Assembly (NCBI RefSeq): GCF_017377715.1
Contig: NZ_JAFVMF010000009.1
Span: 1 to 64,000 of the forward strand
DNA length: 64,000 bases
Direction: 5' to 3'
From: Acetobacter sacchari
GTDB lineage: Bacteria > Pseudomonadota > Alphaproteobacteria > Acetobacterales > Acetobacteraceae
In this document: positions 1-64,000 of the stretch, in pieces
How positions within the stretch are numbered: the stretch's first letter is position 1
How the letters are laid out: each line of letters starts with the position of its first letter
Notes under the pieces: model-generated
Database searches by the model: none
Seen by the model: only the letters and a program-made list of their open reading frames with translations
Told to the model about the DNA's origin: nothing
Program-made: the position numbers and the translations under genes

Positions 1-64
1 GACGAGGTGACGAGGTGACGAGGTGACGAGGTGACGAGGTGACGAGGTGACGAGGTGACGAGGC
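1..64. repeat. 8-bp tandem repeat (GACGAGGT)n
   Basis: The unit GACGAGGT is repeated head to tail almost eight times from the first base; the last unit ends in C instead of T. The array starts at the window edge, so its true length is unknown. It lies about 140 bp upstream of the NUP-family lipoprotein gene. Short perfect arrays like this can change copy number by slippage. No coding frame was seen through it. Confidence 0.95.
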
Positions 65-205
65 GTCTCGCACGTTCCTGACCAACGCAACAGTAGCTTT
101 CATCATATGCGGGGAGCTGTGCTGAGCTGCAGACGACAAGACAGACCGAGACCGCGTTCTCGTGCTCTTCCACGATTTCAATTCTGGACCATACACGGTG
201 CTTCC

Positions 206-1303
206 ATGAAAATTTCTACCCGTAGCGCAACCTTTCTCGGCCTTGTTTCCGCCTTCGCATTAGCTGCCTGCGCATCCAGTGAGCCGACGGGCGGGCCCGC
301 AGCCCAGATTGTCGCCGCCGCCCCGAAGGTCATCGTCGTAGCAGGGTGGGAGAATGGCGCAGATTCTGGCGACGCGCCGGGTGAGTATCAGGACTGGGTG
401 GAGCGCGAACATCTGGACGAGGTCGTGCCGGTCCGCGGCGTGCCGGACGCGATACTTCGGCGGAACAAGGACGGGGTCTATGGCCTTGTGTTGCGCCATG
501 GCGCAACCGACCTGATGGCGCTGGCGCTGGACCCGCATTTCGACTTTCAACACAGCTACTGGATATTTACCGGCATTTCCGGCGTCGATCCGAACGTCGC
601 TTCCGTCGGCAGTGTTGCATGGGCGCGCTGGGTGGTGGACGGCGACGCGCTCCGCGAAATCGACGACCGAGACATTCCGAAAAATTGGCCTTACGGCCTC
701 TACGCCATCGGCGCCGACAGGCCCGACACATTGCCGTCCGACGCCAATCATTATGGCTCGGTCACGAACATGGACGAACTCAGCAAGGCTTATCCGCTGA
801 ACGTCGGTCTGGCACAGTGGGCTTACGCCATAAGCCGCACGGCAAGCTTGTCGGACGACCCGGAAATCGCCCGCCGCCGCGCCGCTTGGAAAGGGTTTCC
901 GAACGCGCAGAGACCACCCTTCGTGTTGATGGGCGAAACGCTGGGGGCCTTGCGCTACTGGCATGGCCAGTCACGCAACCGCTGGGCCGAACGCTGGGTT
1001 TCCCTCTGGACGCACGGCAAGGGCGTTTTCGTCATGACGAATGAAGAGAGCCAGACAAACCAGATCGAAATGAGGTTGCTGGCCGATCGCGGCTATCTCG
1101 ACGCACGCCGGATCATGGTGCTGCGCTCGGGCAGCAACTTCGACATGCCGCCGCCGGGGAAAAACGCGGCGAAGTCCATGGGCGACGAAGGACCAGGGCA
1201 AACGGTAGCGTTCGATAATAACGAGCGCGCCGGAGCGCCAGTCATCGCTGAACTTCTCGCTCATTGGGCGGATTACGAGGATCATATCCCGTCGTCGGAA
1301 TGA
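206..1303 (+). CDS. Purine nucleoside permease (NUP) family lipoprotein
   Basis: The 365-residue product resembles the NUP (purine nucleoside permease, PF06516) family, which is related to nucleoside phosphorylases. Family-like stretches are visible in order: GEYQDWVEREHL near the start, the YWIFTGISGVDP segment, SVAWARWVVDGD, GFPNAQRPPFVL, and the C-terminal LRSGSNFDMPPPG. The ATG at 206 was chosen because it gives a short lipoprotein signal ending ALAAC (Cys22); an in-frame ATG at 107 would add an implausible Arg-rich leader. The protein is probably anchored in the periplasm and handles purine nucleosides, but the reaction is uncertain. It stands alone, with a hairpin 30 bp after its stop. 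Confidence 0.82.
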   Translation: MKISTRSATFLGLVSAFALAACASSEPTGGPAAQIVAAAPKVIVVAGWENGADSGDAPGEYQDWVEREHLDEVVPVRGVPDAILRRNKDGVYGLVLRHGATDLMALALDPHFDFQHSYWIFTGISGVDPNVASVGSVAWARWVVDGDALREIDDRDIPKNWPYGLYAIGADRPDTLPSDANHYGSVTNMDELSKAYPLNVGLAQWAYAISRTASLSDDPEIARRRAAWKGFPNAQRPPFVLMGETLGALRYWHGQSRNRWAERWVSLWTHGKGVFVMTNEESQTNQIEMRLLADRGYLDARRIMVLRSGSNFDMPPPGKNAAKSMGDEGPGQTVAFDNNERAGAPVIAELLAHWADYEDHIPSSE

Positions 1304-1332
1304 CGCGCGGCTGCGCCAGCGCTCAAGCGGGA

Positions 1333-1359
1333 CGTTGGCGGGGGATTCCCTCGCCAACG
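1333..1359 (+). terminator. Terminator-like hairpin after the NUP gene
   Basis: The 8-bp arms CGTTGGCG and CGCCAACG flank an 11-nt loop and are followed by AT-rich sequence, but not directly by a T-run. It lies between the NUP gene and the convergent glycosyltransferase-like gene. Confidence 0.5.
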
Positions 1360-1418
1360 CCTGTCAAACGATTGTTAAAAATTTTACCTTATATATGGCT
1401 ATTTTTTAAATATCGAAA

Positions 1419-2321
1419 TCACCTCGTGTCACGAATTTCTTTTTCCAGATGCACATTCATTGCCCGTCGATCCGATGGCTCCTTGAATAAGTCATTTAAT
1501 CCCAACCTGTCCCGGGCGCGAGATTTCATACGAGAAATCCTGGCTCTCAAACTATAACGCGGTATTTTCGGGTCCGGTCCTCTTAGGGAATAGTACACCT
1601 CAGCCAACCCGTCGTAATCGTGCGTTTCGAACGGAAGGTAATCAATCAATCCCTCCGGTTGACTCTCTGGAAGGTAAAGGGGTTCGAAGAAAACCCCATA
1701 TCCGTAGCGGTATTCATCATAACGTCGCAATTTTGCTTCACGCTGCGCGCGCGTCCGAATGATCCATTCGAAATGGACAATATATAACTCGCTGGAAAAA
1801 CGGGACCATTTATCGATGTAAAACCCCTCACTATGCATTGCCGGGACATATTCGACTTCCTGAGGGCGAAACAGCCTCCAGGCATGATCCGCTCCTGCGT
1901 GAAGCGCCCTGTCGGCCCAACGATCGGACCGACCGAACTTCAACGGTTGTCCCGGTTCATACCATGCCCACCGACGTGGAATCGCAACGGACTGTGCCTC
2001 TGCGGGAGGCTCCGGTCCGTCCAGCCGCTCGAAAAGCGCGTCCGAGGGAATCTCGTCGTCATGAATAAACAACGCCCACGGGGTCGCAACCACGTCCTTC
2101 ACCAGAGGCACGATCGCTTCGGTGAAGGTAAAATCCTGAACTTCCACACACTGCGCGCCGTATTCGGCGGCTATCTGGCGCGTGTCGTCAGTGGTTCTGG
2201 CGTCAATCAGCAATATCGGCGCGACGCTCCGGGCTCGATAGTGCTCCAGAAGCGCTGACATCCATTTCCCGCTCTGTCGCGTCGGAATGACCACGGTATA
2301 CCAACGTTGCATGTGCTTCAC
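1419..2321 (-). CDS. Glycosyltransferase-like (GT-A fold) protein
   Basis: This 300-residue protein has no signal peptide or membrane segment. It begins with WYTVVIPTRQSGKWM, then LLIDARTTDDT, and FIHDDEIPSD near residue 90. This pattern of a beta-strand with PTR and a later acidic DDE resembles the nucleotide-sugar fold of family 2 glycosyltransferases. The C-terminal half is rich in Tyr, Trp and Arg, as in acceptor-binding regions. No sugar or acceptor can be named and no polysaccharide genes flank it. An alternative start is three codons downstream. It is AT-richer at its 3' end than the cob genes. Confidence 0.6.
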   Translation of the reverse strand: MKHMQRWYTVVIPTRQSGKWMSALLEHYRARSVAPILLIDARTTDDTRQIAAEYGAQCVEVQDFTFTEAIVPLVKDVVATPWALFIHDDEIPSDALFERLDGPEPPAEAQSVAIPRRWAWYEPGQPLKFGRSDRWADRALHAGADHAWRLFRPQEVEYVPAMHSEGFYIDKWSRFSSELYIVHFEWIIRTRAQREAKLRRYDEYRYGYGVFFEPLYLPESQPEGLIDYLPFETHDYDGLAEVYYSLRGPDPKIPRYSLRARISRMKSRARDRLGLNDLFKEPSDRRAMNVHLEKEIRDTR

Positions 2322-2894
2322 TTACTCTCTCTATGATCGCGAAACGCTTCCGCCCGGTCATCCAAAAAAGACGCATCAGGGAGCAACTGATAAATATTTT
2401 TGTGAATTTCTGTAGTTTTCATTTAATTCTACTAATCGCAGGCACGCTTCAACTGGACCAAAAAAACCTGGATCACTTGCAGAGTGAGCCCCATGCGTAA
2501 CTGCACCTTCACGGCGAAAGCTGCTCCCGCATAATAATCAAAGCATTGGGCAGCATTCCAATTACCCGAGATGGGATACGTTAACTGATGATGGAGGTTC
2601 CATGCTTTCAGCATCACGTTGACTTGAGAACCGTGCGAAGGATTCACCACGTCGCCGCTCATAAGCCGCCTCTGAACGTCCCAACGGCGACTGCACGACG
2701 AACTGCAGGAACGTCTCCGGCCTTCCGCCGTAAAACTTGCCTAACGGATGCAGCGAGACCAGAAGCACCCGAACCGTTCGATGGAAAGATCCCGACTTGG
2801 CGCATGCGTGCACCCCTGTCCCGCTCCGCTTGCGAGCCCCGCTCCCCTCTGTCCGCCGGCGCGCGCCTTGCTGAGCGGAAACTCCGTCGCGGCA
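2322..2894. other. Intergenic region without a convincing gene
   Basis: Two overlapping minus-strand reading frames (2432-2662 and 2562-2813) are open here, but neither resembles a family I know and they are in different frames. They could be debris of a frameshifted gene. No cobalamin riboswitch signature precedes cobD. Confidence 0.5.
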
Positions 2895-3929
2895 ATGCTG
2901 ATTGCGCTGGCTCTGGACGCGATGATCGGCTGGCCGGACAGCGTATATTTACGGATCGGCCATCCTGTGACGTGGCTCGGCAGGCTGATCGATCTGGGCG
3001 ACCGGGGCCTCAACCGCGAGGACGCAAGCAGCCTTGTCCGCCGCATCGCCGGCTCGGTCTGCGCATGCTTTACGATCTGCGTAGCCGCCGGCGTTGGCCT
3101 GATCGCTGCCAGACTGTTACCCGGAGGATGGATCGGATCAGTCCTGACCGGGGGGCTGGCATGGCCGCTGGTCGCCGCGCGCTCTCTGAACGATCACGTC
3201 GCGGCGGTCGCGAATCCGTTGGCCGATGGCGACCTTTCCGACGCGCGACGCGCCGTCTCCATGATCGTCGGTCGCAACCCCGATCTGCTTGACGAAGCGG
3301 GGATCGCGCGGGCTGCGGCCGAAAGTCTGGCCGAAAACACATCCGACGGCGTGATAGCCCCATTGTTCTGGGGAGCATTGTTCGGGCTGCCCGGCATAGC
3401 CGCGTATAAGGCGATCAACACGCTTGATTCGATGATCGGCCATCGAACGCCCCGCCACGAAGCGTTCGGCTGGGCCGCAGCCCGGATCGACGACGTCGCC
3501 AATCTGGCTCCGGCTCGCCTAACGGGGCTGATGTTCGCCGTCGTCTCCAGAAGGCCTCTCATTGCGTTGCGTACGATGTGGCGCGACGCACGCTTCCACC
3601 GCTCTCCAAACGCCGGGTGGCCCGAAGCAGCATTCGCGGGCGCCCTCGACATTCGTCTTTCAGGGCCCCGCGCCTATGCTGATCGCGTCGCCAACGAGCC
3701 GTGGCTCAACGGCGACGCGCCAGACCCGCAGGCTCAGGACCTCCTGCACGGACTGGCCCTGTACCGCAGGATGCTGGCGGCTTTGGCGGTGGTCATGGCC
3801 ACGATCTCAGTTTTGTCCGGGCATCATGACCCGCACTCAGGAGAACCGCCGGATTGCACTGCGTCCCGGCCATCGATAACCCACTGCGTCGGCCACACAA
3901 GGTTGGCCGACGAGACGCAGGGAAGCTGA
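2895..3929 (+). CDS. cobD: Adenosylcobinamide-phosphate synthase CobD (CbiB family)
   Basis: CobD attaches the aminopropanol (phosphate) arm to adenosylcobyric acid, giving adenosylcobinamide (phosphate) at the inner membrane. The 344-residue product is hydrophobic and has family-like segments: LALALDAMIGWPD at the N-terminus, RIGHPVTWLGRLI, SLAENTSDGVIAPLFW, the YKAINTLDSMIGHR segment, and ARIDDVANLAPARL. The frame is open from 2748, but the ATG at 2895 was chosen because CbiB proteins begin at the first membrane helix; a nearby upstream non-ATG start is possible. The last 35 residues go beyond the usual end and look unrelated. bluB starts 4 bp downstream. In the cob nomenclature, CobD is this enzyme, not the decarboxylase. 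Confidence 0.9.
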   Translation: MLIALALDAMIGWPDSVYLRIGHPVTWLGRLIDLGDRGLNREDASSLVRRIAGSVCACFTICVAAGVGLIAARLLPGGWIGSVLTGGLAWPLVAARSLNDHVAAVANPLADGDLSDARRAVSMIVGRNPDLLDEAGIARAAAESLAENTSDGVIAPLFWGALFGLPGIAAYKAINTLDSMIGHRTPRHEAFGWAAARIDDVANLAPARLTGLMFAVVSRRPLIALRTMWRDARFHRSPNAGWPEAAFAGALDIRLSGPRAYADRVANEPWLNGDAPDPQAQDLLHGLALYRRMLAALAVVMATISVLSGHHDPHSGEPPDCTASRPSITHCVGHTRLADETQGS

Positions 3930-3933
3930 TTCG

Positions 3934-4557
3934 ATGAAATTCACCGCCGAGGACGCGAAGACCCTGCGCCGCATCCTGCGCTGGCGTCGGGATGTGCGCC
4001 ATTTTCGGACCGATCCGATCGACGAGGCGATCATCGCCCGATTGCAAGAAGCGATGGACTTGGCGCCCTCGGTCGGCAACGCCCGTCCGTGGCGCGTCGT
4101 CCGCGTTGACGACGCGGCCCTGCGCAACGCCGTCCGTGCGAATTTCACGCGTTGCAACGCTGAAGCCGCCGCCACGTATGACGGTCAGAAGCATGAGGAT
4201 TACCTACGCCTGAAGCTTGCCGGTCTGGATCGGGCGCCGCTTCAACTGGCAGTTTTCACCGTCTCCGACCCGGATGAGGGTCATGCTCTGGGCCGTCGCT
4301 CCATACCGGACACGCTTCGCGCCTCTACGGATATGGCGATCCACAGTCTATGGCTTGCGGCCCGCACGGAAAATCTGGGGCTTGGCATGGTCTCCATTCT
4401 CAATCCAGCGTCCATGGAGACCCTGTTCGACTGCCCGCCCATCTGGCGTTTCTCCGCTTATCTTTGCATCGGCTATCCAGAGTTCGACGACGACATGCCG
4501 CTGTTGCATCGCGTTGGATGGCAAAAGAATCACGCGCACCCATGGGAGCAACGATAG
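3934..4557 (+). CDS. bluB: 5,6-dimethylbenzimidazole synthase BluB
   Basis: BluB is a flavin-destroying nitroreductase-fold enzyme that uses O2 to turn FMNH2 into 5,6-dimethylbenzimidazole, the lower ligand of B12. The 207-residue length is usual. Diagnostic features are RRDVRHFRTDPID near the N-terminus, the FMN-binding APSVGNARPWRVV, LAVFTVSDPDEGH, the SIPDTLRASTDMAIHSLWLAAR helix region, GLGMVSILNP, and LCIGYPEF near the end. It follows cobD by 4 bp, so the two are probably co-transcribed. Its presence indicates aerobic synthesis of the B12 lower ligand. Confidence 0.95.
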   Translation: MKFTAEDAKTLRRILRWRRDVRHFRTDPIDEAIIARLQEAMDLAPSVGNARPWRVVRVDDAALRNAVRANFTRCNAEAAATYDGQKHEDYLRLKLAGLDRAPLQLAVFTVSDPDEGHALGRRSIPDTLRASTDMAIHSLWLAARTENLGLGMVSILNPASMETLFDCPPIWRFSAYLCIGYPEFDDDMPLLHRVGWQKNHAHPWEQR

Positions 4558-4619
4558 AATCCAGCAACGTCACTAAGCCGGGCAGTACCTAACTCCTCGT
4601 GACGCCATCCGACGCGTTT

Positions 4620-5400
4620 GCGCACGACGTCGACTTAATCTCACGGTTTATTTTTTAATAACATATTTTATGATTTTCATTATATATTCATGAAAAATTT
4701 ACCTATTGAGTTTTTTTACTAAAAAACCGTAAGATAAAAATGATAGTAAGGAGGGGATTCCCAAAAGAGCAAAAGTCAAAGAAAATATATTCAATATCGA
4801 GACTATGAACCACGCCACATAAAATAGTACGCAGAATTCACCTTCCTTTCTTCTAGCTATTTTTAATATTGGATTTACTATAAATATTAATGACAATATC
4901 ATATCAATTCTCAAAATTATCGCGAAATAGTGAAGTGGATTCCACGAAATAACACGCAGAACAAAAGGGATCATTATAAAAGTGTATATTAAAATTTCAA
5001 TAGTATTTGAGAGGAAGAACAATACAAATGCAAATTTTTTCATATTTCCACACTACAAAAACGGCGCACGGAATTCATTTATGCTCATATTTAATCTTCA
5101 TTTTCCCTAATTATATCCAAGACATACCTCCGGATCAACGACAAGCTATAGGAGGTGGAAGGATCGAAAAAACGTAAATTAATGCCTTGACATGGGTTTA
5201 AGACGCTTTTTTCCTTTAGAACTTTAAAAAATGCTGATGACCACCCTGACGAAATCGCTTCTTAAAGAGATCGACTCTGATGCTTTTGCTCCGACCCGGT
5301 TCGCGGCAACCCTCACCTTCCTTCAGTAACGGCAAGCAGTAGTTGAGGCGTATCAGACTTCTTCGCCCGCTAGGGCGATCCCAGTTGAACGAATCAAGAC
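4620..5400. other. AT-rich island inside the cob cluster
   Basis: This stretch is clearly richer in A and T than its neighbours and splits cobD-bluB from cobO-cobQ. It holds the small membrane-protein gene at 4699-5043. In the remaining 5044-5400 I see no recognisable gene, only a short hairpin TCGCCC-GCTA-GGGCGA at 5363-5378 just past the end of cobQ. The composition suggests acquired DNA. No transposase or direct repeats were identified at its edges. Confidence 0.6.
4699..5043 (-). CDS. Small hydrophobic membrane protein, unknown
   Basis: The 114-residue product is almost entirely hydrophobic, with about four possible membrane segments: residues 3-23, 25-37 with 40-58, 68-86, and 88-105. 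Charged residues cluster in short loops such as KIARRKEGE and at the KKLNR C-terminus. The gene uses A/T-ending codons throughout, unlike the GC-rich cob genes around it, which suggests horizontal origin. I do not recognise a family. An immunity-like or small integral membrane role is possible, but nothing nearby supports a specific function. Confidence 0.5.
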   Translation of the reverse strand: MKKFAFVLFFLSNTIEILIYTFIMIPFVLRVISWNPLHYFAIILRIDMILSLIFIVNPILKIARRKEGEFCVLFYVAWFIVSILNIFSLTFALLGIPSLLSFLSYGFLVKKLNR

Positions 5401-6867
5401 CTAACGCGCTGCGGCCAGCATACCGGTCACATCGCAATGCGCTTCCAGATGATCCGCCAAACCGTCGAGGACAGCGTCCACCCGCTCGCCATAGTTCAGG
5501 GCGGAAGGCGCCGCGCCGAGCTGGCGCAGAAAGGCGTTGCGAAACCGGTCGTCGGCGAACATGCCGTGCAGATAACTGCCCATGATCCGTCCGTTGGCCG
5601 AAACCGCCCCTTCGGACGCGCCCGCCACATGCGCGAAGGGACGGTCAAGCGCGGCGCCTGTCGTCTCGCCAATGTGGATTTCATATCCCGACATGGGCGC
5701 GCCACTGGCCGCATGGATCGCCTCCACCCGCGACAGGCGCTTTTCGGGCCGCATGACCGTGACCAGATCCAACAGTCCCAGTCCTGGCGTATCTCCCGCC
5801 GCGCCATCAAGTCCCAGCGGATCGTGGATCGCACGGCCAAGCATCTGATATCCGCCACAAACGCCAAGCACATGTCCGCCACGGCGCACATGCGCGGCAA
5901 TGTCGATATCCCACCCCTGCGCACGCAACCAGGCGAGGTCTGCTCGCGTCGATTTGGTTCCCGGCAGGATCACCAGATCCGTGTCGCCCGGAATGGCGTA
6001 CCCTGCGCCGATCATGGAAAGCGTGACGCCCGGCTCCTGCGCCAGCGGATCGAGATCGTCGAAATTGGCGATGCGGGAGAGAACCGGAACCGCAATACGC
6101 AAAGCCCCTGAACCGGCGGCGCGGCGCAGGTCGAGCGCGTCCTCCGCAGGCAACAGTGCGGCGTCCGCGAAGTGGGGGATCACGCCAAAACCGCGCCATC
6201 CGGCGCGGCGTTCGATAAGGGCGTACCCGTCATCGAACAGACTTGGGTCGCCGCGAAAACGGTTGATCAGAAACCCCGCTATCTGCGCTGCGTCTTCCGG
6301 CTCCAGCACTGCTTTCGTGCCGACGATCTGGGCGATCACGCCGCCCCGGTCGATATCCCCGACGAGGATCACAGGCACGTCGGCAGCCCGCGCGAACCCC
6401 ATATTGGCGATGTCGCCCACGCGCAGATTCACCTCCGCCGGGCTGCCCGCACCTTCGACGATGACGATATCCACGCTTCGACGCAGCCGGTTGAAACTCT
6501 CCAGCACGGGAGCCAGCAATTGCGGCTTGAGACGGGCATATTCGCGCGCTTTCACTGTTGCGAAACGTCGGCCCTGCACGATCACCTGCGATCCTGTGTC
6601 CGATTCAGGCTTGAGCAGGACAGGATTCATGTCCGTGTGCGCGGCGCGCCCACAGGCCAGCGCCTGCAACGCCTGAGCCCGTCCGATCTCCCCGCCGTCC
6701 GCCGTCACTGCCGCGTTGTTGGACATGTTCTGCGGCTTGAACGGCGCGACCGACAGCCCACGGCGCCGCGCCACGCGGCACAGCCCCGCCACCAGCAGGG
6801 ATTTGCCGACATTGGAGCCCGTTCCCTGAATCATCAGCGCACGCACGGATAATGTCCTAGAATTCAA
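5401..6867 (-). CDS. cobQ: Cobyric acid synthase CobQ
   Basis: CobQ amidates four side chains (b, d, e, g) of adenosylcobyrinic acid a,c-diamide using glutamine and ATP, giving adenosylcobyric acid. The 488 residues fit the family. The N-terminal ATPase domain has the P-loop-like GTGSNVGKS (about 15-23) and [10 protein letters not shown]. The C-terminal class I amidotransferase domain has [10 protein letters not shown] with the nucleophile Cys337 and a later YLHGMF carrying the catalytic His. Its start overlaps the end of cobO by 11 bp, so the two form a minus-strand operon divergent from the riboswitch-led operon. Confidence 0.96.
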
Positions 6868-7495
6868 CGCCCGCCTGCGCCTTGATCCCGGCGCGGAAGG
6901 GATGTTTCACCAGCGTCATTTCCGTCACCAGATCGGCCATCTCGATCAGCTCGGGTTTGGCGTTGCGTCCTGTCAGCACCACGTGGGTCATCGGCGGCTT
7001 TTCCTCACGCAGGAACGTCAGAACCTCGTCAAGGTCGAGATAGTCGTAGCGCAGGGCGATATTGATCTCATCCAGCAACACCATCTGAATACGCGGGTCG
7101 CGGATCAATTCCTTCGCCTTCTCCCACCCCCTGCGGGCGGCGGCGATGTCGCGCTCCCGGTCCTGCGTCTCCCAGGTAAAGCCTTCGCCCATCGCATAGA
7201 ACTGACACAGATCGGCGAAGTTGGCTTCGATCAGCCGTCGCTCGCCAGTGTCCCAGGCGCCCTTGATGAACTGCACGACAGCGCAGGGCATGTCGTGGGC
7301 TATACAGCGCAGGATCATCCCGAAACCGGATGAGGATTTTCCTTTTCCCGTCCCGGTATGAACGATCAGCAGGCCTTTCTCACCCTGCTTGGTCGCCATG
7401 ATCCTGTCGCGAGACGCTTTCCTCTTCGCCATCTTTTCGGCGTGGCGCGCATTATCGTCCTGACCATTGTCGTCGTGATCAATATCGGTGGTCAT
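6857..7495 (-). CDS. cobO: Cob(I)yrinic acid a,c-diamide adenosyltransferase CobO
   Basis: CobO (BtuR/CobA family) transfers the 5'-deoxyadenosyl group from ATP to the reduced corrinoid. The 212-residue product has the P-loop [10 protein letters not shown] at about residues 47-56, [39 protein letters not shown] and the C-terminal [15 protein letters not shown]. The ATG at 7495 starts [11 protein letters not shown], an acidic, His- and Asp-rich tail typical of CobO. An in-frame ATG 16 codons upstream is less likely. It is first in the cobO-cobQ operon. The promoter must lie in 7496-7861, a region shared with the plus-strand riboswitch. Confidence 0.95.
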
Positions 7496-7566
7496 GCCCG
7501 GCTCCAGTCCCTGAGATGCGAACGCTTGACATGCCAGGCGCATTGCCCCAACAGCCAGATTGCTTG

Positions 7567-7745
7567 GTTCCGCTCTATAGACACATCTATCGAGAGGCGA
7601 AGAGGGAATGCGACAGGACGACGTCCGAAGCGCAGCCGCCCCCGCGACCGTGACCGGAAAGATCGCGCACAGCCACTGACGACAGTCGGGAAGGCCGCCC
7701 GATCATTGGGGAGACCCTGAATCCGCAAGCCGGGAGACCTGCCAG
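7567..7745 (+). promoter_or_regulatory. Cobalamin riboswitch upstream of the cob operon
   Basis: The leader carries the conserved B12-riboswitch blocks in order: GGTTCC, GAGGGAATGCGA, the hallmark GCCGCCCCCGCGACCGTGA, AGCCACTG, CGGGAAGG, and the B12-box end AAGCCGGGAGACCTGCC at about 7728-7743. It is oriented towards DUF1636-cobW-cobN and ends about 115 nt before the DUF1636 start. By analogy, adenosylcobalamin binding should repress the downstream biosynthetic operon. Confidence 0.93.
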
Positions 7746-7861
7746 CGACGATACAACGGACAGCCGGGGTGCGCTGTGACCGGCTGAACGTCCCTCGCCG
7801 CGACATCGTGGCGCGGGCACGGCCGCGCACGCCTTTCCCGGCTGCAACACAAGGCCGGGAC

Positions 7862-8218
7862 ATGAACGCGAAGCTCTACGTCTGCACGACCTGCCGCGCC
7901 GGAGAGCCGGTTGTGGAAGGCCAGCCCGTACCGGGCGCGCGCCTGCACGCCGCTCTGACCGCGGCGGACGCGCCGGACGGCGTGACCATAGTCCCCACCG
8001 AATGTCTCTCGGCCTGCAGCAACGGTTGCGCCGTCGCGCTCGCCGGGCCGGGACGATGGAGCTACGTCTACGGGCGCCTGACCGACGCCGACGCCCCCGA
8101 CATCCTGAGCGGCGCCGCAGCCTATGCCTCGACTGCTGACGGCATCGTCCCCTGGCGCGAACGCCCCGTGATTTTCCGCAAGCAGAGCCTTGCTCGCATT
8201 CCCCCGCAGGAGAACTGA
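7862..8218 (+). CDS. DUF1636 small Cys-rich protein of cobalt/B12 operons
   Basis: The 118-residue product matches the DUF1636 pattern. An N-terminal KLYVCTTCRAGE (Cys pair) and a central PTECLSACSNGCAVALAGPGRWSYVYG supply a four-Cys arrangement like thioredoxin-like [2Fe-2S] ferredoxins. The middle part has GARLHAAL. DUF1636 genes regularly sit in cobalamin operons next to cobW, and a metal-binding or delivery role for cobalt chelation has been inferred but not proven. The ATG at 7862 follows GCCGGGAC; a longer frame to 7769 would run into the region just after the riboswitch. Its stop (8216-8218) is immediately followed by the cobW start at 8220. Confidence 0.87.
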   Translation: MNAKLYVCTTCRAGEPVVEGQPVPGARLHAALTAADAPDGVTIVPTECLSACSNGCAVALAGPGRWSYVYGRLTDADAPDILSGAAAYASTADGIVPWRERPVIFRKQSLARIPPQEN

Positions 8219-8219
8219 C

Positions 8220-9290
8220 ATGTCCGCATCGGCGCCAGCGACGACGCTCGAAAAAATTCCGGTCACCATCGTCACCGGCTTTCTCGGGGCGGGAAAAACC
8301 ACGCTCATCCGTCACCTGATGACCAACCCGCAGGGCCGCAGGCTCGCGGTGCTGGTGAACGAATTCGGCACGCTCGGGGTGGACGGAGATATCCTCAAAT
8401 CCTGCGCAGACGAGAACTGCCCCGAGGAAAACATCCTCGAACTGGCGAACGGCTGCATCTGCTGTACGGTGGCCGACGACTTCATCCCGACGGTCGAGCG
8501 GCTGATGGCGCTGCCGCAACGCCCGGATCACATCCTGATCGAGACTTCGGGCCTCGCGCTGCCCAAGCCGCTGCTCAAGGCGTTCGAATGGCCGGGCATC
8601 CGCTCGCGCATCACGGTAGACGGCGTCGTGACGCTGGCGGATGCGGAAGCCGTGGCGGACGGCCGCTTCGCCCCCGATCCGACGGCGGTGGAGGCTCAGC
8701 GGCTGGCTGACGACAGCCTCGATCACGACACGCCGCTGGCGGAGGTGTTCGAAGACCAGCTTGCCTGCGCCGACATCGTGCTGCTGACCAAGGCTGATCT
8801 GGTGGACGAAAAAAAACTCGCCCGCGCCCGTGCAGCGATCGCAGAGATTGCGCCGCGTCCGCTGCCGATCGTCGCGATGAACGACGGCGTCATCGATCCG
8901 CAGGTCATCCTCGGACTGGAAGCAGCCGCCGAAGATGATCTGGCCGCTCGCCCGTCGCATCACGACGGCCATGACGATCATGAGCACGAGGATTTTGACA
9001 GCGTCGTCATCGACCTGCCGGAGATCGCCGATCCCGAGGAGCTGACGGAGGCCGTCCGCGCGCTCGCCCGCGAGCAGCAGATCCTGCGCGTGAAAGGATA
9101 TGTGGCCGTCGCTGGCAAGCCCATGCGTATGCTGCTGCAGGCGGTCGGCGAGCGCGTTCGGACACAGTACGACCGGCCATGGGGCGCCGCGCCGCGCATG
9201 ACGCGGCTGGTGGCGATCGCCGAGCACGATCATATTGATCGCGTCGCGATCCGCGCCGTGCTGGCGGGCCGGACCACACAGAAAGCGTAA
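8220..9290 (+). CDS. cobW: CobW-family metallochaperone GTPase
   Basis: CobW is a G3E-family GTPase thought to deliver cobalt to the CobNST chelatase. The 356-residue protein has Walker A GFLGAGKTT at residues 20-28, the metal site motif C-I-C-C at Cys79/81/82 (ANGCICCTV), the guanine motif LLTKADLVD, and a His/Asp-rich stretch HHDGHDDHEHEDFD at about 241-254, followed by the CobW C-terminal domain. The ATG is preceded by a clear GGAG at 8210-8213. It lies between DUF1636 and cobN, with 4 bp to cobN, consistent with a metal hand-over chain. Confidence 0.95.
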   Translation: MSASAPATTLEKIPVTIVTGFLGAGKTTLIRHLMTNPQGRRLAVLVNEFGTLGVDGDILKSCADENCPEENILELANGCICCTVADDFIPTVERLMALPQRPDHILIETSGLALPKPLLKAFEWPGIRSRITVDGVVTLADAEAVADGRFAPDPTAVEAQRLADDSLDHDTPLAEVFEDQLACADIVLLTKADLVDEKKLARARAAIAEIAPRPLPIVAMNDGVIDPQVILGLEAAAEDDLAARPSHHDGHDDHEHEDFDSVVIDLPEIADPEELTEAVRALAREQQILRVKGYVAVAGKPMRMLLQAVGERVRTQYDRPWGAAPRMTRLVAIAEHDHIDRVAIRAVLAGRTTQKA

Positions 9291-9294
9291 CCCG

Positions 9295-12200
9295 ATGCAC
9301 GTCATCTTCCGGGAAAGTCATGGTCTGGAAGAGACGGAAACGCCGGTCGATCTCGGACAGACTCCGGCCGAGATCGTCGTGCTGTCGTTCTCGGACAGCG
9401 ACCTTGGCGCCTTCGCCGCCGGTTGGCGCGCGGCGAACGGCGCGTTGCCGACGTTGCGGCTGGCAAATTTGGCGGCGTTGCGGCACCCGTTGTCGATCGA
9501 CACCTACCTCGACGCCACGCTGTCGCACGCGAAAGCGATCCTGATCCGCCTGATCGGCGGGGTCGGATACTGGCAATACGGGCTGTCGCAGGTGGAGCAT
9601 CTCGCCCGCCGCAACAAGATCGCGCTCGCCGTGCTGCCGGGCGACGGGCAGGACGATCCGCGCCTGAACGCTGCCTCCAACATTCCGGAAACGACGCTCC
9701 GCCGCCTGTCCCGCCTGTGCGACACTGGCGGGGCGACGGCCGCGCAGGCGGCGTTGGCCGAACTGGCGCAGGCCGCCGGCCTCTCCGCCCCTCCTCCGCA
9801 GGCGGTTGCAGCGATCCCGGACTACGGCTGGTACGAACCGGACGCAGGCGTCGTTTCCTCTCCACCGGACGGCTCCGAGCCGCTGGCGGTGGTCAGTTTC
9901 TACCGGGCCTATCTCACGGCGGCCGACACCGATCCTGTGGACGCCTTGATCCACGCCATGCGCGCGCGCGGGTTTCGCGCGGTCGGGCTGTTCGCGACGT
10001 CGCTCAAATCCCCGGACGCCGCGCGCTGGATCTCGAGCGCGCTGCGCGACGCGCACACCGACGCCGTCATCAACGCCACCGCCTTTTCCGCACGCGGGGA
10101 AGATGGAGCCTCGCCGCTCGACGCTACCGAATGTCCGGTTTTTCAGGTCGCGCTGTCCACCGCGCGGCGCGAAGACTGGGCCGTGTCCGAGCGCGGGCTG
10201 TCGCCTGCCGATCTGGCGATGCATGTCGTTCTGCCGGAAGTGGACGGCCGGATTTTCGCTGGCGTCGTCAGCTTCAAGGCCGCGGACGAGCGCGATCTCC
10301 AGCTTCAGTTCTCTCGCCTGACACATCGGGCCGACCCTGCGCGGATCGCAGCGGCTGCGGATCGCGTGGCCGCATGGCGCAGACTGGCCGTCACGGCAGC
10401 GGCGGAGCGGAGTCTGGTTCTCGTTCTCTCGACCTATCCGGGGCGTCCCGACCAGATGGCGCACGCGGTAGGGCTGGACGCGCTCCTCTCGACCGACGCA
10501 ATTCTGGGCGACCTGTCGCACGCCGGATACGCCATAGAGCCCTCCGCGACGCCTTTGGTCGAGGCGTTGCAGACCGAGCGGTTCGAATGGTCTCTGGAGT
10601 CCTATCGCGTAGCGCTCGCCAGCCTGCCGTCCGCGTTAAGACAGGCGGTCGAAGCCGAATGGGGCGACCCGTCCTCCGACCCTTCGGTCATCGACGGCGC
10701 CTTCCGGTTTCCTGCAACGCGTCGAGGCGCCGCGCTGATCGCTCTGCAACCCGAACGCGGCGACGCCCGCCAGCGTGACGGCGACTACCACGACCTCTCC
10801 AGAACGCCGCGCCACGCCTATGTCGCGTTCTACCTCTGGCTGAGGACGCAGGAACCACACGCGCTGATTCACGTCGGCGCACACGGCACGCTGGAATGGC
10901 TGCCGGGCAAGGCGGTCGCCCTGTCCGACGCGTGCTGGCCGGAAGCGCTGACCGGCGCGTTGCCGGTGATTTATCCTTTTATCGTCAACGATCCGGGCGA
11001 GGCCGCGCAGGCAAAGCGACGGATCGGCGCCGTCACGCTCGGCCACATGCCGCCGCCGCAACGGGCCGCTTCGGTTCCTGAAGGTATGTTGCGGCTGGAG
11101 CGACTGCTCGACGAATATTCGTCCGCCGAAGGACTGGACCCGGCGCGGCGTACGCGGCTGATCGACGCGATCCGCGCCGAAGCGCGGGCGGCGGGCGTCG
11201 AGCAGGATCTGGGCGTCCCCGAGGAAGCCGGCGCCGCCGAGGCCATCGTGCGGATCGACCGATTTGTCTGCGACATCAAGGAAAGCCAGTTCGGCGACGG
11301 CCTGCATATCTACGGACAGGGAGCAGGCGAGCGCGAGGGCCTGCTGGCGGCCCTTGCGGGGCGTCGGGTTGCGCCGGGGCCGTCCGGATCGCCGCTGCGC
11401 GGGCGGGCCGACGTGCTGCCTACCGGACGCAATCTCTACGCCGTCGATCCGCGCAGCGTGCCCAGCCGCGTGGCGCACGCGCAAGGCGTCCGGCTCGCGG
11501 AAGAACTGTTGAGACGTCACCTGCAGGATCACGGCGACTGGCCGCGCGGGCTGATCGTCGACCTGTGGGGATCGGCGACCATGCGCACGGCGGGCGAGGA
11601 ATTCGCCATGGCGCTGCATCTGGCGGGGCTCGCCCCCCGTTGGAACGCCGGTTCGGAGCGAGTGAACGGTTTCGAGATCCTGCCTCCGGTCCTCCTTGGT
11701 CGCCCGCGCATCGACGTGACGCTGCGGGTCTCCGGCCTGTTCCGCGACACGTTTCCCGGCCTCGCGCAGATGTTCGAAGCCGCCGCCGCCACGCTGGCGG
11801 AGCGGGAGGAGCCAGTGGAGGACAACCCCTACGCCATCCGTGGACCACGCGTTTTTGGACCGAAACCCGGTCATTACGGGATCGGTCTTGGCGACGCGGC
11901 GGAGAATTACACCGCCGACGGCCGCGACGACGCCGGAGAGGCGTGGCTCGGGGCCTCGGAATGGGCGATCGGCGTGGACGGCGACATACGGCAGGATCGG
12001 GAGGCTCTGGAGGCGCGCCTGCTGAACGCGGACGCCATGGCCCATGTGCAGGATCTTCCCGAAACGGACCTGCTGCTTTCGCAGGATTACGCCGCGCATG
12101 AAGGCGGCCCCGCCGCCGCCGCCGCGATGCTCGGCGGCGCTGCGCCCGCACTCTACCACATCGACGCGACCCGACCCGAAGCCCCCCGCGCCCGCACACT

Positions 12201-12534
12201 GCGGGAGGAACTGTCGCGCGTCGTGCGCGCCCGCGCGGGCGATCAGAACTGGGCGAGCGGCATGATGCGCCACGGCTTTCGCGGCGCGGCGGAGATCACA
12301 GCCACGCTCGACAACCTCGCCGCCTTCGCTCACCTGACGCGGGACGTGCCTGTGCATCTGTTCGACATCTACTACGAAGCAACGCTTGGACAGGATGATC
12401 TTGTCGCGTTCATGGAACAGGAAAATCCGACTGCCCTCGCGGCCCTGCGCCATCGGTTCCGAGCCCTTGCCGACGCCGGGCTATGGGTCACGCGCCGCAA
12501 CGCCATCGCCGCCAGCCTGCGGGATTCGCCGTGA
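9295..12534 (+). CDS. cobN: Cobaltochelatase subunit CobN
   Basis: CobN is the large subunit of the aerobic CobNST chelatase that inserts Co2+ into hydrogenobyrinic acid a,c-diamide with ATP hydrolysis. At 1079 residues it is slightly short of the usual 1,100-1,300. Family features are the N-terminal MHVIFRESHGLEE, LLSTDAILGDLSHAGY, the HALIHVGAHGTLEWLPGKAVALS segment, GRNLYAVDPRSVPSR, the GLIVDLWGSATMRTAGE stretch and the C-terminal QDQNWASGMMRHGFRGA-like region. The ATG at 9295 sits 4 bp after the cobW stop. Genes for CobS and CobT, its AAA+ partners, are absent from the window and must lie elsewhere. Confidence 0.95.
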   Translation: MHVIFRESHGLEETETPVDLGQTPAEIVVLSFSDSDLGAFAAGWRAANGALPTLRLANLAALRHPLSIDTYLDATLSHAKAILIRLIGGVGYWQYGLSQVEHLARRNKIALAVLPGDGQDDPRLNAASNIPETTLRRLSRLCDTGGATAAQAALAELAQAAGLSAPPPQAVAAIPDYGWYEPDAGVVSSPPDGSEPLAVVSFYRAYLTAADTDPVDALIHAMRARGFRAVGLFATSLKSPDAARWISSALRDAHTDAVINATAFSARGEDGASPLDATECPVFQVALSTARREDWAVSERGLSPADLAMHVVLPEVDGRIFAGVVSFKAADERDLQLQFSRLTHRADPARIAAAADRVAAWRRLAVTAAAERSLVLVLSTYPGRPDQMAHAVGLDALLSTDAILGDLSHAGYAIEPSATPLVEALQTERFEWSLESYRVALASLPSALRQAVEAEWGDPSSDPSVIDGAFRFPATRRGAALIALQPERGDARQRDGDYHDLSRTPRHAYVAFYLWLRTQEPHALIHVGAHGTLEWLPGKAVALSDACWPEALTGALPVIYPFIVNDPGEAAQAKRRIGAVTLGHMPPPQRAASVPEGMLRLERLLDEYSSAEGLDPARRTRLIDAIRAEARAAGVEQDLGVPEEAGAAEAIVRIDRFVCDIKESQFGDGLHIYGQGAGEREGLLAALAGRRVAPGPSGSPLRGRADVLPTGRNLYAVDPRSVPSRVAHAQGVRLAEELLRRHLQDHGDWPRGLIVDLWGSATMRTAGEEFAMALHLAGLAPRWNAGSERVNGFEILPPVLLGRPRIDVTLRVSGLFRDTFPGLAQMFEAAAATLAEREEPVEDNPYAIRGPRVFGPKPGHYGIGLGDAAENYTADGRDDAGEAWLGASEWAIGVDGDIRQDREALEARLLNADAMAHVQDLPETDLLLSQDYAAHEGGPAAAAAMLGGAAPALYHIDATRPEAPRARTLREELSRVVRARAGDQNWASGMMRHGFRGAAEITATLDNLAAFAHLTRDVPVHLFDIYYEATLGQDDLVAFMEQENPTALAALRHRFRALADAGLWVTRRNAIAASLRDSP

Positions 12535-13706
12535 CGACGCCCCCGCGTCCGTTGGTCAAGGGCTGGTGTCCGGGCGCGCTGCGTCCGATGAGGTCCGGCG
12601 ACGGGATGCTGGTCCGTATCCGACCGCCCTGTGGTCGCCTGACGCAGGCGCAGGCGGCGGGCGTGGCGCTTTTGTCGACGCGCTACGGCAACGGGCTGCT
12701 CGATCTGTCGACGCGCGCCAATCTGCAACTTCGGGGCGTTAGCGAGGAAGGCTGGCCGCGCCTGCTCGACGGTTTGGCGGAACTGGGGCTGCTCGACCCG
12801 ACACCGGAAGCTGAGGCGCGACGCTCGCTCGTCGTCGCTCCGTTCTGGCGAGACGGCGACGGCACGATGGAACTGGCCAGCCGCCTTTCCGACGCCCTGC
12901 GCGACGAAGAGGGTCTCTCCCTGCCCGGCAAATTCGGCTTCGCGATGGATGCCGGGGAACAGCCGGTCCTGCGGAACGTCTCCGCCGACATACGGATCGA
13001 GCGAAACGAATCGGGCGCGCTGCTGTGCCGCGCTGACGGCGCCAGCCATGGCGCGCGCGTCACAGCCGCGACGATGGCGGACGCCGCGCTCGCCCTTGCC
13101 CGATGGTTCGTCGCAAGCGGCGGCGCAGTGCGCATGGCGGCGCATATTGCGAGCGGCGCGACGCCTCCCCCTATGTTCTCCGAAGTCGCGGCGGCGAGGG
13201 AGTGTCCCGCCACGCGCCCGGCTCCCGGCCCGGTCGCAGCCGGTTTCATGGTCGCTCTCACGTTCGGGCAGATGGAAGCGGCAACACTTTCGGCCCTCGC
13301 CGACACTGCGCCGCTTCGCGTCACGCCATGGCGCATGGTGTTGCTGGAAGGCGTGACGACGGCTCCTGAAATCGACGGCGTCATTACCTGCGCGGACGAT
13401 CTGCTCCTGCGCGTCGTCGCCTGCGTTGGCGCGCCCGGCTGCGCGCAGGCGTTGCAGCCCACGCGGCCTCTGGCGCGCGCGTTGGCGCCGCAGATCCCCC
13501 TGGGCGAGACGCTGCATGTCTCGGGTTGCGCCAAGGGTTGCGCCCATCCCGCCGCCGCCTCCGTGACGCTCGTGGCGCAAACCGGCGGGTTCGGTCTTGT
13601 GAGGAACGGCGACGCCTCATCCCCTGTCGAACGCTCTCTGACGTCCCGGCAGTTGCAGGCCGCGCCCGAAACGCTGACAAGGGGCGCCGATGCCATATTC
13701 CTATGA
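12531..13706 (+). CDS. cobG: Precorrin-3B synthase CobG
   Basis: CobG is the O2-using monooxygenase of the aerobic pathway, making precorrin-3B from precorrin-3A. The 391-residue protein belongs to the nitrite/sulfite-reductase ferredoxin-like family. KGWCPGALRPM with GDGMLVRIRPP at the N-terminus and a half-repeat later are visible. The likely [4Fe-4S] ligands are in CVGAPGCAQ and VSGCAKGCAHP in the C-terminal third. The GTG start at 12531 overlaps the cobN stop by 4 bp (GTGA). Upstream ATG codons in this frame lie inside cobN and lack the conserved start. It overlaps cobH by 17 bp. Confidence 0.92.
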   Translation: MTTPPRPLVKGWCPGALRPMRSGDGMLVRIRPPCGRLTQAQAAGVALLSTRYGNGLLDLSTRANLQLRGVSEEGWPRLLDGLAELGLLDPTPEAEARRSLVVAPFWRDGDGTMELASRLSDALRDEEGLSLPGKFGFAMDAGEQPVLRNVSADIRIERNESGALLCRADGASHGARVTAATMADAALALARWFVASGGAVRMAAHIASGATPPPMFSEVAAARECPATRPAPGPVAAGFMVALTFGQMEAATLSALADTAPLRVTPWRMVLLEGVTTAPEIDGVITCADDLLLRVVACVGAPGCAQALQPTRPLARALAPQIPLGETLHVSGCAKGCAHPAAASVTLVAQTGGFGLVRNGDASSPVERSLTSRQLQAAPETLTRGADAIFL

Positions 13707-14319
13707 AACCGACGGCGCCGCCATCTATCGCCAATCCTTCGCCACCATCCGCGCGGAGGCCGACCTCGCGCGCTTCAGCGCGGAGGAGGAGATCGTCGTC
13801 GTGCGGATGATCCACGCCGCCGGAATGGTCGGGCTGGAACGCCATATAGAGTTCACGCCCGGCATGGCCCAGGCCGCGCGGGCAGCGCTGGAAGCGGGCG
13901 CGCCGATCCTGTGCGACGCCCGTATGGTCAGCGAGGGCGTGACCCGCGCCCGCCTGCCCGCCGACAATGCCGTCATCTGCACGCTGCATGACGAACGCGT
14001 GCCCGCTCTGGCGCAGGAGATGGGCGATACGCGCTCGGCTGCTGCGCTGGAACTGTGGCGGCCGCATCTGTCCGGCGCCGTCGTCGCCATCGGTAACGCG
14101 CCGACGGCCCTGTTCCGCCTGCTCAACATGCTGGAGGAGCCCGGCTGCCCCCGGCCGGCCGCGATCATCGGCTGCCCCGTCGGTTTCGTCGGCGCGGCGG
14201 AGTCCAAGGCGGCCCTGATGGAGGCCCCTCCGACCCCGGCAGTGACCGTCAGGGGAAGACTCGGGGGTTCCGCGATTACAGTCGCCGCCATCAACGCACT
14301 GGCCAGCCGGAAGGAATAG
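13690..14319 (+). CDS. cobH: Precorrin-8X methylmutase CobH
   Basis: CobH moves the C-11 methyl to C-12, giving hydrogenobyrinic acid. The 209-residue product has the family start YSYETDGAAIYRQSFATI, the conserved VVRMIHAAGMVGL (catalytic His region), DARMVSEGVTRARLP, AIGNAPTALFRLLNML and IIGCPVGFVGAAESKAAL. The start overlaps the end of cobG, and 3 bp separate it from cobI. Confidence 0.96.
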   Translation: MPYSYETDGAAIYRQSFATIRAEADLARFSAEEEIVVVRMIHAAGMVGLERHIEFTPGMAQAARAALEAGAPILCDARMVSEGVTRARLPADNAVICTLHDERVPALAQEMGDTRSAAALELWRPHLSGAVVAIGNAPTALFRLLNMLEEPGCPRPAAIIGCPVGFVGAAESKAALMEAPPTPAVTVRGRLGGSAITVAAINALASRKE

Positions 14320-14322
14320 GCC

Positions 14323-15063
14323 ATGGCGGGAAAGATCATCTGCGTGGGTCTTGGGCCGGGCGATCCGGAGTTAATGACCGTACGCGCCGACAGGCTGATC
14401 CGCAGTGCGGGGCGCATCGCGTATTTCCGCAAGGCCGGACGCGCGGGACAGGCGCGGCGCATCGTCGAAGGCATGCTTGCGCCGGATGCCGTCGAACACG
14501 CTATGGAATATCCAGTAACCACGGAACTTCCTTTCGAAAGCGACGAATATCGGAACACGCTCTCCACGTTCTACGACGACTGGACGGATCGCCTCGTTGC
14601 GCTTGCGCAGACACAGGACGTCGTGGTCCTGTGCGAAGGCGATCCTTTCTTCTACGGCTCCTTCATGCATCTGCACGTGCGCCTGCAAGGCCGCGCGACT
14701 GTCGAGGTCGTCCCCGGCGTTCCCGGCATGACCGGCTGTTGGAACGCGACCGGAACCCCGATCACCTGGGGCGACGACGTGCTGACCGTGTTGCCGGGCA
14801 CGATGCCCGAAGCTGAACTGACTCGGCGCATGCGCGACGCCGACGCACTGGTGGTGATGAAAACCGGGCGTAACCTGCCGAAGGTACGCCGCGCCCTCGC
14901 CGCCGCCGGCAGGTTAGAGGACGCGTGGCTGGTCGAACGCGGCACCATGCCCGGCCAGCGGGTGCTTCGTGTCGTCGACGCGGAGGATGGCGACTGTCCC
15001 TATTTCGCGACGGTTCTGGCGCATGGAAAAGGCCGTCGCCCCGGAAGGGAGGATGCGCCGTGA
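14323..15063 (+). CDS. cobI: Precorrin-2 C20-methyltransferase CobI
   Basis: CobI methylates C-20 of precorrin-2 with S-adenosylmethionine. The 246-residue product has the tetrapyrrole methylase signature ICVGLGPGDPELMTVRA at the N-terminus, VVLCEGDPFFYGSFMHLH around residue 105, VPGVPGMTGCWNATG, and the SAM-pocket VVMKTGRNLPKVRRAL. The ATG at 14323 overlaps nothing. The stop TGA lies inside the GTGA that also carries the cobJ start. Confidence 0.96.
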   Translation: MAGKIICVGLGPGDPELMTVRADRLIRSAGRIAYFRKAGRAGQARRIVEGMLAPDAVEHAMEYPVTTELPFESDEYRNTLSTFYDDWTDRLVALAQTQDVVVLCEGDPFFYGSFMHLHVRLQGRATVEVVPGVPGMTGCWNATGTPITWGDDVLTVLPGTMPEAELTRRMRDADALVVMKTGRNLPKVRRALAAAGRLEDAWLVERGTMPGQRVLRVVDAEDGDCPYFATVLAHGKGRRPGREDAP

Positions 15064-15794
15064 GCGGCGTCCTGACAGTCGTCGGGCTTGGCCCCGGAAA
15101 CGACGCACTGATCACGCCGGAAGTCACGGCGGCTCTTGCAAAAGCGACTGATGTGGTCGGTTATATTCCTTACGTTAAGCGTATTCCCGTGCGCGAGGGA
15201 CTGACGCTGCACGCGACGGATAATCGCGTTGAGCTGGAAAGAGCCGTCCACGCGCTGGAAATGGCTGCGGCCGGTCGGCAGGTTGTGGTCGTCTCGTCCG
15301 GGGATCCCGGCGTGTTCGCCATGGCGTCGGCCGTTTTCGAGACGCTTGAGAAAAACCCCGCATTCGGAAGCATCCAGATCGAAATCATGCCGGGCGTCAC
15401 CGCGATGCTCGCCGCGGCCGCGCGCGTCGGCGCGCCGCTCGGGCACGATTTCTGCGCGATCAACCTGTCCGACAACCTCAAGCCCTGGGCGACCGTCGAA
15501 CGGCGGCTTCGCCTGGCCGCGCAGGCGGACTTCGCCATGGCGCTCTACAACCCGCGTTCAGCCGCCAGACCGCATCAGTTCGCACGTGTTCTCGATATTT
15601 TACGAGAAGAATGCGGACCAGATCGCCTGATCGTCTTCGCCCGCGCCGTGACCACGCCGGAAGAACGGATCACCGTCATGTCTGTGACGGAGGCCGACGC
15701 CGACATGGCCGACATGCGAACGGTGGTGCTGGTCGGAAACGCCGCGACGCGACGCGTCGGACCGTATCTTTACACGCCGAGACACGCGGAATGA
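15060..15794 (+). CDS. cobJ: Precorrin-3B C17-methyltransferase CobJ
   Basis: CobJ methylates C-17 and promotes ring contraction to precorrin-4. The 244-residue product has VVGLGPGNDALITPEV near the N-terminus, VVGYIPYVKRIP, VVVSSGDPGVFAMASAV, the MPGVTAMLAAAARVGAPLGH segment with FCAINLSDNLKPW, and ALYNPRSAAR, all typical of CobJ/CbiH. The GTG start at 15060 overlaps the cobI stop by 4 bp. The 3' end overlaps the 3' end of the opposite-strand cobK by 25 bp. Confidence 0.96.
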   Translation: MSGVLTVVGLGPGNDALITPEVTAALAKATDVVGYIPYVKRIPVREGLTLHATDNRVELERAVHALEMAAAGRQVVVVSSGDPGVFAMASAVFETLEKNPAFGSIQIEIMPGVTAMLAAAARVGAPLGHDFCAINLSDNLKPWATVERRLRLAAQADFAMALYNPRSAARPHQFARVLDILREECGPDRLIVFARAVTTPEERITVMSVTEADADMADMRTVVLVGNAATRRVGPYLYTPRHAE

Positions 15795-16519
15795 CCAAGC
15801 CACGCCATTGCGTCTTCCGTAGTGCGGACCACCGGACGAGGCGGCGCTTCGGGCCGGTCGATCACGATCACAGGCAGGCCAAGCGCGCGCGCGGCGTCCA
15901 GTTTCGCACGCGCGCCTGCGCCGCCCGCATTTTTTGCGACCACATGCGTGACGCCATGCGCCTTCATAACGGCCAGATCGCCTTCCACTGTAAACGGTCC
16001 GCGTGCGACGATGACCGTTGCTCGCGGCAGCGGGAGCGCGACTTCGGGGGGATCGACCAGCCGCAACAGGTAATCGTGCTCCGGGCGGAGTGCAAAGGCG
16101 TCAAGAAACTGTCTGCCTATGGCCAGGAAAATCCGCGACGGCGTTTCCGGCAACACTTCGGCCGCGCCCGGAACGTCGACGACCATGCGCCAGTCGTCGC
16201 CTTCGCCCGGCGTCCATGGCGCTCTCTCGAACGCCAGCAAAGGCACATGGGCGGCGGCGCACGCCTCCACCGCGTTACGGCTCATCTGGACCGCAAAGGG
16301 ATGGGTGGCGTCTATGACGTGGCTTATACTCTGTTCGCGCAAATACTCCGCAAGCCCGTCCGCGCCGCCGAAGCCGCCAATCCGCGTCGGCAGCGGTTGG
16401 GCGAGCGGCGCCGCCGTTCTGCCTGCGTAGGAAAAGGTCGCGTCCACGCAAGACGACTTCAGAGCGCGCGCCATTTGGCTGGCTTCGGTCGTGCCGCCGA
16501 GAAGAAGGACGCGGGTCAT
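15770..16519 (-). CDS. cobK: Precorrin-6A reductase CobK
   Basis: CobK reduces precorrin-6A to dihydro-precorrin-6B (precorrin-6B) with NADPH. The 249-residue product has the N-terminal VLLLGGTTEASQMARAL, FSYAGRT, RIGGFGGADGLAEYLRE, VIDATHPFAVQMSRNA, FLAIGRQ, VARGPFTVEGDLAVMKAHGV and the VVAKNAGGAGARAKLDAA segment, all family-like. It is the only biosynthetic gene on the minus strand within the plus-strand run. Its ATG (16517-16519) overlaps that of cobL in the sequence CATG, and its end overlaps cobJ, so its transcript is antisense to the operon mRNA. Confidence 0.95.
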   Translation of the reverse strand: MTRVLLLGGTTEASQMARALKSSCVDATFSYAGRTAAPLAQPLPTRIGGFGGADGLAEYLREQSISHVIDATHPFAVQMSRNAVEACAAAHVPLLAFERAPWTPGEGDDWRMVVDVPGAAEVLPETPSRIFLAIGRQFLDAFALRPEHDYLLRLVDPPEVALPLPRATVIVARGPFTVEGDLAVMKAHGVTHVVAKNAGGAGARAKLDAARALGLPVIVIDRPEAPPRPVVRTTEDAMAWLGHSACLGV

Positions 16520-17765
16520 GGCTGACCTCCGGACTAAAACTGCTCCTGAACCCAAGCCGGAGTGCGAAACGAGGAGCCGGAGCGCCCCTGTGCCCTGGCT
16601 TGTGATCATCGGCGTTGGTGAGGACGGGATGGCAGGTTTATCCGCTACGCGCCATGCCGAACTTGACCGGGCCGCGGTGATTTTCGGTGGCCCCCGTCAC
16701 CTCGCGCTGGTGAATGCGGGGGAGCGCGGACGCCCCTGGCCGGTTCCATTCTCCGTCGCACCCGTTCTGGCCGAACGTGGGCGGGCAGTCGTTGTGCTTG
16801 CTTCCGGAGATCCGTTCTGGTTCGGCGCGGGCGCCAGCCTTGCCGAGCGGCTCGATCCGGACGAATGGATCGCGCACCCGGCCCCGTCCACATTTTCCCT
16901 CGCCGCCAGCAGCCTTGGCTGGAGTCTGGAAAAAACCTCCTGCTTCGGTCTGCACGCCGCTCCGTTCGAACGGCTGCTGCCCGCGTTGAGCGACGGCGCG
17001 CGCGCGATCTGCCTTATGCGTGACGGTCCCGCCGTCGTGGCCCTGGCCGGATGGTTGAGCGAACGCGGTTTCGGCGCCTCGACCCTGCACGTCATGGAGG
17101 CTCTGGGCGGTCCGCGCGAGCGGGTTCGCAGCGCTCGCGCAGAAAGTTTTTCGTTGGCCGACATCGCCACGCCCGTCGCAGCAGCCATCGAGTTCGCGGG
17201 CCGGAGCGGGCTGGCCCGCGCATCAGGGCTACCCGACGAACGCTTCAGCCATGACGGGCAGATCACCAAACGTCCCGTCCGCGCCTTGACCCTTTCGGCC
17301 CTCGCCCCACGGCCCGGCGAATTGCTTTGGGATATCGGCGCAGGCTCCGGATCGATTTCCATCGAATGGTGCCTGTCTGGAGGTCGCGCCGTCGCGATAG
17401 AGACGCGCGCGGACCGCGCCGCGACAATACGGGCCAATGCGCGCGAGTTCGGGGTTGATCACCTGCTGCACGTAGTGGATGGCGCGGCGCCCGACGCATT
17501 TGCGAATCTGCCTGAACCAAACGCCGCGTTCATCGGGGGCGGCGCGGACGAGGTCCTGCTGGCTGCGTTGTGGGAGCGTCTGCCCGCAGGTGCGCGCATC
17601 GTCGCAAACGCGGTGACGCTGGAGACGGAAGCCTTGCTGACTCTATGGCATGGGCGCAAGGGCGGCGAATTGCTGCGCATCGAACTGTCCGTCGCGGCGC
17701 CGCTCGGGTCGATGCGCGGATGGCGACCGGCAAGGCCCGTGACCCAATGGAGCGTCACGCGATGA
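16518..17765 (+). CDS. cobL: Precorrin-6Y C5,15-methyltransferase (decarboxylating) CobL
   Basis: CobL methylates C-5 and C-15 and decarboxylates the C-12 acetate. The 415-residue protein is the usual fusion of a CbiE-like N-terminal methylase (IIGVGEDGMAGLS, VLASGDPFWFG, PSTFSLAASSLGW) and a CbiT-like C-terminal methyltransferase (LWDIGAGSGSISIEW around residue 265). The ATG at 16518 overlaps the cobK start codon on the other strand. A GTG at 16590, preceded by GAGGAG, would start just before the first conserved strand and is a real alternative. The cobE start overlaps its stop (ATGA). Confidence 0.94.
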   Translation: MADLRTKTAPEPKPECETRSRSAPVPWLVIIGVGEDGMAGLSATRHAELDRAAVIFGGPRHLALVNAGERGRPWPVPFSVAPVLAERGRAVVVLASGDPFWFGAGASLAERLDPDEWIAHPAPSTFSLAASSLGWSLEKTSCFGLHAAPFERLLPALSDGARAICLMRDGPAVVALAGWLSERGFGASTLHVMEALGGPRERVRSARAESFSLADIATPVAAAIEFAGRSGLARASGLPDERFSHDGQITKRPVRALTLSALAPRPGELLWDIGAGSGSISIEWCLSGGRAVAIETRADRAATIRANAREFGVDHLLHVVDGAAPDAFANLPEPNAAFIGGGADEVLLAALWERLPAGARIVANAVTLETEALLTLWHGRKGGELLRIELSVAAPLGSMRGWRPARPVTQWSVTR

Positions 17766-18139
17766 GGGTCGCGGGCTTCGGCTTCCGTCGCGCGGCGGAA
17801 CTGGCGTCACTGCGCGAGGCGCTGGCGGCGGCTGGCGGGGCGGAGGGGCTGGCCGCGCTGGCGACGCTGGTGGAGAAAGCCGACGCACCGGCATTTCTGG
17901 CGCTGGCGAAAGAACTGGGCCTTCCGGTCGCCGCCGTATCCGCCGACGCTGCAGCGCGCATCGTCACTCTGACGCGCTCCGAACGGATCATGGCTGATTT
18001 CGGGACCGGCAGCATCGCCGAAGCCGTAGCGCTCAGCGCCGCAGGCGCGGGTTCGCGTCTGCTGACCCCGCGCGCCGTATCTTTTGACAGGATGGCGACT
18101 GCAGCGATCGCCGAAAAGACCGAGGCGACAGGCCCATGA
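17762..18139 (+). CDS. cobE: CobE (CbiG C-terminal-like) cobalamin biosynthesis protein
   Basis: The 125-residue product begins [19 protein letters not shown] and has [15 protein letters not shown], a [18 protein letters not shown] segment and a short ending, as in CobE and the C-terminal domain of CbiG. CobE is needed in the aerobic pathway, but its exact reaction is not settled; CbiG homologues open the delta-lactone in the anaerobic pathway. It is translationally coupled on both sides by ATGA overlaps, to cobL upstream and cobM downstream. Confidence 0.9.
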
Positions 18140-18918
18140 CCGTTCATTTCATCGGTGCCGGACCGGGCGCCGCAGACCTTATCACGCTGCGCGGGCGGGA
18201 CCTTATCGCCGCCAGCCCGGTTTGCCTCTACGCAGGGTCTCTGGTTCCGACGGCGTTGCTTGATCACTGTCCGCCGGGCGCGCGCATCGTCAACACAGCG
18301 CCCCTTTCGCTGGACGAAATCGTCGCCGAGATGGCGGCGGCGCACGCCGCCGGGCAGGACGTCGCACGTCTGCATTCGGGCGATCTGTCGGTCTGGTCTG
18401 CCATGGGCGAGCAATTGCGCCGCCTGCGGACGCTGGGCGTGCCGTATGACGTAACGCCGGGCGTGCCGTCCTTCGCAGCAGCAGCAGCAGCGCTTGGCGC
18501 CGAACTCACCTTGCCTGGCGTGGCGCAGTCCGTAGTGCTGACCCGGATGTCGGGGCGTGCGACGGCCATGCCTCCGGGCGAAACGTTGTCGGCGTTCGCA
18601 GCCACGGGCGCCACGCTGGCGGTTCACCTGTCGGTTCATGTGCTGGATCGCGTCGTCGCCGAATTGCTCCCGCATTACGGCGCGGACTGCCCGGTGGCCG
18701 TCGTATGGCGCGCAAGCTGGCCGGATGAACGCATCGTCCGCGCCACTCTGGGCGCGCTGGAGACAGCGCTGGGCGGAGAGTTGGAACGAACGGCGCTGAT
18801 CCTTGTCGGGCGCGCGATCGGCGCGACGGATTTCGAAGAGAGCCGCCTTTACGCAGGAGATTACGATCGCCGCTTCCGGCCCGTCGGCGCAGCGCCGCGC
18901 TTCCCGGAGGGCGAATGA
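18136..18918 (+). CDS. cobM: Precorrin-4 C11-methyltransferase CobM
   Basis: CobM methylates C-11 of precorrin-4 to give precorrin-5. The 260-residue product has [74 protein letters not shown] (a run of GCA codons encodes the Ala stretch), and [17 protein letters not shown], all diagnostic of CobM/CbiF. The start and stop overlap cobE and cobB by 4 bp each. Confidence 0.96.
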
Positions 18919-20246
18919 GCACGCCCGGCCTGATCGTCACCGCGCCGTCCTCGGGCGCAGGAAAGACCATGGTGACGCTGGGGCTGCTCGCGGCCCTGAA
19001 GGCGCGCGGGGTGGCGGCGCAGCCCTTCAAGAACGGACCGGACTATATCGACCCCGCGTTCCATAGCGCCGCATCGGGGCGCGTGTCAGTCAACCTCGAC
19101 ACATGGGCCATGTCGGCGGAGCGGATTGCGGGTCTGATCAACGGCAGGTCCGACGCTGACCTGATTCTGGCGGAAGGCTCGATGGGGCTGTTCGACGGAG
19201 TCGCTTCAGCCGGAGAAGCCGGAAACGGGGCCAGCGCCGACCTCGCCGCCCTTACCGGCTGGCCGTTCTTACTGGTCCTCGACGTGTCCGGACAGGCTCA
19301 GTCGGCCGCCGCCGTCGCGCATGGGTTCGCCTCCCTGTCGCCTCGCGTACGCATGGCCGGAGTGATTCTCAACCGGGTGGCCAGCCCGCGCCACGAAACA
19401 CTGATCCGCGCAGGGATGGAGACCGCCGGGTTGCGCGTGCTCGGCGCCCTGCCCCGGCGGGAGACCGTCGCCCTGCCCGAGCGGCATCTCGGTCTCGTTC
19501 AGGCGGAGGAACAGCCGGGACTGGCCGCGTTGCTGGAGGAACTCGGCGCGTTCGTCGCCGAGCATGTCGATCTTGATCGCCTGATGACGCTGGCTGATGG
19601 CGCGTTCGGGCGTGGCGCGACGCCGGCCCCGCTGACGCCGCCCGGACAGCGCGTGGCGCTGGCCCGCGACGCAGCTTTTTCGTTCGTCTACCCACATCTT
19701 CTGGAGGGGTGGCGCGCGGCCGGTGCGGAGATTCTTCCTTTTTCGCCGCTCGCCGACGAAGCGCCCGCAGAGGGCGCTGACGCCTGCTGGCTGCCCGGCG
19801 GCTACCCGGAACTCCACGCGGGAAAACTTGCTGCAGCCCGCAATTTTCGTGACGGACTGCGCCGCTTCGCACAGACCCGCCCCACGCATGGGGAGTGCGG
19901 GGGATACATGGCGATGGGCGCTGGAGTGGTCGACGCCGCTGGCGTCCGGCACGAGATGACCAGCTTGCTTGGGCTGGAGACGTCCTTCGCCAAACGGAGA
20001 ATGCATCTCGGCTATCGTCTGGCCACGCTTCTCTCGCCAATACCGGGCTACGACGCCGGACGGCGGCTGCGCGGGCATGAATTTCATTACGCCACGATCC
20101 TCGACCAACCGGACGCCCCGCTTGCGCGAACGGTCAACGCCGACGGCGCCGATCTGCCCGAAACCGGGTCGCGACGCGGGTTCGCCAGCGGCACGTTCTT
20201 CCATCTGATCGCGCCTGCTAGCGAAAAGGGCGCAACGTATGAATGA
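18915..20246 (+). CDS. cobB: Hydrogenobyrinic acid a,c-diamide synthase CobB
   Basis: CobB amidates the a and c side chains of hydrogenobyrinic acid with glutamine and ATP. The 443-residue protein has the ATPase motif [16 protein letters not shown] near residue 10, [22 protein letters not shown], the VAGVILNRV-like [15 protein letters not shown], and a C-terminal amidotransferase domain with [22 protein letters not shown] (nucleophile Cys) and [10 protein letters not shown] carrying the His. It overlaps cobM (4 bp) and cobF (8 bp). Confidence 0.95.
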
Positions 20247-21009
20247 ACTCATTCTCGTTGGCATTGGCACGGGAAATCCGGAACACCTGACACTACAGGC
20301 CGTGCGTGAACTCAACGCTGCGGACCTGATCCTGATCCCGCGCAAGGGGGAAGACAAGGCCGATCTCGCCGATCTGCGCCGGATGATCTGCGCGCAGGTT
20401 CTCACGAACCCTGCAGTCCGCCTCGTCGAATTCGACATGCCGCGACGTGACGCGAGCACCCCGGACTATCGTCAGGGCGTCGATAGTTGGCACAACGCCG
20501 TCGCGAACGCGTGGAGCGAAGCTATCGGCGCAAGCCTGCCCGATGGTGGGAAAGTCGCTCTGCTCGTCTGGGGAGATCCTGCGCTGTATGACAGTTCGCT
20601 GCGCATCGCAGCCCGCCTGACACCGAAGCCGATCGTGCGCAGCATTCCCGGCATCATGTCCCCAAACATGCTCGCCGCAGCGCATGGCGTCGCCCTGAAT
20701 GAAATCGGCGCGCCGTTTCTGGTGACGACCGGGCGCCAGCTCCGCGACCATGGCTGGCCGCAGGGCGTCGATACGGTGGTCGTGATGCTGGACGGAGAAT
20801 GCTCATTCCGACACCTCCCGGCCGATGGGATTGTTGTATACTGGGGCGCGTATGTGGGGATGCCCGAACAGATCGTGCTCACTGGGCCACTTGTGCAAAT
20901 GGGACCCCGCATCGTCGCCGCCCGCGCCGCCGCACGAGCAAAGCATGGCTGGATCATGGACATCTATTTACTTCGACGTCGGGGAAACGCGGATGCAGGC
21001 GGGGCGTGA
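20239..21009 (+). CDS. cobF: Precorrin-6A synthase (deacetylating) CobF
   Basis: CobF methylates C-1 of precorrin-5 and releases acetate, a step specific to the aerobic pathway. The 256-residue product has LILVGIGTGNPEHLTLQAV, LIPRKGEDKADLADLRR, the VALLVWGDPALYDSSLRIA segment, SIPGIMSPNMLAAAHGVALN and LPADGIVVYWGAYVG, matching CobF. The start lies inside the end of cobB and the end overlaps the assigned cobC start by 17 bp. Confidence 0.95.
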   Translation: MNELILVGIGTGNPEHLTLQAVRELNAADLILIPRKGEDKADLADLRRMICAQVLTNPAVRLVEFDMPRRDASTPDYRQGVDSWHNAVANAWSEAIGASLPDGGKVALLVWGDPALYDSSLRIAARLTPKPIVRSIPGIMSPNMLAAAHGVALNEIGAPFLVTTGRQLRDHGWPQGVDTVVVMLDGECSFRHLPADGIVVYWGAYVGMPEQIVLTGPLVQMGPRIVAARAAARAKHGWIMDIYLLRRRGNADAGGA

Positions 21010-22099
21010 CGTCGTGACGCGAGATACAGTCAGCATCAGGAAGGAATTTTCCAACCAACCTGAAACCCGGGAACAACTTCCTTTTCTTCCTACCCACGGA
21101 GGGCAGGTCAAAGCGGTCATGCGTCATTTCCTCGATGCGCCGCGCCCCTTCATCGACCTGTCGACCGGCATCAACCCGAACGCCTATCCTCTGACCATGC
21201 CATCACTGGTCAGCCTGACCCGCTTGCCAGAGCAGGACGAAGAGGACGATCTGCGCGTAGCGGCGGCGGCGGCTTATAGCGTCTCCGACCCTGCCCTGGT
21301 CGCAAGCGGTCCAGGAAGCCAGAGCCTTATTTCCCTTTTGCCGCGTATTTTGCATGCCAACCGGGCGTGCATTCTTGGGCCGACATATTCAGGTCATGAA
21401 ACAGCATGGCTACAAGCAGGCATCTCTGTCAGAAAATTTACCGACTTCGGCGACCTTGAATCGCAAGCATCGCAACCCGGCACGGTTTGCGTTGTCTGCA
21501 ACCCGAACAATCCAGACGGACGCAGTCTTTCGGCGAAAATTCTTGCCGCTCTTGCCGATCGTTGCGCAGCATCTGGAAATTATCTTGTGGTTGACGAAGC
21601 GTTCGCCGATTTTGATGGGGAGAGCGTAGCGAGCGCCCTGCCGCATCCCGGCCTGATCGTTCTACGATCATTTGGCAAAACCTATGGTCTGCCCGGCGTG
21701 CGTCTCGGGTTTCTTATCTCAGCAGAACCCATAGCACAGCGAGCGCGTGATCTGCTTGGCTCATGGCCTGTCAGCGGCCTCGCCATCGCTGCTGGACGGC
21801 AGGCGTTACGAGACACCGCATGGCTGGAGTGCGCGCAACTGACGGCTCGGCGCGCGCGTGCGCGGCTTGATGGAATGCTTCACAATGCTGGCTTCAACAG
21901 CAAAGGGGACAGCTGCCTGTTCACGCTGGTGGAAACCGAACACGCCATGAAAGTCTGGCTGCATCTTTGCCGGCAAGGGATCGTGACCAGATTTTTCGTT
22001 GGCAGAACTAATTTTTTGCGCGTTGGCCTTCCTGATGGGGAGGCTGCTTGGGCGCGAACAGAATGCGCGCTCCGCCTGTGGCGCGAACAAGCACTTTAA
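20993..22099 (+). CDS. cobC: CobC-type aminotransferase-like protein (threonine-phosphate decarboxylase family)
   Basis: This is a fold-type I PLP protein of the CobC/CobD-decarboxylase family, which supplies or attaches the (R)-1-amino-2-propanol linker. The 368-residue product has PTHGGQVKAVMR, FIDLSTGINPNAYP, VVCNPNNPDGRSL, the YLVVDEAFADFDGE segment, and the PLP lysine motif VLRSFGKTYGLPGVRLGF. The start is uncertain: ATG 20993 overlaps cobF, while GTG 21014 follows GGCGGGG at good spacing. Both keep the conserved HGG. It is the last gene of the cob operon; its 3' half is slightly AT-richer. Confidence 0.9.
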   Translation: MQAGRDVVTRDTVSIRKEFSNQPETREQLPFLPTHGGQVKAVMRHFLDAPRPFIDLSTGINPNAYPLTMPSLVSLTRLPEQDEEDDLRVAAAAAYSVSDPALVASGPGSQSLISLLPRILHANRACILGPTYSGHETAWLQAGISVRKFTDFGDLESQASQPGTVCVVCNPNNPDGRSLSAKILAALADRCAASGNYLVVDEAFADFDGESVASALPHPGLIVLRSFGKTYGLPGVRLGFLISAEPIAQRARDLLGSWPVSGLAIAAGRQALRDTAWLECAQLTARRARARLDGMLHNAGFNSKGDSCLFTLVETEHAMKVWLHLCRQGIVTRFFVGRTNFLRVGLPDGEAAWARTECALRLWREQAL

Positions 22100-22179
22100 A
22101 CGAAAATACCTTCCGCATGGGCCGTTTTGGGAAGTCGCATCAGGACGTGGATCAGACTCACCAGCCCCACGCACAATCT

Positions 22180-22690
22180 TTAGAGCGTATCGTCAGTTAA
22201 CGGGTTGCGAAGGTCACGTCGGCGGGACTGTTGCGGATAATCGTCTGTTTGTGGAAGCGGTTCTGTATCGTCACCACGCAGGCATCTTCTGACCTGACCT
22301 TCCTATCCGCTTTGGCCAATGGAAAGAATGTTCACGGACGACGGCGCCGCTGGCGCGAAAGCAGTGTGATTGAGCGGGCTTTCCGACATCTGGTTACCAA
22401 AATCCATGCCATTGTCGATACTACGGAAAAGGTTGTGGCTCTTTCTCTGACGCCTAAAAAAGGGGAGAACATCGTTGAAGCAGAGCATTGCTCGATGAAG
22501 TCGATCTCAAGCCCATCACCGCCGACAAGGTTTATGACGCCCCCCTTATCGAAGGCGTCTTCGCCAGACCGCAACAGCTCGGAAGCACAGCGATACGCTA
22601 CGGCAAGCTTAAGCCAACTTTTCCTCGCAGCAATGCAACTCGTCTCCGCCATCATCGGGATTAACCGACGACGCGTCCTAGCTGTTTAGT
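22180..22690 (+). pseudogene. IS5-family transposase remnant 1
   Basis: Pieces of an IS5-family DDE transposase can be read across frames: GGTVADNRLFVEAVLYRHHAGIF (22200-22290), then FGQWKNVH, then TKIHAIVDTTEK, and finally TFLAAMQLVSAIIGINRR near 22680. The 5' end is missing, the segment around the first catalytic Asp is deleted, and frameshifts and stops separate the rest. The element is dead. It is related to the remnant at 24600-25275 but points the other way. Together with the hairpin at 22832 it fills the gap between cobC and the mpaB-like gene. Confidence 0.8.
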
Positions 22691-22831
22691 CTCGGCATCC
22701 GAGTGATGTTGTTCAAATGGAACAACATTTCAATATTCTTGAGTTTTTAAATTACTGGAAGCCAAGTCGATAAGTTGGATTAATCGACGTTTCTACACAC
22801 TATTTTGTAATATTTAGCTACACTGCACCTA

Positions 22832-22863
22832 CCCCGCATGCCGTCACCGAGCGGCATGCGGGG
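22832..22863. terminator. Perfect 12-bp hairpin after the MpaB-like gene
   Basis: Arms CCCCGCATGCCG and CGGCATGCGGGG are perfect complements around an 8-nt loop. It lies 11 bp past the stop of the minus-strand MpaB-like gene. There is no T-run on either side, so it may be an RNA-stabilising or weak terminator structure. Confidence 0.6.
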
Positions 22864-22873
22864 TTGCCTGACG

Positions 22874-23968
22874 CTACAGCGCCACTCGAACCTTTTCGTC
22901 AAGTTCGCGGGCAACATTTATCAGTTCAGTTCCGTCCGGCCCCCAGAACACATCGAGCGCTCGTTGGAAGGTTTCCGGAGATTCCTGCATCTGACGAATG
23001 CGTTTTTGGGAGCCTGCAAGCTTCTTGACGCCTTCGGCACGCTGCGCCTCACCCCACCCTGCACCCCAAAGCTGGATTTTCTCAGGGTAGGAAGCGATGA
23101 CAGCAGGCATGGGCTCATTGAAGAACTCGTTCAACAGATCGATAACCTTTTGCTGAGTCGGGTGCCAGTTGTTCTTTATCTGTTCGTGCATAAGTTGAGC
23201 GAAATGCTGTCCAGTGTCCGGCATAATGTCTGCCGTTTCGGATTTTTTGAACAAATCCTGATATTTATCAAACAAGGCATCCGCCTCAGCCATGGTGTGC
23301 GGAATCTCATCCTCAGGCGAACCCACCAAGCGCAAGTAAGCCGCAGATTCGCTGATGTATTGGTCCCGCTCTTCGTCACTTAGGCGAGAGGGGGGGGTAT
23401 CCCCGTGCCAAGCGAAGTGCTCGTACACCCAAAGCATTCCGACCATCTCGGTGAGCGCTGCCCACATAACCTCTCGGGAGCCGGTCGCGGAAAAACCGCC
23501 AAGTCCGGGCTCACCCACATCGATGACGCCACCCTCAACGTGGCTGTGGATTCTGTAGAGATGCTTCCATATGCCCTCGGCCGTCGCGGTGTCGCCAAAC
23601 CACATGGGAGCGTGTATGCCGGAGTTTCGCTGGAGCCGCTCAAAGTAATCGAAAGCGGTGAGCTTGCCCTGGCGAACTTTTCGTGCGAGCGGATCTTGAT
23701 CACGCACACCGGCAGTCACCGGTTTGTACATGAGCTGCAGCCCCCATTGCGCAACCGACTGGAAGACGATGTTCGACGGGTGCAAAGCCACCTTCCAGAC
23801 GATGCTGCCCGGACCGAATAACCCATAGTCGGGCGAGCCGTCCTCTTTCTTGGAACCTCCCGCAGGCACGGGCACTCCGAAGCGACGCCAACGATTAGCG
23901 TTGCCCATCAACTTCTCGTCACTCAGCTCGAACTCGTCGCTGATCCTGACCTCTGTCTTCTCAACCAT
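22874..23968 (-). CDS. MpaB/DUF2236-family oxygenase-like protein
   Basis: The 364-residue product resembles the DUF2236 family (PF09995; MpaB oxygenase and latex-clearing-protein relatives), which binds heme b through His residues. Visible features are GPGSIVWKVALHPSNIVFQSVAQWG read from about residue 50, VRDQDPLARKVRQGKLTAFDYFERL, WKHLYRIHSHVEG near residue 130, and EMVGMLWVYEHFAWHG. No signal peptide. ATG 23968 was chosen for the AAAGAGA just upstream; an ATG 15 codons earlier lacks one. The substrate is unknown. It is flanked by dead transposases and a poxB remnant and is less GC-biased than the cob genes, suggesting acquired DNA. Confidence 0.75.
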   Translation of the reverse strand: MVEKTEVRISDEFELSDEKLMGNANRWRRFGVPVPAGGSKKEDGSPDYGLFGPGSIVWKVALHPSNIVFQSVAQWGLQLMYKPVTAGVRDQDPLARKVRQGKLTAFDYFERLQRNSGIHAPMWFGDTATAEGIWKHLYRIHSHVEGGVIDVGEPGLGGFSATGSREVMWAALTEMVGMLWVYEHFAWHGDTPPSRLSDEERDQYISESAAYLRLVGSPEDEIPHTMAEADALFDKYQDLFKKSETADIMPDTGQHFAQLMHEQIKNNWHPTQQKVIDLLNEFFNEPMPAVIASYPEKIQLWGAGWGEAQRAEGVKKLAGSQKRIRQMQESPETFQRALDVFWGPDGTELINVARELDEKVRVAL

Positions 23969-24009
23969 ATCGATCTCTTTCGACAAAAAATGCGCCGTGA
24001 TGGCGGCCA

Positions 24010-24315
24010 TCACGAGCGCAGCAGGTTCGTACGGGCCAGTTGAATTACCTCATCCCCGCGGCCATTCAGGATGGCCTTCAGCATGTAGAGGCTAAAACCT
24101 TTGTGCTGCCCGAACTGAATCTTGGGAGACAAAACCAGCTCTTTCGTCGCCGTGAGCACCGCCACAGCGCTGGTCTTGGAAGAGCGACGGCCGCGTTCAA
24201 TGCGTCATCAAGCTGAACTAAATCAGTGACCTGAAAGATGGCTACTCCGATAGCTACGGCTAACTCCAGCATCAGCGAAAGTTTGTACGACTAAATCGGC
24301 TACGGTGAACTCCAT
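24010..24315 (-). pseudogene. Internally deleted poxB-like (pyruvate:quinone oxidoreductase) remnant
   Basis: On the minus strand, the first codons read MEFTVADLVVQTFADAGVSR, like the N-terminus of PoxB-type thiamine-diphosphate enzymes. The rest reads, across one frameshift, [15 protein letters not shown], then [15 protein letters not shown] and [19 protein letters not shown] with [10 protein letters not shown] at the stop, like the extreme C-terminus of PoxB. The roughly 450 residues expected between the two ends are missing. What remains is about 300 bp of a gene normally near 1.7 kb. It ends right at the upstream edge of the MpaB-like gene. Confidence 0.78.
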
Positions 24316-24599
24316 GGTGATGCTCCAATAACGGTGAGTCGGTGCTGCTCATGGGGAAAGTATTCAGAGTCGGAAATTTATGTTCCAATGCGGCGATTTC
24401 GTCCAAGACGAATAAACGCGATGATTAAGAGGAAATTCCCATAAATGTCGGTTTAAATTCCAAGTCAGGCGACGCGCTCCGAGCCAGATTGTTCGTGATA
24501 TGTCAGAGCTTAGCCACGAACGACGAACGATCTATCAGGCGCATATTGAATATGCTCGACACCGAGATCAAAATGCGAGCAATAAAAACACGCGCCGGC

Positions 24600-25275
24600 C
24601 ACTGGCTATTACCTTGGCGTAGGATGTGTCGTCGGTTAATTTCGACGATAGCGGAGGCGAGTTGAACTACCGCGAGGAAAGTTAACTTCAGCTTGTCGTG
24701 ATGTATCGCTACGCCTTTGAACTGCTGCGGTCTGGCGAAGGCGCGCTCGATAAGCAGGGTCATAAGCCTTGTCGACGATGATGGCCTTGGGATGGACTTC
24801 ATCCAGCAATGCTCTGCTTCAGTGGCGCCTGCCCGTTGCCCGGCCGCCGGAGAAAGAGCCTCAGCCTTACCCGCGGCATCGAAAATGGTATGGATTTTGG
24901 TGGTCAGTCCGCCACGGGGTTATTCGATGACCTGATCTGCGCCTCTTTCTTACAGGCGCCCGCGCTGTGTCAGTGAACTCGGACAATCGTACTGCCGATC
25001 ATCATATGCGCATCGTTGTGATCGGTGGCCAGACGCCGGGAAACCCGCTCAATGACGCCGCTTTCGCTCCAGCGCCGTAATCGTCTGTGAACACTCCCCC
25101 AATCGCCAAAGCGGACAGGGTGGTCACGTCACGGAATGCCACTACGGTAATGATACAGGGCCGCTTCCACATACAGGCGATTATCCTCAGCGGTCCCGCC
25201 AGCGTGACCTTCGCGGCCCAAGAGAATATCTTTCATCCGCTCCCACTGACCATCGCTTAGACCACACTGACCCAT
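24600..25275 (-). pseudogene. IS5-family transposase remnant 2
   Basis: Reading from 25275 on the minus strand gives MGQCGLSDGQWERMKDIL, GREGHAGGTAEDNRLYVEA and ALYHYRSGIP, then a stop. Later pieces include PRGGLTTKIHTIFDAAGK, and near 24640-24760 IERAFARPQQFKG and LTFLAVVQLASAIVEINRR. These are the N-terminal helix-turn-helix, the central region and the DDE C-terminus of an IS5-family transposase, broken by several frameshifts and stops. It is closely related to remnant 1 but inverted. Flanks 24316-24600 and 25276-25490 contain no gene I can recognise. Confidence 0.85.
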
Positions 25276-25493
25276 CTATGTATCCCCAGAAAAACCGGGC
25301 AAGAACATCCTAAAGCGCGTCAATGTACAAGGTCAGTTTCGCTACAAGCTAACTGGCGGCACACTCTAAGAGACTGTTTTTCCCGTCTATCCTGCTCGCC
25401 CGCATGACGCCTCCACTCCGCCATCGCGAGGCACGCACCGAGGAGCCTCACTCACGCAGGGCGCTTTTCTGAGCATGTCCGTGTCCCGCCCTT

Positions 25494-25516
25494 CCCGCCC
25501 GCAACGCGCGGACGGG
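25494..25516. terminator. GC-rich hairpin after mscS
   Basis: CCCGCCCGC and GCGGACGGG form a 9-bp stem (one G-T pair) with a 5-nt loop, 13 bp past the stop of the minus-strand mscS gene. No T-run follows on the minus strand. Confidence 0.4.
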
Positions 25517-25528
25517 CTGTCAAAAAAC

Positions 25529-26341
25529 TTATTGCGCAGCGCGGGTGTTGACGCCCAGACGAAAACCTTCCTGCTTCAGCGCCTTGATCGCAGCTTCCGA
25601 ATATTTTCCAACAAGCGGAGTGACGTTCGCCGGTGCGCACCAAAAGCCAAGACCCACAGAGATATTGGCTGGTTGCGGCAGGAAAGATACCGCAGGCGCC
25701 GGTGAATCCAGAACAAGCGCATCCCCCTGCAGCAGAGCGAGCAGCGTGGCCCGCGCCTTATCGGTGTCATCGGCATAGTCGATCAGCAGGGAGACCGTCG
25801 CGAGCACCTTGTCTTCTTGTGAAGTATTCACCACCACATTGTTCGATAAAGCGCCGTTCGGCACATAGATGATCTCGTTGCTGGCGCTACGCAGCACGGT
25901 ACGAAACATTTCGATCGAGACCACCACGCCAGAGCTGCCGCCCGAATTAATGGTGTCTCCCACCTTGAAGGGCCGGAAGAGAAGTATCAGGACGCCACCT
26001 GCGAAATTCGCAAGACTTCCCTGCAACGCCATGCCGACGGCCAGACCGGCTGCGCCGAGCACAGCGACAAATGAGGTCGTGGCGATGCCCACCATCGAGG
26101 CGACGCTGATCAACAGCAGCGCCTTCAGGAACAGACTGACGACGCTGAGCAGGAACCCGCGCAGGGTCGGCTCTATATGACTTGCCGCCATCATCCGCCC
26201 CATCGCGCGGGTCACCATATTTATGATGGTCCAGCCGACAAGAAACACGATAACCGCGAGCACAACCTGCCCGGCATATCCCAGAACCGTGGGCAGCCAG
26301 CCGTTGAGTTGCGTCCACAGCGAATTAACCTGATGTTCCAT
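25529..26341 (-). CDS. mscS: Small-conductance mechanosensitive channel MscS
   Basis: MscS channels open on hypo-osmotic stress and release solutes. The 270-residue protein has the family layout: two N-terminal helices (about 20-45 and 65-90), a pore helix with the Gly/Ala pattern VLGAAGLAVGMALQGSLANFAGG (about 100-125, shown by LGAAGLAVGMALQG), then RPFKVGDTI, a beta-domain with YVPNGALSNNVVVN, and a C-terminal alpha-beta domain. The ATG at 26341 begins MEHQVNS; an ATG five codons upstream is possible. It is a single gene with no operon partner. The 303 bp upstream (26342-26644) holds nothing recognisable. Confidence 0.93.
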   Translation of the reverse strand: MEHQVNSLWTQLNGWLPTVLGYAGQVVLAVIVFLVGWTIINMVTRAMGRMMAASHIEPTLRGFLLSVVSLFLKALLLISVASMVGIATTSFVAVLGAAGLAVGMALQGSLANFAGGVLILLFRPFKVGDTINSGGSSGVVVSIEMFRTVLRSASNEIIYVPNGALSNNVVVNTSQEDKVLATVSLLIDYADDTDKARATLLALLQGDALVLDSPAPAVSFLPQPANISVGLGFWCAPANVTPLVGKYSEAAIKALKQEGFRLGVNTRAAQ

Positions 26342-26644
26342 AAATACTCCCGTCACCTGTTGCCGTTATTGGATTCAATCATCTTCAATATTATGCCCGG
26401 CCAAGGAAAGCATGGCAATTTCACGGCCAGAGGCTGCTTTGACGCGCAAAACGGAGCGGGGCGCTTTGCCGCTGCAACCCTATTGGCCGTCGAAAATTCG
26501 TGCGAAACAGCATACGCCTCAGCCTTCCTCCCACTGCTCGTAACCACATCGGTCTGATCACGAATGTCGCCCACGGACCGCTACGCCAAAGGAAACGCAG
26601 AATTATAAATCAATTTGAAAATTGTACGGCGAAGGCGTGACGAA

Positions 26645-27190
26645 ATGAAAATATTTATGCTTACGTCCAGTATTGCCGACGACGTAAAAATGGGCTGCAT
26701 TCCGGCACGGGGCGTACCCCCTACCCTCGCCTCGGGCACGCGTGCGTGGTTACGCCGCGTCCCCGGCGACAGCGTAATATTCGCCGGTCGCGACATGAAT
26801 TTGATCGACTCATTCCCCCCAACCCGCCAGATTTTCAGTGAATCGGCGTTGTCCGACCGGGATCATGGCCAGTGGCACGGGCGAAATTTACGGGACCTCC
26901 CCTCCGACGATCTGTCACGGTGGATAGCCGACCCGGATTTCGCCCCGCCAGAAGGAGAAACCGCCCGCGGCGCTTTCATGCGCGCCGCAGCGTGGCTGGA
27001 CGAAGCGCCTCATACGGGCGTGGATGTTGTCGTTGTGGCGCAACCATCGGTTGTGAGAACTTTGTTGATCCACGCTCTCGGCGGCGGCGTGGAGATGGCG
27101 GCGCGCCTCGATATTCCTCCGTCGAGCCTTAGCGTCATGACCCGCCACACACATTGGCGGGTCGCAAGCATGGGCACGCTTCTGGATTGA
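26645..27190 (+). CDS. Histidine phosphatase-like protein lacking catalytic His residues
   Basis: The 181-residue product aligns by pattern with the phosphoglycerate-mutase/histidine-phosphatase proteins often found beside cbtAB and B12 genes. LSDRDHGQWHGRNLRDLP and WIADPDFAPPEGET correspond to the family's D-x-G-x-W-x-G-x-x-L and P-x-G-E-S motifs. The N-terminal RHG is absent, the strand reading IFMLTSSIADD instead, and the second catalytic His is replaced by Gln in VVVAQPSVVRTLL. A phosphatase reaction is therefore unlikely; a binding or regulatory role is possible. It converges on cbtA, with stops 19 bp apart. Confidence 0.65.
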   Translation: MKIFMLTSSIADDVKMGCIPARGVPPTLASGTRAWLRRVPGDSVIFAGRDMNLIDSFPPTRQIFSESALSDRDHGQWHGRNLRDLPSDDLSRWIADPDFAPPEGETARGAFMRAAAWLDEAPHTGVDVVVVAQPSVVRTLLIHALGGGVEMAARLDIPPSSLSVMTRHTHWRVASMGTLLD

Positions 27191-27209
27191 GGCCTGGCGC
27201 TCCCGGGGA

Positions 27210-27944
27210 TCAACCCGCCAGACGCCGACCGCCCTCTTTCGGAGCAAGCACGGCGGCGGCGAGAGGCCCGAAGATCAACCCGAGCGCCCCCCACAGGACG
27301 ATCTGCATGCCGATGGCGGCCTCCCTAAACCGCCACAGCACAACGGCGGGAAAATTAGCCGGCACTTCGTTGATGTCTGGCGCAGTCGCCTGCACGAGCG
27401 CCGTCAGAACTACGAACAGCCCGACGCCGCACAACGTCGCGTTCCATGCGCCAAGCCGCAGAGCCAGACGCCGCCCTACAAGGATGGCGATCGCCATCAC
27501 GCACACGGACAGAGCGATCACCTCGAAATAGGTCGCGGTTCGCAGTTGTATCGTGTCAGGATGTCCAATGCCCGGGGGGTTAGGCGGATATTTCAGCCCG
27601 GGGATCAGCACGAACGTGAGAAAACCCGCCCCGGCAAGCAGCAGGGCGAGTGCGCGCGGCGATATCCGTCCCATCCGCCCATAGGCGAACGCGAAGACGA
27701 CGGCGTAAATCCCGCCATAAGCAGCGCCATACATCAGCGAAGCGACAAGCAGCCCGAACGACGCCTGCACCGCGCGGCTGACGAGTTCCGGCTCCGGCGC
27801 CATGCCGGCAGCCGCGTCCTGCGCGGCTTCGAACGCTATGGCCAGATTGACCTGAGGCTCGCCGAAAATCCGGGCGAACAGGAAAGCAAGGCAAGCGGCG
27901 ATAACGCCCGCAACCATGCCGCGGGCGAGAAGACGACCAGCCAT
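27210..27944 (-). CDS. cbtA: Cobalt transporter subunit CbtA
   Basis: CbtA is the membrane subunit of the CbtAB cobalt uptake system. The 244-residue product has about six hydrophobic helices, beginning LLARGMVAGVIAACLAFLFA and including LLVASLMYGAAYGGIYAVVF, ALALLLAGAGFLTFVLIPGL followed by KYPPNPPG and HPDTIQLRTATYF, and a last helix near residue 220. The KYPPNPPGIG motif is typical of CbtA. The ATG at 27944 was chosen over an upstream one inside cbtB. It lies 16 bp after cbtB and should share its riboswitch. Confidence 0.92.
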   Translation of the reverse strand: MAGRLLARGMVAGVIAACLAFLFARIFGEPQVNLAIAFEAAQDAAAGMAPEPELVSRAVQASFGLLVASLMYGAAYGGIYAVVFAFAYGRMGRISPRALALLLAGAGFLTFVLIPGLKYPPNPPGIGHPDTIQLRTATYFEVIALSVCVMAIAILVGRRLALRLGAWNATLCGVGLFVVLTALVQATAPDINEVPANFPAVVLWRFREAAIGMQIVLWGALGLIFGPLAAAVLAPKEGGRRLAG

Positions 27945-27960
27945 GAGACACGACCCGCCG

Positions 27961-28182
27961 TCAGTGGCAGGGGAAGCCCAGAAGGTGACGTCCGTCATGA
28001 ACGAACTCATGCACTGCATGACCGGAAATCAGCGACGTCGCGCCCTGCTCCGCGCCCACGAAATAGAGCAGCGCGAGAGCGAGAACCACGCCGAACGCAG
28101 CCCACGGCAAGACGGCGCGGACCGGGATAGCGGCGGGCGCCGGAGCGAAACCGGGAATGGACGAGGAAAGACTGTGGCTCAT
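27961..28182 (-). CDS. cbtB: Cobalt transporter subunit CbtB
   Basis: CbtB is a 60-75-residue protein with one membrane helix and a His-rich C-terminus that probably captures cobalt. The 73-residue product has the helix VLPWAAFGVVLALALLYFVG (about 24-43) and ends HEFVHDGRHLLGFPCH, a classic CbtB tail. The ATG at 28182 is preceded by GGAGCAGG. It is first in the cbtB-cbtA operon and is preceded by a cobalamin riboswitch. Confidence 0.94.
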   Translation of the reverse strand: MSHSLSSSIPGFAPAPAAIPVRAVLPWAAFGVVLALALLYFVGAEQGATSLISGHAVHEFVHDGRHLLGFPCH

Positions 28183-28224
28183 GACCTGCTCCGCTCGGAA
28201 AGGCGCGTTCCGTGTTGGGACGAT

Positions 28225-28320
28225 AAAAAAGTGACAGAGGGTCCGGCTTCCGCCGCCGATGATGTGGCGGCGGTTACAGTGGCGCGACCGCGTCGGATTT
28301 TCACCGACTTCCCCTGATGC
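28225..28320 (-). promoter_or_regulatory. Compact cobalamin riboswitch upstream of cbtB-cbtA
   Basis: On the minus strand the leader reads GGGGAAGTCGGTGAAAATCC, then GACGCGGTCGCGCCACTGTAA, then GGCGGAAGCCGGACC. These match the conserved core of B12 riboswitches (GGGAA-x-x-CGGTG-AAAATCCG, C-x-CGCCACTGT, GGAAGCC-GA). The order is that of the shorter, permuted-looking variant often seen before cbtAB. A TTTTTT follows at 28225-28230, before the cbtB start, so it could act by termination, though I see no clear terminator stem. Confidence 0.78.
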
Positions 28321-28424
28321 ATGTCCGCACATTTAATCGCCCCCCCTTCCCTGTCAACAATTACGCGCATCGAACTGGCAGCGCTTTCGTATTGCTGGCG
28401 AGGCCTGACCCTGCCTATAGACAC

Positions 28425-28630
28425 GCTGTCGATGGTTCCGCGCGAGCGGATGAAAAGGGAACGCCGTGCGCCTTTGCAGACTACGATCCGCAGGCAAGTC
28501 GGCGACTGCCCCCGCAACTGTTGGCGGAGAGACGCCGTTCATGTCGCCCTTTCGGGGACGAGCCACTGGTCCTGCCGGGCCGGGAAGGTCGAACGGACGT
28601 CTATGACCCGCGAGTCAGGAGACCTGCCAT
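28425..28630 (+). promoter_or_regulatory. Cobalamin riboswitch upstream of the TonB receptor
   Basis: The blocks occur in order on the plus strand: GGTTCC, GAAAAGGGAACGCCGTGC, GACTGCCCCCGCAACTGTTG, GAGCCACTGG, CCGGGAAGG, and GTCAGGAGACCTGCC at about 28614-28628. It is the full-length form, as before the cob operon, and points at the TonB-dependent receptor whose start is about 400 nt further on. Confidence 0.94.
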
Positions 28631-28995
28631 CGTCGCGATCAACCGAAAGCCGGTCGGGGTTGGCCAGCGTATCGAAAGACAGACGATGACGTCGACATCT
28701 CCGCGCCTGACGCGCCCCAGGCTTCTCCGCTACCGGACGGAGCCATAGCCGCGCTCTTCCGATCACGTTGAGCCGCAGCAAGCCGCCCGCAGACTAGGCA
28801 CGTCGTTTGTTCCTCCGCTCCCCGGCGAGGCTGGACAATCATCCCGGCCGCCGGACGCTGACAGGGTGAACGGTCGTCGCGCGCCGAACGGCGCTGCCGC
28901 ATGCACTTCATCGACTTTTCCCGCCCGGCTCCGCAAAGCGCCGACTTAACGGCGCCGCACGTCCGCCGAGGACGACGTCCGGGCGGGAGAAGATT

Positions 28996-29016
28996 CGCGG
29001 AAACCATGTTTCCGCG
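28996..29016 (+). promoter_or_regulatory. Perfect hairpin just before the TonB receptor start
   Basis: CGCGGAAAC and GTTTCCGCG pair perfectly around a CAT loop. It ends 14 nt before the receptor ATG, next to the AGGA that is the likely ribosome binding site. It may influence translation start together with the riboswitch. Confidence 0.45.
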
Positions 29017-29030
29017 TCGTCAGGACTTCC

Positions 29031-31307
29031 ATGCCCCCCAACACCCCGCCGCGAATTTCACTCGGCCGCATACGCCACTCATCCTCGCCACGACGTCTGC
29101 CCGTCGCCGCTGCGGCGATCGTCACGTCGTTCGCCGCGCCCTCATTTTCCGCCTCAGCCGCGTCACCAGCGTCGCAGGACAGCGACAGAAAGGCGGCGCA
29201 CGCAAAAACCCGGCATGATGACGAGGCCGTTTCCGCGAAAATCTCCGGCGACGCGCAATCCCCGGCACAGTCGGCAACAGGGAGTCATGCGGAGAGCATT
29301 CAGGTCACGGCGTCTCGACGCGACCTTCTCGGACGAGCCGGGACCGCAAGCGAAGGATCGTTGACCTCCAAGGAATTGCACCTGCGCCCGATCTATCGCG
29401 TGGGACAGATTCTGGAGGCCATTCCTGGCCTCGTCGTCACCAGCCACTCCGGCGAGGGCAAGGCGAACCAGTTTTTGCTGCGCGGGTTCAACCTCGACCA
29501 TGGAACCGATCTGGCGAGTTTCGTCGACGACATCCCCATTAACGGCGCGACCAACGCGCACGGGCAGGGATATACCGATCTTAACTTCCTGATGCCGGAA
29601 CTGTTGGAAAGCGTCGACTACACCAAAGGACCTTTTCACGCCGCGATCGGCGATTTCGGCGTGGCGGGGTCGGACCACATGCGTCTGGCAGGGGATATCC
29701 CCCGCCAGATATCCCTCAGCGCCGGAACGCTTGGCGATTATCGGGCCTATATCGGCGGCACGGCGCACATGCACAACGGCGACCGCTGGCTCGGCGCGTT
29801 CGCCGTCTCGCATTCCGACGGTCCCTGGCGCTACCCGGACAATGCGCGCAGCATCAAGGCGACCTCGCGCTACACGCACGGAGACGCCTCAAACGGCTTC
29901 GATGCGACCGCAATGTTTTATCGTGGGCAATGGCGGGCTACCAATGATCAGCCACTGGAGGCCATGCAGGACGGAATGATCGGCAAATATGGTTCGCTGG
30001 ACCCGACCGATGGCGGTTTCTCCGAACGCTACAGCCTGTCCGGGCACTACCGCTTGTCCGCGTCGAACTGGCGGTGGGTCACGAGCGCCTTCGTCTCGCA
30101 CGACAGGTTAACGTTATGGAACGACTTCACCCATTATCTCGACGATCCGGTCAACGGCGACCAGCATTCGCAGGACGAAACGCGCACGACCCTTGGCGGG
30201 ACCAGCACTTATTCAAGGCATGACGTCATCGGCGGCTTCCGCACGGAAACGCAGTTTGGCGTACAGGGACGATACGACATTCTCTATGTCGATCGCCGAC
30301 ACACGCATGATCGCGTCACGCTGAAGGACTGTCCCGGCAGTCTGGACGATTCCGACGACTATCGTTGCAACGCAGACAATATCAACATCGGTTCGGCTGC
30401 AGTCTTCGTTCAGAACACCACGCACTGGCTGCCTTGGTTTCGCAGTGTCGTCGGTCTGCGCGAGGATTATCAGGCCGGGTCGGACGACAATCTTGTCGAC
30501 GGGAGCCACACCCGGCGGCGCCAGTTTCTCTTTCAACCGAAAGGCAGCCTGATTTTCGGCCCGTGGAGAAAGACCGAACTCTACCTCAGCGCCGGACGCG
30601 GTTATCACTCCAACGACTTTCGCTCCGTCGTCGGATCTTACTCTGTAGGAAAATTTGCGACCGGATCTGTCCATGTCCCTATCATGACCGCAGCGACCAG
30701 CGGAGAAATCGGCGTCAGGACCACGCTGGCGCCGCATCTCAACGTGCAGGCGGCGGCGTTTATCATCGATTTTGATTCAGAACTGACATATGACGGAGAC
30801 GCTGGCGTCAACTCGCCTGGCCCGGCAAGTCGGCGTCAGGGCGTGGAACTTTCCGCCCAGTATAATCCCTGGAACTGGCTTGAGTTCAACACCGACCTGT
30901 CTTTCGCGAAAGCGCGCTATCGCACGCACGATCCGGCTGAATACGGCATCCCCGGCTTGTATGTGACGAACGCTCCCGATTTCGTCTGGTCGTTCGGAGC
31001 CATCGTCGACACCCATGGCCCCTGGTATGGTGGGCTGCAGGTCCGCTGGCTCGGCGGATACACCCTGATTGAGGACGACTCGCTGCGTTCCAAAGGATAT
31101 CAGGAAGTAAACATGAACGTCGGGTATCGCTTTACGCGGTATTTCAACGCTGAACTCAGCATCTTCAACATGTTCAATAACCACGGATACGCGGCGCAAT
31201 ACGCCTACGACTATCGGCTCACGCCAACCTCATCGGAGTCGACCGGAGCCACCGGGCATGCGATCGAACCTATCTCCGCTCGGCTGACAGTGACTACAAA
31301 GTTCTGA
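29031..31307 (+). CDS. TonB-dependent outer-membrane receptor under B12 riboswitch control (BtuB-like role)
   Basis: The 758-residue protein has an N-terminal export signal (about 1-45, unusually Arg-rich first), then a plug domain with IQVTASRRDLLGRAG, VGQILEAIPGLVVTSHSGEG, FLLRGFNLDHGTDLASFVDD and PFHAAIGDFGVAG, and a 22-strand-type barrel ending in aromatic TKF. The plug family does not by itself name the substrate, but the cobalamin riboswitch and the neighbouring cbtBA genes point to a corrinoid or cobalt chelate. ATG 29031 has AGGA six bases upstream. It converges on another receptor gene. Confidence 0.88.
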   Translation: MPPNTPPRISLGRIRHSSSPRRLPVAAAAIVTSFAAPSFSASAASPASQDSDRKAAHAKTRHDDEAVSAKISGDAQSPAQSATGSHAESIQVTASRRDLLGRAGTASEGSLTSKELHLRPIYRVGQILEAIPGLVVTSHSGEGKANQFLLRGFNLDHGTDLASFVDDIPINGATNAHGQGYTDLNFLMPELLESVDYTKGPFHAAIGDFGVAGSDHMRLAGDIPRQISLSAGTLGDYRAYIGGTAHMHNGDRWLGAFAVSHSDGPWRYPDNARSIKATSRYTHGDASNGFDATAMFYRGQWRATNDQPLEAMQDGMIGKYGSLDPTDGGFSERYSLSGHYRLSASNWRWVTSAFVSHDRLTLWNDFTHYLDDPVNGDQHSQDETRTTLGGTSTYSRHDVIGGFRTETQFGVQGRYDILYVDRRHTHDRVTLKDCPGSLDDSDDYRCNADNINIGSAAVFVQNTTHWLPWFRSVVGLREDYQAGSDDNLVDGSHTRRRQFLFQPKGSLIFGPWRKTELYLSAGRGYHSNDFRSVVGSYSVGKFATGSVHVPIMTAATSGEIGVRTTLAPHLNVQAAAFIIDFDSELTYDGDAGVNSPGPASRRQGVELSAQYNPWNWLEFNTDLSFAKARYRTHDPAEYGIPGLYVTNAPDFVWSFGAIVDTHGPWYGGLQVRWLGGYTLIEDDSLRSKGYQEVNMNVGYRFTRYFNAELSIFNMFNNHGYAAQYAYDYRLTPTSSESTGATGHAIEPISARLTVTTKF

Positions 31308-31332
31308 TCTGCGGATTAACGAAAAGCGTCCC

Positions 31333-31372
31333 GCTGCTCCGGTTCCGCGGCGGGCGCGCGATCCGGAGCAGC
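31333..31372. terminator. Hairpin between convergent TonB receptor genes
   Basis: GCTGCTCCGG and CCGGAGCAGC form a perfect 10-bp stem with a 20-nt GC-rich loop, midway between the two receptor stops. It could serve as a bidirectional terminator. There is no long T-run. Confidence 0.55.
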
Positions 31373-31379
31373 CGTAACG

Positions 31380-33938
31380 TTACAGGCTGAGATTGGCCTT
31401 GAGGTAATAGAACCCGCCATTCATGCCAAGTTGCGACGTGCTCATGTAGTACTGCGGAACGCCGAGGTAGCGGTTGCCGTCCGGCACCCGAGAAGGTCGC
31501 GCGTCGAACAGATTGTTCGCCCCCAGAGTGAAGGCAAGTTTCGGCGTGACGCGGTAAGTAATTTCGAGATTCGTGACGAATTTCGGCGTGTTGTGGAATT
31601 GCAGGAAATTATAGGCGTTCGCGACGCTGCTATTCGTCGCGCCGGAATAGACGCTGAGTTCGGACGTCGTCTGTCCCCAACGTATTTCATGCACGCCGAC
31701 GGACCACTTTCCGTCCGCGCTCGTGAAACGGCCGCCCCAGATCATCTTGCTTCGCGGGTAGGCTGTCGTGATGTAGGCGACGCTCTGCGCCGTCAGCAAC
31801 GGTTGGCCGGACGCGGACACGCCCTCATGCGTCAGGCGCGTACGGTTGAGATTGATCGTCACATCCCAGTCGATGCGTCCAACGTCGCCTAGCCTGCTCA
31901 TATAGGTGGCGGTGAGATCCAGCCCCTGCGTACGGGTGCTGGCCACGTTGGCGAACCAGTGCGTGGACAGCGCATTGCCCCATGTCGACGCGGCGTCCGG
32001 CAGAGTGAAGCCGTTCATCTCCAGAGCCTGCAGCGCCTGCGTACCGTAGACGTTGCCGCCCGGCAAAATCTGGTCGCGCAGGTTGATCTGATAAACGTCG
32101 ACAGTCAGGTGCAGGTTCTTCGCAGGCGTGATGACCACGCCGCCTGACGCGTTCGTAGAGCGCTCGGGCTTCAGGCGCGACGCCCCGTTGGCCAGCGCTC
32201 CCGGCGAGCTTGCGCCGATGATGCCGTTCGCCGCCGTCGGAGATAAAGAAACCGCGCTGTAATATTCCTGCGCCAGAGTCGGCGCATGGAAGCCGTTCGA
32301 GATCGTGGCGCGGAAACCCAGCCACGGCGTCGGGTCGTATCGCAGGGCCGCCTTTCCCGTCTCGGTGTCGCCGACATCGGTGTAGTGTTCGTAGCGACCG
32401 GCGAGATCGAGCTGGATATTGCGCGTCAGATGCGTGGCGACGTCGAGGTAGCCGCCAACCACGTCGCGGTTGTAATGCCCCGCATTGCCCGCGACCGTTC
32501 CTGCCAGCGCATCGGAACCACTGCCATAGGTCGAATCCGGAGACCCCGTTCCGATCGCATAGCTTTCATAGCGATAGGTCGCTCCACCCGCGACGTTGAT
32601 CGCGTGCGGCCAGAAGCGTGTGCGCAATGACTTCGAAATATCGAACGTGTTGCTCCACATCTCATTGGTGAAGCCCTGAACGTCGAAATTCCGGGGCGTG
32701 CGGCCCGTAGCCGTCGACAGCGACAGGTTGACTGAATTATTCAGGCCGACATCATCGTAGTCACGGCCATAAACCGACGACAGATCCCAATGCCACTTGT
32801 CGATCTCGCCGCGCAGTCCGGCAGTAATTTCCCAATCGTTCTCATCGAGAGTTTCTATCGGCGAATATCCATCCGGATAGATCGCCGCATACGCCGGGTA
32901 TTTCGCAAGAGATGACGCCGTCCGGTAATTCTGGAACGATTCCGCATGGCGATGGGCGTAGGTCGCGACGACATACGCCTCGAGATCGTCAAGGATGTGG
33001 TAGCCCGCATTGACCGCCACGCTCTCGCGCGTCTGCTCCGGCTGACCGAGAATCTTGTTGATCTTCGTGCCTGTACGAAGATCCGGCGCGCTGCGATACG
33101 TGTGGTCCTGGTGATCGAAGTCGCCGCTGATATGAATATAACCCCGGTCCGTCAGCTTGGCGCCGCCGTCGAGGTAGAGTCCCTGTTCGAAGCCATCCTT
33201 GGCTGCAGTGATGCCGGTGATGGATTGCGCGTGGAAACCGTGATCCTGCTTTTTGAGGATGATATTGACCACGCCCGCGACCGCGTCCGACCCGTACTGC
33301 GCCGATGCGCCGTCACGCAGGATTTCAACATGGTCGATCGCCGCCAGTGGAATCATGTCGACGTCGACCGGCGTGCTTCCCTGCTGCGGACCGGCGTTGG
33401 CATAGATATTCGCTGTGGTGTGGCGGCGTTTTCCGTCAACAAGAACCAGCGTCTCGTTGGGACTCAGGCCCCGCAGGCTGAACGCTGACGTCAGCGCGCC
33501 GGTGTCGAAGCCGCCTGTCGGCATGGTAAGCGACGGCAGCAACTGCGTCAGCGCATCGCGCAATGTCGGCATGCCTGTTTCCGACAACTGCTTCGCGGAC
33601 ACGACGTCGATCGGGGAAATGCTGTCTCGCGCCTTCTTGCCCGTCTCCCGCGTGCCGGTGACGATCACGGTTTCAGTCCCCTCCGCCTCGCGCGCGGCAG
33701 GAACCGGAGGCGTCGACGGCAGCGCGACGGAACGCCCCAGCACTGGGGCGGCGGACGTACGCGCCGCATGAGCCACAGCCGGGCGTGTATAGGCGTGGGG
33801 CTTGACGCTCGCCTTGCGAGTAGTCGTTGCGCTACCGGAAGACTGATGAGAGACAAGACAGACTACAGATGTAGTACCGAGCAACGTCACCCGAAGTACA
33901 GAACGCAATGAAAAGCTCACAGAACGTTTCGAACCCAC
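31380..33938 (-). CDS. TonB-dependent outer-membrane receptor, substrate unknown
   Basis: The 852-residue protein has a long N-terminal region (about 1-85, signal plus low-complexity linker), a TonB box-like ETVIVTGTRE, a plug with LRDALTQLLPSLTMPTGG, SLRGLSPNETLVLVDGKRRH, VDMIPLAAIDHVEILRDGAS and AQYGSDAVAGVVNIILK, and a barrel ending YYLKANLSL. The start is a GTG at 33938 with GAGGA just upstream. The plug is of a type common in Acetobacteraceae and sphingomonads. It has no riboswitch, and the substrate cannot be told from sequence. Confidence 0.9.
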   Translation of the reverse strand: MGSKRSVSFSLRSVLRVTLLGTTSVVCLVSHQSSGSATTTRKASVKPHAYTRPAVAHAARTSAAPVLGRSVALPSTPPVPAAREAEGTETVIVTGTRETGKKARDSISPIDVVSAKQLSETGMPTLRDALTQLLPSLTMPTGGFDTGALTSAFSLRGLSPNETLVLVDGKRRHTTANIYANAGPQQGSTPVDVDMIPLAAIDHVEILRDGASAQYGSDAVAGVVNIILKKQDHGFHAQSITGITAAKDGFEQGLYLDGGAKLTDRGYIHISGDFDHQDHTYRSAPDLRTGTKINKILGQPEQTRESVAVNAGYHILDDLEAYVVATYAHRHAESFQNYRTASSLAKYPAYAAIYPDGYSPIETLDENDWEITAGLRGEIDKWHWDLSSVYGRDYDDVGLNNSVNLSLSTATGRTPRNFDVQGFTNEMWSNTFDISKSLRTRFWPHAINVAGGATYRYESYAIGTGSPDSTYGSGSDALAGTVAGNAGHYNRDVVGGYLDVATHLTRNIQLDLAGRYEHYTDVGDTETGKAALRYDPTPWLGFRATISNGFHAPTLAQEYYSAVSLSPTAANGIIGASSPGALANGASRLKPERSTNASGGVVITPAKNLHLTVDVYQINLRDQILPGGNVYGTQALQALEMNGFTLPDAASTWGNALSTHWFANVASTRTQGLDLTATYMSRLGDVGRIDWDVTINLNRTRLTHEGVSASGQPLLTAQSVAYITTAYPRSKMIWGGRFTSADGKWSVGVHEIRWGQTTSELSVYSGATNSSVANAYNFLQFHNTPKFVTNLEITYRVTPKLAFTLGANNLFDARPSRVPDGNRYLGVPQYYMSTSQLGMNGGFYYLKANLSL

Positions 33939-34125
33939 AATAAATCCTCACACTATTCGACCAAATCAGGGTCAGGCACTCTTCATAGACCTGATTGAGA
34001 GGATTTTTCACGATGCGATACGCCGCAGATACGCATTGCCTATCGTGTGTATCCGAAAAGACATAAATTAAACTATACTTAATAGTGAATTATTCAGACG
34101 AGCCGCACGAAACCGCCAAGTGGCT

Positions 34126-34875
34126 TCAGGCGCCCCGCTCGGGCTTGCCACCCGCCAACCATGACGCCTGTCCGTTCCGTTGCCCGCCACCCAGCAACAA
34201 GGAACAAAGCCCAACGATCTGCAACGGCATGCCCGCCAGCAGCATGACGAAGCCCGCCCATCTCTGGTCTTGCAACGGCGTCAGATCCCAACGGCACAAA
34301 ACGTCGAGATAAGGCGCATAAAGCACATGGGAGGAGACCATCCAGATCACCGCGATGACGGTCATCGGCAGAGATCCGACCAGCACCAGAACCCCGACCA
34401 GAAAATCGCTCTTCAACACCCGGACGCCGGGTAAAATCTGCGCCCAGAACAACAGTCCCGCGAACAGGCCCAGCAACGCCAGGGGCGCGCTGAACAGGGC
34501 GTTGGCAAGAGATCTGTCGAGCACTGACGGCAGTCCGGTCGCGACGCCCAGCCCGGCGAACAGCACCAGCGCCACCATCGGATCGCGCAGCCACCCGCCC
34601 TTGCTCGGCATGAAGCCACCCGCTGGCATCGCCAGAAGCAGAAACGGCGGAACCACCTGTCCCATGACCATCAGGCCCGCCGTATATTGCGTCATCGACG
34701 CCAGAGGATCGTGCAGCCCCCATTCAGCCGCAATCCAGAGCCCGCACCCGAGGGCGCCTGCGACGCTACGCGCCAGACCGCGCCTGCGCGAGCGTCCCGC
34801 CCACAGCACGGCGCAGGCCGCCATGATCGCGGCCGCCGTCCAGACAAGAGCGACCCCGGTCGTCCATTCCCTCAT
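34126..34875 (-). CDS. ctaG: CtaG-family (caa3-type) cytochrome oxidase assembly membrane protein
   Basis: The 249-residue protein has about seven hydrophobic helices and the layout of the caa3_CtaG family (PF09678), including AAEWGLHDPLASMTQYTAGLMVMGQVVPPFLLL read from about residue 47, and SHVLYAPYLDVLC near 185. This family accompanies heme-copper oxidases and is thought to help copper insertion. The start overlaps the SCO1 stop by 4 bp, and it is the last gene of the minus-strand oxidase operon. Confidence 0.85.
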   Translation of the reverse strand: MREWTTGVALVWTAAAIMAACAVLWAGRSRRRGLARSVAGALGCGLWIAAEWGLHDPLASMTQYTAGLMVMGQVVPPFLLLAMPAGGFMPSKGGWLRDPMVALVLFAGLGVATGLPSVLDRSLANALFSAPLALLGLFAGLLFWAQILPGVRVLKSDFLVGVLVLVGSLPMTVIAVIWMVSSHVLYAPYLDVLCRWDLTPLQDQRWAGFVMLLAGMPLQIVGLCSLLLGGGQRNGQASWLAGGKPERGA

Positions 34876-35507
34876 CCCGCCCTCAAGGCCGCCCTGATGT
34901 CCGACGCCATGCCTGCCGGGTCGTTGAGTTGCGTCATCCCGTAGCGCGCAACAGCCCGACCAGCCGGACCGACAAGGGTGAGGACGGATGTATGGTCGAT
35001 CCGTCCGGCGCCACCAGAAGCCGACCAGGCGATCCCCCAGGCCTTCGCCGTCTGCGCAACAGCGCCGGGCTCGCCCGTCACGCCGATGGGCGTCGGATCA
35101 AAGTTGGAGAGGAACTCATGCAGTTCGCGCGGCGTGTCGTGCTTGGGATCAAGCGTCACGAAAACGACCCGAACCTTGTCCGCATCTGCGCCGAGTTGAG
35201 AGAACACCGGTTTCAATGAGTCCAGAACCATCGGGCACACATCAGGGCAACGGACATATCCGAAATAGACCAGCGCCGCACGGCCATGAAGGGAAGCAAG
35301 ACTGAAGCTGCGTCCCTTATCGTCCACCAGCGACAGGGCAGGAGCCGCATCTCCTGCGAGCGGCGACCCTGAAAAACGCCCGAACCCGCCGCCGAGCCCG
35401 GCGTAAGCCGCCAGTCCGGCGAGGGCGAGCGCACCGACGCAAAACCCCCGAAATACCGATCGGCGGAAGCGGGGCGCGTCCGCCGAGCCGCTCACCAGAG
35501 AACCCAT
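34872..35507 (-). CDS. SCO1/SenC copper chaperone
   Basis: SCO proteins deliver copper to the CuA site of cytochrome oxidase subunit II. The 211-residue product has one N-terminal helix (about 20-40) and a thioredoxin-fold domain. It has the copper motif YFGYVRCPDVCPMVLDSL (Cys87 and Cys91), VVFVTLDPKHDTP, and the conserved His in RIDHTSVLTLVG. It overlaps subunit I by 16 bp upstream and ctaG by 4 bp downstream. Confidence 0.94.
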   Translation of the reverse strand: MGSLVSGSADAPRFRRSVFRGFCVGALALAGLAAYAGLGGGFGRFSGSPLAGDAAPALSLVDDKGRSFSLASLHGRAALVYFGYVRCPDVCPMVLDSLKPVFSQLGADADKVRVVFVTLDPKHDTPRELHEFLSNFDPTPIGVTGEPGAVAQTAKAWGIAWSASGGAGRIDHTSVLTLVGPAGRAVARYGMTQLNDPAGMASDIRAALRAG

Positions 35508-37237
35508 CCGGGGGAATGGGTGACATTATGCAGGAACGGCCAGAGGATCGGAACGTAAGCCGCGACCGTCGCGACGGCGGTAAGGCCGACGAGCGCCCAC
35601 ACATGCTCAAGGCGGTTGGCGAGAACCGACGCGCCATGCCCCGTCGCCACAGGAATGGCGACGCCGGTTTCGTGGCTCACCGGTCCGCTCAGGGCCTGCG
35701 CAAACGGAACGGCCGGACGATCGGCGCGACGCCCGAACAGCAGCGTCCCGAAAAACACAAGGAAAAAGCTGTAGGTAGCGACCCACAGGATCACGCCACC
35801 CACTGCGATCAGCGTCGTCGGCGTCGCCGCGACGCCATAGAGAGCGTGATAGGTGTCGTGCGGTAGCGCCGAAACCCAGGCGCGGCGCGGCAGGCCATAC
35901 AGGCCGGCCCACTGCATGCCGATCGCGAAAATCGACATGCCGACAAACCACGTCCACACTGAGAAAAGGGCGATGCGTCGGCTGATCAGCTTTCGTCCTG
36001 TCAGATGCGGAATCATCCAGAACGCCAGCCCCATGAACGTCATTGCGGTCACGCTGCCGACCGTCACATGGAAATGTCCCGGCACAAACGTCGTGTTGTG
36101 AACGATCGCGTCCAGCTCCCAGCTTCCGTTGACGATACCGGTGGCGCCGCCAAGGATGAAGGTCAGCGCGCCGAGGACCTGCGCCGCCACACTCGGATCG
36201 CTCCAGGGCAGAGCGCGGAACCAGCCAACCAGCCCCGAACCGCCGCGCATGCGCCCGGCGTATTCAAGACTCAGCCCGAGAGTGAACGCCGTGATGATGC
36301 TGGGTATGGCCACCGACATGGTCAGCACAACAAGAATCGCCCGCCAGATCTGGGAGAATCCGGGATCTGAGAATTGATGGTGCGAACCGACCGGCAGCGA
36401 AAAGATCAGCAGCAGCGCAAACGTCATCCGCGCCATCGGGTCGGACGCCAGCTTACCGCCCGCTTGCCGCGACAGCAGGCCATACCAGGAGATATAAGCA
36501 GGCATCAGCCAGAAATAGACGATCGGATGGCCGGTCAGCCAGAACAGCGTGCGGTTGATCATCGGGTCGATCGTCCCGATCAAACCGAGCGACCACGGGT
36601 CAAGTTGCAGGATAAGTTCAGACAACGCCCCGACGCCCGCCAGCGCCCACATCAGCATGGTGACGAGGCTCATATACGTCACCAGCGGCGTGACGCAGCC
36701 CGGATGCGCGCGCTTCCACGCGGCCCGCATCTTCAGCAGGACCGGCAGCGGCTGCACGCTGCCCAGAGTCAGGATCGTCATTCCGAGATAGAAGAACGGG
36801 CTGCCTTTCAAGGGGGGATAGAACGTCCACAGGACGCTCGATGAATTGTCGAACATCGCGTAGATCAGGCTGAGCGCCCCAACCGCCATCAGGCCGAAAC
36901 ACGCGCCCCACAGCGCCATACTTGGGCGCTGTCCCAATTCCCGGGCGGGCAGGTAAACCAGAAGGCCACATGTCACAAAAAACGTGAAGACGTAGCCGTT
37001 CAGAACCCCATGAACCGTCAAACCCTGATAATAGGTATGAAAGATCGAGCGAAGGGCTGGATAGGCGTTCACGCCGTCATAGTTCAAGGCCTGCAGCGGG
37101 CCGATCGACGCGCCGATCAGCAGCGCGCAAAACCCCGCGATCAGGAAAAGCAGCATCATACGCCGCTCGGGGCGCCAGCCCTCGTCGGTTTCCACAGGAT
37201 AGACCACGGGACCCGGAGTAAAAGCGCGTCCGCTCAT
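35492..37237 (-). CDS. Cytochrome c oxidase subunit I, ba3-like (type B)
   Basis: This is the catalytic heme-copper subunit. The 581-residue protein has at least 13 hydrophobic helices, the low-spin heme ligand region YYQGLTVHGVLNGYVF, the CuB/Tyr region LTGHPIVYFWLMPAYISWY, HHQFSDPGFSQIW, and the heme ligands in FVPGHFHVTVGSVTAM. The VHGVLN and SHHQFSDPG patterns fit the ba3 (type B) family rather than the aa3 type. Its start overlaps the subunit II stop by 4 bp. It pumps or consumes protons while reducing O2 with electrons from cytochrome c. Confidence 0.94.
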   Translation of the reverse strand: MSGRAFTPGPVVYPVETDEGWRPERRMMLLFLIAGFCALLIGASIGPLQALNYDGVNAYPALRSIFHTYYQGLTVHGVLNGYVFTFFVTCGLLVYLPARELGQRPSMALWGACFGLMAVGALSLIYAMFDNSSSVLWTFYPPLKGSPFFYLGMTILTLGSVQPLPVLLKMRAAWKRAHPGCVTPLVTYMSLVTMLMWALAGVGALSELILQLDPWSLGLIGTIDPMINRTLFWLTGHPIVYFWLMPAYISWYGLLSRQAGGKLASDPMARMTFALLLIFSLPVGSHHQFSDPGFSQIWRAILVVLTMSVAIPSIITAFTLGLSLEYAGRMRGGSGLVGWFRALPWSDPSVAAQVLGALTFILGGATGIVNGSWELDAIVHNTTFVPGHFHVTVGSVTAMTFMGLAFWMIPHLTGRKLISRRIALFSVWTWFVGMSIFAIGMQWAGLYGLPRRAWVSALPHDTYHALYGVAATPTTLIAVGGVILWVATYSFFLVFFGTLLFGRRADRPAVPFAQALSGPVSHETGVAIPVATGHGASVLANRLEHVWALVGLTAVATVAAYVPILWPFLHNVTHSPGWVLW

Positions 37238-37767
37238 TCCGCCGCCCTCGCGTCAACGATGACCTGCCCGATCATGGCGTGATGCATCATGCCGCAGTAT
37301 TCGTTACAGATGATGCGGAACACGCCCGTCCGATGGAACGTATATTTCACTGTGCCGACGACGCCCGGAACAGCAGTCAGATTGACCGGCGTGCCCTGAA
37401 TTTCAAAACCATGCAGCACGTCGGAACTGGTGACGTAGAACGTGACCTCCGCGCCTTCCGGAACGTGAATAACGCCCGGCGTCCAGCGCCACGCCTTGCC
37501 GGTGATGTGCACCGCGTAGCTGTTCGGGCCCGTCTTGACGACCCTGCCTGTATCAGCAGCGGCGACTTCACGTTCCGCCGCCGTCGGATCGGAATGAAAT
37601 GACTGCGTCGTGGTGACGAGTCCGAAATCATGCACGACGTAAAACATCGTCGCGACGGTCAGCAGCGCCATCATCACGATCACACAGACGATGAACGCCC
37701 GCTCGTGACGTTCGGCCGAAGCGTGGAAGGCTTCATCGAACGGGGTCATCCCGGAATCTCCACTCAT
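37234..37767 (-). CDS. Cytochrome c oxidase subunit II (CuA)
   Basis: The 177-residue protein has one N-terminal membrane helix (about 24-46) and a periplasmic cupredoxin domain. The CuA ligands are in ICNEYCGMMHHAMIG near the C-terminus, with the upstream His in SSDVLHGFEIQGT. The short length and single helix match ba3-type subunit II. ATG 37767 was used; an ATG six codons on is possible. It is 15 bp after the 69-residue membrane protein. Confidence 0.94.
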   Translation of the reverse strand: MSGDSGMTPFDEAFHASAERHERAFIVCVIVMMALLTVATMFYVVHDFGLVTTTQSFHSDPTAAEREVAAADTGRVVKTGPNSYAVHITGKAWRWTPGVIHVPEGAEVTFYVTSSDVLHGFEIQGTPVNLTAVPGVVGTVKYTFHRTGVFRIICNEYCGMMHHAMIGQVIVDARAAE

Positions 37768-37782
37768 GATTTTTGCCCCACC

Positions 37783-37992
37783 CTACGCCCGGTGCAGGAA
37801 GATCAACGAAACCAGCACCCAGATAACCAGAATGCTGCTCAACACGACGCCAGCGACCACCCATGCGCCGACAGGACGCACCGCTTCCGGGCTCCAGTCC
37901 TGCGGGATGATCTGCGTCTCAGCGGAAGAGTGTTCCTGCATGGCCTCAACCTGTTCTTCGGGACCGCCTTTCGGCGTGATATCGACTGTCAT
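37783..37992 (-). CDS. 69-residue single-helix protein of the oxidase operon
   Basis: The product has an acidic cytoplasmic-type N-terminus (about 1-38) and one hydrophobic helix VVAGVVLSSILVIWVLVSLIF at about 45-65, ending HRA. Its ATG overlaps the stop of the cytochrome c gene by 4 bp, and subunit II follows, so it is translated as part of the operon. By position it resembles the small subunit IIa of ba3 oxidases. Sequence alone does not prove this. Confidence 0.7.
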   Translation of the reverse strand: MTVDITPKGGPEEQVEAMQEHSSAETQIIPQDWSPEAVRPVGAWVVAGVVLSSILVIWVLVSLIFLHRA

Positions 37993-38699
37993 TTCGCGAC
38001 GCCCGGCGATTGCGGCAGCGTGTAAATGTAGGCGGCGAGCGCCTGTATCTCCTCGTCCGTCAAGCCGTGAACTTCCGACATCATCATCTTGCCCATCGGA
38101 TCGCGGTCCTTTCCGGCCTTCCAGCCTGAAAGCTGCTGAACGACATAGGATGGCGACTGCCCGGCGATCGCCGGAAACATGGCGCCAAGCCCCTGCCCTG
38201 CCGGACCGTGGCAACCGGCGCACGGCATGACGTGCGCCGACATATTGCCTTTCTTGTAAAGATCATTTCCGTGCGCGATCTGCTCGGCGGACGTCGCGAT
38301 CCGGGGCGCCTCCACCGCCGGAGCCTGCGCAGCGTAATAGGCCGCCACGTCATCGATTTGCTTTGGCGACAGCTGTTTCGCGTATTGCGTCATCCACGCA
38401 CTGGGCCTCTGGCCTGATGCGAAGAACGTCAACTGCTGCTTGATGTAAGACGCCGCCACGCCGCCAATGCGTGGGATGGCAGCCTCGGCCTGCCCGGCCC
38501 CGCTCTCCAGATGACATGCCGCGCAGGCGGCGTGGCCCGCCAGCACGCCCTGCGTCGCTATCGCGCGTCCGGCCTCCACGTCCTGAGCCTCCGCGCGCGC
38601 AGACACACCTGCAGTGACCGCCATGGCGAGGCCCAGAGAAAATACAAGTCCGACGAGAGGACGTCCGCGACCGCGACCCTCGACGCGCAAACCAAACAT
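37989..38699 (-). CDS. Diheme cytochrome c
   Basis: The 236-residue product has a signal peptide (about 1-37, cleavage after the ARAEA region) and two cytochrome c domains with CAACH at 59-63 and CAGCH about 100 residues later. MFGLRV from ATG 38699 was chosen because AGGAGA lies 5 bases upstream; the frame is open to 38795. It is first in the oxidase operon and is probably the electron donor to CuA. Tandem-domain cytochromes of this type resemble cytochrome c4. Confidence 0.92.
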   Translation of the reverse strand: MFGLRVEGRGRGRPLVGLVFSLGLAMAVTAGVSARAEAQDVEAGRAIATQGVLAGHAACAACHLESGAGQAEAAIPRIGGVAASYIKQQLTFFASGQRPSAWMTQYAKQLSPKQIDDVAAYYAAQAPAVEAPRIATSAEQIAHGNDLYKKGNMSAHVMPCAGCHGPAGQGLGAMFPAIAGQSPSYVVQQLSGWKAGKDRDPMGKMMMSEVHGLTDEEIQALAAYIYTLPQSPGVAK

Positions 38700-38824
38700 A
38701 CAGGTCTCCTGACAGGTCTTCCGGCGGCTGGCGCTCTTTGCGTTCTTCATTCTGCGCCGCCACTGAAGCTTTACGTCACCTTTCCGCCCTGTCACCGCGT
38801 CAGATCACGCTGACGCAGCCTACC

Positions 38825-38842
38825 TGTCGCAGAATCGCGACA
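38825..38842. promoter_or_regulatory. Palindromic operator candidate, copy 1
   Basis: TGTCGC-AGAATC-GCGACA is a perfect 6-bp inverted repeat with a 6-bp spacer, 125 bp upstream of the cytochrome c start. It is 15 of 18 identical to copy 2. Confidence 0.6.
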
Positions 38843-39017
38843 TCGGGAGCGAACACTCGCCGCATCATCGGGCAAAAAAGGGGTAAAAACAAGGTTATGG
38901 AACCAATCCGAAACGACCGAAACGGCTCAGCCCTGACCCACGTAGAAGCTTAAAAGAAGCGTTTGCCGCGCCGCAGAATGATTATGCCCGACAACTCCAT
39001 CGCGTCACACGGCAAAC

Positions 39018-39035
39018 CGTCGCAGATTTGCGACA
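39018..39035. promoter_or_regulatory. Palindromic operator candidate, copy 2
   Basis: CGTCGC-AGATTT-GCGACA repeats copy 1 with three changes, two of them in the spacer. It lies 258 bp upstream of the PQQ-dehydrogenase start. Confidence 0.58.
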
Positions 39036-39293
39036 TATCGGCGCGCGTTCGAATTCCGGCGTGGTGACATATTCGTAACGTCACGGCACAGACAATCGGA
39101 CGTGACAAGCAAAACAACGAAAATCCGTCACGCCTAGTCAACAGATTCCAGGAACGCCTGATCGCTCTCGCCGCTCCGCCCATGGCCATCGCTCCGGTAC
39201 AGCGAGCCCCGGACACACGACGGAACGCCGCGATCGATCTCTCGTTCTAACTCATGGTTTCACTTACGAAACTTCCTCTCGGGAGATTTTGGA

Positions 39294-41048
39294 ATGAAGG
39301 TCGCTCTTCGTAACGCCGCCGCGACAAGATCACGAAAGTCCATTCCGTCGCTGGCCCTCGGGGCCGCGCTGGCGTGCGCCACAGCGCTGTCCATCCCTTC
39401 GCACGCCAAGGCGGACGGAGACGCGGGACCCTATTCGCCCGTCACCACCAGCCGCCTCGCCAATGCGTCGAAGGACAATGGCTGGCTGATGTACCGCCGC
39501 GACTACACCAGCTCGGGCTATGCACCCTTCACCGACATCAATACCGGCAATGTCGCGCAACTGAAGCCCGTCTGGGACTACGAAACCGGGATCAAAACCG
39601 GACACGAAGCCCCGCCGATCATCAACGGCGACTATATGTTCGTCAGCACGCCCAAAAACCACCTGCTGGCTTTTCAGGCAAGCACCGGCAAGCTCCTGTG
39701 GAAATATGAGCGCGACCTCTCCGAAGTCGGGTTGAAGACGATCTGCTGCGACGTGGTGAACCGCGGCGTGGCGCTGTACGGCGATAACGTCTACATGGCC
39801 ACGCTCGACAACCATGTGCTCGCGCTCGACGCCAAGACGGGGAAAATCGTCTGGGACGTTCAGCTTGAACCCGCCGATCTCGGCTACGCCATGACCCTCG
39901 CCCCGCTGGTGGTGAAGGGCAAGATCATGGTCGGCATCTCCGGCGGCGAATATGGCGGGCGCGGATTTATCGCGGCGCTCGACGCCAAGACCGGCAAGCA
40001 GGACTGGAAGACCTTCACTGTTCCGGAACCCGGCCAGCCCGGCGGCGACACCTGGCCGAAGGGCGCCTATACGACTGGCGGCGGCGCGACCTGGCTGACC
40101 GGCAGCTACGACGCCCAGACAGACTCCCTGATCTGGGGCGTCGGCAACCCGGGTCCGTGGCTCGCCACCTTGCGGCCGGGCGACAACCTCTATACCGACA
40201 GCGTCATCGCGCTGAACCCGGATAATGGCCATATCAAATGGCATTATCAGTACACGCCGCATGACACATGGGATTACGACGGCACCAACGAACCCGTTCT
40301 CGTCGACCTGACCTATGAAGGAAAGCCCTACAAGGCCCTTGTCAGCGCAAGCCGTAACGGCTGGTTCTACGCCATCGACCGTCAAAACGGAAAATTCATC
40401 TACGCAGAAAAATTCGCGCATGCGACTTCTGTTTCCGGATTCAAGGACGGCGTGGCGATCACCGATCCCGCGATGCGACCGGATATCGGCAAGGAAGTGT
40501 TCACCTGCCCAAGCTTCCTTGGCGGCAAGAACTGGTGGCCGATCGCGGTCGACCCGCAGAACCATCTGGCTTTCGTTCCAACCCTGCACACCTGCATGAA
40601 GATGAAGGGCAACCCGGTCTCTTATAAGGCTGGGCTGCCGTTCCTCGGCGAAAGCTTCAACGTCATGCACGATCCCGAGAATCCCGATCACTGGGGTTCG
40701 GTGCAGGCGATCGACCTGAACACTGGCAAGCGGGCCTGGTCGTTCGAATCCACCCTGCCCTGGAACGGCGGCATGCTCGCAACGGCGGGTGGGCTGGTGT
40801 TCTCCGGTAGCGCGGACGGCTATCTCTACGCTTTCGACGCCAAAACCGGCGACGTAAAATGGAAGAGTCCGAAAATGTCATCCGGCGTGATCGGCGTGCC
40901 TGCGACATGGAAGGTGGGCGACAAGCAGTACGTAGCCGTTTACGCGGGCTGGGGCGGCGGCGTGCCGATCTGGGGCGGCGATATGGCGAAGGACAAGGCG
41001 GTCCGCTCGATCCCGCTCGGCGGTCATCTCTACGTGTTCGGCCTCTAA
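39294..41048 (+). CDS. PQQ-dependent alcohol dehydrogenase with lanthanide-type metal site (PedH/ExaF-like)
   Basis: This periplasmic eight-bladed propeller enzyme oxidises alcohols using PQQ. The 584-residue protein has a signal peptide (about 1-40, ending SHAKA), the vicinal disulfide Cys151-Cys152, the metal ligands Glu219 (GGEYGG) and Asn285 (GNPGPW), the catalytic Asp327 and, two residues on, Asp329 in TWDYDGTNE. An Asp at this second position marks lanthanide-dependent XoxF/ExaF/PedH enzymes; calcium enzymes have Ala, Ser or Thr. CPSFLGGKNWWP and GWGGGVPIWGGD fit the PedE/PedH ethanol-type branch more than XoxF. There is no fused heme domain, unlike AdhA of acetic acid bacteria. The next gene is 12 bp on. 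Confidence 0.9.
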   Translation: MKVALRNAAATRSRKSIPSLALGAALACATALSIPSHAKADGDAGPYSPVTTSRLANASKDNGWLMYRRDYTSSGYAPFTDINTGNVAQLKPVWDYETGIKTGHEAPPIINGDYMFVSTPKNHLLAFQASTGKLLWKYERDLSEVGLKTICCDVVNRGVALYGDNVYMATLDNHVLALDAKTGKIVWDVQLEPADLGYAMTLAPLVVKGKIMVGISGGEYGGRGFIAALDAKTGKQDWKTFTVPEPGQPGGDTWPKGAYTTGGGATWLTGSYDAQTDSLIWGVGNPGPWLATLRPGDNLYTDSVIALNPDNGHIKWHYQYTPHDTWDYDGTNEPVLVDLTYEGKPYKALVSASRNGWFYAIDRQNGKFIYAEKFAHATSVSGFKDGVAITDPAMRPDIGKEVFTCPSFLGGKNWWPIAVDPQNHLAFVPTLHTCMKMKGNPVSYKAGLPFLGESFNVMHDPENPDHWGSVQAIDLNTGKRAWSFESTLPWNGGMLATAGGLVFSGSADGYLYAFDAKTGDVKWKSPKMSSGVIGVPATWKVGDKQYVAVYAGWGGGVPIWGGDMAKDKAVRSIPLGGHLYVFGL

Positions 41049-41060
41049 GGAGTTGATTTC

Positions 41061-42245
41061 ATGAATGCATTCAAAATCGCCGCCCTCGCCGCAACCCGCC
41101 TGACCTGCGTCGCCGCTCTCGGTATGGCCGCGGCCCCTCCGCACGCTGCGAACGCCGCCATTTCGGTATGTATCGACAAGTCCAGCCCGGCTCAGGCCAT
41201 GGACCATCGCGTCATTGACGCGGTGGCCCAGGAGCAACACACGTCCGCGACTGTCGTGCCCTTCGACGGCAACGCCGGGGGCGACGATGACGGTTTCGAC
41301 GTCAAAGAGTTTAAGAAACTTGCCTCGTCTCGTTGCGAACTCGTTCTCGGCTTCCCGGTCGAGGCGTCAAGCGGAGAGACGCCGGAAGGCACAAAGGCGA
41401 CGACGCCTTACGGAGAAACCGGCTTCGTCCTTCTGACGCCGCGCCAGCACGACGCCAGCACGTTAGACAAGCTTCCGGCGGGCACCACGGTCGCCGTCAC
41501 CTATCTGACACCGCCCAACCTGTATTTCGCAAAACACCCGAATATTCAGGCCGACATTCGCCCGGACGATGAACACACGCTTGCATCGCTTTTCCAGCAC
41601 AAGGTGCAGGCGGCCATGATCTGGCGCGCAAGTGCGGTGTCCGCTCTTGCGGACAAGAATCACGCGCGGGATTACTGCATGCACGCGCTGAGCGAACCGT
41701 ACTCCCGCTGGAACGTCGTCGCACTGTATGCGCCGCAGAACGAGCGCGCGGCTGCAGCGTTCATGAAAAGCGTCGCAGATCTCCAGAATGACGGGAAACT
41801 GGCCTCCCTGGTGCAGCCCTTCGCAACGGCGCCGCAAAAATCGGGGATTATTCTCGCCTCTGCCGACGCGCCGGCTCCGGCCGCCGCCGCAGCTCCGACT
41901 GGAGGAGACACCGCGCTCTACACGTCAGCCCAGGCGGACGCAGGCAAGAAGGAATACGCAGACAACTGCGCCCAATGCCACGGCGATAATCTCGAAGGCA
42001 TGGCTGGCCCCGCGCTCAAGGGCAAAAACTTTGCCTCGCCCAAGGCCAACTTCCACGTCAGCGATATCTTCACGATCGTATCCCAGAACATGCCCGCCAC
42101 CCAGCCGGGCAGCCTGACCCATGATCAGTACGTCAACATCATGGCGTTCCTGCTTCAGCAGAACGGAATGCCCGCCGGGTCGACCGCACTGACCTTCGAC
42201 GCCGCAAAATCCTCCAAGACGCCTCTTGTCTACAAAGGCGACTGA
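41061..42245 (+). CDS. XoxJ/MxaJ-like binding domain fused to cytochrome c
   Basis: The 394-residue protein has a signal peptide (about 1-33), then a region (about 34-265) like an extracellular solute-binding family 3 domain: ISVCIDKSS, CELVLGFPVEASSG, TTPYGETGFVLLTP, TTVAVTYLTPPNLYF and VQAAMIWRASAVSAL. An Ala/Pro linker (267-283) leads to a cytochrome c domain with CAQCH at 303-307 and a likely axial Met344 in QNMPATQPG. XoxJ/MxaJ proteins assist PQQ dehydrogenases, and XoxG/PedF-type cytochromes accept their electrons; here both roles appear on one chain. It lies 12 bp after the dehydrogenase, so it is surely co-transcribed. Confidence 0.83.
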   Translation: MNAFKIAALAATRLTCVAALGMAAAPPHAANAAISVCIDKSSPAQAMDHRVIDAVAQEQHTSATVVPFDGNAGGDDDGFDVKEFKKLASSRCELVLGFPVEASSGETPEGTKATTPYGETGFVLLTPRQHDASTLDKLPAGTTVAVTYLTPPNLYFAKHPNIQADIRPDDEHTLASLFQHKVQAAMIWRASAVSALADKNHARDYCMHALSEPYSRWNVVALYAPQNERAAAAFMKSVADLQNDGKLASLVQPFATAPQKSGIILASADAPAPAAAAAPTGGDTALYTSAQADAGKKEYADNCAQCHGDNLEGMAGPALKGKNFASPKANFHVSDIFTIVSQNMPATQPGSLTHDQYVNIMAFLLQQNGMPAGSTALTFDAAKSSKTPLVYKGD

Positions 42246-42290
42246 TCGTTACGACTCAAAAGCAACATGCAAAAAGAAAGAGTCCGTAAG

Positions 42291-43889
42291 ATGCAGACAA
42301 GACACAGCATCCGACTGGGGCTGCTGCTCACAGTCGCTGCCGGATGCGCGGTCGCAACATCGCCCCGCGTCGCCCGCGCAGACGATTACAGCGACCTGCT
42401 CGACATTCTCCGTGCAAAAGGCAGCCTGACAGGTTCTGAATACAACACGCTGCTTGCTAAACATTTGCACAGAGGACAAGCATCGGAAGTCAGGAGCGCG
42501 ACGCCCGTAAAAGGGCGTCGGACAGCGACTGCGAGGCACGGGACGACCACAGCGACGGTCGAAGATCCGGTCGTGTTCGAAGCGCAACGAGCCGCCGACG
42601 ACGCCGCTCGAAGCGCTCGTTCAGCGCAGGAAGCGCTCGCCGAAACGCGCATGAGCATGAAAAGCGCCAGCGTCGTACGCGTCGCTCCGTACGTTCCAGG
42701 CAAGGGTTTGACGTTCTCCGCCGGTCCCGTCGACATCACATTATCGGGATTTATCAATGGCTTCTATAGCTATAATTCTCCTGGCGGCGGGCACGGCGTA
42801 GCCGGTGGCGTATCCACCGGGTCCAGCAAATTCGACCAGTCGGGCGTCCGTAACGGCCTGCTTCCTGCAGGTCTGATCCTGAAAGTCGCGACGACGCAAT
42901 CGGGCATAGACCTTGCCGGCACGCTGGGCATGTATCCTGGCCTGAACAACGCCGCGAGCGGCGCCTTCAACGCTAATTCCGGCGGAAGCGCAGTCGGGCT
43001 CGGAACTCCTGGAATCGATTTCCGTCAGGTATTCATGACGGCAGGAACAAAGACTTTCGGAACCGTGAAAATAGGTCGCGACCTGGCGCTGTTCGGATCT
43101 GATGCGATTCTAAGCGACGCGACGTTGCTGAGCGTCGGCTCTACGGGCGGCACCGCTGCTCCCGGCAACACATCGCTCGGCCGTATCGGCGTCGGTTATG
43201 TCTACGCGGACTGGATCCCGCAGATTTCCTACGCTTCCCCCATTTACAAGGGCCTTCAGGGAACCATTGGCGTTTTTCAGCCTCTTGATGAATACAACTA
43301 CGCAGGATCTGGACTTTCCGCGACATCGATTCACCACAGTTCGCCTATGGTGCAGGGGAAAGTCACTTACGATTTCACCGTCAACAAGCTGACGGGCCGA
43401 ATCTGGTCCAGCTTCCTCGTGCAGCGCCAGCAAAGCCTGACCGGCAGCGACATCGACACGGGCGGACGCCCGCGTAGCGTCGTTGCGGAAGCTGGCGATA
43501 TCGGAACGAAGCTGACATGGCGCGGCGCCCAGCTCGTCGCATACTACTACCGTGGCAGCGGCCTCGGGACGACAGGTCTGTTCTTCGACGGCGTGGCGAC
43601 GAACGGACGCAAACGCGCGTCTGAAGGCTATTACGTTCAGTTTGGCTACAACTTCACGAAAAAATTCAAACTCGTCGGCAGCTACGGCGTGAGCAATCTC
43701 TACCGGGCTCCCGGTGATTATTCGCCCTCTCTTGTAAGGCGCAATGAGTCTGAGATCGGCGCAGGTTACTACGCATTGACTGACTGGCTGACGCTGGTTG
43801 CGGAATATGCGCATACGCGCTCCGCCGCGCGTGGTCCGTTCAAGGAAGACGACAGCACCATTTCCGCTGGCGCAGCCATCTTCTTTTGA
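42291..43889 (+). CDS. Outer-membrane porin-like protein
   Basis: The 532-residue protein has a signal peptide ending ARA (about residue 30), an Ala/Arg-rich coiled segment (about 90-120), and a beta-barrel region with VDITLSGFINGFYSYN, FRQVFMTAGTKTFGTVKIGRD, alternating aromatic strands and a terminal Phe (AGAAIFF), as in Gram-negative porins. It probably lets alcohol substrates or metals through. ATG 42291 gives a clean signal; an ATG eight codons upstream is also in frame. It is third in the dehydrogenase operon and is followed by a strong terminator. Confidence 0.82.
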   Translation: MQTRHSIRLGLLLTVAAGCAVATSPRVARADDYSDLLDILRAKGSLTGSEYNTLLAKHLHRGQASEVRSATPVKGRRTATARHGTTTATVEDPVVFEAQRAADDAARSARSAQEALAETRMSMKSASVVRVAPYVPGKGLTFSAGPVDITLSGFINGFYSYNSPGGGHGVAGGVSTGSSKFDQSGVRNGLLPAGLILKVATTQSGIDLAGTLGMYPGLNNAASGAFNANSGGSAVGLGTPGIDFRQVFMTAGTKTFGTVKIGRDLALFGSDAILSDATLLSVGSTGGTAAPGNTSLGRIGVGYVYADWIPQISYASPIYKGLQGTIGVFQPLDEYNYAGSGLSATSIHHSSPMVQGKVTYDFTVNKLTGRIWSSFLVQRQQSLTGSDIDTGGRPRSVVAEAGDIGTKLTWRGAQLVAYYYRGSGLGTTGLFFDGVATNGRKRASEGYYVQFGYNFTKKFKLVGSYGVSNLYRAPGDYSPSLVRRNESEIGAGYYALTDWLTLVAEYAHTRSAARGPFKEDDSTISAGAAIFF

Positions 43890-43896
43890 CGCTTCG

Positions 43897-43930
43897 GGTG
43901 ATCGGGTCAGGAAGCCCGATCACCTTTTTT
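43897..43930 (+). terminator. Intrinsic terminator of the dehydrogenase operon
   Basis: GGTGATCGGG and CCCGATCACC form a perfect 10-bp stem with an 8-nt loop, followed directly by TTTTTT. It lies 8 bp past the porin stop and next to the end of the minus-strand response regulator. Confidence 0.92.
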
Positions 43931-43933
43931 CTT

Positions 43934-44548
43934 TCAGTGCTCGGGTCTCGCCAACATCGCAAACCGCAACAGATCGGCGGTACTCGACACACCGAGTTTA
44001 GTCTTGATCAGGCTCATCGCATTTGCGACCGTCTTGTAACTGATGTCGACGCACGCGGCGATTTCGCTCAGTGTCTTTCCCTCAGAAAGCAGGCGTATCA
44101 GATCCAGATCACGAGCTGTGAGTTTCCCGAAATCACGACCGAGAACATCTGAATGCAGGGACAGTTGCTCCGCGATCGGCTTCTCGACGTAGATACGCCC
44201 CTCGGAAGCCTGCTTCACCGCGTGCAGCAACTCACTCGCATCGATATTTTTCGATATATACCCGCAAGCCCCCGCATCCAGTGCGCGGCGTGCGTAAATC
44301 GCCTCGGCATGCATGCTCAGCACCAGGCAGCGCAGTCCCATATCGCGCAATCGGGTCAGTAGCCATAAGCCGCCCGCTCCCGGAAGGCCCAAATCGACAA
44401 TGACCAGTTCCGGGCGACAACGCCGAAGCCAGTCCAGGGCAGAGTTTTCATCTGAAGCTTCAAAGACCTGCGCGCCCAGAGACGCCGACAGTAATTGCGC
44501 AAGCCCTGCGCGCACCACCGCATGATCGTCGACCAGCAGTATTTTCAT
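43934..44548 (-). CDS. NarL/LuxR-family response regulator
   Basis: The 204-residue protein has a receiver domain (about 1-120; acidic pair Asp7-Asp8, phospho-acceptor Asp52 in VIVDLGLPGAGG, the SMHAE and GYISKN motifs) and a LuxR-type helix-turn-helix (LTARDLDLIRLLSEGKTLSEIA then ISYKTVANAMSLIKTKLG). It overlaps the sensor kinase stop-start by 4 bp. It is of the same type as ExaE, PedR2 and UhpA, which control PQQ alcohol dehydrogenases or transport. Its target here is inferred only from position. Confidence 0.93.
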   Translation of the reverse strand: MKILLVDDHAVVRAGLAQLLSASLGAQVFEASDENSALDWLRRCRPELVIVDLGLPGAGGLWLLTRLRDMGLRCLVLSMHAEAIYARRALDAGACGYISKNIDASELLHAVKQASEGRIYVEKPIAEQLSLHSDVLGRDFGKLTARDLDLIRLLSEGKTLSEIAACVDISYKTVANAMSLIKTKLGVSSTADLLRFAMLARPEH

Positions 44549-45861
44549 GGGTACGCTCCAGTCAGGGAAGTCACTCTATCGTCCGGCACTGACAATATCA
44601 CAGTCCATCCGCTCTCCTGCCGGATTTCCAGACTTCCACCGATAATTTCCGCGCGACGCTTCATTCCGAGCAGACCAAAGCCTGTCGACGCCGCCTGAGC
44701 ACTCCCGTCGTCGTGAATCACAAGCCGCACCATGGAACTCTCTTGCACGACCGACAGCGAGACCCTCTTCGGAGCGCCATGACGTATTGCGTTGCTCAAA
44801 GCCTCCTGAGCAACGTGCGCAAGGACGACCCGCGTCTCTTCGTTAAGACTTTCTATGTCGCACTGGATATTTGTATCGATTGCGACAGACGGCGCGACCG
44901 CCTTCCAGAAGAGTTTCATATCTTCCAACGCGATACGCAGCGGAACATCGCACGTCGGATTCCCATGGAGACGATCAAGCATTTCTCGCACAACCTGTTG
45001 CGCGGACCGGGTCGTCTCCTTCAGGGTTTTTATCTGGGCCGACGCGGTATCGATCCGCTCTCCGGCAAGCGAGTGCTCGATCGCCGCCGCGAACGTGTTT
45101 ATGCCGAACAGGAGAGCTCCAACCTCGTCATGAAGATCGCGAGCGAACGCCGCGCGTTCTTCCTCCGCGATGCAGGCAAGCTGCTCCTGCAATCGGGCGT
45201 TTCGCTCGTTGGCATCACGCAAGGCCAGGGCCATGCGATTGAACGCCGCCGCCGCTATGGAGACCTCTCTTGGTCCACGCTCGGAAAGCACAATCCCTGT
45301 TTCGCCTTTTCCCAAACGCGACAAGCCAAATGTCAACGCGCCGAGTGGTTTCAGTCCGCGGGAAACAATAGCGCCGCAAAGCCCGGCCATAAGGGCCGAA
45401 AGCGCGCCAACGACCACGATTTCCTGTAGAAAATCCGACCATCGCTCCGCAGCCTCATTGGTGGGATCGGCGGACAGATTGACTGTGCGCCCATCACGTC
45501 CGACGGCGAGAAGAGCATCGGATATCTTCGGAGCGACAGTTCGTAAAAACCACGATGGAGGCGATGATGACGCAAGAGGGCCAGTCTCGCACAACACGCG
45601 CCCTTCCCGCGACACTACGCGCGCCGTCACATGACGATTGTCCCTGAATATCGCGCATACGGACTGCCCGTCCCTCTCATCCACCGACGCGGGCGGAAGG
45701 GCCGCAACCGAGTCACGCGCGCCGCGTAACGCAGACGACAACTCGACACGCACCGAATGGGTCGCCCGCAACATCGCAATCGCTGTGCCGAAACTGAAGC
45801 AGACGACGCTCGCGGAGACGACGGCCAACAGGAGCCTCTGACGGAGAGTCTGGATGGGCAT
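44545..45861 (-). CDS. HisKA_3-type sensor histidine kinase
   Basis: The 438-residue protein has a first membrane helix (about 9-32), a periplasmic domain of about 115 residues containing two Cys (SVCAIF and RVLCETG), a second helix (about 145-168), a HAMP linker, a dimerisation helix with FARDLHDEVGALLFG (phospho-His), and a C-terminal ATPase domain with ALSNAIRHG and GFGLLGMKRRAEIIGG. The ATG at 45861 has AGGAG nine bases upstream; the frame extends to 45936. It pairs with the response regulator. It is a NarX/UhpB-type kinase like PedS2 and ExaD. Confidence 0.9.
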   Translation of the reverse strand: MPIQTLRQRLLLAVVSASVVCFSFGTAIAMLRATHSVRVELSSALRGARDSVAALPPASVDERDGQSVCAIFRDNRHVTARVVSREGRVLCETGPLASSSPPSWFLRTVAPKISDALLAVGRDGRTVNLSADPTNEAAERWSDFLQEIVVVGALSALMAGLCGAIVSRGLKPLGALTFGLSRLGKGETGIVLSERGPREVSIAAAAFNRMALALRDANERNARLQEQLACIAEEERAAFARDLHDEVGALLFGINTFAAAIEHSLAGERIDTASAQIKTLKETTRSAQQVVREMLDRLHGNPTCDVPLRIALEDMKLFWKAVAPSVAIDTNIQCDIESLNEETRVVLAHVAQEALSNAIRHGAPKRVSLSVVQESSMVRLVIHDDGSAQAASTGFGLLGMKRRAEIIGGSLEIRQESGWTVILSVPDDRVTSLTGAYP

Positions 45862-46017
45862 ACCACGTCGCTCCTGAGCTGCCAGATCGATCAATCGTTC
45901 ACAATTGCGGTAAAATTCTGAGATTTTCTTCTTCATCGGGAATTATTCCCGTCGACATGCACTGTGCCGACTGATGAGATGCGAGGCAACCGATACAGAA
46001 AAACAAGAACGACGATC

Positions 46018-48381
46018 ATGCTCTCGAACCTCTACCGACGCACCGAAACACGATGGGGATTGTTCGCGGTCTGCCTCGGCTGCCCTGCGGTCGCATTCGC
46101 GCAGACTGCGACAACGCCTACGACGTCCCCCGTCTATGCGCAGGATCCTGAAGACATCACCGTCATCGGCACGTCTCCCCTCCCCGGCTCCAGCATCGAT
46201 CGCAACCGCCTGCCGGCACGCACATCCGTCCTGACCCAGAACTCTCTCTCAAACGAAGGGACGCCAGACCTTCTGCATGCTCTCGACACGCAGCTCGCGG
46301 GTGTAAGTCTGAACTATGCCTCTGGAAGCCCTTACCAGCCGACCGTCATGATGAACGGCTTCGAGGCGTCCCCGCTGCAGGGCGTGGCGCAGGGCGTGGC
46401 GGTTTACATGGACGGCATACGTTTCAATCAGGCGTTCGGCGACACGGTGAACTGGGACCTGATCCCTGATATGGCGATCAGCCGAGTTGCGGTCGAAGGC
46501 TCAAACCCGATGTTCGGTCTGAACGCACTCGGCGGCGCGCTGAACATCAACATGAAGAACGGGTTCAACACCCGGGCAGGCGGCGAAGCCGACATGTCCG
46601 GCGGATCGTTCGGAAAAATTCAGGCCGAAGGCGAATACGCCGGTCGCAGAGGAAACACAGCGTTCTACGTCGCTGCACGTGAAGTGCACGAAGATGGATG
46701 GCGTGACCTGCAAAGTTCCGACATCCAGTCTCTCTACGCGGATCTGGGCTGGAAGGACGAACGAACGGAAATCCACGGAAATCTGGATCTGGCTAACTCT
46801 GTTCTCAACGGTCCCGGAACTTCGCCAATCCAGTTGCTCCGCGCCGATCCCAAGGCGCAGTTCACGGCGCCGAACCTGATGGCGAACAAATTCATACAAT
46901 TCGGCCTGAACGGCCGTCACGAATTCAGCCAGCATCTTTCGATCCAGGGCCAGGCTTTTTATTCTTATTTCCAGCAGCGCGTTCTGAACGGCAACGCCGC
47001 CAACGACACGCCATGCGACGATAGCGAAAACGCAGGTCTTCTCTGTTCCGACGACGACACACCTTCCAGGACCGTTGGTGGCGGGACCATACCGGATTTT
47101 CTGAATGGCGGAATGTATTCGGAAATGGATCAGCAGACGACGAACACCAATAGTTACGGCGCCTCGTTGCAGGAGACTTTCACCCATAATATTTTCGGAT
47201 TCAAAAATCACGAAGTCGCCGGCGTAAGTTATAACGGCGCGCAGACCATGTTCTCCGCGACCAGCCTGATCGGCGGCCTTACGCCCTATACGCGCGTCTA
47301 TTACGGCCCAGGCGTGGTCATCGACGAACCGGGCGACAATGTTCCGGTCCGCGTTTCCGTAAGCGACACCTATGTCGGCGCATTCGTGGCCGACACGATC
47401 GACATTACGCCGCGTCTCTCACTCACTGGCTCCGCACGTTATAACTTTGCTGAAATTAACCTGCATGATCAAAACGGCGGCGACCTTTCGGGCAACCACG
47501 CCTACGGTCGTGTCAACCCGGCCGCCGGCCTCAGCTATCGGTTGACGGACTGGGCGAACATCTACGGCGGCTACTCGGAAGCCAACCGGGCGCCCACGCC
47601 AGCAGAGCTGTCTTGCGCCGGACCAGAAAACTCCTGCAGTCTGGCGAATTTTTTCGTCGGGGACCCAGACCTGAAACAGGTCGTGGCACGCACTTACGAG
47701 GCCGGATTGCGCGGCAGGTTCCTGCTCAACAAAAAACATAACAGCCTGAGCTACGACTTCGGTTTGTTCCGCACAGACGCCGACAACGACATCGTCTTTA
47801 TTAACAGCGAAACTCTCAATCGCGCATATTTCGCCAATATTGGCGGCACTCGCAGGCAGGGAGCTAAAGTCCATCTCTCGCTGCAACTTTCTCGGTGGTC
47901 AGCCTACCTGAACTACACATACACCAAGGCGACTTATAGAAGCAGCTTCACCGAGGACGCAGGCAGCAACCCCGCCGCAGACGCCGACGGAGACGTGACC
48001 GTGCGGCGCGGCAACCGACTGCCGGGCATTCCCAGCAGCAAGTTGACCGGCGGCGTAGATATGCGCATCACATCAATCTGGACGGCCGGGTTCGACTTCG
48101 ATCTACAGTCAGGCCAGTATCTCTACGGAGACGAAGCAAATCTCAACTCGAAGCTGCCAGGCTTCTTCGTGCTGAATTTTCACACGGCTGTGCAGGTTCT
48201 TCCCCACCTGCAGGTGTTTGGAAGCATCGCGAACCTGACCAACCGTCGCTATTATACATACGGCACGTTCTCGCCCACCAGTTCGGTCTATCTGGCTCAG
48301 GCGCCGAATGCCACCAACCCCCGCAGCTATAGCCCATCTGCGCCCATCGGCGGCTTTGGCGGAATCCGTGTGACGTTCTGA
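46018..48381 (+). CDS. TonB-dependent outer-membrane receptor in the PQQ-dehydrogenase region
   Basis: The 787-residue protein has a signal peptide (about 1-31, ending AVAFAQ), a plug with EGTPDLLHALDTQLAGVSLN, TVMMNGFEASPLQGVAQGVA, YMDGIRFNQAFGDTVNWDLIPD and GSNPMFGLNALGGALNINMKN, and a barrel ending GIRVTF. Plugs with the motif NxFGDTVNWDLIP occur in receptors such as LutH of methylotrophs, linked to lanthanide uptake, but also in others. The location beside a lanthanide-type PQQ dehydrogenase suggests uptake of a lanthanide chelate or of PQQ. The start choice (46018) rests on the signal peptide. Confidence 0.85.
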   Translation: MLSNLYRRTETRWGLFAVCLGCPAVAFAQTATTPTTSPVYAQDPEDITVIGTSPLPGSSIDRNRLPARTSVLTQNSLSNEGTPDLLHALDTQLAGVSLNYASGSPYQPTVMMNGFEASPLQGVAQGVAVYMDGIRFNQAFGDTVNWDLIPDMAISRVAVEGSNPMFGLNALGGALNINMKNGFNTRAGGEADMSGGSFGKIQAEGEYAGRRGNTAFYVAAREVHEDGWRDLQSSDIQSLYADLGWKDERTEIHGNLDLANSVLNGPGTSPIQLLRADPKAQFTAPNLMANKFIQFGLNGRHEFSQHLSIQGQAFYSYFQQRVLNGNAANDTPCDDSENAGLLCSDDDTPSRTVGGGTIPDFLNGGMYSEMDQQTTNTNSYGASLQETFTHNIFGFKNHEVAGVSYNGAQTMFSATSLIGGLTPYTRVYYGPGVVIDEPGDNVPVRVSVSDTYVGAFVADTIDITPRLSLTGSARYNFAEINLHDQNGGDLSGNHAYGRVNPAAGLSYRLTDWANIYGGYSEANRAPTPAELSCAGPENSCSLANFFVGDPDLKQVVARTYEAGLRGRFLLNKKHNSLSYDFGLFRTDADNDIVFINSETLNRAYFANIGGTRRQGAKVHLSLQLSRWSAYLNYTYTKATYRSSFTEDAGSNPAADADGDVTVRRGNRLPGIPSSKLTGGVDMRITSIWTAGFDFDLQSGQYLYGDEANLNSKLPGFFVLNFHTAVQVLPHLQVFGSIANLTNRRYYTYGTFSPTSSVYLAQAPNATNPRSYSPSAPIGGFGGIRVTF

Positions 48382-48427
48382 TATGACGGGAACACACCCT
48401 CTATGCAGGCCCTACGGGGCCGCAAGA

Positions 48428-49408
48428 TCAGGGCGCTACGACACTCGTCGAAGAATGACGCTTGATCTTACGGTGCAGGGTCGCGCGACTGATTCCCAGC
48501 TCCCTTGCCGCTGCGGACACGTTACCGCCGCATCGCTTCAACATGCGTTGGATCGCAGCGTGAGCGGCGTGAGCGGGATTCTCATGTCCAGACACGGAAA
48601 GAAGGTCTGGCAGGGTGACACCGCTATCATTACAACATCGAAACATAACCCGCGCAGCCTTGTTCGCGCCAACAATCACCTCATCGTCATCAAGGGCGAA
48701 CAACGCCTGCCCGTCGACCCCGAACGAAACTATCCGCCGCTCGGAGAACAACTCGCTGAACAGGCGTCGCTCGATGCGACGGGCTGCGTCCTCCACGACG
48801 AGCGACAACAGGGCTATGGCCCGCCCGTCGCTTTCCTGATCACAGATCGATATGTCGACGCCGCCAGCCACCCGCCCCTGCGGATCGTGAATGGGCGCCA
48901 TCGTGCAACTGAGCGGCGTATTGCGCGTGTAAAAATGCTGATCGCGGTGAATCGTAAGGGCGCGATCTTCCGCCAGACAGGTTCCTATGCCGTTGGTGCC
49001 CTCATGCGCTTCGTCCCACAACATCGCAGGTGTCAAACCCCATCGCGCAAACGTATCTTCGTCTCCAACGTCACAACGCTTTTCGAGTGTGACGCCGTGT
49101 GGGTCCGTCAGGAGCACGCAGTATCCGGGGCGTCGAACGGCGAGGGCGAGTCGGTCGAGAACCGGCGCGCTGGCCAGCAACAATGCGGCGTTTCGATCTC
49201 TAACCTGATCAAACTCGACGCCCGAAAGCTGGTTGGGGGGTCTTTGGGTGTCAGGCTCAAGCCCATAGTGCCTCAGGGAGCGCATCCACGACGCCAGAAG
49301 AGCGGATCTGCCGGAGGCGGATTCGTCCCTCAGCGAGTTATAAATCCGCTCGGCGTGTGGAACCTCTTCCCGTCTAATGCTGTACGCGAGTGATTTGTCG
49401 ATCACCAC
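48428..49408 (-). CDS. GAF plus Fis-type (AcoR-like) transcription regulator without AAA+ domain
   Basis: The 326-residue protein has an AcoR-like N-terminus with IRPPNQ-like TQRPPNQLSGVEF, a GAF domain (about 70-200; YCVLLTDPHGVTLEKR, HEGTNGIGTCLAED, VAGGVDIS), a short PAS-like piece (SFGVDGQALFALDDDEVIVGANKAA) and a C-terminal HTH_8 (Fis) domain with MLKRCGGNVSAAARELGISR followed by ATLHRKIKRH. The sigma-54 AAA+ domain present in AcoR is absent. It converges on the receptor gene and is the best candidate in the window for binding the 18-bp palindromes. Confidence 0.87.
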   Translation of the reverse strand: MVIDKSLAYSIRREEVPHAERIYNSLRDESASGRSALLASWMRSLRHYGLEPDTQRPPNQLSGVEFDQVRDRNAALLLASAPVLDRLALAVRRPGYCVLLTDPHGVTLEKRCDVGDEDTFARWGLTPAMLWDEAHEGTNGIGTCLAEDRALTIHRDQHFYTRNTPLSCTMAPIHDPQGRVAGGVDISICDQESDGRAIALLSLVVEDAARRIERRLFSELFSERRIVSFGVDGQALFALDDDEVIVGANKAARVMFRCCNDSGVTLPDLLSVSGHENPAHAAHAAIQRMLKRCGGNVSAAARELGISRATLHRKIKRHSSTSVVAP

Positions 49409-50039
49409 TCTACCCGCCCTGATTATTGTTTAGGCACTTTTTATTCTCGCCGTGACGGTACGCTCATACAAAAACCGAATGCAATCTTTCTGCGCATCAC
49501 AATTCCGAGGGTCGGCTCCGCTGCCGAAAACGGCAAATCGGCTCAAAAGTTTCCGATCAAAATGGCAGATTGGAGGGCGCCACATCCCAATAAGCGTAAA
49601 TGGATTTTTATTATACTGAATTTGCATAGAAAATTTCTATCGCCGCACGCAACGATGCGCGCGTAATCCTTTATATCGACATAAAAATCATGATCAGAGT
49701 CTCATGCAGCGCGGGCGTAGATACCAAAATTTACCCCCCGATAGGTTTCCATCAAGTAAAGACCCACACAACTAACTGCCAATGCTGCAGGGAGAACGTT
49801 TCAGGCGACCTCTCATCCGCACAGCTCAGGCGCTTAGTATTTTTATCAATTTCGGCTATCTTATGTCCTTAAGGCATGTTCATCTCTGCGAAACAATTTG
49901 GTCGTAAGTTTTACGATGAAAGTATGTAGCTAATTCTGGTTTGAAACTTTATTAGGCGCATTGGACAACAAGGAAACACTTCAGGCGCTGATCGAGTATT
50001 CGAGACATCGCTCGTGCGTTGGCGAAAAGGTATCTGTTC
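49409..50039. other. Intergenic region upstream of two divergent regulators
   Basis: I see no gene in these 631 bp; the open frames are short and have no family features. It contains the promoters of the GAF-Fis regulator (minus) and the BTAD regulator (plus). The centre is AT-rich. No copy of the 18-bp palindrome was found here. Confidence 0.5.
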
Positions 50040-52238
50040 ATGGCTTTGTTTGACCTGGCCAAACCGGGATTGCGTAAATCTGACGCGGCCATCCTCAGGG
50101 TCGAACTTCTGGGGGCTACTGCGGCCCACATGCTTGACGGAACGACCATCACTCCAACGGGCGCGAAAACCAGAGGGCTTCTGGCTATTCTGGCGATGTC
50201 TGATCGACGCCCGGTATCCCGACGCGCTCTGGCGAATCTTCTATGGAGCAGGCGCTCGGACGAGCAAGCGCGCGCTTCCCTTCGTCAGGAGATTCACCGG
50301 CTGGCCGATGCATTAAGCCCGCTCGGGGCAGATGTAATCGACGTCCAGCGCCACGCTCTGGCGCTCAAGCCAGTACTCACGACGGTCGACGTCGAGCGTT
50401 ATCTGAATGCGACACCCCAAAATGTCCTCAAGCTGCCTGAAATCAGCGGAACGCTTCTCTCCGATCTCAGCAACGTGGACCCGGCCCTTGATGAGTGGCT
50501 GTCGCAGCAGCGCACCCGACTGCATCACCACCTTATCGCCACCTGCGAGCAGGCGATGCTCTATCAATCCGACCCGGAACTGCGCCTCACCGCCGCGACC
50601 CGGGTCCTGAAATTCGACCGACTGAACGAAAACGCGTGGAAAACGGTCCTGCGCGAACTGGCGCGGCGCGACGATGGCGGTAGCGCGCTGGTGGCCGCCG
50701 AAGAGTGTCTGTCTGCTTTTCGCGACGCCCTCGGCGCGGAGCCTGGCGCTGCGACCATGGCGATAATCTCAGAGCTGAAGGCCGCGCGCGGCGGCTCACC
50801 CCAGCCGCACCCCAGCCCGCTTGCGTCTGGCGCAAACGTCCCTTCGGCCAACGCTGACTCCACATTATCGCCCCCTACCCCTCCCTACATAGCTTCGATC
50901 GCCTTTACATCCGGGAAGCCTCGCCAAGACGGCGACGACATACGGGAGTTGTCTGAAGATATCGCGGAGTCGATAGCCACCGGCCTCGCCCAGTTTTCCC
51001 TTCTGGGCGTGGTGCCGCCCAGTGCGGACGAGGGGCCTGCGCCTCACGCGAACTCAACGAGGGAATCAAAGCGACAAGATACTTCCGACGCGGATTTCCT
51101 TGTCGAACACCGTTTACAGCCGGCGCCCGCAACCGCCAGCGCGCCCAGTGACATGCTTCGGCTGCTCGTGCGCGTGACCGACCGGCGACGAGGCGGCGTC
51201 ATCGTTTGGGCGACGCGAGTCGATTTCCTCCAAAGCGCCATCGACTCCCACGTGAGCGGCATAGTCACGGAGATACTTTGGCGCGTCGCGTTGGCCGAGG
51301 CGAGAAGCGTGGCAAGCCGCAACGCCGACGAGTTGCAGCCTCTTCAAGCCGGACTCCGTGCGCTGGCGCTGATGACGAGAGGCGATCCCTCGGTTTACAC
51401 CGAAGCCAGCAATCTGTTGCACTATGCGTTGATGCATGAACCAGACCACCCGTTTCTGCTGCTGGTGTCTGGCTTGACGTCTTTGCTTCAGTCTTGCGAG
51501 CAATGGGACACTATCCGTGAGCAGAGCATCGAGCGCGGTGTAGAAGTCACGCGCCGTCTGCTTCAGGTTGCGCCTGACAGCGTTGGCGGCAAAATGCTTC
51601 TTGGCCGTCTGCTCCTGACTATGCCCAAGGAACAGACTTATGGGGTAGCGCTACTCGAAGAACTGGCGGCAAAAGCTGCTGGCGTCGATCTGGTCGCTAT
51701 CGGCGAAGCCTATCGGCGCCTGACGCAGGGGCAGTTCACCGAAGCGTTCGACGTCATGGCCGCGTTTCAGACCCGCCATGCGACCCATCCGTTCACCGAA
51801 CTCATTGACAGCGACATTCTGCTGATCGACCTGTTGGCTGGGCGCTTCCAGGAAGCCGCGTCCTGGGCACGAGCGCGTTTGAGCGTTACACCGACGCGAA
51901 CGTCGCTCCTGTTATTGCACCTTGCTGCGCTCGCGCGCCTCAACGCGGCTGTCGGAGCCTCGGATTCTGGGGAGATGCAAGACGTCATGGAACGCCTGTT
52001 CCTTATCAAACCGGATATCTGCATAAATGCAGCGGTCAGACGATACACGCATCTGCCTGAGGCGGCTCGCGGCTTTCTGAAAGAAGCCCTTCAGGGCAGC
52101 GGCCTCCCGATGGGCCTAGATCTGCCCGGACTGACTCAATCGGATGCGGCCGACTCCAGGGTGCTTGGCGGCGTGACGGCTACAGGATATGAAGGCCCCT
52201 CACAGGCTGGCGCCGTCGTGCCTCAACAGATGCGGTAA
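50040..52238 (+). CDS. BTAD-domain transcriptional regulator (SARP/DnrI-like) with C-terminal repeats
   Basis: The 732-residue protein begins with a winged-helix OmpR-like domain (about 10-95; LLGATAAHMLDGTTI, TPTGAKTRGLLAIL, PVSRRALANLLWSRRSDEQARASLRQEI) followed by a bacterial transcriptional activator (BTAD) domain with DPALDEWLSQQRTRLHHHL and ARRDDGGSALVAAEECL. A Pro/Ser linker (about 255-285) leads to an adenylate-cyclase-like or alpha/beta segment and TPR-like helices (about 440-700). Such proteins occur in alphaproteobacteria without known ligands. ATG 50040 was preferred over an upstream TTG. It stands alone. Confidence 0.8.
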   Translation: MALFDLAKPGLRKSDAAILRVELLGATAAHMLDGTTITPTGAKTRGLLAILAMSDRRPVSRRALANLLWSRRSDEQARASLRQEIHRLADALSPLGADVIDVQRHALALKPVLTTVDVERYLNATPQNVLKLPEISGTLLSDLSNVDPALDEWLSQQRTRLHHHLIATCEQAMLYQSDPELRLTAATRVLKFDRLNENAWKTVLRELARRDDGGSALVAAEECLSAFRDALGAEPGAATMAIISELKAARGGSPQPHPSPLASGANVPSANADSTLSPPTPPYIASIAFTSGKPRQDGDDIRELSEDIAESIATGLAQFSLLGVVPPSADEGPAPHANSTRESKRQDTSDADFLVEHRLQPAPATASAPSDMLRLLVRVTDRRRGGVIVWATRVDFLQSAIDSHVSGIVTEILWRVALAEARSVASRNADELQPLQAGLRALALMTRGDPSVYTEASNLLHYALMHEPDHPFLLLVSGLTSLLQSCEQWDTIREQSIERGVEVTRRLLQVAPDSVGGKMLLGRLLLTMPKEQTYGVALLEELAAKAAGVDLVAIGEAYRRLTQGQFTEAFDVMAAFQTRHATHPFTELIDSDILLIDLLAGRFQEAASWARARLSVTPTRTSLLLLHLAALARLNAAVGASDSGEMQDVMERLFLIKPDICINAAVRRYTHLPEAARGFLKEALQGSGLPMGLDLPGLTQSDAADSRVLGGVTATGYEGPSQAGAVVPQQMR

Positions 52239-52300
52239 GTTCCCTCGCAGACGAGGCGGTGACGCTTGGCAAGTCAGGCTACAGGAGTCGCAGCATCACC

Positions 52301-52816
52301 ATGCCCACCACCCGGACGCTTTCGACCAGGATCACCGACCTTTCTCGACTCCTGATCGCAGGCGCGGCTGCGCTCGCGCTGCCATTGGCGGGCTGCTCAC
52401 AGGGCGACAAGGCCAGCGATTTGACCGCGCCCCGCAATCACCTGCTGAGCGAAGACCGCGGCGCCACCGGCGGCGACGATCAGCTTGGCGGTGGAGTGAA
52501 CGCCTATCTCTGGCGCGGTGCGCTCGATACGCTGTCGTTCATGCCGATTTCCTCAGCTGACGCCGTAGGCGGGTTCATTCTCACCGACTGGTACGCCCCT
52601 CCCGGCGCGCATGGCGAACGTTTCAAGATCACCGCCTATGTTCTGGACAAGCGCCTGCGCTCCGATGCGTTGCGCGTCAGCGTGTTCCGGCAGATATTTC
52701 AGGACGGCGCGTGGACCGACACTCCGGCGGCAGCGAACACCGCTTCCGACATCACGTCGAAAATCCTTGCCCGCGCGCGCCAGCTGCGCGCTGCGAACGG
52801 CGGCCACGACGACTGA
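52301..52816 (+). CDS. DUF3576 lipoprotein
   Basis: The 171-residue product has a lipoprotein signal ending ALPLAGC (Cys32) and a conserved alphaproteobacterial core: GVNAYLWRGALDTLSFMPIS, ADAVGGFILTDWYAPP, and RFKITAYVLDKRLRSDALRVSVFRQ. This is the DUF3576 family, always next to leuS and lptE in alphaproteobacteria; an outer-membrane assembly role is suspected but not shown. ATG 52301 was chosen over a GTG at 52259 because it precedes the signal directly. Confidence 0.9.
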   Translation: MPTTRTLSTRITDLSRLLIAGAAALALPLAGCSQGDKASDLTAPRNHLLSEDRGATGGDDQLGGGVNAYLWRGALDTLSFMPISSADAVGGFILTDWYAPPGAHGERFKITAYVLDKRLRSDALRVSVFRQIFQDGAWTDTPAAANTASDITSKILARARQLRAANGGHDD

Positions 52817-52939
52817 CGTCCGAGCGTGACGGCTTAATTCAGGCGTCGTTCGAATTTTCTTACTGCGCGATCGCGTATCGCCCGACACAATGCCGCTCAA
52901 GTCTACGCTTGTCGGCCTCGCCCTCTGGACTGATTGCTC

Positions 52940-55561
52940 ATGACTGCCCACGACATGCCTGCGACCTATGACTTCCACACTGTGGAGCCGCGCTGGCAGG
53001 CGCGATGGGAAAGCGACGGGGTCTTTGCAGTTCCCGATACGCCTCCGGCCGACAAGCCCAAATACTATGTGCTCGAGATGTTCCCCTACCCGTCGGGCCA
53101 GCTCCACATGGGGCATGTCCGCAACTATGCGCTCGGCGACGTCGTGGCGCGCTACAAACGCGCCCGCGGGTACGCCGTTCTGCATCCCATGGGCTGGGAC
53201 GCCTTTGGACTTCCGGCCGAGAATGCGGCGCGGGAACGCGGGGTCCATCCTCGACAATGGACGCTCGACAACATCGCCGCCATGCGCGGGACGCTGCAAC
53301 GGCTGGGCTTCTCGCTGAACTGGGATCGCGAGATCGCCACCTGCCTGCCGGAATATTATGGCAAGCAGCAGAAACTGTTCCTGGATTTCCTGGCGGCAGG
53401 CCTTGTCGATCGTCGCGAGTCCTGGGTCAACTGGGACCCCGTGGACGAAACGGTGCTGGCGAACGAGCAGGTGATCGACGGCAAGGGCTGGCGTTCCGGC
53501 GCGCCGATCGAGAAGAAGCAGCTTTCCCAGTGGTTCATGCGCATCACGAAGTTCGCACCCGACCTTCTTGATGGCCTGAACTCTCTCGACCGCTGGCCCG
53601 AGCGCGTTCGGCTGATGCAGGAGCGCTGGATCGGTCGATCCGAGGGCGCGCGCCTGCGCTTCTCCCTTGCCCAGCCTCCGGCGGGTTTCGACGAAAATCT
53701 TGATTCGGTGGAAGTCTTCACGACCCGCCCCGAAACCCTCTTCGGCATGTCCTTTCTCGCGCTCGCGCCCGATCACCCGCTCGCCGCCAAGGTGGCCGAG
53801 CGCAATGTCGCCGCAGCCGACTTCATCGCTGAATGCCGCCGCCTCGGAACCTCGGTCGAAGCCGTTGAAAAGGCGGAGAAACGCGGTTTCGACACAGGCC
53901 TGCGCGTACGCCATCCCTTCCTGCCGGACCAGAGCTTCCCCGTCTGGATCGCGAATTTCGTGTTGATGGACTATGGCTCAGGCGCCCTGTTCGGCTGTCC
54001 CTGCGGCGATCAGCGCGATTATGATTTCGCCCGCAAATACGACCTGCCCATCCCACTCGTGATCCTGCCACCTGGTGAAAACGCGAACGACTGGACAGCG
54101 GACAAGGGCCCCTGGACGGGAGAAGGCTCGCTGATCAATTCAGGCTTCCTCGACGGTCTGAGCTGTGAAGCCGGGCGGACGGAAGCAATCGCACGCCTCG
54201 AAGGCCTCGGCGTTGGAACGGGCGTAGTCAACTGGCGTCTGCGCGACTGGGGCGTTTCGCGTCAGCGTTACTGGGGTTGCCCCATCCCGGTCATTCACTG
54301 TGCGGGTTGCGGCCCGGTCCCCGTTCCCGACGAACAGCTGCCGGTAGTTCTGCCAGAGGACGTCACGTTCGATCGTCCTGGCAATCCGCTTGACCATCAC
54401 CCGACATGGAAACACGTCGCCTGCCCGAAATGTGGCAAGCCCGCGACGCGCGAAACCGACACTTTCGATACGTTCGTCGACAGTTCCTGGTATTTCGCAC
54501 GCTTCACAGCACCGCACGCCGCGACCCCGACCGTCCGATCGGCTGCGGACGGCTGGCTCGCCGTGGACCAGTATATCGGCGGTATCGAGCACGCGATCCT
54601 GCACTTGCTCTACGCGCGCTTCTTTACCCGCGCCATGCGAGAGACCGGACATCTGGACGTTAGCGAGCCATTCGCCGGACTGTTCACTCAAGGCATGGTC
54701 AATCACGAAAGCTATCGGGACGCCAAGGGCGGCTGGCTCTACCCGGAGGAAGTGCGCCGCACGGGCGCGGGCGCATTCCACGCTGAGACCGGAGAAGAGA
54801 TCACGGTCGGCCGCGTAGAGAAGATGTCGAAATCGAAGCGCAACACCGTCGCGCCAGTTTCGATCATCGAACGCTTCGGCGCTGACACCGCACGGTGGTT
54901 CGTCCTGTCCGACAGCCCGCCCGAACGCGACATGGAGTGGACCGAAGCTGGCGTCGCAGGCGCCGCAAGGTTCGTCCAGCGCCTCTATCGCATTGTCCGC
55001 GCCGTCGCTACTGCGTGCCCCGCCGACGCGCCGGAACAGACCGGAGAGATCCCTGCGGCTGTGGACGCGCTACGCCGCGCTACACATCGGACGATCGCCG
55101 CAGTGACCGAAGCGCTCGAAGCCTTCACGGTCAACGTGGCCGTCGCCCGCCTGCACGAACTGACCTCCGCGCTGGCCGAAGCCGAACGCGCGGCTGACGA
55201 GCCCGGCATGGCCTTCGCCCGCCGCGAAGCCGCGCTCACGCTGGCCCTTCTCTGCGCTCCAATGACGCCACATCTTGGCGAGGAGCTGCTATCGCTGCTT
55301 GAGCCGAACGCCGCTCTCGCCGCCCAGCGCCCATGGCCTACGCCTGAGCCTGCGTTGCTGGCCGTTACCCAGATCAAGCTCGCGGTGCAGATCATGGGCA
55401 AGCTGCGCGGAACCATCGACGCGGAACCGGACGAGGATGGAGCCGCCGTGCTGGCGCGCGCCGAAGCGGAGCCCAACGTGGCGCGGTTGCTGGAAGGCAA
55501 GAAGATCGTGAAGCGTATCCACGTTCCGAATCGGATCGTGAATTTCGTGGTGGCGGGTTAA
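52940..55561 (+). CDS. leuS: Leucyl-tRNA synthetase
   Basis: LeuS charges tRNA-Leu. The 873-residue class I synthetase has the HIGH motif as HMGH in [19 protein letters not shown] near residue 50, the CP1 editing domain (about 225-420), the zinc-type Cys pairs [18 protein letters not shown] and VACPKCGKP, the [11 protein letters not shown] segment, the KMSKS motif as EKMSKSKRN near residue 630, and the anticodon-binding helical domain. ATG 52940 or 52955 could be the start. The family length (about 860-870) fits. Confidence 0.98.
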
Positions 55562-55564
55562 CCG

Positions 55565-56260
55565 ATGGCTGGCCGCATGAGATCGAGAGCATTGACCGCG
55601 CTGATCCTCGGCGCCGCCAGTCTCCCGCTCCCGGCGTGCGGCTTTCATCCGCTCTACGAGACTTCTGCGGGTCATATCGACGTGCAGGAGAAGCTCAAGC
55701 AGATTTATGTCGCCGGTATTCCCGACCGGTTCGGGCAAGTACTGCGTCTGGCCCTTCAGCAACAGATGAGCGGCGCCGGACCAGAGAACCCCACCGGCTA
55801 CACGCTCAAAGCCAACGGCTACGTTTCGCAAGAATCCATCGACATCCACTCTGACAATACATCTGGTCGTGTACGCGCTACGGGCCATGCGCATTGGCAA
55901 CTCTGGACCGTCGGCCTGGCGCCGAAGTTCCTCGCCGAGGGCGACGCCACCACGCTCGATGGCATGAACAACACCTTCGAAGAATATTTCGCCCAGAGCC
56001 TGAATACGGAAACACTGCAGAACCGTGTCGCCAGAACGCTGGCTGACATCGTGACGCAGCAGGTCGCCATATGGTTCGAAACCCACGCCCCTGCGCCCAT
56101 CGCTCAGAAACGTCGGCCCGTCTACTATCAAATGCCGAACGCGATCCCGAATTCCAGCCAGCAGCAACCCGTTCAAGGCGTCGGCGAAGACGGCCTGCCT
56201 GCACTTGCGACGGGGCGTAACGATCCGAACGCGGACGAGAACGACCCTGACATGCAATGA
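55565..56260 (+). CDS. lptE: LPS-assembly lipoprotein LptE
   Basis: LptE plugs the LptD barrel and helps place lipopolysaccharide in the outer leaflet. The 231-residue product has a lipobox LPLPAC (Cys25) followed by GFHPLYE, the usual start of mature LptE, then VAGIPDRFGQVLRLALQQQM and GYTLKANGYVSQESIDIHSD. It starts 3 bp after leuS and precedes holA, the standard order leuS-lptE-holA. The C-terminal 45 residues are Pro/Asn/Asp-rich and probably disordered. Confidence 0.93.
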   Translation: MAGRMRSRALTALILGAASLPLPACGFHPLYETSAGHIDVQEKLKQIYVAGIPDRFGQVLRLALQQQMSGAGPENPTGYTLKANGYVSQESIDIHSDNTSGRVRATGHAHWQLWTVGLAPKFLAEGDATTLDGMNNTFEEYFAQSLNTETLQNRVARTLADIVTQQVAIWFETHAPAPIAQKRRPVYYQMPNAIPNSSQQQPVQGVGEDGLPALATGRNDPNADENDPDMQ

Positions 56261-56329
56261 CCCGCGCGCAGGCGGTCGGCCCGGATCAACGAAGCGACGC
56301 GACCACAGAGTTCGCTGGAGGTCCGCCGC

Positions 56330-57349
56330 ATGGTAAAGATTGACGCTCGCGCACTTGGCAGGGTCCTTCACTCCCCTTCTGACTGGCGCGTCATACTGCT
56401 TCATGGCGAGGATGCCGGGCTGATACGCGAATACGCGGCGAACATGACGCGCGCCGTCGCCGGTTCGCTCGACGATCCGTTTCGTGTCGCCACGCTCTCC
56501 AAAGAGAGCCACGAACGGCTCGAGGAAGAAGCGACCGCCCTGTCCCTGGATGGGGGACGCCGCGTCGTTTGGGTTCGGGATGCGACAGACGCTCTGGCGG
56601 CTCCTCTCGGCAACCTGCTTGAGGCGACCGCAGAGAGCCTGATCATCGTCGAAGGCGGGGTCCTCGCTGCGCGCTCGAAGCTGCGCGCCCTGGTGGAAAA
56701 CGCGCCGAACGGGGCCTCCATTGGTTGCTACCCCGAAGAAGGGCGCGCCCTTGAGGCCTCCGTGTCACGGATGTTTCAGGAACAGGGAGTCGCAATCGAC
56801 GGGGACGCTCTGGCGTGGCTCACAGCGCATCTCGGCCCTGATCGCGTCAGCGTGCGCGGTGAGGTCGAGAAACTGACGCTCTACGCCGGAGCAGAACGCA
56901 CACTCTCGCTGCACGACGTGCAGCAATGCGCTGGGGACTCTGGCTCATCTTCCATGGAGGACGCGGTTTTCGCCGCTATTGAAGGCGACCGCGCCGGTTC
57001 CGATTTCGCGCTCGAGCGCGCGTTGGAAGAAGGCGCAAGCCCGGTCGCCATAGCACGCGTTATGCTCTCGCATATCGGACGGCTTCGTTTGGTCCGAGCC
57101 ACGATGGAGCAAGGCCGCAATCGCGCCGACGCCATAAAGACGCTACGACCTCCGGTGTTTTTCAAACGCGCCCCCAGCTTCAACCGAGCTCTCGAAGTCT
57201 GGTCTCTGGACGGACTGTCTGAAATCGCGCGCCGAACGCAGGAATTCGAACTTTCCTGCAAGCAGACCGGCGCGATGGACACGCTTCTGTGCCGCCGCCA
57301 TCTCGCGGCCGTCGCCGCCCGGGCGGCCAGCGGAGCACGTCGCCGCTGA
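56330..57349 (+). CDS. holA: DNA polymerase III subunit delta
   Basis: HolA is the clamp-loader subunit that opens the beta sliding clamp. The 339-residue product has VKIDARALGRVLHSP, the VILLHGEDAGLIREYA segment, FRVATLSKE, the Sensor-like LIIVEGGVLAARSKLRALVEN, and the C-terminal helical part with LSHIGRLRLVRATMEQG and PPVFFKRAPSFNRAL, a strongly conserved region in alphaproteobacterial HolA. GGAGG lies 8 bases before the ATG. It is the last gene of the leuS cluster. Confidence 0.95.
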   Translation: MVKIDARALGRVLHSPSDWRVILLHGEDAGLIREYAANMTRAVAGSLDDPFRVATLSKESHERLEEEATALSLDGGRRVVWVRDATDALAAPLGNLLEATAESLIIVEGGVLAARSKLRALVENAPNGASIGCYPEEGRALEASVSRMFQEQGVAIDGDALAWLTAHLGPDRVSVRGEVEKLTLYAGAERTLSLHDVQQCAGDSGSSSMEDAVFAAIEGDRAGSDFALERALEEGASPVAIARVMLSHIGRLRLVRATMEQGRNRADAIKTLRPPVFFKRAPSFNRALEVWSLDGLSEIARRTQEFELSCKQTGAMDTLLCRRHLAAVAARAASGARRR

Positions 57350-58083
57350 AATCTTCCGTGTTCAGGAAGAGTGGTTTGAACGAACCCGCACAAGGGGAAA
57401 AGCAATAGCCTCGACCGCTTCGCATAAGCGGCGTTTGGCCAGAATGCAGGAAAGCTGCTCAGTTCCGATCATAAATGTCTCGGTTTCAGCACGACATTTG
57501 AATGCGTGTAAACCCGCCCCTCCAGCCACGGACATGGGTATTTCGTTCCCACCCAGAACGGGTTTACCCCGCCTGCCGCCACCCACCCGACTCAGGGAGA
57601 CGGTTTTCGAAACACCTCTCATCCAAGCACTCGAAAAGACCGCGAGTCGGGTATTTTTTTGCGGAAATTTGCGAGAAACCCGTATCGCCGACTTCGTTCG
57701 CGACGATCGATTGGTCGTGCGCCCAACCGGTCGTCCACGACAACCTTCCCTTACGGAATTCTCGAAAAAAGGCGAATAATTTATTGTTCTTTTTCCAAGG
57801 ACTTTTTTCAGAAAATGCATACCTGATGGCGACGGAAGGCGTTTTCGTCGTAACATTGGGTGAATTTCAGTTACTTTATTGACATATATATTCGGCGCTT
57901 CCACGATCAGCGGCGAGGTCAACCGATTTGGCCTAATATCGGCTGACTTAGCAGGGCACCGAGCGTAATGCCGGATTCCACTGCGGAATAATGTAGCGCA
58001 CAATATTCGAAAAAATAGCAGCGCTTACGCGTCAAAGACCTCATTAGGCCGCCTCACAGAGAAAAACACACGAGGGTCCGCCA
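57350..58083. other. Long intergenic region after holA
   Basis: These 734 bp contain open frames on both strands (for example minus 57362-58003), but the translations look random, Arg/Ser/Pro-rich and without motifs. The region grows AT-richer towards the lipase-like gene, with a TTGACATATATATT stretch at about 57880 that could be a promoter element. No RNA gene was recognised. Confidence 0.5.
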
Positions 58084-59157
58084 ATGTCAGTTACTTCCCA
58101 AACCGATAATTACCTGAAACTCAACGGAGCCGGCAATCAGCTCCTGAATTCGGAATTATTGTCGTCAGTTACCAGCCTGAGCGCCAAATCCGCCGGCGCC
58201 AGTACAGCGATGAGCTTTCTCGCGCCTGAAAACGCGATACCCGCAGCTCAACTCACGCCTACGGTCACAGAGTTTCTAAACGGGGCAATGAGCGAATATG
58301 TAATCGGCGGCGTGCCGGCGGGCATGAAACCGCTTCTTCAGAACGGGAAACAGATGTCGTTTCATGACGACCTCACTGGCGGCGTCGGGCATGCCTGGAT
58401 TACGCCCGAAAATCAGGTTCTCATTACCTACTCGGGGACGACACGCGGCGAAAACCTGCTGATCGATCCGCTGGCGACTGCGGGTGGCCTGTTAAGCGAT
58501 CTCGGCATCCTGCTCCGGCAGGTTTCTCCCGCACAGAAAGAAGCGCTTGCATTCGCCAAGCAAGTCGTCGCCGCCGCTGGTCAACAGGGCTACAGCTCCG
58601 ATCAAATTTTTGTAACGGGACACTCGCTGGGCGGTATCGAGGCGGAATATGTGTCGCAGCAGACCGGACTGGCGGGCATCGGCTTCGAGGCCAGTGGAAT
58701 TCCCAAGGATCCCAACGCCATTGGCAAAGGCTCGAATTTCATCTCTGTGGTGACACAGGGCGATCCTGTCGCCAACTATAGCTCCGACGTCGCTGGCGAG
58801 CAGCCGTTCGCTCCCGCTTACGTGCCCCAGTCCCAGGGTGGAGGCGCCTACCCGCACTATGGTTCGGTCCTGCAGATCGGCGCTGCGTCGGACCAGACGG
58901 CGCTGTCGCTCGCCGCACATGCCGTTGTGAATCCGTTCACGACGGCATTAGGTCTCGCTGGCGCTGTCGCTTTGATCGCAGAGTTTCACTTTCCCAAGGC
59001 TGAATACGCCGCTCTAGGCGTCACGCCGACCGGAAGCGCGCTCGACAAGCTGCCATCCACTATCGGCGTCGCGCACGGCCCGGTTCTGCCCGTCGCCAAT
59101 GATACGATTGGACAGCTGCAAGCTTACATGTCGAATCACGTCACCATCGGCGCGTGA
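58084..59157 (+). CDS. Lipase-like alpha/beta hydrolase
   Basis: The 357-residue protein has the nucleophile elbow IFVTGHSLGGIEAEYV with Ser181, preceded by a class 3 lipase-like oxyanion strand VLITYSGTTRGENLLIDPLA. Candidates for the acid and His are in VVTQGDPVANYSSDVAG (Asp) and YPHYGSVLQIG (His). There is no signal peptide and the protein has no Cys. Its Ser/Gln/Gly-rich start resembles secreted proteins that leave by type I or other signal-less routes, but no secretion gene is adjacent. GAGGGT lies 6 bases before the ATG. Confidence 0.75.
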   Translation: MSVTSQTDNYLKLNGAGNQLLNSELLSSVTSLSAKSAGASTAMSFLAPENAIPAAQLTPTVTEFLNGAMSEYVIGGVPAGMKPLLQNGKQMSFHDDLTGGVGHAWITPENQVLITYSGTTRGENLLIDPLATAGGLLSDLGILLRQVSPAQKEALAFAKQVVAAAGQQGYSSDQIFVTGHSLGGIEAEYVSQQTGLAGIGFEASGIPKDPNAIGKGSNFISVVTQGDPVANYSSDVAGEQPFAPAYVPQSQGGGAYPHYGSVLQIGAASDQTALSLAAHAVVNPFTTALGLAGAVALIAEFHFPKAEYAALGVTPTGSALDKLPSTIGVAHGPVLPVANDTIGQLQAYMSNHVTIGA

Positions 59158-59466
59158 CGCGCGTCTCGCACTCCAAGATATCTTATGACCAGTGGCGCGA
59201 CGTTACTTCGTGCGTAAGTCACGCGGTGATTAGCGTCGCCAATGGTCGCGCAAAAACGGTCCTGCTCGAACTCTTTCGCTTGAGCGGGCCTTTTTCAGCA
59301 AACGGAGCAAACGAGAAATTTTTATGTTCCCGACGCCCCTCGAACCAACTTAAGGGCTTCCACATAACTATTGCTGCGATACCGCCCAAGCTAGGGCGAC
59401 GCGCATTGGATTCCAAAAAGCTGCGCGCTCAGGGCGTATCGCGCGTCCTGAGAGCAGCGTTCGAAA
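59158..59466. other. Gap between lipase-like gene and efflux operon
   Basis: No gene was seen in this 309-bp stretch. It contains the terminator-like hairpin described separately and the end of the convergent efflux operon lies to its right. Confidence 0.5.
59261..59295 (+). terminator. Terminator-like hairpin after the lipase-like gene
   Basis: CCTGCTCGA and TTGAGCGGG can pair over 9 bp, with two G-T pairs, around a 10-nt loop, followed by CCTTTTT. It lies about 100 bp after the lipase-like stop. Confidence 0.55.
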
Positions 59467-61050
59467 TCAAGGCTTCCCTGTCAGATTCGCATTCGAGGGA
59501 TTGGGCGACGTTTTCACGTCGCCGACATCTTTCGGGTTTCTCAATCCACTATACTGCAGTGGCGAGAACGGCCTTATCTGCCCTGTCTTCGGAAGATCGG
59601 ACGCGGACCATCCGCCGCCAAGTGCGCGGGTTAACGCCACCACCGACTGGATTTGCCGTGTCTGAACCTGAACCAGAGCGACGCGCGCCGTTAATGCGGC
59701 CTGCTGCGCAACGACAACGTCGAGGTAATTGGTCAGGCCCCCGGTATAAAGCTGCATGGTCATCGTCTGTGTCCGCAGCGCGGCGCTGACTGCCTCAGCC
59801 TGCTGGCCACCTTCTGTCTTCAACCGGTTGACGTTGGTCAGACCGTCTTCAACTTCCTGAAACGCGGAGAGCACGGTCGATCTGTAATCATCCTCGGACT
59901 GCCGGTAGTAAGACCAGGTCCGCTGCAACTCCGCCCTGCGCAGGCCACCCTGAAACAAGGGCAGAACCGCCTGTGCGCCAAACTGGTACATCGAGTTCGA
60001 CAACGACGCGAGATCGAAGCCGTTATCCATGAAACCCGTCATCGCGTTGAACGTGACTTCCGGGTAGAACGCGGCTCGCGACACACCGATCGCCCGGTTG
60101 GCCTGCGCCATCTCGCGTTCCGCCGCAGCGATGTCGGGACGCCGCTCAAGCAACGCCGAAGGAAGCCCGGCAGAAGGGTGAACGTCCCGAAAAGCCAACG
60201 CCTGCACAGGGGCTATGTGAAACGCTGCCGGCGCTACGTTGACCAGGGCTGCGATTGCATGCTCCATAACGTCACGACGAGCCAGAATGTCCGTTTCTGC
60301 GGCTTCCGTAGAATGGAGCTGTGTCTCGGCGCGCGACACGTCCAGACCCGCTGCGATCGAACCGGCGAGGCGCATCTGCGTGATCTGGACGGCGAGGCGA
60401 TAGTAACGGATGGAATCCCGATAGACGGCGTCCTGAGCGTCAAATCCGCGCAACGCGATGTAATCCTGCGCCAGCTCCGCCTCAAGACCTAGACGGGCCA
60501 CCGCGTAATCGGCAGCCTTCTGCTGCGCCGCTTCCTTTGCCATCGCCGTCCGGTTGCGGATCGCGCGCCAGAAATCCGGCTCCCATGTCGCGGCGCCGTA
60601 ATACTGCTCCGAAGACATGTAGATCGGGCCGGTCGCAGTGCCGCCTCGATACAGCCGATGCTTCGAACTTTTGTATTTTTCACCGCCGGCTGTGCCCGTG
60701 ACCTGCGGATACAGATGGGACGCCACCTGCGCAGCGACGTCGCGCGATTGAGTGAACGCCTCGGCCGCCGCCTCCAGATCCGGGTTCGTCTTCAGCGCCT
60801 GCTCCTCAAGCGCATTCAGTTCGGGGTCTCCGAAAGTCTTCCACCAGTCCGCCCTTGGCGTGCCATCGGACGGCTGACCATAGCGGATGGCGCCCTGGCC
60901 CTCCCAATTTGCCGGGAAGACCAGTTTAGTCGGCGCATAGGTCGGGGCCAGATCACACGCCGTCAGGCCAGAGGCCACCAGCAGCGCCGTTGCGCGCGTC
61001 AGAACGCGACGCGCCATGCGCCCGCGCGGCGGAAACGTGCGCTCACTCAT
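59467..61050 (-). CDS. RND efflux outer-membrane lipoprotein (NodT family)
   Basis: This is the TolC-like outer-membrane channel of an RND pump. The 527-residue protein has a lipobox SGLTAC (Cys32), then APTYAPTKLVFPANW, DWWKTFGDPELNALEEQAL, NPDLEAAAEAFTQSR, and repeated helical segments including RPDIAAAEREMAQANRAIGVSRAAFYPEV and the late LGGGWSASDLP, all typical of NodT. The start overlaps the adaptor gene stop by 4 bp. It is the last gene of the efflux operon. Confidence 0.95.
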   Translation of the reverse strand: MSERTFPPRGRMARRVLTRATALLVASGLTACDLAPTYAPTKLVFPANWEGQGAIRYGQPSDGTPRADWWKTFGDPELNALEEQALKTNPDLEAAAEAFTQSRDVAAQVASHLYPQVTGTAGGEKYKSSKHRLYRGGTATGPIYMSSEQYYGAATWEPDFWRAIRNRTAMAKEAAQQKAADYAVARLGLEAELAQDYIALRGFDAQDAVYRDSIRYYRLAVQITQMRLAGSIAAGLDVSRAETQLHSTEAAETDILARRDVMEHAIAALVNVAPAAFHIAPVQALAFRDVHPSAGLPSALLERRPDIAAAEREMAQANRAIGVSRAAFYPEVTFNAMTGFMDNGFDLASLSNSMYQFGAQAVLPLFQGGLRRAELQRTWSYYRQSEDDYRSTVLSAFQEVEDGLTNVNRLKTEGGQQAEAVSAALRTQTMTMQLYTGGLTNYLDVVVAQQAALTARVALVQVQTRQIQSVVALTRALGGGWSASDLPKTGQIRPFSPLQYSGLRNPKDVGDVKTSPNPSNANLTGKP

Positions 61051-62366
61051 TGCCTGGAACCCGCCTCCGGCCCCGGCGCATTGTCGTTCGGCATCGCACG
61101 AACGTTGTCCTGATGAGCCTGATCCGGGGCCTTCTGCGGAACAGACGGGGCGTTGTAGCCCGGCGTGCTGGGAACGACACGGACCTCCTCACCATCCAAA
61201 AGTCCGGCGGACGGATTGTTTATCACTTTGTCGTCGCGCTTCAGTCCGGAGAGGATCTGCACCACGGTCCCTAAATTGGTTCCAACCTTCACAGGGACCA
61301 GATGGACGTGGTTCGTGGAGTCGACCATCGCCACCTGCATCCCCTCCGCGCGAAAGATCAAAGCGCCTTCGGGAAGAGTCAGAATGTTTGGATCACCCGG
61401 CGCGACAAAATGCGCCGTCGCATAGGAGTCCGGCCAAAGAACGCCATCGTCGTTGTCGACCATCAACTCGGTCCTGACCGTGCGCGTATTGGTGTCGAAC
61501 GCGCCCGCAGTCGTCAGGTACCGAGCGTGGAACACGCGGTCAGGGAACTGCGGCAGCGTAAGCGTCGCCTGCAAGTCCGGTCCGACGATGTCCGCATAAT
61601 CCTGAGGCACCGACACATAAACGCGCATGGCATGGACGTCCGCCACGCTGAAAAGCTCCGTCGCATTGCCGTTTGAATTAACGTCGCCACGGCCCGCGTT
61701 CACGTAATCGCCGACGTCGGCAAAACGCGCGGTTACGACACCGTCAAACGGGGCCACGATCCGTTTGAACGCTTCCAATGCCTGATACTGTTCAACGTCA
61801 TGTTGAGCGGCTTCAACCTGCGCCTGCTGAGCAGCGGCGTTCGCCGCCTGCACGTCCACTTCCTGCTGCGACACCGCCTGCGTACCCTGCAGGGCCTTCC
61901 ATCGCTTGGCAGTGACGTCGGCAATCCTGTAGCGCGCCAGAGCCACGTCGAGATTGGCTTTCGAGGCTGCATACTGAGCGTCCAGACCTGGCGTCTGAAT
62001 CTCCGCCAGAAGGTCGCCTTTATGCACCTTCGCGCCGATATCCTTGTACCACATCTTCACGTAGCCCGAGACCTGCGCGTAGATCGGCGCCAGATACCAG
62101 GCCGATATGTTCGACGGCAGATCGAGCTTGCGGCTTGTCGGCCCGGGCGACGGACTGATCAGTTGCACACGAGGGAAAGAAGCCTCTGTGGTCTTTTTCG
62201 CGAGATCGACGTAGGCGCCGTGCCGCTGCACGAGCCCCCATACGGCAAGGACAAGCGCCAGCGCGATGACCACGATGACGGCGAGCCGCCCTCGCCCCCC
62301 GCCACCTTGCCCTGTCGGGGCAGGCGCCCCATGAGCCGGCGAATGCTGCGTCTGGTGGCCGCTCAT
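61047..62366 (-). CDS. RND efflux periplasmic adaptor (membrane fusion protein)
   Basis: The 439-residue HlyD/AcrA-type protein has one N-terminal helix (about 30-50), the lipoyl half-motifs around VSGYVKMWYKDIGAKVHKGDLLAEIQTP and IVAPFDGVVTARFADVGDYV, a coiled hairpin between them (about 125-190), and a beta-barrel with VYVSVPQDYADIVG. It joins the pump to the NodT channel. ATG 62366 overlaps the pump stop by 4 bp. Confidence 0.94.
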   Translation of the reverse strand: MSGHQTQHSPAHGAPAPTGQGGGGRGRLAVIVVIALALVLAVWGLVQRHGAYVDLAKKTTEASFPRVQLISPSPGPTSRKLDLPSNISAWYLAPIYAQVSGYVKMWYKDIGAKVHKGDLLAEIQTPGLDAQYAASKANLDVALARYRIADVTAKRWKALQGTQAVSQQEVDVQAANAAAQQAQVEAAQHDVEQYQALEAFKRIVAPFDGVVTARFADVGDYVNAGRGDVNSNGNATELFSVADVHAMRVYVSVPQDYADIVGPDLQATLTLPQFPDRVFHARYLTTAGAFDTNTRTVRTELMVDNDDGVLWPDSYATAHFVAPGDPNILTLPEGALIFRAEGMQVAMVDSTNHVHLVPVKVGTNLGTVVQILSGLKRDDKVINNPSAGLLDGEEVRVVPSTPGYNAPSVPQKAPDQAHQDNVRAMPNDNAPGPEAGSRQ

Positions 62367-64000
62367 GCCGCCTCTCCCTGCTTTGCGTGCGCCCGGCGAC
62401 CGTGGATCATCGCGAAAACGCATGGCACGAACAACAATGTAGCCACTGTGGCGATCAGAAGACCGCCGATAACCGCCTTACCGAGAGGCGCATTCTGGGA
62501 ATTGCTCATCGACATCGGCAACATCCCGACAATCATGGCCAGCGCCGTCATCAGCACGGGCCGAATACGCTCGAACCCGGCGTCAATCGCCGCCCTGATC
62601 GCATCCCCATGCCGCTCCAGTTCGTCACGAGCGAAGGACACGACGAGAATGGAGTTCGCGGTGGCCGTTCCCATGCACATGATCGCGCCGGTCAGCGCTG
62701 GCACTGATAGCGCCGTATGCGTCAGGAACAACGACCAGGCGATGCCGCCCAGCGCGCCCGGAAGCGCAGTGATGATGATGAACGGATCAAGCCAGGACTG
62801 AAAATTCACAACGATGATCAGGTAGACCAGCAGGATCGACATCGCGAGACCGCCGATGAGCTGCGCATACGCCGCGTTCATCGTCACGCCCTGCCCGCGG
62901 ACCACCATGGACGACCCGTGCGGCAGGTTGCCCTGCTCCTGCGCCACGATACGCTTCACTTCGCGCGCAACCGTGCCCAGATCGATACCCTCGTTCGTGG
63001 CGTAGATATCGAACACCGGCATGATGTTGTAATGCGCGACTTCACCGGGAGTGCCGGTTTGCACGATCTTGCTCAATCCACCGAGAAGCTGCGGCGTCGT
63101 GCCCTTCGGGTTTCCATCGCCCTTGTCGATCGGCAAGGTCTCCAGTGAATTCATGGTCTGCAGGAAGTTCGACGGCGTCATGATGTCGACCAGATGCGAC
63201 ACGCCGCTCGTCGTATCGAGCCAGTAAACCTGCCCGACCTGCGAACTTCCGGAGAGCGCGACAAGCGCGTTGTTGGCGACGTCGTTCTCCGTAATGCCGG
63301 TGCCCAACGCGAAGCTGCGGTGAGTGTTCACCCTCAGCGTCGGCGTCGTCATCGGCTGCTGGACACTGACGTCGGCTATACCTGTCACACGACGCAGACG
63401 GGCCGCCAGACGGTTTGCGAATGCGAAGTTGTCAGTGAGGTTTCGTCCCACGACCTGCACGTCGATCGGAGCGGGAAGACCAAAATTCAGAATCTTCGCG
63501 GTCAAATCGGCTGGCATGAACGTAATCTGCGTTCCCGGAAACGCCTTGGACAGACCGTCGCGCAGGATCTGGCGGTATTCGGCAACCGGCGAATCATCGT
63601 CTTTCAGCGTAATATTGAGGTCGCAATCCTGCGCGCCCACAGTCGGCGTGGGGATGAACGCCTGATTGAGAGCACTGAACGGCAGACCGCAATTGTCAAC
63701 GACGTCCTCGACCTGTCCCGGCAGCAGGCGTGAAATCTCTGCATTGACCAGCTGCGAGATTTTTCCCGCTTCCTCGATGCGTGAACCCAGGGGCGCGCGC
63801 ATATGGATGGCCAGCGCATTTGAATTGATTTCCGGAAAGAAATCCTGCCCGACGAAGAAGAGGAGGCCGAGCGAACACACTGCGGCGCCCAGGAAGCCCA
63901 GCAAGAACTTGCTGCGCAGCGCAACCAGGGCAACCAGCACATCCCGATATCTGATACGGAACTGCTCGAACCGTTTTTCGAAACCACGCTGGAAGCGGCC
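62363..64000 (-). CDS. RND efflux inner-membrane pump, C-terminal part (runs off right edge)
   Basis: The visible 545 residues are the C-terminal half of an AcrB/MexB/CusA-class transporter. There is a periplasmic loop with AIHMRAPLGSRIEEAGKI, then QFEVGQVYWLD-like QVGQVYWLDTTSGVSHLVD, and a helix bundle with LGGIAWSLFLTHTALSVPALTGAIMC, SILVVSFARDELERHGD and RPVLMTALAMIVGMLPMS, the last being the signature of RND pump helices. The N-terminal half lies beyond the window; the frame is open to its edge. The substrate cannot be told. The order pump-adaptor-NodT channel is standard. Confidence 0.95.
   Translation of the reverse strand, partial: GRFQRGFEKRFEQFRIRYRDVLVALVALRSKFLLGFLGAAVCSLGLLFFVGQDFFPEINSNALAIHMRAPLGSRIEEAGKISQLVNAEISRLLPGQVEDVVDNCGLPFSALNQAFIPTPTVGAQDCDLNITLKDDDSPVAEYRQILRDGLSKAFPGTQITFMPADLTAKILNFGLPAPIDVQVVGRNLTDNFAFANRLAARLRRVTGIADVSVQQPMTTPTLRVNTHRSFALGTGITENDVANNALVALSGSSQVGQVYWLDTTSGVSHLVDIMTPSNFLQTMNSLETLPIDKGDGNPKGTTPQLLGGLSKIVQTGTPGEVAHYNIMPVFDIYATNEGIDLGTVAREVKRIVAQEQGNLPHGSSMVVRGQGVTMNAAYAQLIGGLAMSILLVYLIIVVNFQSWLDPFIIITALPGALGGIAWSLFLTHTALSVPALTGAIMCMGTATANSILVVSFARDELERHGDAIRAAIDAGFERIRPVLMTALAMIVGMLPMSMSNSQNAPLGKAVIGGLLIATVATLLFVPCVFAMIHGRRAHAKQGEAA

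Follow-up and report, generated by a model that had tools for sequence, protein, structure and literature searches.

A candidate alcohol-respiration locus of Acetobacter sacchari in which a PedH/ExaF-like dehydrogenase and a ba3-type oxidase carry the same proposed operator

Introduction

The ped/exa systems of Pseudomonas (PedH/PedE, PedF and PedG) have in common with loci of the kind reported here a PQQ ethanol dehydrogenase, a cytochrome c, an XoxJ-like binding protein, an aldehyde dehydrogenase and alcohol-responsive regulators (PMC12997753). The terminal acceptor for P. putida PedF is described there as unknown, and the same source places PedG- and PedF-like genes on the flanks of exaF in Methylorubrum extorquens. 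In the exaF/xoxFGJ loci of M. extorquens the dehydrogenase is likewise accompanied by G and J proteins (PMC7391723). Among alphaproteobacterial COX operons, type a-II is a cytochrome c oxidase operon that often includes PQQ dehydrogenases (PMC4013037), and a replacement of cytochrome c oxidase in acetic acid bacteria is claimed by the title of a work cited in PMC9171043.

Here we describe a block of genes at positions 34126-49408 of a 64,000 nucleotide stretch of the Acetobacter sacchari genome (contig NZ_JAFVMF010000009.1; hereafter the window). The block is of the kind represented by the ped/exa/xox modules; what appears to be new is a putative operator that would join such a module to a terminal oxidase. 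Searches of the open-access literature, with subscription papers outside their scope, returned no report of this block, and a search for TGTCGCA gave none related to it among the matches listed.

Results

The oxidase operon and its respiratory context

Every gene that an earlier note, made from the letters of the window, had named within 34126-49408 was confirmed there one by one, and the gene order recurs in eight named relatives, which makes it more than a chance arrangement. The leftmost operon lies on the reverse strand and encodes a CtaG-type assembly factor (34126..34875; Pfam Caa3_CtaG, 68.5 bits; kept in the eight named relatives), a Sco/SenC copper chaperone (34872..35507; Pfam SCO1-SenC, 120 bits), oxidase subunit I or COX1 (35492..37237), subunit II or COX2 (37234..37767; Pfam COX2), a 69-aa open frame (37783..37992) and a diheme cytochrome c (37989..38795; Pfam Cytochrom_C, CxxCH at residues 91 and 192) that is the probable electron donor to CuA. 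The top 18 PDB matches of COX1 are all Thermus ba3 oxidase at 505-536 bits (1EHK, 509 bits; 3EH3, 536 bits), and COX2 has the CuA motif C-x3-C-x3-H as CNEYCGMMH; the likeness of subunit I together with this motif points to an oxidase of the ba3 type (family B). The 69-aa frame, probably encoding a small one-helix, IIa-like oxidase subunit, has a tblastn match in the same place in 12 of the 12 ba3 operons checked.

The A. sacchari genome has two COX1 proteins, that of a bo3 quinol oxidase and that of the block, so that the ba3 oxidase is the sole cytochrome c oxidase found in it. Since the genome also has a bc1 cytochrome b, this oxidase may serve bc1 as well. In another genome with a linked ba3/dehydrogenase pair, G037, a bc1 cytochrome b was undetected with two models. 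A broader statement that the linked genomes lack aa3, based at first on protein lengths, was dropped, as Gluconacetobacter G042 and G174 each have a further COX1 that scores 665.4 and 669.8 respectively, just under the NCBIfam cytochrome c oxidase cut-off of 670.75. The absence of another cytochrome c oxidase is thus claimed for A. sacchari and, with reservation, for G037, which has two weaker, unclassified COX1 matches (C14, of 780 aa, and C2, below the cut-off).

The dehydrogenase, the fused cytochrome and the porin-like protein

Divergent from the oxidase operon, on the forward strand, lies the gene for a PQQ alcohol dehydrogenase of 584 aa (39294..41048), which scores 599 bits with TIGR03075 (cut-off 480), the propeller of the PQQ methanol/ethanol family. 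Its best PDB match is PedH at 418 bits, and with XoxF structures reaching at most 353 bits a plain XoxF label was rejected; the enzyme is PedH/ExaF-like. It contains W-D-Y-D-G, with the extra Asp two residues past the catalytic Asp (D327-Y328-D329), the Glu/Asn/Asp ligand positions and the Cys151-Cys152 pair; D327/D329, E219, N285 and C151/C152 are invariant across 15 aligned dehydrogenases. The extra-Asp region aligns with PedH and XoxF; in ExaA, which uses Ca, Ser takes the place of the extra Asp (see also PMC10409515). Judged by these residues, the enzyme probably uses a lanthanide.

The adjoining forward gene (41061..42245) encodes a candidate XoxJ/ExaJ-like binding domain fused to a cytochrome c with one CxxCH, in the XoxG/ExaG-like position. 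In the model, residues ~30-257 form a periplasmic binding-protein fold that matches MxaJ (5sv6, Z 16.5) and XoxJ (6onp, Z 15.9); amino-acid binding proteins reach Z 18.2, so the fold match is not XoxJ-specific, and the position next to a PQQ dehydrogenase gene is as expected of XoxJ/MxaJ/ExaJ proteins. The fusion scores 32 bits with the cytochrome cL model TIGR03872, below its cut-off of 147.8. The next forward gene (42267..43889) encodes a porin-like outer-membrane protein with no Pfam or NCBIfam match; its low-confidence model (pLDDT 45) has beta-strands and the porin DcaP as best Foldseek match, and supports the word 'barrel' and no more.

The TonB receptor and the two-component system

The porin gene is followed after 45 bases by a NarL-type pair, a response regulator (43934..44548; Pfam Response_reg and GerE) and a HisKA_3 sensor kinase with HAMP (44545..45936), both on the reverse strand, and then by a TonB-dependent receptor on the forward strand (45964..48381). 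The receptor recurs elsewhere with a kinase/regulator pair: of 16 receptor loci examined outside the family, 6 have the two together but away from such a dehydrogenase. The scoring of receptors covered two candidates per genome. Receptor and two-component system are a separable sub-module, and the window, A. nitrogenifigens and Gluconacetobacter are the only places in which the kinase/regulator pair was found close to the dehydrogenase. Identification of the receptor as PqqU was rejected (88.9 bits against an NCBIfam cut-off of 1200). Given that homologues lie beside pqqB, pqqC and pqqE in G187 and, in Burkholderia multivorans, close to pqqA and pqqB, the receptor may have a PQQ-related role; pqqB, C, D and E are also present in the A. 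sacchari genome itself.

The palindrome and the GAF-Fis regulator

The 498-base gap between the two divergent operons holds two copies of a palindrome with the consensus TGTCGCA-N4-TGCGACA, each with one mismatch: TGTCGCA-N4-CGCGACA on the oxidase side (38825..38842) and CGTCGCA-N4-TGCGACA on the dehydrogenase side (39018..39035), each a proposed operator. These are the only sites with at most one mismatch in the 64 kb, for which 0.011 are expected from base composition. In nine aligned sequences 15/18 and 16/18 of the palindrome positions are invariant, against 102/462 outside them, and a third copy precedes the aldehyde dehydrogenase gene in five Gluconacetobacter loci. Twenty whole genomes (G034 entered the palindrome analysis through its fetched stretches alone) contain seven perfect copies, all at the dehydrogenase locus, against about 0.28 expected in 70 Mb. 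At looser settings the signal fades: with at most one mismatch the genome-wide count is 39 sites against 33 for a backward control, hardly an enrichment, and with at most three mismatches the window has 9 sites against 5.2 by shuffling, a value reached in 7 of 100 shuffles and so not unusual.

The last gene of the block, on the reverse strand (48428..49408), encodes a 326-aa protein with Pfam GAF and HTH_8 domains, AcoR/DhaR-like in its domains; Pfam finds no AAA+ sigma-54 interaction domain, and the DhaR model gives 91 bits against 551. The palindrome is present in 8 of 8 loci that have a GAF-Fis protein of at least 42% identity and in 0 of 6 others; six of those eight loci are without the two-component system. 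Four more palindrome sites adjoin GAF-Fis paralogues, one paralogue with the same palindrome being divergent from an acetoin-dehydrogenase-like operon, and in G037 neither palindrome nor GAF-Fis was found in 34 kb. We infer that the palindrome is an operator read by the GAF-Fis protein, the binding and the sign of control included. Because the palindrome tracks the close GAF-Fis proteins in its distribution, GAF-Fis rather than the two-component system is the likely regulator of the dehydrogenase, and assignment of the palindrome to the two-component system was rejected on the same ground. A palindrome common to the two divergent operons is evidence of co-function beyond position, on which the earlier note had relied alone.

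Distribution among relatives

A gene-neighbourhood comparison, as proposed in the earlier note, supports its interpretation in part. Among the 15 named loci that have a close dehydrogenase, the gene order is preserved all the way between oxidase and TonB receptor at eight (A. nitrogenifigens and seven Gluconacetobacter); the other seven, more distant, are without a linked oxidase. The finding that the earlier note had named as a refutation, homologous genomes in which the genes are unlinked, is made in part: dehydrogenase and close ba3 operon are on separate contigs in G086, G096 and G196, and linkage fails in Acidiphilium too. Oxidase and dehydrogenase are divergently linked in G037 as well as at the eight named loci. 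A close ba3 oxidase (E<=1e-150) was found in 7 of the 15 genomes of the family that carry the dehydrogenase, the remaining 8 having none, and in 1 of 185 without it, as raw counts that ignore shared ancestry; G164 has ba3 without the dehydrogenase. Several genomes and loci are the same records (G042=L012, G096=L020, G128=L017, G081=L018, G043=L019), so that the counts are not additive, and G174, examined in short loci at the block alone, equals L023 (100% identity over 3,018 bases) and is not to be counted twice. An aldehyde dehydrogenase gene, located by a codon-GC filter on open frames, is in the fetched stretch of 12 of 14 genomes; the window has no linked one.

Recent horizontal transfer of the block may have occurred. 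The block lies among other neighbours in relatives (the window neighbours TBDT1, TBDT2, BTAD and LeuS are absent from the Gluconacetobacter stretches examined) and is missing from the three other sampled genomes of the genus. Against this, an identity of 81-83% for the dehydrogenase can be explained without transfer, because LeuS is equally close to both groups (78-79% to Gluconacetobacter and 79-81% to other Acetobacter).

Discussion

Our preferred reading, to which we give a probability of about two in three, is that the block works as an inducible unit for alcohol respiration in the periplasm. The soluble PQQ dehydrogenase, PedH/ExaF-like and probably dependent on a lanthanide, would oxidize ethanol or other short alcohols, its XoxJ-like partner domain loading it with cofactor. 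The cytochrome domain of the partner protein would take up the electrons and hand them on to CuA of the ba3 oxidase, either itself or by way of the diheme cytochrome, for the reduction of O2. The GAF-Fis protein would bind TGTCGCA-N4-TGCGACA ahead of the dehydrogenase and oxidase genes, and in Gluconacetobacter also ahead of the aldehyde dehydrogenase gene, and pathway and oxidase would thereby be switched together; the two-component system would most likely control the adjacent TonB receptor. The full path from uptake and metal supply to O2 proposed in the earlier note survives as far as dehydrogenase, fusion and ba3 oxidase form a recurring block, but its metal supply is not supported: the receptor, with its two-component pair, also occurs without the dehydrogenase and may have a PQQ-related role.

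That the genes are neighbours with no joint job, ba3 being a general bc1-fed oxidase and dehydrogenase, receptor and regulators separate units at a chromosomal hotspot, would agree with the bc1 cytochrome b of the genome, with the ba3 operons that lack or are unlinked from a dehydrogenase (G164; G086, G096 and G196) and with the independent receptor loci (6/16). We consider this unlikely in view of the palindrome common to both operons, the order conserved at eight named loci, the linkage in G037 with bc1 undetectable, and the co-occurrence of ba3 with the dehydrogenase (7/15 against 1/185).

The proximity of receptor homologues to pqq genes in G187 and B. multivorans, and the weak similarity to PqqU, would also fit a PQQ rather than a lanthanide module, with a receptor that imports PQQ or another non-lanthanide ligand and a dehydrogenase that may use Ca; it is improbable, since the genome carries pqqB, C, D and E itself and the extra Asp, Ser in ExaA, is invariant in the 15 aligned dehydrogenases. 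The two-component system could itself be the alcohol or lanthanide switch of the dehydrogenase, as PedS2/PedR2 controls the REE switch of P. putida (PMC6115532), and its place just downstream of the porin gene agrees with such a role. The pair was found next to the dehydrogenase in the window, A. nitrogenifigens and Gluconacetobacter alone; this, its association elsewhere with the receptor, and the six loci with palindrome and GAF-Fis but no such pair make it a poor prospect beside GAF-Fis.

If the alcohol-respiration reading is correct, the block would be an exception to respiration by quinol oxidases only in acetic acid bacteria, and would assign a defined operator to a GAF-Fis regulator that lacks AAA+. 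Here the linked oxidase apparently shares an operator with the dehydrogenase, and the step after the cytochrome of PedH-type enzymes becomes testable. More tentatively, with slightly more doubt than confidence, we suggest that the acetic acid bacteria of this lineage have a quinone- and bc1-independent alcohol line, from lanthanide dehydrogenase through fused and diheme cytochromes to ba3, both ends of which would be controlled from a single GAF-Fis operator that does not depend on sigma-54. Their group is said to have exchanged cytochrome c oxidase for quinol oxidase.

Among known systems, loci in B. multivorans and on a Caballeronia plasmid also have a WDYDG dehydrogenase, beside which lie a gene for a binding-domain/cytochrome fusion and a sigma-54 regulator of the GAF/Fis type, the former locus with a TonB receptor, acs and a porin as well; their fusions are only 28-31% identical to ours, and the stretches have no palindrome at two or fewer mismatches and no ba3 match. 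The regulator shares GAF and a Fis-type HTH with AcoR and DhaR, the likeness to AcoR being one of domain type, but is without their AAA+ sigma-54 domain. The oxidase of COX operon type a-II is aa3-type, whereas that of the block is ba3-type; with the Thermus ba3 enzyme (family B) it shares subunit I and a CuA-bearing subunit II, while the operon here has in addition genes for the diheme cytochrome, for CtaG and for Sco and is divergent from the dehydrogenase. In M. extorquens G and J are separate genes and the lanthanide receptor LutH belongs to a separate lut cluster (PMC7391723), whereas here G and J are fused. The block departs from ped/exa of Pseudomonas in the fusion of cytochrome and binding protein, in a proposed regulator of the GAF-Fis type that has no AAA+ domain, and in a ba3 oxidase that is linked to the dehydrogenase and shares its palindrome.

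Composition and recurrence of the block

The earlier note proposed a possible lanthanide-linked alcohol oxidation module at 34126-49408 and drew its co-function from position only; every part that it listed was recovered in the window with family models, and evidence beyond position is now available in the form of a ba3 oxidase and a PedH-like dehydrogenase under one candidate GAF-Fis operator. The source bacterium is an acetic acid bacterium near Acetobacter nitrogenifigens, whose locus (L009) shares 93.6% DNA identity with the window across 21.7 kb and encodes a dehydrogenase 99% identical to that of the window. Two additional TonB-dependent receptors lie at the oxidase side (29031-31307, + strand; 31380-33938, - strand), are common to L009 and were not found in the Gluconacetobacter stretches; a 739 aa BTAD-domain regulator (50019-52238, + strand) adjoins the block.

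Comparison of gene neighbourhoods shows that the block holds together in part. Among 15 named loci from one scan, eight (A. nitrogenifigens and seven Gluconacetobacter) keep the window order from oxidase through TonB receptor: CtaG, Sco, COX1, COX2 and diheme cytochrome, then the divergent dehydrogenase, fusion, porin, regulator, kinase and TonB receptor. GAF-Fis follows in five of these, and the remaining three stretches stop before or at its position. The stretches of the other seven loci, Beijerinckia, Acidiphilium and four metagenome-assembled loci among them, lack a close ba3 gene. The outer neighbours TBDT1, TBDT2, BTAD and LeuS were not found in the Gluconacetobacter stretches, including a wider 39.8 kb of genome G042, and the block is thus at another site there. 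With presence of either gene set at E<=1e-150, 15 of 200 family genomes have the dehydrogenase, eight the close ba3 and seven both (Fisher p about 2e-8, ancestry ignored); the pair is linked in the window genome (G000), G042, G174 and G037, but lies on different contigs in G086, G096 and G196. A single supported group (96/99) of the dehydrogenase tree takes in the ba3-linked rows together with G086 and Beijerinckia, with no settled branching order of these two relative to G037.

A candidate operator between the divergent operons

The aligned gap between the oxidase and dehydrogenase operons contains two conserved palindromes, each one mismatch from TGTCGCA-N4-TGCGACA in the window, at 38825..38842 (oxidase side) and 39018..39035 (dehydrogenase side); these are the only sites in the 64-kb window at one mismatch or fewer. 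Across nine aligned gaps their positions are invariant at 15/18 and 16/18, versus 102/462 elsewhere; the palindromes also hold the three longest runs of invariant bases. Five Gluconacetobacter loci (L012-L015 and L023) have a third copy, 5' of an aldehyde dehydrogenase gene between the receptor and GAF-Fis (gene identity checked with Pfam Aldedh in L012). The loose pattern is not enriched in 20 whole genomes, since at one mismatch or fewer there are 39 sites versus 33 for the backward control. Perfect copies number seven, against about 0.28 expected from base composition in 70 Mb, and all are at the dehydrogenase locus, five before the dehydrogenase and two before an aldehyde dehydrogenase gene preceding it. 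A one-mismatch copy is also present just 5' of a membrane-type PQQ dehydrogenase gene in G174 (L128:4174) and G042 (L135:4070).

The block encodes two potential regulators, which were compared over the dehydrogenase stretches of 14 genomes. All eight genomes whose GAF-Fis reaches 42% identity carry the palindrome there, and none of the six others does, their GAF-Fis being distant (32-34%) or absent; the chance probability of this split is 1/3003, though the genomes are related. The kinase/regulator pair is absent from the stretch in six of those eight. Four further palindromes adjoin GAF-Fis paralogues of 40-43% identity (G000 contig C122, G042, G174 and G123). On the strength of this split and these paralogue sites we read the palindrome as a candidate binding site of the GAF-Fis subfamily in the block. 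The site on C122 (L131, G000:C122:48001-57000), with its paralogue, is divergent from an acetoin-dehydrogenase-like operon (E1 alpha, E1 beta and a lipoyl/hydrolase protein), and cross-talk between this paralogue and the GAF-Fis of the block is possible. Another PQQ alcohol dehydrogenase is encoded some 140 kb from the block (L138, G000:C166:186001-195900). This 727 aa protein includes a cytochrome domain, and its locus, which also holds a GAF-Fis paralogue (36%) and a gene resembling aldehyde dehydrogenases, has no palindrome at one mismatch or fewer.

Dehydrogenase, fusion protein and receptor

The dehydrogenase scores 599 bits against the methanol/ethanol PQQ model, and in the PDB it matches PedH best, at 418 bits; lower come a type II quinohaemoprotein (358), XoxF 4mae (353) and ExaA, a Ca enzyme (344). 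The W-D-Y-D-G motif of the window enzyme is shared with XoxF and aligns with W-D-F-D-G in PedH, whereas ExaA has W-D-F-S-G; together with the invariance of these residues and a Cys pair across 15 aligned relatives, this makes lanthanide use likely. An aldehyde dehydrogenase gene lies within the fetched stretch of 12 of 14 genomes, being missing from the window and the G037 stretch, and acetyl-CoA synthetase is present in the stretches of a Sinobacteraceae metagenome-assembled genome (L022) and Burkholderia multivorans; from this linkage the predicted substrates are ethanol-like alcohols, with acids as the oxidation products.

The fusion (41061-42245) has a one-heme cytochrome domain at about residues 288-370 and an N-terminal domain with a periplasmic binding protein fold in the predicted model (mean pLDDT 69.8 overall); among the best 50 fold matches are MxaJ (Z 16.5) and XoxJ (Z 15.9), with several amino-acid binding proteins higher, up to 18.2. 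The two domains share one frame in 11 of 15 dehydrogenase-bearing family genomes and occupy two frames in three, and in one the cytochrome part alone was found. Plasmids of Burkholderia and Caballeronia likewise carry fused genes adjoining WDYDG dehydrogenases (matches in six of 72,556 plasmid records, two of them examined), so the fusion alone is not peculiar to the acetic acid bacterial group. On the B. multivorans plasmid (L159) a gene for a high-potential iron-sulfur protein, a possible alternative electron carrier, lies directly 3' of the fused gene.

Metal supply, which the earlier note placed in the same path, now appears less secure. Besides G000, 15 genomes of the class sample contain receptor homologues (16/385 in all; two candidates scored per genome), and in six of these 16 places the homologous kinase and regulator sit beside the receptor, away from the dehydrogenase; dehydrogenase, fusion and pqq genes are in none of the 16 stretches. 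Members of the receptor family also neighbour the dehydrogenase in G187, where pqqB, C and E are present too, and in L022 and B. multivorans. Possible ligands are a lanthanide complex, PQQ or another compound.

The electron route

Subunit I of the oxidase matches Thermus ba3 oxidase at 505-536 bits (best 18 PDB rows), versus 294 and then 61 bits for the next unrelated PDB type; a CuA motif is present in subunit II, and CxxCH occurs twice in the diheme cytochrome. Between the genes for these two proteins is an extra 69-residue frame, with a similar one at the same place in all 12 ba3 operons checked. The COX1 proteins of G000 are a bo3 quinol oxidase (1122 bits, cut-off 1020) and ba3, which is therefore the sole cytochrome c oxidase found there; as the genome also has one bc1 cytochrome b, ba3 could serve both bc1 and the dehydrogenase. 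In G037, which is estimated complete and has the dehydrogenase and ba3 side by side, neither half of bc1 cytochrome b was matched by searches positive in 19/20 and 4/5 genomes, and its dehydrogenases would seem, from gene content, to reduce cytochrome c directly. This genome has ba3 and bo3 oxidases, and at L056 (G037:C9) a second dehydrogenase, 37% identical, follows the first. A COX1 passes the cytochrome c oxidase cut-off in six of the eight dehydrogenase genomes that lack a close ba3 (G043, G049, G128, G178, G146 and G187); that of G081 is quinol-oxidase-like only, and none was found in G034, which is 82% complete.

Relation to known systems

We found no description in the open-access literature of one GAF-Fis operator shared by a linked ba3 oxidase and PedH-like dehydrogenase. 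The dehydrogenase, its partner and the oxidase are each of a known kind, and linkage of PQQ dehydrogenases with an oxidase operon, of the aa3 type, has been described earlier (PMC4013037).
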